Source: Cyanobium sp. NIES-981
GTDB taxonomy: Bacteria; Cyanobacteriota; Cyanobacteriia; PCC-6307; Cyanobiaceae
DNA: 32,052 nucleotides
Direction of reading: 5' to 3'
Assembly (NCBI GenBank): GCA_945901765.1
Contig: CAMDLO010000020.1
Location: forward strand, 1-32,052
Both the position numbers and the translations under genes were made by a program. Below the pieces are notes generated by a model that saw only the letters and a list, made by a program, of their open reading frames with translations, ran no database searches and was not told the origin of the DNA. Shown here in pieces: positions 1-32,052 of this stretch; the first letter of the stretch is position 1; the number at the start of each line of letters is the position of its first letter.

Positions 1-335
1 TCGCGGGCGCGGAAGTCGCCGCCGCGCAGGGTGTCGGCGAACAGGCGCTCGATGCTGTCACCGTCGCCGGCGTAGTTCTTGGCGGCGTTGATGCCCCCCT
101 GGGCCGCCACCGAGTGGGCCCGCCGCGGGCTGTCGTGATACGTGAGCACGGTCACCCGGTAGCCCTGCTCCGCCAGGGTGGCGGCGGCCGAGGCCCCGGC
201 CAGGCCCGTGCCCACCACCAGCACCTGCAGCTGGCGCTTGCGCAGCGGGCTGATCAGCGGCAGCTCGGCCCTGGTGCGGCGCCAGGCGTCGGCGATCGGC
301 CCGGCGGGCAGGCGCGGATCGGGCAGGCCGGCCAT
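1..335 (-). CDS. sdhA: Succinate dehydrogenase/fumarate reductase flavoprotein subunit (5' part only)
   Basis: This is the N-terminal 111 codons of the FAD subunit that interconverts succinate and fumarate and passes electrons through an iron-sulfur subunit to the membrane anchor. A dinucleotide-binding start ([19 protein letters not shown]) lies at about residues 40-58. It is followed by the diagnostic [16 protein letters not shown] stretch, whose His is the residue that carries covalent FAD in this family. The version with 'AAKNY' and 'GGDFRAR' resembles the SdhA found beside b558-type diheme anchors rather than the E. coli type. The ATG shares its A with the sdhC stop (TGATG), so the two are probably translationally coupled. 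The gene runs off the left edge. sdhB is expected beyond it but is not visible. Confidence 0.93.
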
Positions 336-1015
336 CAGGCCCCCCCCCCGGCCGGCAGCGCCAGGGCGAGGGTCACCGCCAGGAAGCCGCCGCCCACCAG
401 CAGCGCCAGCAGGCGGGCGGCGGCGCGGATGGCGCTGGCGTTGGCCGGCTGCAGCAGCCCCAGGCTGCGGTGGGCCGCCTCGCCGCCATGGAACAGGTGC
501 AGGGCCAGCGCCAGGGGCGCCGCCAGGTAGAGGGCCAGGCTCCAGGGGCTGGCCAGCACCGCCGCCAACGCCGCCAGCTCAGCGCCCGCCGCCGGCCGGG
601 GCCAGCGCAGCTGGGCCAGGTGCAGCGCCAGAAACAGCAGCAGCAGCAGCCCACCGGCCACCTGGCTGCGGGCGGCCAGTGCCGCCAGGGGGGCCAGCGG
701 GCCCGTGCGGCGGCTGCGCAGGGCGGCCGTGTTGCCGGCGGCGCGGCGGTTGGCGGCGGCCCGCAGCAGGCTCAGGCCCAGATGCGTCAGGGCCACCGCC
801 AGCAGCGCCAGCTCGGCGGCCGGCAGCCAGGCGCTGCGGTGCAGGGCGGCGGCATAGGCCTCGAAGCGCTGCGGCGCCAGCGGCGCCAGGGCCAGCCCCG
901 CCAGGTGCAGCAGCAGAAAGAGCACCAGCAGCAGGCCGCTGGCGGCTGAGGCGGTGCGCAGCCAGGTGGCGCTGCCGGGCGGCCAGGCCTTGCCGTTGTG
1001 AGCCTGCGTCTGCAC
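335..1015 (-). CDS. sdhC: Succinate dehydrogenase cytochrome b558-type membrane anchor
   Basis: A 226-residue polytopic protein with about five hydrophobic helices. His residues sit inside them ([29 protein letters not shown]), as expected for the diheme b558 family that anchors SdhAB and exchanges electrons with quinone. It lies directly upstream of sdhA with a one-base stop/start overlap. The last codons include a run of ten G (complement of 340-349) ending in the TGA. A single extra G in that run would bypass the stop and read straight into the sdhA ATG in frame. The family call rests on topology, His placement and the sdhA neighbour. Sequence similarity within this family is weak. Confidence 0.87.
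340..349. repeat. Ten-base C homopolymer at the sdhC/sdhA junction
   Basis: An uninterrupted run of ten C (G on the coding strand) covers the Gly codons just before the sdhC stop. Runs of this length are prone to replication or transcriptional slippage. Reading the frames by eye, one additional G converts the end of sdhC into an in-frame fusion with sdhA. Confidence 0.9.
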
Positions 1016-1064
1016 CCTGGTCGCCCAGCCGTGAACGTGAATCCGCTGCCCATCGTATGGAGAG

Positions 1065-1086
1065 GGCCTGGGGATCGCCCCAGGCC
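1065..1086 (-). terminator. Perfect 9-bp hairpin downstream of the MliC-like gene
   Basis: GGCCTGGGG, a four-base loop and CCCCAGGCC form a perfect stem six bases past the stop of the gene at 1092. No long T run follows on the minus strand (TCTCCAT only), so it is a stem-only or weak terminator. It separates that gene from sdhC. Confidence 0.45.
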
Positions 1087-1091
1087 GGCCC

Positions 1092-1457
1092 TCAGCGCGG
1101 CCGGGGTTCGCAGCTGCGCGCGGGGGCCTGGCCCTGCTGCCAGCTGGCCCGCTCCCCTTTCACCCAGAAGCTCTGCGCCCCATCGCTGTAGCGGGCGCCG
1201 CTGGCGCTCACGGCCCGGGGCAGGCGCGTCGCCCCCTCCCCCTCCAGCAGCACCACGGCGCTGGGGGTGCCATTGAAGAAGAACGCGGTGACCGCACTGG
1301 CATCAAAGCGGCCCTTGCAGAGGTAGTCGGCCCTGAGGCCCGCTTCAGCCCAGGCAGCAGCGGGCAGCGCCGCCAGCAGGGCAGCCGCCAGGACACCAGC
1401 TGCCGGCGCTGGCCTGAACCGCCTGTTCGCGTTGCGGGGCGTGTTGCGGGTTGCCAT
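1092..1457 (-). CDS. Secreted MliC-like (C-type lysozyme inhibitor family) protein
   Basis: A 121-residue protein with a basic N-terminus and a hydrophobic Ala/Leu segment ending in AWA (about residue 37), consistent with a Sec signal peptide. The mature part has two Cys (about 47 and 116) bracketing a beta-rich segment with SASGARYSDG and SFWVKGERA. This is the layout of the MliC/COG3895 domain, which in proteobacteria binds c-type lysozyme. Lysozyme inhibition here is an extrapolation; the family match is by motif only. The start at 1457 puts the ATG just before the signal peptide. Longer frames upstream run through the umuD promoter region and are unlikely. It is divergent from umuD. A second protein with the same two-Cys plan is encoded at 26504-26815. 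Confidence 0.75.
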   Translation of the reverse strand: MATRNTPRNANRRFRPAPAAGVLAAALLAALPAAAWAEAGLRADYLCKGRFDASAVTAFFFNGTPSAVVLLEGEGATRLPRAVSASGARYSDGAQSFWVKGERASWQQGQAPARSCEPRPR

Positions 1458-1514
1458 GCCAGCAGCCTCCAGCGGAGCATCCACCAACCCAGCCTGGCAG
1501 GCGCGCAACCAGCT

Positions 1515-1533
1515 CAGTAGTACAGGCATACTG
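1515..1533 (+). promoter_or_regulatory. LexA-like operator upstream of umuD
   Basis: CAGTA-N9-TACTG forms a perfect dyad, and AGTAC at 1519-1523 matches the left half of the cyanobacterial LexA box (RGTAC-N3-DGTWCB). The right half (CATACT) has two mismatches to that consensus. It lies about 23 bases before the umuD ATG, in the 98-bp gap shared with the divergent MliC-like gene. SOS control of umuDC is expected from the family; binding here is inferred. Confidence 0.5.
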
Positions 1534-1555
1534 GAAGCCGGTATCGAGGCGGGTG

Positions 1556-2092
1556 ATGGCGCTGCATGCGGCTGGTGGGCCTGGGCGGAGCAACGGCCGG
1601 GCCCGGGAGCTGGAGGCCAGCCTGGAGCTCGTGCCGCGCTGCGAGCTGGAGGCGGAACTGGAAGCGGCGCTGCTGGGCCGGGCCGATCCCCTGCGCCCAC
1701 CCCGCTGCCAGCCCCTGCCCCTGGCGGGCACGGCGGTGGCGGCCGGCTTCCCCAGCCCTGCCGACGACTACATCGAGAGCCGCATCGACCTCAACGACGT
1801 GCTGATCCGCCACCCCAGCAGCACCTTCTTCCTGCGGGTGAGCGGCGACTCGATGCGCGATGCCGGCATCCTCGACGGCGACCTGCTGGTGGTGGACCGG
1901 GCGATCGAACCCCGCGCCGGCCGGGTGGTGGTGGCCGTGCTCGACGGCGCCTTCACGCTCAAACACCTGAACCGCCACCGGGGCCGCTGGCGGCTGGAGG
2001 CCGCCCATCCCGACTACCCGCCCCTGGAGCTGGCCGATTGCGACGACGCCCGCATCTGGGGCGTGGCCATCCACGCCATCCACAGCCTCTGA
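1556..2092 (+). CDS. umuD: DNA polymerase V subunit UmuD (self-cleaving)
   Basis: A 178-residue S24/LexA-type serine protease-like protein. After RecA-stimulated self-cleavage it becomes the UmuD' partner of the UmuC polymerase. The cleavage bond is visible as Ala63-Gly64 (AAG-FPSPADDY). The catalytic dyad is Ser99 (SGDSM) and Lys136 (FTLKHL), spaced 37 residues apart as in E. coli Ser60/Lys97. The N-terminal arm before the cleavage site is about 40 residues longer than in E. coli. The ATG at 1556 is chosen because it follows GAGGCGGGTG and leaves the LexA-like dyad upstream. The frame is open further 5', but that part would overlap the dyad and the divergent gene. The stop overlaps the umuC ATG (TGATG). 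Confidence 0.92.
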   Translation: MALHAAGGPGRSNGRARELEASLELVPRCELEAELEAALLGRADPLRPPRCQPLPLAGTAVAAGFPSPADDYIESRIDLNDVLIRHPSSTFFLRVSGDSMRDAGILDGDLLVVDRAIEPRAGRVVVAVLDGAFTLKHLNRHRGRWRLEAAHPDYPPLELADCDDARIWGVAIHAIHSL

Positions 2093-3537
2093 TGGGCCCG
2101 ACTGCCACCACCAGCCGCCAGGCCAGAGGTCGAGAAGCCACCGTGCTGAACGGCCACCAGGCCACAGGTCGAGAAGCCACAGTGCTGAACGGCCGCCAGG
2201 CCACAGTGCTGATCGACGGCAACAACTTCTACGCCTCCTGCGAGGCGGTGGTGGACCCGGCGGTGCTCGGCCGGCCCCTGGTGGTGCTCTCCAACAACGA
2301 CGGCTGCATCGTGTCGCGCAGCGCCGAAGCCCGCGCCCTCGGTATCCCCATGGGCCAGCCCTACTTCCAGGTGCAGCGCCAGCTGCAGCGCCAGGGGGTG
2401 CTCGTGCGCAGCTCCAACTACGCCCTCTACGCCGACATGAGCCAGCGGCTGATGACCGTGCTCGAGGAGTGGGTGGAGGCGCTGGAGATCTACTCGATCG
2501 ACGAAGCCTTCGGCCTGCTGCACCGCCCCGCCCCGGCCAGCGACGGCGGCGGCGATCTCACGGCCTGGGGGCACGCCCTGCGCCGCGACGTGCGCCGGCG
2601 CCTGGGGCTGCCGGTGGCGGTGGGCATCGCCCCCACCAAGGTGCTGGCCAAGCTGGCCAACAAGTGGGCCAAAACGGCCCCGCCAGGCGGCGGCGGCCGG
2701 CCGGAGGTGTTCGACCTGGGCGCCTGCCCGCCAGCCCAGGCCGAGGCGGTGCTGGCGGCCACCGCCATCGAGGACGTGTGGGGCATCGGCCGCAAGCTCG
2801 CGCGCTGGTGCCGGCTGCGGGGCTGCGCCGACGCCCGCGCCCTGCGCGATCTGCCCACCGGCGAACTGCGCCACCGCTGCGGCGTGGTGGGGGTGCGGCT
2901 GCAGCAGGAGCTGCGCGGCCACGCCTGCCTGCCCCTGGAGCTCGTGCCACCCGCCAAGCGGGAAACCTGCGTGAGCCGCAGCTTCAGCCAGCCGGTGACC
3001 AGCCTGGCCCAGCTGAAGGAAGCCGTGGCCACCTACACGAGCCGGGCGGCGGAGAAGCTGCGGCGCCAGGGTCAGCGGGCCGGTGCCCTCACCGTGTTCG
3101 TGCGCAGCAGCCCGTTCAACGGCACCAGCTTCTACGCCAACGCCGCCACGGTGCGGCTCTCCCTGGCCAGCCAGGACACAGCCGTGCTGCTGGCCGCCGC
3201 CCTGCCCCTGGCCGAGGCCCTGTTCCGCCCCCACAAACCCCTGCAGAAGGCCGGGGTGGTGCTGCAACAGCTGGAGGAGGAAGCCCTGCTGCAGCACCAC
3301 CTGCTGGTGCCCCTGCCACCGGAGCAGCAGCAGCGCCGCAGCGCCCTGCTGGCCGCCGTGGACGGCCTCAACCGCCGCTACGGCAGCGGCACGGTGCAGT
3401 GGGCCGCCTGCGGCCTGGCCCGCCCCTGGGCCATGCGCCGCAGCCAGCTGTCACGGGCCGCCACCACCCGCCTGGCCGACATCCCGGTGGCGTGGGCCGG
3501 CGAGCAGCACGTCCAGCCCCAGACAACCGCGACTTAA
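2092..3537 (+). CDS. umuC: Y-family DNA polymerase V catalytic subunit UmuC
   Basis: Error-prone translesion polymerase, acting with UmuD'. Clear family motifs are LIDGNNFYASCE (metal-binding Asp at about residue 42), NNDGCIVSRSAEARALGI and YSIDEAFG (second catalytic acidic pair). The little-finger and C-terminal regions follow to 481 residues. With the ATG at 2092, which overlaps the umuD stop, the protein carries about 38 extra N-terminal residues. These are made of repeated REATVLNG/QATG segments, absent from typical UmuC (about 420-430 residues). The repeat ends exactly where the conserved domain begins, so the extension looks like tandem duplication of the original start region. An alternative is initiation at the GTG at 2206, immediately before LIDGNN, with the repeats untranslated. 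Confidence 0.93.
   Translation: MGPTATTSRQARGREATVLNGHQATGREATVLNGRQATVLIDGNNFYASCEAVVDPAVLGRPLVVLSNNDGCIVSRSAEARALGIPMGQPYFQVQRQLQRQGVLVRSSNYALYADMSQRLMTVLEEWVEALEIYSIDEAFGLLHRPAPASDGGGDLTAWGHALRRDVRRRLGLPVAVGIAPTKVLAKLANKWAKTAPPGGGGRPEVFDLGACPPAQAEAVLAATAIEDVWGIGRKLARWCRLRGCADARALRDLPTGELRHRCGVVGVRLQQELRGHACLPLELVPPAKRETCVSRSFSQPVTSLAQLKEAVATYTSRAAEKLRRQGQRAGALTVFVRSSPFNGTSFYANAATVRLSLASQDTAVLLAAALPLAEALFRPHKPLQKAGVVLQQLEEEALLQHHLLVPLPPEQQQRRSALLAAVDGLNRRYGSGTVQWAACGLARPWAMRRSQLSRAATTRLADIPVAWAGEQHVQPQTTAT
2114..2209 (+). repeat. 39-bp tandem repeat at the 5' end of umuC (about 2.6 copies)
   Basis: Two 39-bp units begin at 2114 and 2153 and differ at only a few positions. A third begins at 2192 and lacks an internal 15-bp piece (GTCGAGAAGCCACAG-like), as if lost between short direct repeats. 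The unit length keeps the umuC frame open. Confidence 0.85.
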
Positions 3538-3563
3538 AGTAGACGATTGCTCAACTGGCATAC

Positions 3564-3716
3564 ATGACGCCAACCGCTCAACGTTGCTGCAACTGCCTGA
3601 ACTTCAGTGGATGCCAGGGAGTAGCCGGGATCTGCAGGGTCTGGCAGGCACTGCTGAGCGCACCCTTGGCATCCAGCAACCGCTGCCAGTTCTGGACGCA
3701 CACCGGCAAACCCTGA
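3564..3716 (+). CDS. Possible 50-residue Cys-rich protein downstream of umuC
   Basis: A short frame begins with an ATG 26 bases after the umuC stop on the same strand. It encodes a 50-residue peptide with six Cys (8, 9, 11, 17, 24 and 41) in the arrangement RCCNCLNFSGCQG...ICRVW...RCQFW. The spacing of Cys and Trp looks like a small metal-binding or disulfide-rich protein rather than random frame. I do not recognise a named family. No strong ribosome-binding site is seen, so translation could depend on umuC readthrough. The opposite strand has a competing 58-codon frame (3578-3754) that starts just past a terminator and looks less convincing. Confidence 0.42.
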   Translation: MTPTAQRCCNCLNFSGCQGVAGICRVWQALLSAPLASSNRCQFWTHTGKP

Positions 3717-3755
3717 TCCCCGGCCGGCAGGCAGCATTGATCCGGCAGGCCCATA

Positions 3756-3783
3756 AAAAAGCGGACCCGTCCAGGACCCGCTC
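3756..3783 (-). terminator. Rho-independent terminator
   Basis: On the minus strand AGCGGGTCC, a five-base loop and GGGTCCGCT (two G-T wobbles) are followed by six T. It lies 30-57 bases after the stop of the gene at 3813-4076 and is oriented to end that transcript. Confidence 0.85.
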
Positions 3784-3812
3784 GATGACCAGCCACAGTC
3801 TATGAACTTCTG

Positions 3813-4076
3813 TTACGGGTTGGCGGGTGGAAGATCGGCCAGGGCCGCTTCGATCATCGCCGCCGTGACCGGGATGGTCTCAAGCTCATCGGCGTTGTCG
3901 AGGAAGGCCTCGAACGAGGCATAACGGCGGATGCAGGGCTCAGCGCCTGGGGCAGCGCAAGCAGCCGGCCAGTCGCCATCGTCGGGCTTGACCGTGGCAT
4001 ACCCCTGCAGAGCCTCCTCCAGGTCGGCACCGTCCGCAATGCCGTCGCCGTGCCAGAGCACCTCGTAAAAGCCCAT
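3813..4076 (-). CDS. Small acidic hypothetical protein
   Basis: An 87-residue soluble, acidic protein (MGFYEVLWHGDG start, many Asp/Glu/Ala) without membrane segments. It has two Cys (about 40 and 48) and an Ala-rich helical C-terminus (AAMIEAALADLPP). I do not recognise the family. Coding status is supported by normal length and composition and by the strong terminator placed 30 bases beyond its stop. It is separated by 42 bases from the Cys-rich gene upstream on the same strand and could be co-transcribed with it and dnaG. No convincing Shine-Dalgarno sequence precedes the ATG. Confidence 0.6.
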   Translation of the reverse strand: MGFYEVLWHGDGIADGADLEEALQGYATVKPDDGDWPAACAAPGAEPCIRRYASFEAFLDNADELETIPVTAAMIEAALADLPPANP

Positions 4077-4118
4077 GGCCAGGCCACATCCGGTACACCA
4101 ACGGACCCTAGGCCCAGA

Positions 4119-4448
4119 TCACCACACGCCGAACCAGGGGTCAGCGAAGCCGTCATCGAAAGGCTCGACCCGCCATTCAGGTGCGGGACCGCCCGCACTG
4201 GGGGGCTTGGGCGGGCCGGAGAGGGTCTCCGGCGTGATGCCGGGAATGGGTTCAGCGGCGCAGGGGCACTGGCAGGTGCCGTCCGGGCCGATGGTGCCCA
4301 GGGTCGGCTGGCCGCAGTTGCAGCCGCAGTCCTGGGCCCGGACAGGGAGCAGCGGCAGGAACGGTGCAGGCAGCACTGAGCCGGCCAGGAACAGGCTGAG
4401 GCCCAGGCGGGCGAGGGCAGACAAAACGACGCCATGGCAGGGCCGCAA
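4119..4448 (-). CDS. Putative exported Cys-rich small protein
   Basis: A frame just 10 bases after dnaG encodes about 109 residues. It has a hydrophobic segment (LARLGLSLFLAGSVL...PVRAQ) that looks like a signal peptide. Then follow two clusters of three Cys (DCGCNCG and TCQCPC), a Pro/Gly-rich linker and a Trp-ended acidic tail (FADPWFGVW). The most plausible starts are TTG at 4448 or TTG at 4424; no ATG or GTG lies in a sensible position. The frame is also open into dnaG upstream, which is probably fortuitous. I do not recognise the family. The alternating CxCxC pattern suggests metal binding or disulfides; this is inference. Confidence 0.5.
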   Translation of the reverse strand: MRPCHGVVLSALARLGLSLFLAGSVLPAPFLPLLPVRAQDCGCNCGQPTLGTIGPDGTCQCPCAAEPIPGITPETLSGPPKPPSAGGPAPEWRVEPFDDGFADPWFGVW

Positions 4449-4458
4449 CGCTAGGGGC

Positions 4459-6576
4459 TCAGGCGGCCGCACCGAAACCGGCACAGCGCTGGGCATCGAG
4501 CTGCTGCAGATAGCGGCGTTCGCCGTAGTACAGCTCCTGGAAGTGCAGGGCATCGGCATTCAGCTGGGCGAACAACGCCTCGATCCGCACCTCCATGTCA
4601 TGCACCACTGGGTCATGCACCACTGGGTCATGCACCACCGGGTCATGCACCACCGGCTCCAGAGAGGCCGCGGTATCCGGTTGCTCCAGCAGGCGGGCGA
4701 TGCAGCGCTCCAGGGTTTCCAGCCGCTGACCGCTCCAGGCATCAAGCAGATGGCGGCAGCGCTTGAGGCACTTCTGCCGCTCCAGCACCGCCGTGGCACC
4801 GCGCAGCTGCAGCAGGGGCTGGCTGAACCCGATCGCCTGCAGCTCATTCGGCTCCAGCAGCGGCGTGAGCCGGCCAAGCAGGGCGCTCTCCTCCAGCACC
4901 AGCTGATCGGAGAGCAGGCGTGGCAGGTCGAGATCGGCCAGCTCATGGCCGGGATCCAGACCCCTGCTGATCGCCTCCAGCCGGCCGGCACCAAGGTTCG
5001 TCTCCTCCAGTGCGCTGATCGAGGCCCAGAGCTGGCGGTGGTGCACCAGGGCGAAGTCTTCGAGCTCGAGCCGACGCAACTCGGTGCGGATAGCGCCCCG
5101 CTGCAGCGGGCAGTGGATGTAGAGGCGCAGCACCTCCGCCTCCGCCCGCTCGCGCACCCCCGCCTCACCCGGTTGTTCCCACTTCTGGGAGCGGCCATGC
5201 CAGCGCTGGCCCTTCACCTGCTGGCGCAGGTCATCTTCCAGCTGCAGCGCCAGCCGCGCCTGGCCGCCGCTCAGGCGCTCGGCCACCTGCTGCAGATAGC
5301 GGCTGCGCACCGCGCTCTGGGGGAGCTTGCCGAGCAGCGCCACCAGGGCGGTGACGGCCTGCTGGAACTGGTCGGCCTTGCCCAGATCACGGCCCGCCAG
5401 CACCTGGTCGATCTGCCAATCGAGCCAGATCGGCGCCTGATCGAGCAGGGCGCGGTACTCGCCGGCACCGCGATCAACCAGAAACTCATCGGGGTCCTTG
5501 CCGGCCGGCAGATGCAGCACCCGCAGCTCCAGCTGCCCCTGCAGCGCCAGCTGCTCCACCTCACCGATCGCCCGCTGGGCGGCCCGCACACCGGCGCCGT
5601 CGCTGTCGAAATTGAGAATCAGCCGTCGGCTGTCGGTGCAGCGGCACAGCTGAGTGATCTGCTGACTGCTCAGGGCCGTGCCCAGGGCGGCCACCGCATT
5701 GGTGATGCCGGCGGCATGCAGAGCGATTACATCGAAGTAGCCCTCCACCACCACCGCCCGGTCATCGCGGCGGATGGCATCGGCAGCGCGGTCGAGACCG
5801 AAGAGATGCTTGCCCTTCTCAAACACCTCCGTTTCCGGGGAGTTGAGGTATTTGGGTTCGCCGCCATCCAGACTGCGGCCGCCGAAGCCGATCACCCGAC
5901 CCTGCCGGTCCTTGATCGGCACCATCACCCGGCCGCGGAAGCGGTCGTAGAACCCATCGCCCCCCTTGCGGGGCACCACCAGCCCGGCCGCCTCCAGCAG
6001 CTCAGGCGCGTAACCATGCACCTGGCGCAGATGCTCGAGCAGGCCGTCCCAGCGGTCGGGGGCAAAGCCCAGCTCGAAGGCCTCCAGGGTGCTCTCGCTC
6101 AGGCGCCGCTGCCGGCGCAGGTAGGCCAGGGCAGCCTCCCCCTCCGGCGCCCGCAGCTGACTGCGGAACCAGCCGCTCGCCAGGGCCAGCACCTTCTGCA
6201 GCCGCTCGCGCCGGGAGAGCTGCTGACGCAGCCGTTCCTGCTGGGGTCCGTCGAGGGTCTCCACCGGCAGCTGGTATTTGCGCGCCAGCTCCAGCACCAC
6301 ATCGCTGAAGCTCTGGCGCTGCAGTTCCATCAGGAACTTGATGGCGTTGCCGCCGGCGCCGCAGGAGAAGCAGTAATAGAACTGCTTGGCCGGCGACACC
6401 GTCATCGACGGCGACTTGTCGTCGTGGAACGGACAGATCCCCACGAACTCCCGCCCCTTCTTCTTGAGCACCACGTGCTCGCCCACCACATCGACGATGT
6501 CGGCCCGTTCCTTGACGGCCTCGATCGTGCGGGGATGGAGGCGGGGCAGGCTCAAGGGCGCGGCCGAGGCAGGCAT
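4459..6576 (-). CDS. dnaG: DNA primase
   Basis: A 705-residue primase that makes RNA primers at the replication fork. The N-terminal CHC2 zinc-binding motif is visible (CPFHDDKSPS ... CFSCGAGG). It is followed by the RNA-polymerase core (GFYDRFRGRVMVPI) and TOPRIM residues (VVVEGYFDVIALH with the catalytic Glu, and NFDSDGAG). The C-terminal helicase-interaction region is divergent, as in other cyanobacteria. A four-fold VVHDP repeat (residues about 642-661) is inserted 44 residues before the C-terminus, between a helical segment and the final coiled region. The start ATG at 6576 faces the divergent EamA gene across 109 bases. Confidence 0.97.
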   Translation of the reverse strand: MPASAAPLSLPRLHPRTIEAVKERADIVDVVGEHVVLKKKGREFVGICPFHDDKSPSMTVSPAKQFYYCFSCGAGGNAIKFLMELQRQSFSDVVLELARKYQLPVETLDGPQQERLRQQLSRRERLQKVLALASGWFRSQLRAPEGEAALAYLRRQRRLSESTLEAFELGFAPDRWDGLLEHLRQVHGYAPELLEAAGLVVPRKGGDGFYDRFRGRVMVPIKDRQGRVIGFGGRSLDGGEPKYLNSPETEVFEKGKHLFGLDRAADAIRRDDRAVVVEGYFDVIALHAAGITNAVAALGTALSSQQITQLCRCTDSRRLILNFDSDGAGVRAAQRAIGEVEQLALQGQLELRVLHLPAGKDPDEFLVDRGAGEYRALLDQAPIWLDWQIDQVLAGRDLGKADQFQQAVTALVALLGKLPQSAVRSRYLQQVAERLSGGQARLALQLEDDLRQQVKGQRWHGRSQKWEQPGEAGVRERAEAEVLRLYIHCPLQRGAIRTELRRLELEDFALVHHRQLWASISALEETNLGAGRLEAISRGLDPGHELADLDLPRLLSDQLVLEESALLGRLTPLLEPNELQAIGFSQPLLQLRGATAVLERQKCLKRCRHLLDAWSGQRLETLERCIARLLEQPDTAASLEPVVHDPVVHDPVVHDPVVHDMEVRIEALFAQLNADALHFQELYYGERRYLQQLDAQRCAGFGAAA
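4594..4653 (-). repeat. 15-bp tandem repeat (4 copies) near the 3' end of dnaG
   Basis: Four near-identical 15-bp units (GGGTCATGCACCACT on the plus strand) encode VVHDP-VVHDP-VVHDP-VVHDM. They sit outside the catalytic and zinc domains and keep the reading frame. Confidence 0.92.
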
Positions 6577-6621
6577 TCAATTCTGACGGGAACACCCGCG
6601 CCGGTCCCGGGGCCGCTGTCA

Positions 6622-6651
6622 GCATGCTGCCACCGGGGGGCAGCGGCATGC
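6622..6651. promoter_or_regulatory. Dyad symmetry between dnaG and the EamA gene
   Basis: GCTGCC and GGCAGC (6626-6631 and 6639-6644) form a 6-bp stem around a seven-base loop, flanked by GCATGC hexamers at 6622-6627 and 6646-6651. It lies in the 109-bp divergent promoter region and could be a protein-binding site or an RNA hairpin in the EamA leader. No function is assigned. Confidence 0.3.
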
Positions 6652-6685
6652 CCCGCTCCCCGGTGAAAGCGATCCGGAGGGGCTG

Positions 6686-7576
6686 GTGAACCACACCAAG
6701 ACGGGCGCCAGCAAGCGGCCCGTGCTGGCGATGCTGGCCAGTGCCCTGGCCTTCAGCCTGATGGGCGTCTGCGTCAAGCAGGTGGGGACACGCCTTCCGG
6801 CCGCCGAAGTGGTGCTGGCCAGGGCACTGCTCAACGTGGTCTTCAGCTGGTGGCTGCTCCAGAGAGCTGGCATCGATCCCTGGGGCCGGCGGCGGGGCCT
6901 GCTGATCACGCGGGGGGCGATCGGCAGCGTGGCCCTGCTGTGCGTCTACGTGGCTCTGGCGGAGCTGCCGCTCGCCGCGGCGACCGTGCTCCAGTACCTC
7001 TATCCCACCTTCACCGCCGTGCTGGCCTGGGGGATGCTGGGGGAGCGGATCGGCAGGCGGGCGCTGGCGGCCGTGCTGCTGGGCTGGGGCGGCGTGGTGC
7101 TGATGGCCGGGCGAGGGGTCGGCCTTGGCGGCAGCACCGCCCTGCCCGCCACACCTGTGCTGATCGCGGTGGCCGGCGCCCTGTGCACGGCCCTGGCCTA
7201 CGTGAGCGTGCGGTCCCTGGCCCGCAGCGAGCATCCGCTGGTGATCGTGTTCTATTTCCCGTTGGTGGCGGTGCCGCTCAGCCTGCCCCTGGTGCTGGTC
7301 AACCCGGTGATCCCAACGCCGCAGGAGTTGCTGTGGCTGCTGGGAGTGGGCCTGTTCACCCAGCTCGGGCAGGTGACCCTGACCCAGAGCCTCACCGCCC
7401 TGCCGGCAGCGCGGGCAACGGCGATCAGCACGGTGCAGGTGGTGTTCGCCGCGCTCTGGGGCTGGCTGATCTTTGCGGAAAGCCTGGGACTACGCACCCT
7501 GGCTGGCGCTCTGCTGATCCTGGCCGCCACACTGATCAGCCTGAATGCCCCGGCGCGAAGGGAAGCGGATCGGTGA
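6686..7576 (+). CDS. EamA/DMT-family transporter
   Basis: A 296-residue inner-membrane protein with about ten hydrophobic helices arranged as two EamA repeats. In the first, ALAFSLMGVCVKQV opens the repeat and VLQYLYPTFTAVLAWGMLGE closes it. In the second, AISTVQVVFAALWGWLIFAE is the matching end. The family exports or exchanges metabolites such as amino acids; the substrate cannot be told from sequence. Translation starts at GTG 6686, supported by a good GGAGG 5-9 bases upstream. The 3' end overlaps the convergent lipoprotein gene by 41 bp. Confidence 0.9.
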   Translation: MNHTKTGASKRPVLAMLASALAFSLMGVCVKQVGTRLPAAEVVLARALLNVVFSWWLLQRAGIDPWGRRRGLLITRGAIGSVALLCVYVALAELPLAAATVLQYLYPTFTAVLAWGMLGERIGRRALAAVLLGWGGVVLMAGRGVGLGGSTALPATPVLIAVAGALCTALAYVSVRSLARSEHPLVIVFYFPLVAVPLSLPLVLVNPVIPTPQELLWLLGVGLFTQLGQVTLTQSLTALPAARATAISTVQVVFAALWGWLIFAESLGLRTLAGALLILAATLISLNAPARREADR

Positions 7577-8000
7577 TCCACAGCTGGGGCTCTGCGGATC
7601 CACTGTGGCTGGGGCGCGCCAGCCGCCAGCTCTGGCCACGCGTGCCGCGCTGCAGGTAGATCTCGAACGGACTGTCCACACGGATCGGATCGCCCGGGAG
7701 CCGCCAGTCGAACCGGCCGCTCAGATGCCAGCCCCGCGCCTCACCGATCGCCAGCGGCTCCTGGCTGTCGACCCGCACGCGGCTCACCTCCGGCTGCCCG
7801 GTGCTCTCAAGCTGCAGTGCCTGGGCGATCGCCCCCTGGGTGAGCTCGATCTGCAGGCTCAGCGCATCGAGCAGCACGCTGCGGGGCGGCTGGCCGACGG
7901 CGCCGCAGGCCGTGAGCGAGACCAGCAGCAGCAGGCACACCACCAGTCCGGACAGGCGGCGGCGAACCGTGGAAGCGGGGGTGGACGGTGCGGGCAGCAT
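7536..8000 (-). CDS. Putative lipoprotein, conserved hypothetical
   Basis: A 154-residue protein with a positively charged N-terminus, a hydrophobic core and a lipobox (LTAC, Cys at about 32), so probably lipid-anchored. The mature part has a long amphipathic start (ALSLQIELTQGAIAQALQL) and a beta-rich C-terminus ending in LWITDPLPF. No enzymatic motif is seen and no named family is recognised. The ATG at 8000 is chosen because it sits at the right distance from the signal segment. An ATG 13 codons upstream would overlap the ruvA start. It is divergent from ruvA with only 21 bases between them, so the promoters must overlap neighbouring coding sequence or be shared. Confidence 0.75.
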   Translation of the reverse strand: MLPAPSTPASTVRRRLSGLVVCLLLLVSLTACGAVGQPPRSVLLDALSLQIELTQGAIAQALQLESTGQPEVSRVRVDSQEPLAIGEARGWHLSGRFDWRLPGDPIRVDSPFEIYLQRGTRGQSWRLARPSHSGSAEPQLWITDPLPFAPGHSG

Positions 8001-8021
8001 GGAACGACTCAGACTGCTTCC

Positions 8022-8678
8022 ATGATCGGCTGGCTGCATGGCGAACTCGCCGATCCCTGGCAGCAGGACAAACGCTGCGGACTGCTGCTGGTCTGCCATG
8101 GCGTGGGCTACGAGGTGCAGGTGAGCGCGCGGCAGTGGCAGCGGCTGCCGGCACCGGGACGATCGCTGGCGTTGCACATCCATCAGGCGGTGCGCGACGA
8201 CGGCTGGACCTTGTACGGCTTCGGCGAGCGGCACGAACGGGACCTGTTCCGCGAGCTGGTGGCCGTGAGCGGCGTGGGACCGCAGATGGCCCTGGGCCTG
8301 CTGGGCTGCCTGGAAAGCCACCAGCTGGTGCAGGCGATCGTGCAGGCGGATCTGCGCAGCCTCTGTCAGGCACCGGGGGTGGGCCGGCGCACGGCGGAGC
8401 GGCTGGCGGTGGAACTGCGGGCCCGGTTGCAGCAGCGCTTCCTCGGCCAGCTGGGCGCCGATGGCGATGATCCGGCCCTGTCGCTGGCGGCCTCACCCCT
8501 TCAGGACGACCAGCGCGACGAGGTGCAGCTGACGCTCGCTGCCCTGGGATATGAGGCCCTCGAGGTGCACCGGGCCCTGCGGGCCCTGGCGGCGGCTGAC
8601 GCAGGCAACGGCGCCGACTGGAGCGCCGATGACTGGATCCGCGAGTGCCTCCGTTGGCTATCCCGCCAGGCGGCCTGA
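8022..8678 (+). CDS. ruvA: Holliday junction branch migration protein RuvA
   Basis: A 218-residue RuvA, which binds four-way junctions and loads the RuvB motor during recombinational repair. The N-terminal OB-fold begins MIGWLHGELADPW. It is followed by the two helix-hairpin-helix motifs (VSGVGPQMALGLL and APGVGRRTAERLAVEL), an acidic linker and the small C-terminal RuvB-binding domain (DEVQLTLAALGY...). Length and order match the family. The ATG at 8022 gives the canonical N-terminus; the upstream open frame is antisense to the lipoprotein gene. Confidence 0.96.
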   Translation: MIGWLHGELADPWQQDKRCGLLLVCHGVGYEVQVSARQWQRLPAPGRSLALHIHQAVRDDGWTLYGFGERHERDLFRELVAVSGVGPQMALGLLGCLESHQLVQAIVQADLRSLCQAPGVGRRTAERLAVELRARLQQRFLGQLGADGDDPALSLAASPLQDDQRDEVQLTLAALGYEALEVHRALRALAAADAGNGADWSADDWIRECLRWLSRQAA

Positions 8679-8763
8679 GGCGAGACGGTAAGGTGATCGT
8701 TTGAAGCACAGAAGCTCCGTGCCGGCGTCAGCCCGGTCGGCCCTTCCTCCCACCTCATCCTCC

Positions 8764-9033
8764 ATGCCGCTCACAACCGATAAGAAGCAGGAACTGATCA
8801 ACAGCCACCAGACCCACGGCACGGACACCGGCTCAGTCGAGGTGCAGGTGGCGATGCTGAGCGAGCGCATCAGCCAGCTCACCGGCCACCTGCAGCAGAA
8901 CAAGCACGACTTCTCATCCCGGCAGGGCCTGCTCAAGATGATCGGCCGCCGCAAGCGTCTGCTCGGCTATCTCAAGAACATCAGCCAGGAGCGTTACAGC
9001 GGCCTGATCGCCAAACTCGGCATCCGCGGCTGA
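8764..9033 (+). CDS. rpsO: 30S ribosomal protein S15
   Basis: An 89-residue S15, the standard size, which binds the central domain of 16S rRNA. Signature segments are [23 protein letters not shown], shown here only in its hallmark part 'GSVEVQVA', and '[15 protein letters not shown]'. The ATG at 8764 gives the usual MPLTTDKK start. The 85-base gap after ruvA holds imperfect inverted repeats, but no recognised S15 autoregulatory leader could be confirmed by eye. Confidence 0.97.
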
Positions 9034-9068
9034 GGAGCATCACCAACGTGAGGGCAGGCTGCTGAGCG

Positions 9069-9581
9069 ATGGCAGGCAAAGGCATCCGGCCCAGCGGCCC
9101 CCCATCCAATGGCCGTTCATCCAGTGGCCGGTCGTCCAATGGCCGTCCGTCTAATGGCCGTCCGTCTAATGGCCGTGCGTCCAGTGAACTCAGGGCCGGA
9201 GCTGTCAGGTCAAGCGATGGGGGGGCCTCCAGGCCTGTCCGCAAACCAGCAGCCCGAGCCCAGGTGATTCCGGAAGCCGTCGCCAATCGCATGGCGCGGC
9301 GGATCGCCATCGGCACCGGCATCCCCAGCCTGCTTGGCATGGGCGTGTTCATCGGCAGTTACCTGCTGGTGAGCCGCCAGATCCTCGACGTCCCCCCCGG
9401 CGTGACCCTGCTGACTTCGGGCGCCTGTTTTCTGCTCGGATTGCTCGGTCTCAGTTATGGGGTGCTGTCCGCCAGCTGGGAGGAACAACCTGGAAGCGTC
9501 CTCGGCACCGAACAGTTGGGCCTCAACATCAGCCGTATTCGCGAATCGGTCGCGTCGATGCGTCAACGGCGCGATGGCTGA
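9069..9581 (+). CDS. PAM68-family photosystem II assembly protein
   Basis: A 170-residue protein with two transmembrane helices (about 84-101 and 112-134) separated by a short loop and followed by a C-terminal segment (SWEEQPGSVLGTEQLGLNI), matching the PAM68/DUF3464 family. Plant and cyanobacterial members help early photosystem II assembly. The first 70 residues are non-conserved and contain five copies of an SNGRP-like pentapeptide encoded by a 15-bp repeat. The start follows GAGGGCAGG by about a dozen bases. It lies 35 bases after rpsO and probably shares its transcript. The 3' end overlaps the convergent glycosyltransferase gene by 19 bp. Confidence 0.88.
   Translation: MAGKGIRPSGPPSNGRSSSGRSSNGRPSNGRPSNGRASSELRAGAVRSSDGGASRPVRKPAARAQVIPEAVANRMARRIAIGTGIPSLLGMGVFIGSYLLVSRQILDVPPGVTLLTSGACFLLGLLGLSYGVLSASWEEQPGSVLGTEQLGLNISRIRESVASMRQRRDG
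9105..9179 (+). repeat. 15-bp tandem repeat (5 copies) in the PAM68-family gene
   Basis: Five 15-bp units of the form TCYARTGGCCGTYCG start at 9105, 9120, 9135, 9150 and 9165, with a decayed sixth. They encode S-N/S-G-R-P/S in the disordered N-terminal extension. Confidence 0.92.
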
Positions 9582-11158
9582 GGCAGGGGGCTGCCGTTGT
9601 AGCCGTAGGCCATCAGAACCCGATAGCGACGTGGTGCCATGCCGGCCCCGCTGACAACCAACGGCGCCAGGGACTCAACCCGCGCAAACAGGGCCTGCAG
9701 CGGCTGTGGATCAGTTTTGGTGTCCAGCACAACCAGTGCATCCGTGCCAACACGGCCCGGCAGATCCGCACGGGCCCACAGATCGTATTGATTCATGCGG
9801 CCCGTGCCGAGGGCCACGGTGATCACGTCCCCGGGAGGGCGCTGCAGACCGTGGGCCAGAGCCGAGGCGGTGGTGTAGCGATCGGTGATCAGCAACCGGG
9901 CATCCGCCAGCCGCTGCGGCTCCCGCTGGCGCAGGGACTCGGTGAGTTCACGCCACCCCATCAGCTTGCGGGTGGGCAGCCGATCGGCCGACAGGCCGAA
10001 ACGCAGGCCGTAAAACGGCAACAGGGCGATGCCGAGGATCAGTCCATTGAGAGCGCTGCCGATCAGCAGCCACCGCCGCCGTTGCCAGGAGTGGCACAAC
10101 TGCGGCCAGATCTCCACCACCAGCAGGATGGCGATCACCGCCAGCGGCAGCGGCCAATTGGCATAGACCGTCCGTCGGGTGGAGACCAGCAGACACACCA
10201 GCAGCAGCAGAGCCGCCAGCGCGGCCAGCAGCAGGGGATAGGGATCCCGCCGTCGCCAGGCAAACGGCACGGCGCGCCAGGCGGCGATGCAGAGGAGTGG
10301 GGCGGTGACGGGGCCCAACAGCAGCAGCTGGGTGCTGACCAGTTCCAGGGGTCCCAGCAGCAGCTGGGCGGGATCCACCGAGGCACCGAGCCCCAGATGT
10401 CCCGCGTTGTGGGCCAGGTTCACCCAGCCATGGCGACTGTTCCACACCACCAGGGGCAGCAGCCCCGCCAGAGCGAGGAGCTGGCCGAACCAGAATCCGG
10501 GCTGTCGCAGCAGCGGCCGCGCGCAGGCGATCAGCGGGGTGAGCAGCAGCAGACCGACCGGCAGCAGCAGGGTCGTGTACTTCGCGCTGATGCCAGCTGC
10601 GGCAGCGAGGCCGTAGATCAGCCAGGCGGCAGTGGAACGGCGGCGTACGGCGGGCGCCAGGGCCATCAAGGCAAGCGCCCAGCACACCAGCACCGGCGCA
10701 TCGGTGGTCATCGCCAGCCCGAGGCCGGCCACCAGGGGCAGCAGCTGCACTGCCGCAGCAAGCGTCAGGGCGCTCCAGGGATCCAGCCGGACGCGGCCGT
10801 GCAGATAGATCAGCAGCACGAACAGCGCACCCAGCGCCACAGCGGGCAGGCGCACCCCGAGCTGGTCATGGCCGAACAGCGGGGTGGAAGCCGCGATCAG
10901 CAGGGCCACCAGCGGTCCTTTGCTGTAGTAAGCCAGATCGAGCCGTCGCGACCAGTCCCAGTAGTGCATCTCATCGGCTGAGAGCTGCAGCTGGTTGGTC
11001 AGCAGAAACAGCACACGCAGCGCTGCGACTCCGATCAACAACAACACGAGCAGGGCATCGGCTGGATGCACCCGCTGATGCCAAGGCCTGATCGGCCCGG
11101 CACTGCAGCTGGAGGGGCTCGCTGGAGCGCAATGGCCTCGATCGGCAGGTCCCGTCAT
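9563..11158 (-). CDS. GT39/ArnT-like membrane glycosyltransferase
   Basis: A 531-residue integral membrane protein with ten or more hydrophobic helices. Its first periplasmic loop carries the acidic pair of the polyprenyl-phosphate-dependent GT39/PMT_2 family (LSADEMHYWDWS, Asp62-Glu63), followed by YYSKGPLVALLI. These enzymes transfer a sugar from a polyprenyl-phosphate donor to lipid or protein at the outer face of the membrane. Donor and acceptor are unknown. The soluble C-terminal part (about 390-531) has the usual small domain. It is divergent from two PAP2 phosphatase genes, which suggests a role in lipid-linked sugar or lipid A-type chemistry. Confidence 0.9.
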   Translation of the reverse strand: MTGPADRGHCAPASPSSCSAGPIRPWHQRVHPADALLVLLLIGVAALRVLFLLTNQLQLSADEMHYWDWSRRLDLAYYSKGPLVALLIAASTPLFGHDQLGVRLPAVALGALFVLLIYLHGRVRLDPWSALTLAAAVQLLPLVAGLGLAMTTDAPVLVCWALALMALAPAVRRRSTAAWLIYGLAAAAGISAKYTTLLLPVGLLLLTPLIACARPLLRQPGFWFGQLLALAGLLPLVVWNSRHGWVNLAHNAGHLGLGASVDPAQLLLGPLELVSTQLLLLGPVTAPLLCIAAWRAVPFAWRRRDPYPLLLAALAALLLLVCLLVSTRRTVYANWPLPLAVIAILLVVEIWPQLCHSWQRRRWLLIGSALNGLILGIALLPFYGLRFGLSADRLPTRKLMGWRELTESLRQREPQRLADARLLITDRYTTASALAHGLQRPPGDVITVALGTGRMNQYDLWARADLPGRVGTDALVVLDTKTDPQPLQALFARVESLAPLVVSGAGMAPRRYRVLMAYGYNGSPLPQPSRR

Positions 11159-11287
11159 CGCAGAACCGTGGCAGGCGCATTCACTGGGCTCATGTAATCC
11201 GGCTCACAGGGCAAGCGTATGGCCGGCAACGGGCAAGCCGGCTTGGAGCACACCGGCACAGCTTTGAATGGGCGCTTGTGAATCGGA

Positions 11288-11962
11288 ATGAGGGTGCGGC
11301 CTGTTCCCCTGATTGCCGCTGCGCTGCTGGTGATCGGCTTGATCAGTTTCAGCGTGGATGTGCCACTGGCGATCTGGCTGGAGAGCAACAGACTGCCCGG
11401 CGAACTGATGCGTCCCTTCAAGTTCGCCGAGATCGGTGGCCACGGCACCGGGGCCGCCATGGTGCTGCTCGCGACCTTCTGGCTGACCCGTCAGCGCTGG
11501 CACCTGCCTGGCCAGTGGCAGGTGCTGCTGCGTCTGGTCGCGGCGACCTACCTGGGCGGCCTGCTGGTCGATGGTCTGAAGCTGGCAATCCCGCGGGTGC
11601 GCCCCCGTTATGCCGAGCTCGCTGGGGACGTGGGTGCCTTCGACACCTTCGGTCGCCAGCTGCTGGCACTCGCCGACCACTCCAGGGCTGCGCTGATGAG
11701 CTTCCCTTCCGGTCACAGCGCCATTGCGGCTGGTCTTGCGGCCGTGCTCTGTTGGCTGCATCCGGCCGGTCGACCCGTGTTCATCACCCTGGCCGTCCTG
11801 GCCTGCCTGCAGCGCCTGCTGAGTGGCTCGCACTACCTCAGCGACGTCTGCATCGGCGCCAGCCTCGGATTGCTGGCAGCCTGGCTGACCCTGCATCGAG
11901 GCTGGCCTGGGGGGCGGTTGCAGGATGGGCGGGAATCGCGGCCAGGTCATGCGGGCAGCTGA
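11288..11962 (+). CDS. PAP2-superfamily membrane phosphatase (first of two)
   Basis: A 224-residue membrane protein with the three acid-phosphatase motifs: KLAIPRVRPR (98-107), SFPSGHSA (138-145, catalytic His143) and SGSHYLSDV (179-187). Members dephosphorylate lipid phosphates or pyrophosphates such as phosphatidate, undecaprenyl pyrophosphate or lipid A. The unusual 'VRPRY' extension and the 30-residue insertion between motifs 1 and 2 resemble lipid A/C55-PP-type members. The 129-base gap upstream is the shared promoter region with the GT39 gene. No Shine-Dalgarno sequence is obvious; the ATG follows CGGA. Confidence 0.9.
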   Translation: MRVRPVPLIAAALLVIGLISFSVDVPLAIWLESNRLPGELMRPFKFAEIGGHGTGAAMVLLATFWLTRQRWHLPGQWQVLLRLVAATYLGGLLVDGLKLAIPRVRPRYAELAGDVGAFDTFGRQLLALADHSRAALMSFPSGHSAIAAGLAAVLCWLHPAGRPVFITLAVLACLQRLLSGSHYLSDVCIGASLGLLAAWLTLHRGWPGGRLQDGRESRPGHAGS

Positions 11963-12659
11963 AACGGTGCTGCAATCGAAGACCCTGCGGATGTCGCTGC
12001 TGCTGGCTGCGGCGGCGCTTGTGTTGGTGTGGATCGCAGCTGTCAGCGGGATCGACCGGGCCCTGCTGAGGTCCCTGGCCTGGCCTGAGAAACACCCGCG
12101 TAGTGACCTGCTGATGCTGCTGCGCGTCTGGGGCAGCCTCTGGACCTGGGGGCTGATCGCCCTGGCCATCAGCCTGCAGAGTCGGCAGCGCCCACCCGGC
12201 CGGTCCTGGATCCGCCGCGTCACCGGCCTGAGGCTGCTGGTCACGCCGCTGCTGGCGGGCGCCCTGGCGGAGTTGCTGAAACTGCTGGTGCGCCGCCAGC
12301 GCCCCTCGGAACTGGAGAGTTATGTGTTCAGGGCCTGGATTGAGCAGCCGTGGAGCACCAAGGGGCTGGGCCTGCCGAGTTCCCACACCGCCGTCGCCTT
12401 CGCCGGCAGCATGGCCCTGGCGCTGCGCTATCCACGGCTGGCGATCCCCAGCCTGATGCTGGCGATCGGCTGTGGCTACACCCGAGTGGCCAGCGGTTCC
12501 CATTACCCGAGTGACGTGCTGGCTGGGGCCGTTGTCGGGCTTGTGACCGCGCTGCTGGTGGCCGCGCCGGGGGGCACCGATCGCCAGGCGGCCCCCACGG
12601 CCGGACCGCGTTCAGGCCGCAACCAGGGGGGAACTGATCCGGGCCTTGAACTCCGCTGA
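11949..12659 (+). CDS. PAP2-superfamily membrane phosphatase (second of two)
   Basis: A 236-residue paralogue overlapping the end of the first PAP2 gene. Motifs are [10 protein letters not shown] (motif 1), [11 protein letters not shown] (motif 2, catalytic His) and [12 protein letters not shown] (motif 3), with about six hydrophobic helices. It differs strongly from its neighbour outside the motifs, so this is not a recent duplication. The start could be the ATG at 11925 (38-base overlap) or at 11949 (14-base overlap); the second is chosen for the shorter overlap. The C-terminal 16 codons overlap the convergent dnaE 3' end. Tight coupling with the first phosphatase suggests sequential or partner activities. 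Confidence 0.88.
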
Positions 12660-15600
12660 ACTGAGCGTGCTGAGTGCCGCGACCGGGTCGCCGACGCAGA
12701 ACTGGGATCCAAGACGCACGAAGCGGGTCTGATCCCCCTGACACACCAGGGCCACCACCGGCACCCTGGCTCCCACCTCATCCTGGGGAGGACGGTGTCT
12801 CTGCAGACATTCGCGCAAGCGATGCTGCACCGCGATGTCGGCCGCCTGCTCGGCCGGAATCTCCACCATCAGCAACTGCAGATCGTCGATCGAGCGGCAA
12901 TCGTCCACGATGAGCTGCACCCGCTCATCACGACGGTCCACCGATCCCCACACCAGCAGCCGCGCGTCCACCATCAGGTGGTCGGCCAGGCGGGCATAGG
13001 CCTTGGGAAACACCACGGCCTCGCAGCTGCCGGTGAGATCCTCCAGCTGCAGCACGGCCATGCGGTCGCCCTTGCGGGTGGTCACCTGACGCAGTTCCGG
13101 CACCATCACCACCGCGCTCACCTTGGCCTTGTCGACTTGCTCCTCGAGGTTGCCGAGCGCCAGGGGAGAGAGCAGCTTCACCTTCGGCGCCAGCTGCTTG
13201 AGCGGGTGGTCGGAAAGATAGAAACCCACCAGCTCCTTCTCCAGCCGCAACTTTTCCGTGGGGGGGTAATCCGGCACCGGGGCCGCCTTGGGGGCCGTAC
13301 TCAGGGAGCCCCCCCCCCCGGCTGAGGCTCCACCAGCATCCGCAACCCCACCGAGGCCGCCCAGCAGATCAAGCAGATTGCCCTGGCCGCTGGCCCGGTC
13401 CTTGGCGCGGGAGCTGGCCCAGTCGAGCACCAGATCCAGATCGGCCATCAGCTGGGCGCGATTGGCCTGCGGCTGGAGCGCATCCATCGCACCGGAATGG
13501 ATCAGGGCTTCCAGGGCGCGACGGTTGAGCTGCTGGCCGGGAAGGCGATCGCAGAGATCAGCCAGGGAGAGGAAAGGCCCATCGCTCTGGCGCACCTGGA
13601 TCATCTGGCGAATCGCCCCCTCGCCGAGATTGCGCACCGCCGAAAGGCCAAAAAGAATGCGATCACCCACGGGAGTGAAATCAATTCCCGATGCATTCAC
13701 ATCCGGCGGCATCACCTCAATGCCCATCGCACTGCAATTGGCGATATAGCGCTGCACCTTGGCAGTATCACCCGCATTGACAGTGAGCAGAGCCGCCATA
13801 TAAGCCACCGGGTAGTGGGCCTTGAGATAGGCGGTCTGATAGGTCACCGCGCCATAGGCAGTGGAATGGCTCTTGTTGAAACAGTATTCAGCGAACAGCA
13901 CCATCTGCTCAAACAGGCCCTCGGCGATCTTCGGATCGACGCCGCGTTCAGTGGCGCCTTTCACAAAGATGCTCTGGTGTTTCTCCATCTCGCTCTTCTT
14001 CTTCTTGCCCATCGCCCGCCGCAGCAGGTCGGCTTCACCAAGGGAATAGCCGGCGAGATCCTGAGCGATCTTCATGATCTGCTCCTGATACACCATGATC
14101 CCGTAGGTCTCCTTCAGGATCGGCTGCAGCTTCTCGTGGGCAAATTCGATCGCCTCGCGGCCGTGCTTGCGGTTGATGAACTTGGGGATCAGGCCCGCAT
14201 CCAGAGGGCCGGGCCGGTACAGGGCAAGAATGGAGGAAATATCCTCCAGCGATGAAGGTTTGAGATCGCGCACGATCTGGCGCATGCCGCTCGATTCCAA
14301 CTGAAAGATCCCCTCCAGATCACCGCGGGCCAGCAGACCGTAGGTGCCCGGATCATTGAGGGGCAGGAGATCTGGATCGACCATCTCGCCTGTGCTCTCT
14401 TTCACCAGCTCGATGGTCTTGTCGATCATGGTCAGATTTTTCAGGCCAAGGAAGTCCATCTTCAGCAGACCCATCGACTCCACGTCTTCCATGAAGTACT
14501 GGGTGATCACCTGGCCGTCGTTGTTGCGCTGCAGCGGCACCACTTCATCGAGGGGATCGGCGGCAATTACCACGCCAGCCGCATGCACACCAAAGGTCTT
14601 GTTGGTGCCCTCGATCCGCATCGCCATGTCGACCCAGCGCTGCACCACCGGATCGTTCTGATATTTCTCACGGAACTCGGGGGCCGGCGATTCCTCGCCG
14701 ATCATCTCCTTGAGCTTGGCGGGCTTGCCGCGCACCACCGGGATCAACTTCGCCAGCCGGTCGGCGTCACCATAGGGAATATCGAGCACCCGGGCCACGT
14801 CCTTGAGCACCGCCTTGGAGGTCATGCGGTTGAAGGTGATGATCTGAGCCACCTTGTCTTCACCGTAGCGACGGGTGACGTAATCAATCACCTCGCTGCG
14901 GCGCTCGATGCAGAAGTCGGTGTCAATATCCGGCATCGACTTGCGCTCCGGATTCAAAAAGCGCTCGAACAGCAGCCCGTTGGTGACCGGATCGATGTTG
15001 GTGATGCCCAGGGCGTAGGCCACCAGCGAACCGGCCGCCGACCCCCGGCCCGGCCCCACCGGAATGCCGTTCTCACGGGCGAAGCGGATGTAATCCCACA
15101 CCACCAGGAAGTAGGTGGGGAAACCCATCTGCTCCATCACCTGCAGCTCGAAGGTGAGCCGCTCGCCGTAGGTGGCATCAAACGCCGCTCCCTCGGCCAG
15201 CCCCAGCCGCGAGCGCAGCCCCTGCTCGCTCACCTCGCGCAGATAACTCACCGGCGTGTGCCCCTCCGGAATCGGGAAGCGCGGCATCTGGTAGCGGCCG
15301 AGGATGTCGTAGTCCTCCACCGTCTCAGCCACCCTGGCGGTGTTGGCCACCGCCCGCTCGATCACATCGCGCTCCAGGTGATCACCGAAGAGCTGCAGCA
15401 TCTGCGCCTCGCTCTTGATGTATTCGGTGCCCGTGTAGCGCAGGCGCTTCTCATCGCTGATCAGCTTGCCGGTGAGCACGCACAGCAGCGCATCGTGGGC
15501 CTCCACATCACCCACGCTCAGGTAGTGGGCATCGTTGGTGGCGATCAGCTCGATCCCCAGCTCGGCGCCGATCGCAGCGATGCCGGTATTGACGATGCGG

Positions 15601-16181
15601 TCTTCGATGCCGCCGTGGTCCTGGATCTCCAGGTAGAAGTCGTCGCCAAACACCCGCTGGTACCAGCGGGCCACCTCCAGGGCCGCATCGGGCCGCCCCC
15701 GCAGGATTGCCTGGGGAATCTCGCCGCCCAGGCAGGCGGTGGCCACGATCAGCCCCTCGCTGTGCTGCTCCAGGGTGGCCTTGTCGATGCAGGCCCGGGC
15801 GAAGATGCCGCGCCCGCGCATGCCGCGCAGGTGGCTGATGCTGGTGAGCTTCACCAGATTGCGATAGCCCACCGCATTCTTGGCCAGCACCACCAGGTGA
15901 TAGCGGCGCTCCTTCTTGGGCGGATTGGGGTCATCCAACGAACCGTTGATGACATACATCTCGTTGCCGATGATCGGCTTGATGCCTGCCTGTCTGCAGA
16001 GCTTCAGCAGTTCGATGGCGCCGTACATCACCCCGTGATCGGTGAGGGCCAGAGCCGGCATGCCCAGCTCCTTGGCCCGCTCCACCATCGCCGGCAGCTG
16101 GCTGGCCCCATCCAGGAGGCTGTAGTCGCTGTGGTTGTGGAGGGGAACGAAAGCCACAGGTAGCGGCGGAGGCGGCTTCAC
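12612..16181 (-). CDS. dnaE: DNA polymerase III alpha subunit
   Basis: The 1189-residue replicative polymerase. The PHP domain opens with [15 protein letters not shown] and LTDHGVMYG. The C-family palm contains [11 protein letters not shown] (376-386) and the catalytic PDIDTDF (417-423, Asp418/Asp420). Tandem HhH and an OB-fold ([19 protein letters not shown]) follow. It is a single uninterrupted frame with no intein, unlike the split dnaE of many other cyanobacteria. Around residue 955 a Gly-rich linker is encoded by an 11-G run. Start is GTG at 16181, or possibly the GTG at 16157, which gives the common [11 protein letters not shown]-terminus. It lies 37 bases after gatA. Confidence 0.97.
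13309..13319. repeat. Eleven-base C homopolymer inside dnaE
   Basis: Eleven consecutive C (G on the coding strand) encode the Gly linker between the polymerase body and the OB-fold region. A one-base slip would truncate the polymerase after about 955 of 1189 residues. Confidence 0.92.
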
Positions 16182-16218
16182 CTTAGGCGCAGCCCCCCAG
16201 ATCTGGTGCCCGTTCAGC

Positions 16219-17694
16219 TCAGGGCACCAGGGGGGCGCCGGGGCGGGCCGCCATCACCCGGGCCGCTTGCTCGTAGTGATGCGCCACCTGCAGCAGTCGC
16301 TCCTCCTGCAACACGCCGGTGATCAGCTGCAGGCCGATCGGCAGGCCCTGCTGATCGAAGCCACAGGGCAGCGAAATCGCTGGCAGGCCCGCCATGTTGG
16401 CCGGAATCGTGAGCAGGTCGGCCAGATACATGGCCAGGGGGTCGTCGCTGTGGGCGCCGAAGCGGAAGGCGGTGGTCGGCGACGTGGGGGTGAGCAGCAC
16501 ATCCACCGTCTCGAACGCCCGGTCGAAATCGCGGCGGATCAGGGTGCGCACCTGCTGGGCCTTCTTGTAGTAAGCGTCCACATAGCCCGCTGAGAGGGCA
16601 TAGGTGCCGATCAGAATGCGGCGCTGCACCTCATCGCCGAAGCCCTCGGCGCGGCTGCGGGCGGTCATCTCCGCCAGGCTTGCCGCACCCTCGGCCCGGT
16701 AGCCGTACTTCACGCCGTCGTAGCGCGCCAGGTTGGCAGAAGCCTCCGATGGGGCAATGACGTAATAGGTGGCGATGCCGTCGTTGAAGCGCGGGCAGCT
16801 CACATCGACCAGCTCGCAGCCCAGGGACTGGAGCTGCTCAGCGGCGGCCAGCACCGAGGCCTTCACCGCGGGATCAAGCCCCTCAGCCTCCAGGCACTCG
16901 CGCACGATGCCCACCCGCAGACCGGCCACCGGCTGCTCCAGGGCGGCGCGGTAATCAGGCACCGGTGCCTTCAGGCAAGTGGAGTCGCGCGGGTCGGCGC
17001 CGGCAATCACCTGCAGCAGCTCGGCGGCATCGGCCACCGATGTGGTGAACGGCCCCACCTGATCGAGGGAGCTGGCAAAAGCCACCAGCCCCCAGCGACT
17101 CACCCGGCCGTAGGTGGGCTTGAGGCCCACCACACCGCAGAAGCTGGCGGGTTGGCGGATCGAACCTCCAGTGTCGGAACCGAGGGAGGCCATGCACTCG
17201 CCTGCTGCCACGGCCGCTGAGCTGCCGCCGGAGCTGCCGCCGGGCACCCGCTCGGGGTCCCAGGGGTTGCGGCTCGGGCCGAAATAGGACGTCTCGGTGG
17301 AGCTGCCCATGGCGAACTCATCGAGGTTGGTCTTGCCCAGAAGCACGCCACCGGCCTGCCACAACCGCTCGGTGACCGTGCTCTCGTAGGGAGGAACAAA
17401 GGTCTCCAGCATGCGGCTGGAGCAGGTGGTGCGAATGCCCTGGGTGCAGAGGTTGTCCTTGATGGCCAAGGGGATGCCCGCCAGAGGAGGCAGCTGCTCA
17501 CCCGCAGCCCGGGCGGCATCGATGCGGTCGGCATCGGCCCGGGCCCGCTCAGCGGTGACCTCCAGAAAGGCATGCACCGTGCCGTCGACAGCCTCGATAC
17601 GGGCCAGGTGATGGTCGGTGAGCTCGCGGGCGGAAACCTCGCCGCGCTGCAGTTGCTCACGCCACTCGGCGATGCCCATCCAACCGGAGATCAA
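16219..17694 (-). CDS. gatA: Asp/Glu-tRNA amidotransferase subunit A
   Basis: A 491-residue amidase that releases ammonia from glutamine for transamidation of Glu-tRNA(Gln) (and Asp-tRNA(Asn)), working with GatB and GatC. The catalytic triad is Lys79 (IKDNLC), cis-Ser154 (GGSSGGSSA) and Ser178 (DTGGSIR), at the same numbers as in the S. aureus enzyme. Cyanobacteria lack glutaminyl-tRNA synthetase, so this gene is expected to be essential. The ATG at 17694 is used; a second ATG five codons in (MGIAEW) is also possible. gatB and gatC are not in this window. The upstream gap holds a 21-bp tandem repeat. Confidence 0.97.
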
Positions 17695-17716
17695 CTCGTC
17701 TGGACGCTATCAGCTT

Positions 17717-17778
17717 GTGCCAACGCAACAGCCGGGTGTGCCAACGCAACAGCCGGGGGTGCCAACGCAACAGCCGGG
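17717..17778. repeat. 21-bp tandem repeat (3 copies) upstream of gatA
   Basis: Three copies of GTGCCAACGCAACAGCCGGG plus one spacer base start at 17717, 17738 and 17759, the 20-bp cores being identical. They fill most of the 96-base gap between the DUF1816 gene and gatA. They are non-coding as annotated, although one minus-strand frame across them is open (PAVALA repeats). Confidence 0.95.
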
Positions 17779-17790
17779 CTGGGTTGGTGT

Positions 17791-18033
17791 TCAGCCGTGC
17801 TCCTCGGTGAGGGGTTCGCCGCGGCGGGTGCGCAGCAGGTCCACAGCGATCGAAGCCGGCGACTCGGAGCGGAGGTCGTCAAGAAAACCAGTCAGGGCCG
17901 CTTCCAGGGTGCTGCGGCGCACGAATGGGCCGAACCAGTAGGTGACATCCGGTGACTGAGTACGGACCTTCGCCCACCAGGCCAGGCCCAAACCGTTGGC
18001 GCAACGGCGAACGGGCCAGAGCAGGGGATTCAT
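17791..18033 (-). CDS. DUF1816 domain protein
   Basis: An 80-residue protein matching the cyanobacterial DUF1816 pattern: LAWWAKVRTQSPDVTYWFGPF, here represented by 'AWWAKVRT' and 'TYWFGPF'. An Ala/Leu helix (LEAALTGFLDDL) and a basic strand (SIAVDLLRTRRGEPL) follow. The family is found in phycobilisome-containing cyanobacteria and has no settled function. The ATG at 18033 (MNPLLWPV) gives the expected size; the longer open frame upstream lacks conservation-like features. It lies 61 bases after rlmB and 96 bases before gatA on the same strand. Confidence 0.8.
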   Translation of the reverse strand: MNPLLWPVRRCANGLGLAWWAKVRTQSPDVTYWFGPFVRRSTLEAALTGFLDDLRSESPASIAVDLLRTRRGEPLTEEHG

Positions 18034-18094
18034 GCAGCCGCAGCCGGAATCACCCCATTGTGCCCGTAACCGGGCAGCTGCACACAGCCCTGAA

Positions 18095-19762
18095 TCAGAG
18101 CTGAACGTCCGCGTGGAAACCGGCACCGCCGATGCCATCGAGATCGATCACGGGCGCGGCCTCTGGAGCCTGAGAGGCCCCTGGATCCGGCGAGTCGGAT
18201 GAGTCGGATGGCTCTGCGGGTACCTGCTCGGCCTGCGGCTGCGGCGCTGGCAGGACCTCATCCGGCAGCTCAGGTGGCGCGGGTGGCTCCCCGGCCGGTT
18301 CCAGCTCAGCCGCGGCGAGGTCACCGGGATGATGATCTCCAGGCTGGCTGTACGGGACCGGATCAGCCTGCAGCGCCGAGGGTTCGATCAGACCATGGCT
18401 CGGCTCCTCGGTGGCCGCTGGATCGCTGGGAGAAGCCAGGGTCGTCTGCTCAGCGGATAGGACCTGCGGGAGTGGCACCTCGGCGCTCAAGGGGAGGGCG
18501 GGATCAGGGTCGGGTGGGGCCGGCGCGGCAGTGGGCAGCTGGGGCCTGACCAACCGCGGCGGTGGGTCGCCCCCGCGCAGCCCCCGCATCCAGCTGCGCC
18601 GCGCCACCTCGTAAAGCAGAAGCGCCGAGGCGACCGAGGCATTCAGGCTGGGCGTTGCCCCCCGCAGCGGGATGCTCACCAGCTGATCACAGTGGCGGCG
18701 GGTGAGCATCGCCAGGCCATCGGCCTCCGACCCTGTCACCAGCACCAGAGGGCCATCCAGGTCGGCCTGCTCAAGGCTGACGCTGCCTTCCGCAGCCAGG
18801 CCGATCACCCGGTAGCCCTCCTGCTTGAGGGTGTCGAGGGCCCGATTCAGGTTCACAACCCGGGCCACCGGCAGATGCTCGAGCGCACCGGCAGCCACCT
18901 TCGCCACCGAACCGGTGAGGCCGGCACTGCGCCGTTGGGGCAACACCAGGCCATGGGCCCCCATGGCTTCCGCACTGCGGGCGATCGCCCCGAGGTTGTG
19001 GGGGTCGGTGATGCCGTCGAGGGCCACCAGCAGCGGGGATTCGCCAATGCCGCTGCAACCCTCGATCAAGGCGGCGAGATCGAGGGTCTCCGCAGCGGCG
19101 ACCTGCAACACAATGCCCTGATGCACGGCGCCGCCCGTGATCTGACCGAGGCGTGCCCAGGTCACCTCCTCCACCAGCACCCCGGAGGCCTTGGCTTCAC
19201 GCAGCAGTTGGAGAAACCGGGCGGTGAAGCGCATCTCCGGGGTGCACCAGATCCGATGCAGGGGCCTGCCGCTCTCCAGAGCAGCAAGGGCGACATGGCG
19301 CCCCCAGAGCAGATCGGAAGGCTGATCGTCGTCGGTGTGAACGCCCTGAGAGGGCTGCTCGGGCGCAGCGACCTGCAGAGCGGACCGGCTCATGGCGCCC
19401 GCACGCCGCTCGGGCAGCACCCGGCGGCCGCGGCGCTCGGGTGGAGCGGAGCGGCGGCTGGCACCCGGTCGATCTGCCTGGCTGCGCGAGAAGCTCGGCC
19501 GATCGCCTCGGTCACGGGAGAACGTCGGGCGATCCGGGCGATCGGAACGATCGCGCGAGGTGGCGGGCCGCTCGGGCCGCTCCCCGGCCGAACGGGCCCC
19601 GAAGGGCCGTTCTGGGCGTCCCCGGGACACGGCGCCGCGGTCGACGCCACCCCGCGAGAACGGCCTGCGCTCCCCGCCGGCCCCACCACTGCCGGGCCGC
19701 GACGAGCGCCTGCCCCCGGCTCCTGCCCATTGATCAGGGCGGCGTTCAGATCGAGGGCTCAT
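18095..19762 (-). CDS. rlmB: SpoU/TrmH-family 23S rRNA 2'-O-methyltransferase with long low-complexity arms
   Basis: A 555-residue SPOUT methyltransferase, most like RlmB, which methylates G2251 of 23S rRNA. The substrate-binding domain (about 150-225, LLWGRHVALAAL) is followed by the knotted catalytic domain: DPHNLGAIAR (253-262), LVTGSEADGL (341-350) and IPLRGATPSLNASVASA (364-380). Two additions are unusual. The first 120 residues are an Arg/Ser/Asp/Pro-rich arm with repeated DRPxFSRDR-like units. The last 155 residues are a Pro/Ala/acidic tail ending in FHADVQL. Typical RlmB is about 250 residues. It is 15 bases downstream of mrnC, an arrangement also seen in Firmicutes. Confidence 0.93.
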   Translation of the reverse strand: MSPRSERRPDQWAGAGGRRSSRPGSGGAGGERRPFSRGGVDRGAVSRGRPERPFGARSAGERPERPATSRDRSDRPDRPTFSRDRGDRPSFSRSQADRPGASRRSAPPERRGRRVLPERRAGAMSRSALQVAAPEQPSQGVHTDDDQPSDLLWGRHVALAALESGRPLHRIWCTPEMRFTARFLQLLREAKASGVLVEEVTWARLGQITGGAVHQGIVLQVAAAETLDLAALIEGCSGIGESPLLVALDGITDPHNLGAIARSAEAMGAHGLVLPQRRSAGLTGSVAKVAAGALEHLPVARVVNLNRALDTLKQEGYRVIGLAAEGSVSLEQADLDGPLVLVTGSEADGLAMLTRRHCDQLVSIPLRGATPSLNASVASALLLYEVARRSWMRGLRGGDPPPRLVRPQLPTAAPAPPDPDPALPLSAEVPLPQVLSAEQTTLASPSDPAATEEPSHGLIEPSALQADPVPYSQPGDHHPGDLAAAELEPAGEPPAPPELPDEVLPAPQPQAEQVPAEPSDSSDSPDPGASQAPEAAPVIDLDGIGGAGFHADVQL

Positions 19763-19777
19763 GGCAGGACCTTTTGG

Positions 19778-20239
19778 TTATGGATCGTTCTCCTTCAAGT
19801 GATCTAGCAGTTCGACCAACCGGGGGGGGTCGTGCAGGAACAACCAACCGATCAGGGCCTCAAAGCCGGTGGCCTGGCCGTAGACCGCCGCATCGCCTGT
19901 TCGAGGTCCTCTGCCGGCCCGATTGCGGGCCCTGCGCACCAGATCAAGCTCATGCTCGCTGAGCAGCCCTTCCAGGCGAGCCAGTGCCCGGGCCTGGGCG
20001 TCAGCGCGCACGGAGGCCACCACCTGGCCATGGAGCGTCTGGGTGCGACCTGGCTGATCACAACGGCGCAATCGCTGGTGCAGTTCCCACACCGCATCGC
20101 CGAGCCAGGCCAGCTGCAGGGGGCCGAGGGGCACAACCGGTGGGGCGGCACGCAGACCCGCCAGCCAGGCTCCCGACTCAGGCGGCAAGGCTGCCCAGGG
20201 CTGTCTGGAGATCCGGATAGAGGTGCAGGAACTCTTCAA
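19778..20239 (-). CDS. mrnC: Mini-ribonuclease III
   Basis: A 153-residue RNase III-like catalytic domain without a dsRNA-binding domain, which in B. subtilis trims 23S rRNA precursors. The catalytic region is LAWLGDAVWELHQR (Asp of GDAVWE), with RNRAGRGP in the middle and ATGFEALIGWLFL as the second acidic cluster. It sits between the STAS gene and rlmB, so two 23S rRNA maturation enzymes are adjacent. With the ATG at 20239 the gene overlaps the STAS gene by 62 bases. A TTG at 20188 would shorten the overlap to 11 bases and keep the conserved domain, so the start is uncertain. It includes a run of eight G at 19822-19829. Confidence 0.9.
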   Translation of the reverse strand: MKSSCTSIRISRQPWAALPPESGAWLAGLRAAPPVVPLGPLQLAWLGDAVWELHQRLRRCDQPGRTQTLHGQVVASVRADAQARALARLEGLLSEHELDLVRRARNRAGRGPRTGDAAVYGQATGFEALIGWLFLHDPPRLVELLDHLKENDP

Positions 20240-20612
20240 GCCGAACGAGCTTCACGGTCTGCACGACCCTGGCATTGCCGACCAACGAAAAGGCCTGGTT
20301 CTCAGCCGTGCACTGCTTGGCGAGTTGAACGAGCACACCAAGACCCGAGGAATCGATGAAATCGATCTGACTGAGATCGACCAGCAATGGCTGGCCCGCG
20401 CTGCGGTGGGCCGCGACGAACTCGCTGAACTGCTTGTCGGAATAGGCATCCAGCTGGCCGGTGAACCGGAACAGCTGGCAGTGCGCCTGCTGCTCGAATC
20501 CCCCACGCAGGGACACGGTGAGTCGCTGCAGGTCGGTGATGGCTCTTGCCCCCCTTGCGGTTCTGGGCGGAAGTGTAGGGAGAGTTGCAGCTTCTGCAGC
20601 AGCTTCGGTCAA
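20178..20612 (-). CDS. STAS-domain anti-sigma factor antagonist-like protein
   Basis: A 144-residue protein with a STAS fold like SpoIIAA/RsbV. The strand [22 protein letters not shown] ends in DSSGLG, where Ser88 is the expected phosphorylation site of a partner-switching kinase. About 30 N-terminal residues are low-complexity. Such proteins bind an anti-sigma kinase when unphosphorylated; no kinase, phosphatase or sigma factor lies in this window. Its ATG overlaps the carA stop (ATGA), so its synthesis appears tied to carA. Confidence 0.9.
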
Positions 20613-21790
20613 ACTGCGTCAGGAGTGCGGCGGGCCTTCATCAGTGCGGTGAACCGGGCGAAATGGTGATCAGCATCGTGCGGTCCCGGACTCGCTTCCG
20701 GGTGGTATTGCACACCAAAGACCGGTTGCTCCCGCAGGGCCAGCGCAGCGACAGTGCGGTCGTTGAGGTTCAGATGGGTGATCTCCACGCGCTCTGAGGG
20801 CAGGGAGGCGCCATCGAGAGCGAAGCCGTGGTTCTGACTGGTGATCTCCACCGCACCGGTGCGGCCGCAGGGGTGGTTGAGACCCCGATGGCCGTAGCCG
20901 AGCTTGAAGGTGCGGCCGCCGAGGGCGAGACCAAGGATCTGGTGGCCAAGGCAGATACCGAACAAGGGCAGATCAGCCTGCTCGAGCAGCGCCCGGGCCA
21001 GGGCGATGCCATCCGTCACGGCGGCCGGATCGCCCGGGCCGTTGGAGAGAAACACACCCTCAGGAGCGGCTGCCAGCACCTGCTCCACCCCCGCATCGGC
21101 CGGCAGCACCGTCACCGCACAGCCATGGGCATGGAGGCGTTCGAGGATGGCCCGCTTGATGCCGAAATCAATGGCCACCACGCGATAGGGACGGGCCGGG
21201 CGCTGCTGCAGGCGGGCATCGAAGGGAACCGCACAGGGCTGCTCCCAGATGTAGGGCTCTGGAGTGCTCACGCCCGCAGCGAGATTGAGACCCTGCATGG
21301 ATGGGGCGGAGCGCACCTGCTCAAGCAGGGCCTGGGCCGTGGAACCATCACTGCTGATGGCACCGTTGAGAGCCCCACCCTCCCGCAGGTGCCGCACCAG
21401 GGCGCGGGTGTCCACACCACGGATGCCCACGACGCCATGGCCCTGCAACCAGCCTTCCAGATCGGTTTCCGCGCGCCAGCTGCTGGCCACCGGCGCCAGC
21501 TGACGGGCGATCACCCCACGCACGTGGGGACGGTCGGCCTCCTGATCCGCCGCATTCACGCCGGTGTTGCCCAGTTCGGGATAGGTGAAAGTCACCAGCT
21601 GCCCGGCGTAGCTGGGATCGGTCATCACCTCCTGGTACCCGGTCATGCCGGTGTTGAACACCACTTCACCGATGGCCGTGCCGCGGGCACCGAAGGCCAG
21701 ACCCTCAAGAACGGTGCCGTCGGCCAGCACCAGCAGGGCGGTGGTGGTGGTGCTGGTCACGGCGACTCGGCAGGCGTCGTTTCGAATCAT
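20609..21790 (-). CDS. carA: Carbamoyl-phosphate synthase small (glutaminase) subunit
   Basis: A 393-residue subunit that hydrolyses glutamine and channels ammonia to CarB for carbamoyl phosphate, the precursor of arginine and pyrimidines. The N-terminal half is typical ([32 protein letters not shown]). The class I glutaminase domain shows SNGPGDP, the nucleophile Cys in GICLGHQ and the His-Glu of [11 protein letters not shown]. The ATG at 21790 overlaps the trpD stop (ATGA). A GTG about nine codons downstream (VAVTSTT) is an alternative start. carB is not present in this window. Confidence 0.97.
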
Positions 21791-22851
21791 CCCCCAGCGG
21801 GGGTGGAGAGGGCGGCGCGCAGGGCCTGGAGCCTCGTCCAGGGGGATCCATCGGCCAGGGCCGCGGCGGTGCGCGCCAAGCCCGCCTCGATGCCGTCGAC
21901 GAGGCCGGCCGCCCAGAGCACCAGCGCCGCATTCAGGGCCACCACATCCATCTGGGCGCGGCTGCCCCGGCCCTGAAGCACCGCCTCGAGAATGGCCCGA
22001 TTGGTGGCGAGATCTCCCCCGGCAAGCTCGGTATTGGCGGCCTGCGCCAGCCCGAGTGTGACCGGATCGAGCTGCTGCTGCCGCACCTGGCCGTTCTCCA
22101 CCAGGCGCAGCTCACTGGGACCAGCCAGGGAGGCCTCATCAAGGCCACCGTGCCCGTGCACCACCACGGCCCGCTCCAGCCCCAGCTCGGCCAGAGCGGC
22201 CGCCATCGGGTCGAGCAGATCGGGCCGGGCCACCCCCAGCACCTGGGCTTCAGGGCGCAGAGGGTTGACGAGCGGCCCGAGCAGGTTGAAAACGGTACGC
22301 ACCCCCAGTGTGCGCCGCAGCGGTGCCAGACCGATCAGGGCCGGATGCCACCCCGGGGCAAACAGAAACGTCACCCCGGTCTCGGGCAGGGCGGCCACGA
22401 CCTGAGACTGGGGTGCCTGCAGATGCAGGCCCAGGGCCTCCAGCACGTCGGCCGAACCGACCCGGCCGCTGGCGCTGCGATTGCCATGCTTGGCCACGTG
22501 GGCCCCGCAGGCCGCTGCCACGAAGGCCACGGCGGTCGAGATGTTGAAGCTGTCGGCGCCATCACCGCCGGTACCGCAGGTGTCGACCAGGGGCAGGGGC
22601 GGCCGTTCCCCCGGCAGCGCACAGGCCTGGCGCAGCACCCGCGCCATGGCCGCCAGCTCCGTGCCGGTCACTCCCTTGGCCCGCAGGGCAGCCAGCAGAG
22701 CGCCGGTGAGCACAGGCGGGATGGCTTCAGCCAGCCAGCCCTGCATCAACGCCGTGGCTTCCTCGCCGCTCAGGGGCTGGGCGCCCAGCAAGCGCTCCAG
22801 CAGCTCCGGCCAGCTGGGCGGCACGGCTGGAACCTGGTGATCAGCGGCCAT
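21787..22851 (-). CDS. trpD: Anthranilate phosphoribosyltransferase
   Basis: A 354-residue enzyme that transfers phosphoribose from PRPP to anthranilate, the second committed step of tryptophan synthesis. The PRPP-binding [17 protein letters not shown] region is clear. [21 protein letters not shown] and [11 protein letters not shown] follow, as in the family. The ATG at 22851 (MAADHQVP) is chosen; the open frame upstream would run through the terminator at 22935-22963. It is the first gene of a tightly packed minus-strand series (trpD-carA-STAS-mrnC-rlmB). Confidence 0.96.
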
Positions 22852-22934
22852 GGCAAGGGGTGAGCTCGGCGGCACCCAATTCAACCGCGCCCAGCTTTCA
22901 GGCAGGCCCTGCAGCGGCGGCCGGAGCGGGCATG

Positions 22935-22963
22935 AAAAAGCCCGGGTGCGAAGCACGCCGGGC
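22935..22963 (-). terminator. Rho-independent terminator between the DUF3288 gene and trpD
   Basis: On the minus strand GCCCGGCGTGC, loop TTC and GCACCCGGGC (one bulged C) are followed by five T. It ends transcription from the DUF3288 gene (stop 81 bases upstream) before trpD. Because it is in the trpD orientation it could also act as an attenuator. Confidence 0.85.
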
Positions 22964-22994
22964 CGGGTGATGGGGACCCCTCCACTATCACCCG
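22964..22994. promoter_or_regulatory. 8-bp inverted repeat next to the terminator
   Basis: CGGGTGAT at 22964-22971 pairs perfectly with ATCACCCG at 22987-22994 around a 15-base loop that contains GGGGACCCC. It abuts the terminator stem in the 192-base region between the DUF3288 gene and trpD. It may be an operator or part of a larger leader structure; the function is unknown. The rest of this gap (22852-22934 and 22995-23043) shows nothing further. Confidence 0.45.
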
Positions 22995-23043
22995 AACCGG
23001 GCGAAATCGATCAGACGCGGTCGCCAGGAAAACACTCAATCGC

Positions 23044-23418
23044 TCAAGTCTCCTGATCGGTGGTGTCAAAGCTCGAACCCACCGCCTCCGCCGCTGCAGG
23101 CGCCGGCCGGAAACCGGCGGCCCACACCGCCCGGGTGCGCAGGTGCAGCGCCTCGCGGTCGAGCCCCCAGAGGCGCAGCACCCGCTCAAGGTCGTCCTGC
23201 AGATCATCAGCACCCGGAAAACCCTGATAGCGCATCAACAGCCGGGCCGCATCGATCAGGTCGGCATCGGCAGGTGTCTCCGCCGCCAGCAACCGATCGA
23301 CCACATCGCGGTCCAGGGCATGCAGAGGGTGGCTCTGCCGCGCAGACCCGGCTGCAGTGGAGGCTGTGGTGGAGGCTGCAGTGGAGGCTGTGGTGGAGGG
23401 GTCGGCGCTGTTCGGCAT
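23044..23418 (-). CDS. DUF3288 family protein
   Basis: A 124-residue protein. Its core (SHPLHALDRDVVDRLLAAE, then LLMRYQGFPGADDLQDDL, then VLRLWGLDREALHLRTR) matches the cyanobacterial DUF3288 pattern of a small helical protein of unknown role. The N-terminal 25 residues are an Ala/Ser/Thr stretch (TTASTAAS-type) encoded by a 12-bp tandem repeat and absent from typical members (about 95-100 residues). The ATG at 23418 (MPNSADP) is used. It is divergent from the ABC exporter across 88 bases. Confidence 0.83.
   Translation of the reverse strand: MPNSADPSTTASTAASTTASTAAGSARQSHPLHALDRDVVDRLLAAETPADADLIDAARLLMRYQGFPGADDLQDDLERVLRLWGLDREALHLRTRAVWAAGFRPAPAAAEAVGSSFDTTDQET
23357..23400. repeat. 12-bp tandem repeat (about 3.6 copies) in the DUF3288 gene
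   Basis: Units GTGGAGGCTGTG and GTGGAGGCTGCA alternate from 23357, giving a 24-bp higher-order period, and decay at 23400. On the minus strand they encode the Ala-Ser-Thr-Thr/Ala low-complexity N-terminus. Confidence 0.9.
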
Positions 23419-23506
23419 GGCGGCGCAGTCAGGCGGTGCGGAACCGGGAGGCGCAGACAGCATTCCCCGCCGATCCCTAGGTTGGCCCCATCTTCGACCC
23501 GTTGGC

Positions 23507-25264
23507 GTGGGCGCCCTCCGCACGGATCTGATCCTGCGCTATCTGCGTCCGCACCGGCGCACCGTGCTGCAGGGCATGCTCGCCCTGGTGGCGGTGAACC
23601 TGCTGAGCGTGGCCATCCCCCTGCTGGTGCGCCGGGTGGTCGACGACCTGCAGGACGGCTTCCAGCTGCAGGACGTGCTGCGGCAGGCCCTGCTGATCGG
23701 CCTGCTTGCAACGCTGATGGCCGGGATCCGCCTCCTGTCACGGATGCTGGTGTTCGGTGTGGGCCGGCAGGTGGAGGCCGACCTCAAGCAACGGATCTTC
23801 GATCACCTGCTGCGGCAGGAACCGGGCTGGGTGCAGACCACCGGCAGCGGTGAGGTGATCAGCCGGGCCACCAGTGACGTGGAGAACGTGCGACGGCTGC
23901 TCGGCTTCGCCGTGCTCAGTCTCACCAACACCGCCCTGGCCTATGCGCTCACCCTGCCGGCGATGCTGTCGATCGATCCCTGGCTGAGCCTGGCAGCCGT
24001 GGGTCTCTACCCGCTGATGCTGATCACCGTGCGCCTGTTCGGCGGCAGGATGATGCGCCAGCAGCGTCGGCAGCAGGAAGCCCTGGCGGGGCTGAGCGAT
24101 CTGATCCAGGAGGATCTCTCCGGCATCAGCGCCATCAAGATCTACGGCCAGGAGCCGACGGAGCAGGCGGCCTTCGCCGGACGCAACGGCATCTATCGCG
24201 ACGCGGCCCTGGGGCTGGCGCGCACGCGCAGCACGTTGTTTCCCCTGCTGGAGGGGATCTCCTCGATCAGCCTGCTGCTGCTGCTGGCCCTGGGAAGCGG
24301 CCAGCTCGAGTCCGGCAGGCTGAGCATCGGCGACCTGGTGGCGCTGATCCTCTATGTGGAACGGCTGGTGTTCCCCACCGCCCTGCTGGGCTTCACGCTT
24401 AACACCTTCCAGACCGGCCAGGTCAGCCTGGAGCGGGTGGAGCAGCTGCTGCGCCGCCGCCCGCTGATTGAAACGCCCACCTCTCCCCAGCCAGCCGCCC
24501 AGCCGGCGGCAGGGGCCGTGGAGGCCTGCGGACTCACCGTGCGCTACCCGGATGCGGCCGCCCCCGCTCTGGTGGATGTGAGCTTCCGGATCGAGCCCGG
24601 CGAACTGGTGGCCGTGGTCGGCCCGGTCGGGTGCGGCAAGACCACCCTGGCCCGCGCCCTGGGTCGGATGGTGAACGTGGGTAACGGCCAGCTCTGGCTC
24701 GATGGGGTGGACGTGACGCGGCTGTCCCTGGCGGAACTGCGGCGCCAGGTGGCGCTGGTGCCGCAGGAGGGCTACCTGTTCACCGCCAGCCTCGCCGACA
24801 ACCTGCGTTACGGCGAACCGGACGCCAGCCTGGAGCGGGTGGAGGCAGCTGCGGAACAGGCCCGCCTGGCCGCTGACATCCGGGGGTTCCCCGATGGCTA
24901 TCAGACCCTGGTGGGGGAGCGCGGCATCACCCTCAGTGGCGGTCAGCGCCAGCGCACGGCCCTGGGCCGGGCACTGCTGATCGAGGCGCCGCTGCTGGTG
25001 CTGGATGACGCTCTGGCCAGTGTGGACAACACCACAGCCGCTGAGATCCTGCGCACCATCCGCAGCCAGGGCCGGCGCGGACGCACCGTGGTGATGATCA
25101 GTCACCAGCTGTCCGCCGCCGCCGCCTGTGACCGGGTGCTGGTGCTCGAAGGCGGACGGTTGGTGCAGCAGGGTCCCCATCGGGAATTGCTGGAGCAACC
25201 CGGGGCCTACCGCCGCCTCTGGGCGAGGGAGCAGGCCAGCGAGGAACTCCGCGCCACTGCCTGA
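23507..25264 (+). CDS. ABC transporter half-exporter (membrane plus ATPase domains)
   Basis: A 585-residue type IV ABC exporter half. Six membrane helices lie at about residues 17-300. The nucleotide-binding domain has Walker A GPVGCGKT (372-379), the Q-loop at 420, signature LSGGQRQR (476-483), Walker B LLVLDD (496-501) and H-loop His533. The residue after Walker B is Asp501 in place of the usual catalytic Glu, as in the degenerate site of heterodimeric exporters of the MdlA/YheI type. A partner half may therefore exist elsewhere. The GTG at 23507 is chosen because it gives the family-like start (MGALRTDLILRYLRPH). The open frame upstream to 23357 only translates the antisense of the DUF3288 repeat. 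Substrate unknown. Confidence 0.93.
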   Translation: MGALRTDLILRYLRPHRRTVLQGMLALVAVNLLSVAIPLLVRRVVDDLQDGFQLQDVLRQALLIGLLATLMAGIRLLSRMLVFGVGRQVEADLKQRIFDHLLRQEPGWVQTTGSGEVISRATSDVENVRRLLGFAVLSLTNTALAYALTLPAMLSIDPWLSLAAVGLYPLMLITVRLFGGRMMRQQRRQQEALAGLSDLIQEDLSGISAIKIYGQEPTEQAAFAGRNGIYRDAALGLARTRSTLFPLLEGISSISLLLLLALGSGQLESGRLSIGDLVALILYVERLVFPTALLGFTLNTFQTGQVSLERVEQLLRRRPLIETPTSPQPAAQPAAGAVEACGLTVRYPDAAAPALVDVSFRIEPGELVAVVGPVGCGKTTLARALGRMVNVGNGQLWLDGVDVTRLSLAELRRQVALVPQEGYLFTASLADNLRYGEPDASLERVEAAAEQARLAADIRGFPDGYQTLVGERGITLSGGQRQRTALGRALLIEAPLLVLDDALASVDNTTAAEILRTIRSQGRRGRTVVMISHQLSAAAACDRVLVLEGGRLVQQGPHRELLEQPGAYRRLWAREQASEELRATA

Positions 25265-25397
25265 ACACACCCGAACAGTTGTTGCGACTCGTCCATCGTC
25301 GCGGCAGGAGCAGGTGGATGGGCCCACGCTGGGAACCAGCGCAATGCGGTCCGAAGCACCTCTTCCGCCACCATCCGCCACCCCCCCCAGCAGCTCC

Positions 25398-25694
25398 ATG
25401 GCTTCCAGCTCTGTCTCCCCAACGACCCAGGTCCCTGCGCCGGTGACTGGACTTCCTCCCCAGGGATTCAACCTGCGCTGCACCCTCACCTTCGGCGACA
25501 TCTACGCCCAGATCCTGATCTGGATGGCGGTGATCTTCGTGAGCCTCGCCGCCGGCCTCGCCCTGATGGGCACCAGCAAACCGATCGTGGCGCTGGTGGG
25601 GGTGGGTCTGATCCTGGTGCTGTCGCTGCCGTTTCTGCTCTTCGCCTTCACCACCACGCTCCTGAACCACATCGCCCTCGATCCCCAGCGCTGA
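25398..25694 (+). CDS. Conserved two-span membrane protein of unknown function
   Basis: A 98-residue protein with a Pro/Ser-rich head and two closely spaced transmembrane helices (about 37-57 and 62-87). They are joined by GTSKPIVAL and preceded by TLTFGDIYAQILIW; it ends NHIALDPQR. I recognise this as a pattern common in marine and freshwater Synechococcus but cannot give it a family name. An ATG at 25344 would add 18 Pro/Ser-rich residues encoded across a C8 run. It lies between the ABC exporter and msrA on the same strand. Confidence 0.72.
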   Translation: MASSSVSPTTQVPAPVTGLPPQGFNLRCTLTFGDIYAQILIWMAVIFVSLAAGLALMGTSKPIVALVGVGLILVLSLPFLLFAFTTTLLNHIALDPQR

Positions 25695-25731
25695 ACCCCC
25701 TGACTAGGCTCTGCGCAGTTGCGCTCAGTCG

Positions 25732-26466
25732 GTGTTCGCAGAGCTGTTCGGCAGGGTGAGTGGCAAGCCGGCATCAGCGCCAGGCAGCGATTCCGCAGCT
25801 GGCCCGGCCCATGCCGTGCTGGGCACGCCAATCGCGATGGTGCCGGCCGCGGGGCAGGCGGAAGCGGTGTTCGGCTGCGGCTGTTTCTGGGGGGCGGAGA
25901 AGGGCTTCTGGCGGTTGCCGGGGGTGCTCACCACCGCCGTCGGCTATGCCGGGGGTCAGAGCCCATCGCCGACCTACCAGCAGGTGTGCTCCGGCCGCAC
26001 CGGCCACACCGAGGTGGTGCGGGTGGTATGGGACGAGCAACAGCTCGGCTTCAGCGACCTGCTCAAGCTGTTCTGGGAATGCCACGACCCCACCCAGGGC
26101 GACCGGCAGGGCAACGACCGGGGCTCCCAATACCGTTCGGCCATCTACGTGAGCAACAGCTCCCAGCAGGCCCAGGCGGAAGCCAGCCGCGCCGCCTACC
26201 AGGAACTGCTCAGCGCCGCAGGTCTGGCCGCGATCACCACCGAGATCGCCGGCGACCGCACGTTCTGGTACGCCGAGGAGTACCACCAGCAGTACCTGGC
26301 CAAACCCGGCAGCCGCCCCTACTGCTCGGCCCAGCCGACCGGGCAGCGTCTTGGTGCGTTCGCAGGAGCGGATTACCGGCTCGATCCTCGGGTGTGGCTT
26401 CACTACGACTGGAGCATCAGCCACTGTGTGCTGCGGGGCGACAACAGCCCGATCCAGCTCCCGTGA
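25732..26466 (+). CDS. msrA: Peptide methionine sulfoxide reductase A
   Basis: A 244-residue enzyme that reduces methionine-S-sulfoxide in oxidised proteins. The active-site motif [11 protein letters not shown] has nucleophilic Cys51 and Glu56; GYAGG, HTEVV, HDPTQ and GSQYRSAIY follow in order. The C-terminal extension (from about 205, [19 protein letters not shown]) contains an additional Cys and is longer than in E. coli-type MsrA. It may supply resolving or regulatory residues. The start is GTG at 25732; an ATG at 25837 would give a minimal protein, but the longer N-terminus is in frame and plausible. Confidence 0.95.
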
Positions 26467-26503
26467 GCGCGCCGCTGATCGCCCGTCGGCCTTGAGCAGC
26501 ACC

Positions 26504-26815
26504 ATGCACGGGTCGATACTGCCTTCCCTGCTGATCAGCCTCGGGCTGCTGAGCCAGGGATCACCATGGTGGGAGCACTACGACAGCAGCGACACCTTCC
26601 TCTGCCCCCGGCTGGGGCGGGTGGTGCTGGAGCGCAATGAAGCGCAGGCCTCACTGCTGGCGGGCGGAGTGCGCAGCACCGGCTTCCGGGAGGATTCCAG
26701 CCTGCCGGGGCTGCGGTACAGCAACGCCGGGATGACCCTGATTCTGCGCGGCGATCTGCTCACAATCGAACAACGACCGAGCAGGATTGAGTGCACCCGC
26801 ACGGAGCGGGTCTGA
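26504..26815 (+). CDS. Small secreted protein, MliC-like arrangement
   Basis: A 103-residue protein with a hydrophobic N-terminus (SILPSLLISLGLL) that looks like a signal peptide. Two Cys (FLCPRLG and IECTRT) bracket a beta-rich core with GLRYSNAGMTLILRGDLLTIE. The two-Cys layout and the 'RYS...GD..' core resemble the MliC lysozyme-inhibitor domain of the protein at 1092-1457, but the similarity is weak and the assignment tentative. It begins 37 bases after msrA and is followed by a small membrane protein gene 27 bases on. Confidence 0.68.
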   Translation: MHGSILPSLLISLGLLSQGSPWWEHYDSSDTFLCPRLGRVVLERNEAQASLLAGGVRSTGFREDSSLPGLRYSNAGMTLILRGDLLTIEQRPSRIECTRTERV

Positions 26816-26842
26816 ACCCATGCCGCCTCCGGCTCCACAGCG

Positions 26843-26995
26843 ATGACTCCCTTGCCCGATCGCGTTGTGCTGCTCGGCCTGATCCTGACGATCGGGCTCT
26901 GCTTCGCGCTGGTTCTGTGGCAGGTCAAACTCCACCCCAGCGGCGAACCACCGCTGCTCTGGCGGGACAACGGCCCCGCAGCCCTGCTCCCGTGA
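26843..26995 (+). CDS. 50-residue single-span membrane protein
   Basis: A short gene encoding MTPLPDRVV, a transmembrane helix (LLGLILTIGLCFALVLW) and a 25-residue polar tail ending LLWRDNGPAALLP. It overlaps the next gene by four bases (GTGA) and is on the same strand as msrA and the MliC-like gene. The clean helix and coupled arrangement argue that it is real. No family is recognised. Confidence 0.62.
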   Translation: MTPLPDRVVLLGLILTIGLCFALVLWQVKLHPSGEPPLLWRDNGPAALLP

Positions 26996-27315
26996 AGGAG
27001 TCGGATCCCAGCCCCCTCCAACGCCCCCTTCACCCCCTGCCCAGGGGCTTGGTGGAGCTGTACGGCTTGCTGGCCGTTCTGGTGGTGCTGATCCCCGAAT
27101 GGATCGCGGGCGCGGCGGGCGGGGCGGGCGGCGGTCCCCTTCCCGCCCAGACGCAGGCCTGGCTGCGACTGCCGGAACTGCGGCTGGCCAGCATGAGCCT
27201 GGCAGAGCTGCGGCGGCTGGCGGCAACGCAACGGTTGAGAGGTTACGGGCGGTTGGGCCGGGAGACGCTCACGGCCCAGCTGCTGCGCCGCCTTGGAGGC
27301 TCAAAAGCACTGTGA
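26992..27315 (+). CDS. Membrane protein with SAP/Rho-N-like C-terminal motif
   Basis: A 107-residue protein starting at GTG 26992, overlapping the previous stop (GTGA). A hydrophobic segment (LYGLLAVLVVLIPEWIAGAAGG) is followed by a Gly/Pro linker. The C-terminal motif, MSLAELRRLAATQRLRGYG then LGRETLTAQLLRRL, has the two-helix pattern of SAP/HeH/Rho N-terminal domains that bind nucleic acid. Membrane tethering of such a motif is unusual; the role is unknown. Confidence 0.75.
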   Translation: MKESDPSPLQRPLHPLPRGLVELYGLLAVLVVLIPEWIAGAAGGAGGGPLPAQTQAWLRLPELRLASMSLAELRRLAATQRLRGYGRLGRETLTAQLLRRLGGSKAL

Positions 27316-27339
27316 TAACGTCCATTTGCCGGCTTGAAC

Positions 27340-27413
27340 CGGGGCGTAGCGCAGCTTGGTAGCGCACCACTTTGGGGTAGTGGGGGTCGTGGGTTCAAAT
27401 CCCGCCGCTCCGA
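27340..27413 (+). tRNA. tRNA-Pro(GGG)
   Basis: A complete 74-nt cloverleaf: acceptor CGGGGCG pairs with CGCTCCG (one G-T), D-arm GCGC-AGCTTGGTA-GCGC, anticodon stem CCACT/AGTGG with loop TTGGGGT (anticodon GGG), and T-arm GTGGG-TTCAAAT-CCCGC with discriminator A. CCA is not encoded. Confidence 0.96.
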
Positions 27414-27454
27414 TTGTTGATCAACCGGCTCCATCCCTGCGGGAGCATGTGCCA

Positions 27455-27480
27455 GCCGCCCCTCTCCGGGCGGCTTTTTT
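27455..27480 (+). terminator. Rho-independent terminator after tRNA-Pro
   Basis: GCCGCCC, loop CTCTCC and GGGCGGC are followed by six T, 41 bases after the tRNA. It marks the end of the 25.4-27.4 kb transcription unit or of the tRNA transcript. Confidence 0.92.
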
Positions 27481-27584
27481 GTTGGAACATGAGCAGGGCA
27501 GGAACGGTTCTCCGTATCGACTGGCACCCCTCAGGCCCCTCGAATCCGCCTAGACCGGTTGGGTAACGATGCGCTTGATTCGGC

Positions 27585-27821
27585 ATGCGCGAGATCGTGT
27601 TCCGCGTTCTCAGCGAATCCAACGGACTGATTGAGGCGGAAACGGATGACCGCACCATGCGGGTGCGGGCCCCGTCGCTCGAGGATCTGCACCATGAGGC
27701 CCGTGAGGCGCTGATCACCCGGTTCGGGCCGGCCCACTGTGCCTACAAGGTGCGCTTCAGCCGGGCGCTCAGCGCCAGTGCGATCCGGCCGCTGCGCCGG
27801 CCCCCGGCCCCCTGCCGCTGA
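27585..27821 (+). CDS. 78-residue hypothetical protein
   Basis: A small basic-tailed protein beginning MREIVFRVLSESNGLIEAE. A strand (DDRTMRVRAPSLEDL) and a helix (HHEAREALITRFGP) follow. The strand-strand-helix order with 'A.SLEDL...REAL' recalls the small HicB/DUF1902-like fold, but no catalytic or DNA-binding motif is present and the match is weak. No toxin gene is adjacent. The ATG at 27585 follows the terminator by about 100 bases. Confidence 0.65.
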   Translation: MREIVFRVLSESNGLIEAETDDRTMRVRAPSLEDLHHEAREALITRFGPAHCAYKVRFSRALSASAIRPLRRPPAPCR

Positions 27822-27888
27822 GCGGCGCGGCGGATTGGCGCCGCCGCCTGAACCAGGCATGCTGGGTGCGGATTGCTTCACCACCGCA

Positions 27889-30171
27889 ATGACGTCGGGC
27901 GAATCGCTCCTGTCCCGTTCACCAGCGGCCTTCCCGGGGGCCGAGGGTTTCGGTGCAGGCGCCACAGGCGGCCGCGGCGGACAGGTCATCGCCGTGACCA
28001 CCACCGCAGCAAGTGGTGTCGGGTCACTGCAGTGGGCCCTTGATCAACCAGGACCGAAGACGGTGGTGTTCCGGACCAGCGGGCTGATCGATGCCCGCAT
28101 CCATCTCCGCCGAGGCGATGTGACCATCGCCGGCCAGACATCGCCCGGTGGGATCACCATCCGCGGCTTTGTGACCGATGAGACGCCCTTCCAGGACCAG
28201 GCGGTGCGGACACCGGATCAGACAGCCGAGAACTGGATCCTGCAACACATCCGAATCCGGCCGGGGCCTGATGGCCCAAGCGACGACGGCCTGAGGCTGC
28301 GGTACACCCGCAACGCCATTGTTGATCACGTCTCGATCGGCAATGCCACCGACGAAGCGGTCGAAATCTCATACTCAAATAACATCACCATACAAAACTC
28401 AATCATCGCCGAAACAGTAGGCAGCCATTCGTTTTACGGCGGCATGCTACTGAACTATTCAAATCCAGCCCATGGATTTGCGCTCGACAATCTATCGATT
28501 CACCACAATCTGTTCAGCCGAATCGAAGGGCGCCTGCCGGAAGCCTCCCGGGAATCGGCGGGGGCGGCAGGCAGCGTGATGAATCTTGAGCTGACCAGCA
28601 ATCTCTACTGGGATCCCCAGTTCTTCATCGCCCTTGCTGCCGATACTGGCGTGGTCACTGATGAGGCCGGCAATCCCTACCCCGTTCACTACCGATTGAA
28701 CGCGACCAACAACGTCTTTCACGCCGGGGACAACTTTGCCTACGGCATGTGGGATGACCAGATTCTGCGGGCCCCCTCAGCGCCGTTGAACCAGCTTTTT
28801 GTGCAAGGCAACCGATTCAATCTGTACCCGGATCGATCTGATTACGAGCTGTTTTACTGCTGCAACGATTATGCGCAGACCAGCAGCCCAGACGCCACCG
28901 CCCGGCTTGCCCAGATGATGGAGGAGCGTCACCCGTTCCCGGCAATCACCGCCACAGCGGCGGAGCAGTTACCGGAGGTGCTGGCGGAGCGGGTTGGGGC
29001 GTGGCCGAGGGATCCGATGGACACCCGGCTGCTGGACGCGGTGCGCCTCAATCGCCTTGAGCCCGAACCGCTGAACATCAATCCAGCCGGCGATGCCTGG
29101 CTGCCGGCCCTGGCCTCCCCGCCACCCCCTCCCGAGGACAGCGACGGCGACGGCATGCCGGACGACTGGGAGCTGGCGCAGGGCCTGAATCCCGAAGCAG
29201 CGAACAACAACGCCTTCACCCTGTCGCGCGAGGGCTACACCGACCTGGAGGTGTATCTGCACGAGCTGGCCGCGCTCCGCAGCAGTGGTGAGCCCACCCA
29301 GACAGAGCCCGCGTTCCACATCCACGTGGCGCAGCCCAGCCTGAGCGAGGGGCAGACAACGGGCAACCGCCTGCCCATTCAGATCAGCCGCAGTGGCAAC
29401 AGCAACGGCAGCGCCTCGGTGCACTGGCAGGTGAGCGCAGGACCCGGCACAGCCGCTCAGGCCGGGGATTTTGCCGGCGGAACCTGGCCAGCAGGTATGA
29501 TAACTCTCGCCGAGGGCCAGAGCTCAGGCCTGATCAGCGTGGATCTAGCTGGCGACCGCCTGGCCGAAGCGGACGAGACCTTCACCATCACGCTGAGCAA
29601 TCCGGTTGGTGCTGAGCTGACGGCGGGACAGAGCAACCGCACCGTCACGATCGTGAACGACGACTGGGTCGGTGGACCAGGGGCAGACACCCTCATCGGC
29701 ACCGCGGCTGCGGATTTTCTCGATGGCGGCAATGGTCCCGACGTGCTCACCGGTGCAGCCGGGGCTGATCAATTCGGGTTCCGGCCGCGGCAATCAACGA
29801 TCGCGGCGCCGGATCTGATCACCGATTTCCGGATCGGGGAAGACAGGATCGCCATTCTCAATGGGCGCGGGGAGGTGCAGGCGCCACCAGCAGACCTGAA
29901 CCGAGGGGCGACCAACAGAACCGCCTCAAGCCTGAGGGAGCTAGCCCAGGCGGTCTGGGCTGATGCCGATCGAACCCGGAGGGGCAATCAGCCGCTCGGG
30001 TCGAACCAGGCTGTCATGGTGCGATCCGGCCACCCCTCCCTTCGCGGGACCTATCTGCTGATCAATGATCAGAATCCAATGCTGCAGCAGCGGAGCGACC
30101 TGATGATCCGCTTCGGGGGTAATGGCACGCCGGCGATCCTGGTGGGGGAGTCGGCAGCCCTGTTCCTCTGA
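27889..30171 (+). CDS. Pectate lyase-type PL1 protein with Calx-beta and RTX regions
   Basis: A 760-residue modular protein. Residues 14-340 form a parallel beta-helix of the PL1 pectate-lyase type (FPGAEGFGAGATGGRGG start, VDHVSIGNATDEAVEI, HSFYGGML, LSIHHNLFSRIEGRLPE). A Ca-binding SDGDGMPDDWELAQGLNP follows (about 418-435), then a Calx-beta domain (about 482-590). RTX nonapeptides come next (GADTLIGTAAADFLDGGNG..., about 598-628) and a C-terminal segment resembling the cyanobacterial 'bluetail' surface domain (YLLINDQNP). There is no N-terminal signal peptide, so type I secretion is expected. Around 28320-28500 the base composition is noticeably richer in A/T than the flanks, suggesting transfer. 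Start at 27889 (ATG); an ATG at 27859 is also possible. Confidence 0.88.
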   Translation: MTSGESLLSRSPAAFPGAEGFGAGATGGRGGQVIAVTTTAASGVGSLQWALDQPGPKTVVFRTSGLIDARIHLRRGDVTIAGQTSPGGITIRGFVTDETPFQDQAVRTPDQTAENWILQHIRIRPGPDGPSDDGLRLRYTRNAIVDHVSIGNATDEAVEISYSNNITIQNSIIAETVGSHSFYGGMLLNYSNPAHGFALDNLSIHHNLFSRIEGRLPEASRESAGAAGSVMNLELTSNLYWDPQFFIALAADTGVVTDEAGNPYPVHYRLNATNNVFHAGDNFAYGMWDDQILRAPSAPLNQLFVQGNRFNLYPDRSDYELFYCCNDYAQTSSPDATARLAQMMEERHPFPAITATAAEQLPEVLAERVGAWPRDPMDTRLLDAVRLNRLEPEPLNINPAGDAWLPALASPPPPPEDSDGDGMPDDWELAQGLNPEAANNNAFTLSREGYTDLEVYLHELAALRSSGEPTQTEPAFHIHVAQPSLSEGQTTGNRLPIQISRSGNSNGSASVHWQVSAGPGTAAQAGDFAGGTWPAGMITLAEGQSSGLISVDLAGDRLAEADETFTITLSNPVGAELTAGQSNRTVTIVNDDWVGGPGADTLIGTAAADFLDGGNGPDVLTGAAGADQFGFRPRQSTIAAPDLITDFRIGEDRIAILNGRGEVQAPPADLNRGATNRTASSLRELAQAVWADADRTRRGNQPLGSNQAVMVRSGHPSLRGTYLLINDQNPMLQQRSDLMIRFGGNGTPAILVGESAALFL

Positions 30172-30178
30172 AAGGCCT

Positions 30179-30195
30179 CTGAGAGGCGGTCTCAG
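30179..30195. terminator. Hairpin between convergent genes
   Basis: CTGAGA, loop GGCGG and TCTCAG form a perfect 6-bp stem flanked by GGCC on both sides (30174-30201). It overlaps the last codon of the minus-strand gene. No T run follows on either strand, so it is at best a weak bidirectional terminator. Confidence 0.4.
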
Positions 30196-30671
30196 GCGGC
30201 CTGATCAAGCCAGGGCTCGCCGTTCACCCGCTCCTGCCGACGCGGCTTGGCAGAACGGCTCGAAGGGGCGGGTCCAGCCATGGCCAAACGGTCCCGCTGG
30301 GGCCGGCGATCCGCCTGGCTCACCATCAAGGCTGGACACCAGTGCAGCAAAGCGGCGTGAACTGCACGGAAACAGGCGCGGCTGCGCGGAGCACCTGCGG
30401 CCATCGCTTCGTTGCTGAGCAGTTCGGCTGTGATCTCCAGGCCACGCCCGGCAGTGGCAGCCGATCGAGCCCAGCTGAACACCAGGCGAAAGGTCTGACC
30501 GTGGGTCTGATCGACCCTTGCGGCGGCAAGACCGGTGGGGCAGGCGCCAGCAGGTTGGAAACCGAGCTGGGCGCTCAGTGCAAGCAGGGGACCGGCAGGA
30601 TCGGCAATGCCGGCCTGCCCCTCTCCCTCTGCAGGTTCTGGCCAGAGGTAGCTGGCGGAGAAACGGGCCAT
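30192..30671 (-). CDS. Hypothetical protein, 159 residues
   Basis: A soluble protein without signal peptide or membrane helix (MARFSASYLWPEPAEGE start, a Trp/Cys-rich centre LLHWCPALMVSQADRR and a basic C-terminus). The first 115 residues look folded, with strands such as TFRLVFSWARSA and a helix ITAELLSNEAMAA. I do not recognise it. It converges on the pectate-lyase gene with 20 bases between the stops and lies downstream of the desaturase on the same strand (94-base gap, in which I see no feature). Confidence 0.62.
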   Translation of the reverse strand: MARFSASYLWPEPAEGEGQAGIADPAGPLLALSAQLGFQPAGACPTGLAAARVDQTHGQTFRLVFSWARSAATAGRGLEITAELLSNEAMAAGAPRSRACFRAVHAALLHWCPALMVSQADRRPQRDRLAMAGPAPSSRSAKPRRQERVNGEPWLDQAA

Positions 30672-30765
30672 GGGAAAACTTCAGTGATCGCCGCCGATCG
30701 GGGAAGGGGGGCGTGCCATGCCCTATGTACCCAGATTGATCCCCGGTTGGCCAGCGCTTCCGCCA

Positions 30766-31773
30766 CTAAAGCCCGCCAGCTGCTCTGGCCAGCAGGGCCC
30801 GTTCACTCGGTCGACGCAGATGGGACGCCAGACCGAAGCGCTCCAGCAGCCGAATGAAGCGGTAGGTGGGATCCGGCAACCGGCAAACCCGTTGGTCCTT
30901 AATGGTGAATCCCTGCTGCACCGAGGCCTGAAAGGCGTGGTGGCAGTTGTGCCAACCCTCCCCCAGGGTGATGAGCGCAACCCAGCCATTGTTGCGGCTG
31001 GCATCGGCGGTGGCGAAGGGTTGGGAACCGATCAGATGGGCGACGGAGTTGACGCTGGCAACACCGTGGAAGAGCACGGTGGTGCTCAGACAGAAGGCGC
31101 CCAGCCATTCCAGACCACCGAGCCACCACGAGAGGATCGCCAGCGCCAGCACCGGCAGGGCATGCAGGCGGTCGATCAGACGCAGCACTGGATCCGCCTC
31201 CACATCAGCCGGCAGGATGGCGGGGTGGAACTCGGGGCTGAGCAGCCAACCGGCCTGGGAATGCCAGAAACCTCGCCAACGGTTGGCATGGCCGAGCGGG
31301 GTATGGGGATCAGCGGCGGTGTCCACGGCACGGTGATGAATCTGGTGATGGGCCTTCCACCAGCTGGGCCCCATCTGGCCAGCGGAGGCTGCCACAAGCG
31401 AGCCGATCCACCAGACCGCCCGGGGCGCCCGATAGCTGCCGTGGGTGATCAATCGGTGGTAGATCGCCGTGGTCGCCAGCATGCGGAGCAGGTAGAGAAC
31501 CACCGCCCAGGCGGCGGCAGGCAGACCGAAGCCGGTGAACAGAAGCAGGACGCAGCCGAGATGGGAGGCGATGATCAGCAGCGGACCAATCCCATGCAGG
31601 CAGCGTCTCAGCCGAGGCACTGGCGCTGCTGCCGCCACCTGAGGTGTGGGGTGATCGACTGTGAGATCAGGAGGGAGATCAGGAGTGATGCATGCAGCGA
31701 TGTCAGCAGCTCTGTCAGCAGAGATGTCAGCAGCTCTATCAGCAGCTCTATCAGCAGTGTCGCGGCGGAGCAC
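30766..31773 (-). CDS. Delta9-type fatty acid desaturase
   Basis: A membrane di-iron desaturase that introduces double bonds into acyl lipids or acyl-CoA, using ferredoxin in cyanobacteria. The three His boxes are present (HRLITH, HHQIHH and GWHNCHH), between four to five hydrophobic helices, as in DesC-type enzymes. The start is uncertain. GTG at 31638 gives 290 residues, the usual size. GTG at 31773 gives 335 and would translate the 12-bp repeat (DRAADIS-type units) as an N-terminal extension. The longer form is listed because the repeat keeps the frame open, as in other genes here. No ATG lies between the domain and the insertion element. Confidence 0.87.
   Translation of the reverse strand: MLRRDTADRAADRAADISADRAADIAACITPDLPPDLTVDHPTPQVAAAAPVPRLRRCLHGIGPLLIIASHLGCVLLLFTGFGLPAAAWAVVLYLLRMLATTAIYHRLITHGSYRAPRAVWWIGSLVAASAGQMGPSWWKAHHQIHHRAVDTAADPHTPLGHANRWRGFWHSQAGWLLSPEFHPAILPADVEADPVLRLIDRLHALPVLALAILSWWLGGLEWLGAFCLSTTVLFHGVASVNSVAHLIGSQPFATADASRNNGWVALITLGEGWHNCHHAFQASVQQGFTIKDQRVCRLPDPTYRFIRLLERFGLASHLRRPSERALLARAAGGL
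31701..31760. repeat. 12-bp tandem repeat (5 copies) at the 5' end of the desaturase gene
   Basis: Units TGTCAGCAGCTC / TATCAGCAGCTC start at 31701, 31713, 31725, 31737 and 31749, with a decayed copy before them. On the minus strand they read ADRA/ADIS. Confidence 0.92.
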
Positions 31774-31904
31774 GCTGGAACGGATCCGGCTCAGATAAGC
31801 CTCCCAAAGGCACAAAGTACCGCAGCTGTTGCCTGATCCGGGGATCGCCCAAGCCTCCTGGGTTGTTGTGGGCAGCGCTGGCTGAAGAAATGGTCTGCCC
31901 CCCC

Positions 31905-32052
31905 TGACGTGGACCCCAGAAACCGGACCAGGGTGAATGAGAGTTCTCATCCGGCCAGACTGGGCCGGGGACTCCACCATGAAACGCACCAGGCACACAG
32001 CCGAGCAGATCATCCGCAAGCTCAAGACCGCCGACCAGCTGATTGCCCAGGG
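31905..32052 (+). mobile_element. Left end of an IS3-family insertion sequence
   Basis: From TGACGTGGACCCCAGAAACC onward the sequence has the look of an IS3-family terminus (TG start, then a short leader) and leads into an OrfA-type frame at 31979. The element runs off the right edge, so its other end, full length and target duplication are not visible. The exact left boundary is an estimate. Confidence 0.65.
31979..32052 (+). CDS. IS3-family transposase OrfA (5' end only)
   Basis: The first 24 codons read MKRTRHTAEQIIRKLKTADQ and on to the window edge. This matches the helix-turn-helix N-terminus of IS3-family OrfA proteins (MKRKRHTPEQIIRKL pattern). OrfA binds the inverted repeats; the DDE catalytic OrfB, usually reached by -1 frameshifting, would lie beyond the window. 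Confidence 0.85.
   Translation, partial: MKRTRHTAEQIIRKLKTADQLIAQ

Follow-up and report, generated by a model that had tools for sequence, protein, structure and literature searches.

Bacterial minisatellites, or VNTR loci, consist of short units arranged head to tail, which are unrelated from locus to locus, differ in length by whole units and preserve the reading frame when they lie in genes. The STRR of cyanobacteria are heptamer repeats with a 7-bp unit. HIP1, a further repeat typical of cyanobacteria, has the core GCGATCGC according to an excerpt of PMC4390886. In the portion of PMC6749651 drawn on here, prokaryotic satellites are described as scattered, mostly unique arrays, and their long units are mostly multiples of three; the 36 long-unit satellites of Methanobrevibacter ruminantium are all unrelated and at least half of them are reported to be non-coding, and the transposed satellite families of Leptospira place one unit at many loci. 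The words 'cyanobacteria' and 'Synechococcus' have 0 occurrences in the main text of that paper. For a picocyanobacterium, Synechococcus sp. CS-601, a passage of PMC6337551 gives 197 tandem repeats of up to 30 bp.

In the window, which is the whole 32-kb stretch (32,052 nucleotides) analysed here, a tandem-repeat scan confirmed arrays at all six sites of the initial annotation, with coordinates that were exact or a few bases off, and the unit length was divisible by three in 6/6, as had been claimed (Table 1). The gene names given there were also matched (IMS/UmuC, DnaG, DUF3464, which is PAM68, DUF3288 and FA_desaturase). All six arrays had been described as in-frame, and this holds for UmuC, DnaG, PAM68 and DUF3288, whereas array 4 is intergenic and array 6 is doubtful, so that four window arrays are coding. 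Five had been placed in terminal parts of genes, which is correct for UmuC, PAM68 and DUF3288; the DnaG array is internal, in a variable linker upstream of the conserved C-terminal segment, and the desaturase array is again doubtful. The ATG of umuC (2092) and the stop codon of umuD share bases (TGATG), the same arrangement as in the relative G009, and the start region of PAM68 (MAGKG-like) is common to the window protein and relatives, while the called start of DUF3288 differs between gene-caller runs (23418 vs 23304). The DUF3288 array sits in space shared with a divergent ABC transporter gene, and array 4 is flanked by the called start of gatA (17679, - strand) and the end of DUF1816 (17791, - strand). 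The clustering of arrays in the window is mild, with a Poisson probability of 0.046 for at least six arrays in 32 kb at the genome's own rate.

Table 1 Tandem arrays and the contig-end repeat in the window
Feature	Positions	Strand	Unit (bp)	Copies	Location and remarks
Array 1, UmuC	2114-2206	+	39	2.4	N-terminal tail, gene 2092-3537; RQARGREATVLNGHQATGREATVLNGRQATVLIDGNNF
Array 2, DnaG	4597-4653	-	15	3.8	Gene 4459-6576; PVVHD repeated
Array 3, PAM68 (DUF3464)	9105-9183; alternative 9091-9186	+	15; alternative 30	5.3 (15-bp unit)	N-terminal tail, gene 9069-9581; SNGRP-type repeats
Array 4, intergenic	17716-17778	.	21	3.0	Within no gene
Array 5, DUF3288	23350-23399	-	24 or 12	2.1 or 4.2	N-terminal tail, gene 23044-23418 (ATG at 23418); STTASTAASTTASTAA
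Array 6, desaturase-upstream	31701-31757; alternative 31694-31757	-	12; alternative 24		5' of FA_desaturase domain; coding status doubtful
Dispersed repeat	31870-32052	+			Contig end

In the desaturase ORF, array 6 occupies the stretch 78 to 99 residues ahead of the YHRLITHGSY motif. In the relatives in which this motif was matched (6/9 looked at), the open frame before it comprises 71, 71, 76, 76, 84 and 95 residues, which is too short to encode the place of the array in 4/6 of them. Because a dispersed repeat lies at its start, the long desaturase ORF itself has a doubtful N-terminus; its first residues, up to about 41-83, have matches at 23 places in G002 and further ones elsewhere. This contig-end repeat, which we take to be the start of an IS3-type transposase, had no Pfam match for its 23 available residues. 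Array 6 may be part of an N-terminal extension from the GTG at 31773, or it may lie in an untranslated leader.

The same sites were aligned in relatives from 16 entries, and entries with missing or zero-length anchors were left out. At 5/6 window sites, with 7 to 12 aligned relatives each, the array was absent in all of them: umuC (0/7), dnaG (0/8), PAM68 (0/10), the intergenic DUF1816/gatA site (0/9, with G002, G006 and G010 lacking any insert) and DUF3288 (0/12). The desaturase site was not syntenic in the stretches compared, and 0/16 entries aligned there. At the place where the window protein carries PVVHD four times, one DnaG relative has LEPVVRDME, and among 40 loci recognised by a DnaG-tail pattern, which missed other DnaG loci, tandem VVxDx ahead of the tail occurred only in the five own-genome copies. 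Since they are lacking in aligned relatives at five sites, the arrays appear to be recent local tandem duplications.

Similar repeats were found across an 832-kb sample of the window's own genome (G000), as the initial annotation had anticipated. Using TRF at a score of at least 70, 70 arrays were detected in the sample vs 1 after dinucleotide shuffling, which rules out a chance origin. Among the 105 arrays with a score of at least 60, the only similar pair was on L062, where two overlapping listed arrays of one locus have 33 bases in common; the arrays are thus unrelated, in agreement with the earlier remark that they share no common core, and a transposed satellite family is ruled out because no unit is common to separate loci. 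We also considered an artefact of metagenome-type draft assembly, as G000 is in 129 contigs and 94% complete. This origin is highly improbable, since array length is below 100 bp in 103/105 sample arrays, those of the window included, many arrays have diverged copies, and arrays of the same kind are present in the single-contig genus mates G007 and G006.

The reading frame leaves a clear mark on these arrays. In G000, with the window excluded from modulo-3 and density counts, units that are multiples of three made up 24/25 of the arrays in CDS vs 10/21 in strict non-coding DNA at a score of at least 70, and 40/45 vs 14/29 at a score of at least 60 (Fisher p = 0.0003); other unit lengths are accordingly rarer in genes (1/25 vs 11/21 at the higher score), as had been predicted. 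In relatives, the counts at a score of at least 60 were 151/157 in CDS and 14/20 in non-coding DNA, for loci with a GC of at least 0.60, lower-GC loci being left out. Four dnaG loci (L168, L170, L172 and L175) were left out as duplicates of stretches already counted. The share of multiples of three outside genes is above one third in both sets (14/29 and 14/20), and this surplus reflects either coding stretches missed in the gene calls, which were made by our own script, or an unexplained bias. The density in G000 was 3.5 arrays per 100 kb of CDS vs 44.3 per 100 kb of strict non-coding DNA (about 13-fold), which indicates that genes are where arrays are purged. In relatives, the densities at a score of at least 70 were about equal (4.6 per 100 kb of CDS vs 4.4 non-coding), so that only G000 shows a clear depletion in genes.

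The coding arrays could instead be flexible, length-tunable tails that are selected in core proteins for adaptive length variation. Three of the four coding arrays in the window are N-terminal and one is in a linker, and 10/27 CDS arrays of G000 fall within the terminal 20% of the gene (enrichment, p = 0.03), which fits this explanation. However, terminal positions are depleted in relatives (8/82, p = 0.01; our start calls are biased against N-termini), and the preference for gene ends, noted in the initial annotation for the window arrays, is therefore not general. In addition, array density in G000 is higher outside genes than within them, in none of the four proteins is the array kept by any aligned relative, and UmuC, DnaG, PAM68 and DUF3288 are presumably not surface proteins, which we count against selected tails. 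Taken together, selection for such tails seems quite unlikely.

Array lengths were then compared between related genomes, with one genome per species, and 10/260 arrays were dropped for having less than 200 bp on either side. They were not identical among relatives, as expected from the initial annotation. For strong arrays with flanks at least 88% identical, 41 comparisons (21 arrays) gave 13 of the same length, 21 with a whole-unit change and 7 others; thus, 21/28 length differences were whole units and 7/28 were not. With flanks at least 95% identical and a score of at least 60, 41 of 46 comparisons (21 arrays) were the same and 5 differed, all by exactly one unit, two of these being one pair seen both ways. 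Many of the same-length comparisons at this identity are conserved two-copy repeats within genes. Head-to-tail units of roughly 9-100 bp, present above chance, together with whole-unit differences between genomes, are among the features by which minisatellites or VNTR are recognised, and both are seen in the set compared.

We therefore consider, with a probability of about 0.85, that the arrays are ordinary bacterial minisatellites, which arise by duplication genome-wide and are frame-filtered in genes; the census, the modulo-3 contrast and the length differences support in outline what the initial annotation had proposed. A short local stretch would be copied in tandem, probably through slippage of the strands in replication rather than unequal recombination, and the array would then expand or contract mostly by whole units. 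This process would be active across the whole genome. Outside coding sequence, units could persist whatever their length, whereas in genes, selection as the probable filter would remove most arrays, and the survivors would nearly all have multiple-of-three units. The repeats themselves probably have no function. They provide a clear natural case in which mutation and selection come apart: intergenic units come in many lengths, whereas those within genes nearly all keep the frame.

As repeats, the arrays are ordinary, and the unusual feature of G000 is their abundance between genes. At a score of at least 70, strict non-coding DNA contained 21 arrays in 47,445 bases of G000 vs 5 in 90,798 bases of genus mates, an 8-fold excess (p = 1.6e-6, window left out); per 100 kb, this corresponds to 44 in G000, 8.8, 0 and 4.7 in three genus-mate sets and 0 in G021. 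The latter, of the same family (GC 0.644), had no arrays with a score of at least 60 in 200 kb and 2 with a score of at least 50. On top of the ordinary process, this lineage could recently have gained many new minisatellites in a burst in its intergenic DNA, with a raised rate of short tandem duplication through changed replication or repair in a family in which MutL was not found, and the non-coding excess and the array-poor G021 point in this direction. However, a plain rate increase predicts more arrays in CDS as well, and the CDS density per 100 kb is not raised in G000 (3.5, vs 5.0 in G007, 2.5 in G006 and 3.9 in the syntenic set). The repair genes also speak against it. RecJ was matched in 25/25 genomes (24 above the cut-off) and the ExoVII large subunit in 25/25, G000 included, which rules out the loss of either as the cause. 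MutL was found in 0/16 genomes of the family vs 9/9 of other families, and its absence is ruled out as the cause of the excess because G015, of the same family and also without MutL, has no arrays with a score of at least 70 in 200 kb. A MutS domain was present in 25/25 genomes, with only a MutS1-like match in G000 and only a MutS2-like one in G011; MutS2 exceeded its cut-off in 12/13 genus genomes, but not in G000. C125, the contig that carries the upstream mutS2 flank, ends just short of the gene's place, and C81, which carries the downstream flank, ends about 3.4 kb past it (G007 coordinates); the place falls in an assembly gap, which gives no evidence of loss, and mutS2 loss was dropped as a candidate. 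We thus regard a lineage-specific burst as a tentative and rather doubtful addition to the ordinary process. The contrast in array load among near relatives would offer a handle on the genetic basis of how bacterial minisatellites arise.

In conclusion, the arrays of G000 are like bacterial minisatellites or VNTR loci in all essentials, and the intergenic DNA of G000 is richer in them than that of its genus mates. STRR are also typical of cyanobacteria, but the G000 arrays are not built of 7-bp units, and no period-7 arrays with a score of at least 50 were found in the genome sample. Nearly all G000 arrays likewise lack the HIP1 core given in the excerpt of PMC4390886, which was found in 1/105 sample arrays. 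Unlike the transposed families of Leptospira, as characterised in the portion of PMC6749651 drawn on, they do not share one unit among many loci. Synechococcus sp. CS-601 is likewise a repeat-bearing picocyanobacterium, and the passage of PMC6337551 concerned gives no frame or gene analysis. The arrays also resemble the prokaryotic satellites of that portion of PMC6749651: both are scattered and mostly unique, but the G000 arrays differ in having units of mostly 12-44 bp with few copies. The pattern of frame-filtered duplication is already published there.

The initial annotation described six in-frame minisatellites, mostly at gene ends, and ascribed them to active duplication filtered by reading frame. 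All six arrays were recovered by Tandem Repeats Finder, and the gene names were confirmed by Pfam, but only four arrays lie within genes, one is intergenic (gatA/DUF1816) and one is doubtful (desaturase). The terminal placement holds for the N-terminal tails of UmuC, PAM68 (DUF3464) and DUF3288, but not for the DnaG array, which is internal and precedes a segment conserved among relatives. The coding status of the desaturase array is doubtful because the N-terminus of this ORF is a dispersed repeat (23 matching places in another cyanobacterial genome, G002) and because the frame, open for 71 to 95 residues ahead of the YHRLITHGSY motif in six relatives of nine looked at, is shut before the place of the array in four of those six. 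We take the dispersed repeat to be the start of an IS3-type transposase; a Pfam search of its 23 available residues gave no match. Another protein of the window, 770 residues long, gave an RTX calcium-binding match, along with weak ones to beta-helix, Calx-beta and M10 C-terminal domains.

Features of the window, with repeat unit and coding status
Feature	Position	Location	Unit	Status
umuD/umuC junction	2085-2210			
UmuC array	2114-2206	N-terminal tail	39 bp	coding
DnaG array	4597-4653	linker	15 bp	coding
PAM68 array	9091-9186	N-terminal tail	15/30 bp	coding
gatA-DUF1816 array	17716-17778	between both genes, in neither	21 bp	intergenic
DUF3288 array	23350-23399	N-terminal tail	12/24 bp	coding
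770-residue protein	27859-30171			
Desaturase array	31694-31757	78 to 99 residues ahead of YHRLITHGSY motif		doubtful
Dispersed repeat	31870-32052	contig end		

Such arrays are abundant in NIES-981 (2.46 Mb, 129 contigs, completeness 94%). In a sample of 832 kb (40 stretches and the window, about one third of the genome, GC 0.68), 70 arrays scored at least 70, compared with 1 after a dinucleotide-preserving shuffle, and 64 of them lie in the 800 kb outside the window, as expected if similar repeats occur elsewhere. At this outside rate, six or more arrays in 32 kb have p = 0.046, and since the window was picked by the reader, its clustering is only mild. Across 80 named dnaG neighbourhoods (4 to 22 kb each), surveyed at this one locus, density ranged from 0 to 29 per 100 kb. 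In the wider group such arrays are therefore common, and the 18.7 of the window is high without being unique.

The reading frame probably shapes these repeats within genes. Using one gene model across the high-GC sets, and counting NIES-981 without the window, we tabulated period modulo 3 (0:1:2) for coding sequence and for strict non-coding DNA, from which in-frame upstream extensions of called genes were excluded. As had been proposed, multiples of three dominate coding sequence (24:1:0 at scores of at least 70; 40:3:2 at 60), and less so strict non-coding DNA (10:7:4 and 14:8:7; Fisher p = 0.0003 at 60). Arrays in upstream extensions gave 7:0:2 and those straddling gene ends 3:3:3, while pooled relatives (GC at least 0.60, 2.08 Mb, score at least 70) gave 81:1:0 in coding and 5:2:1 in non-coding DNA. 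However, multiples of three exceed one third even among non-coding arrays, which counts against a clean frame filter.

What sets NIES-981 apart is a surplus outside genes. Density per 100 kb is 3.5 in coding and 44.3 in strict non-coding DNA, whereas pooled relatives show 4.6 and 4.4, and the surplus is therefore a trait of this genome. Strict non-coding DNA holds 21 arrays in 47 kb, against 5 in 91 kb of genus mates (8-fold, p = 1.6e-6). Within the family, 13 kb of non-coding DNA of G021 (GC 0.644) contains none, and nothing scores at least 60 anywhere in the 200 kb examined; at GC 0.36, G015 has no non-coding array and G022 has 3 in 57 kb. A simple rate increase is disfavoured, because coding density is not elevated. 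A change in repair genes was also considered as the cause, and the genes examined yielded none. MutL (TIGR00585) was not found in 16 of 16 genomes of the family examined, despite the presence there of a MutS domain, and was found in 9 of 9 from other cyanobacterial families; PMC5101192 describes several P. marinus strains without mutL. The mutS2 locus of NIES-981 lies between the ends of contigs C125 and C81, and C125 matches overlapping parts of its upstream flank twice.

The arrays are probably local in origin, and such arrays differ in length between related genomes. The genome set contains twelve further members of the genus, and synteny with genus mates is extensive. At the five comparable sites no aligned relative carries the array (UmuC 7, DnaG 8, PAM68 10, gatA 9 and DUF3288 12 aligned, of 16 entries each). 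For example, LEPVVRDME in relative G008 stands where the window has LEPVVHDPVVHDPVVHDPVVHDME, and among 40 loci recognised by the DnaG-tail pattern, tandem VVxDx precedes the tail only in five own-genome copies. Similarly, several relatives have a single copy of a CGCCAGGCCACCGTGCTG-like stretch that is repeated in the window UmuC. By eye, short repeats of another kind, about 15 bp long, lie beside the umuD stop in relatives G010 and G005, and the umuD/umuC junction is possibly a repeat hot spot. The window DnaG is nearest, among the named matches listed, to Cyanobium-like picocyanobacteria (88% to a Cyanobium MAG in the best segment); the name Bifidobacterium breve given to one public MAG contig (L245) is probably wrong, since the DnaG encoded there is 77% identical to that of the window. 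Array length differs among related genomes: for strong arrays (score at least 70, at least 2.5 copies, flanks at least 88% identical), 41 comparisons of 21 arrays gave 13 equal lengths, 21 differing by exact whole units and 7 otherwise, that is, 21 of 28 differences. At scores of at least 60 and flanks at least 95% identical, 41 of 46 comparisons (21 arrays) were equal, and all five unequal pairs were off by one unit, two of them being reciprocal.

No publication on frame-filtered minisatellites in Cyanobium was found among the matches listed, which is weak evidence of absence. The phenomenon was rightly sensed at the outset but overstated. For prokaryotic satellites, PMC6749651 reports that the length of long repeats is mostly divisible by three and that certain species carry numerous unrelated arrays, and 197 tandem repeats are reported for a picocyanobacterium (PMC6337551). 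The arrays described here belong to this known kind of repeat.
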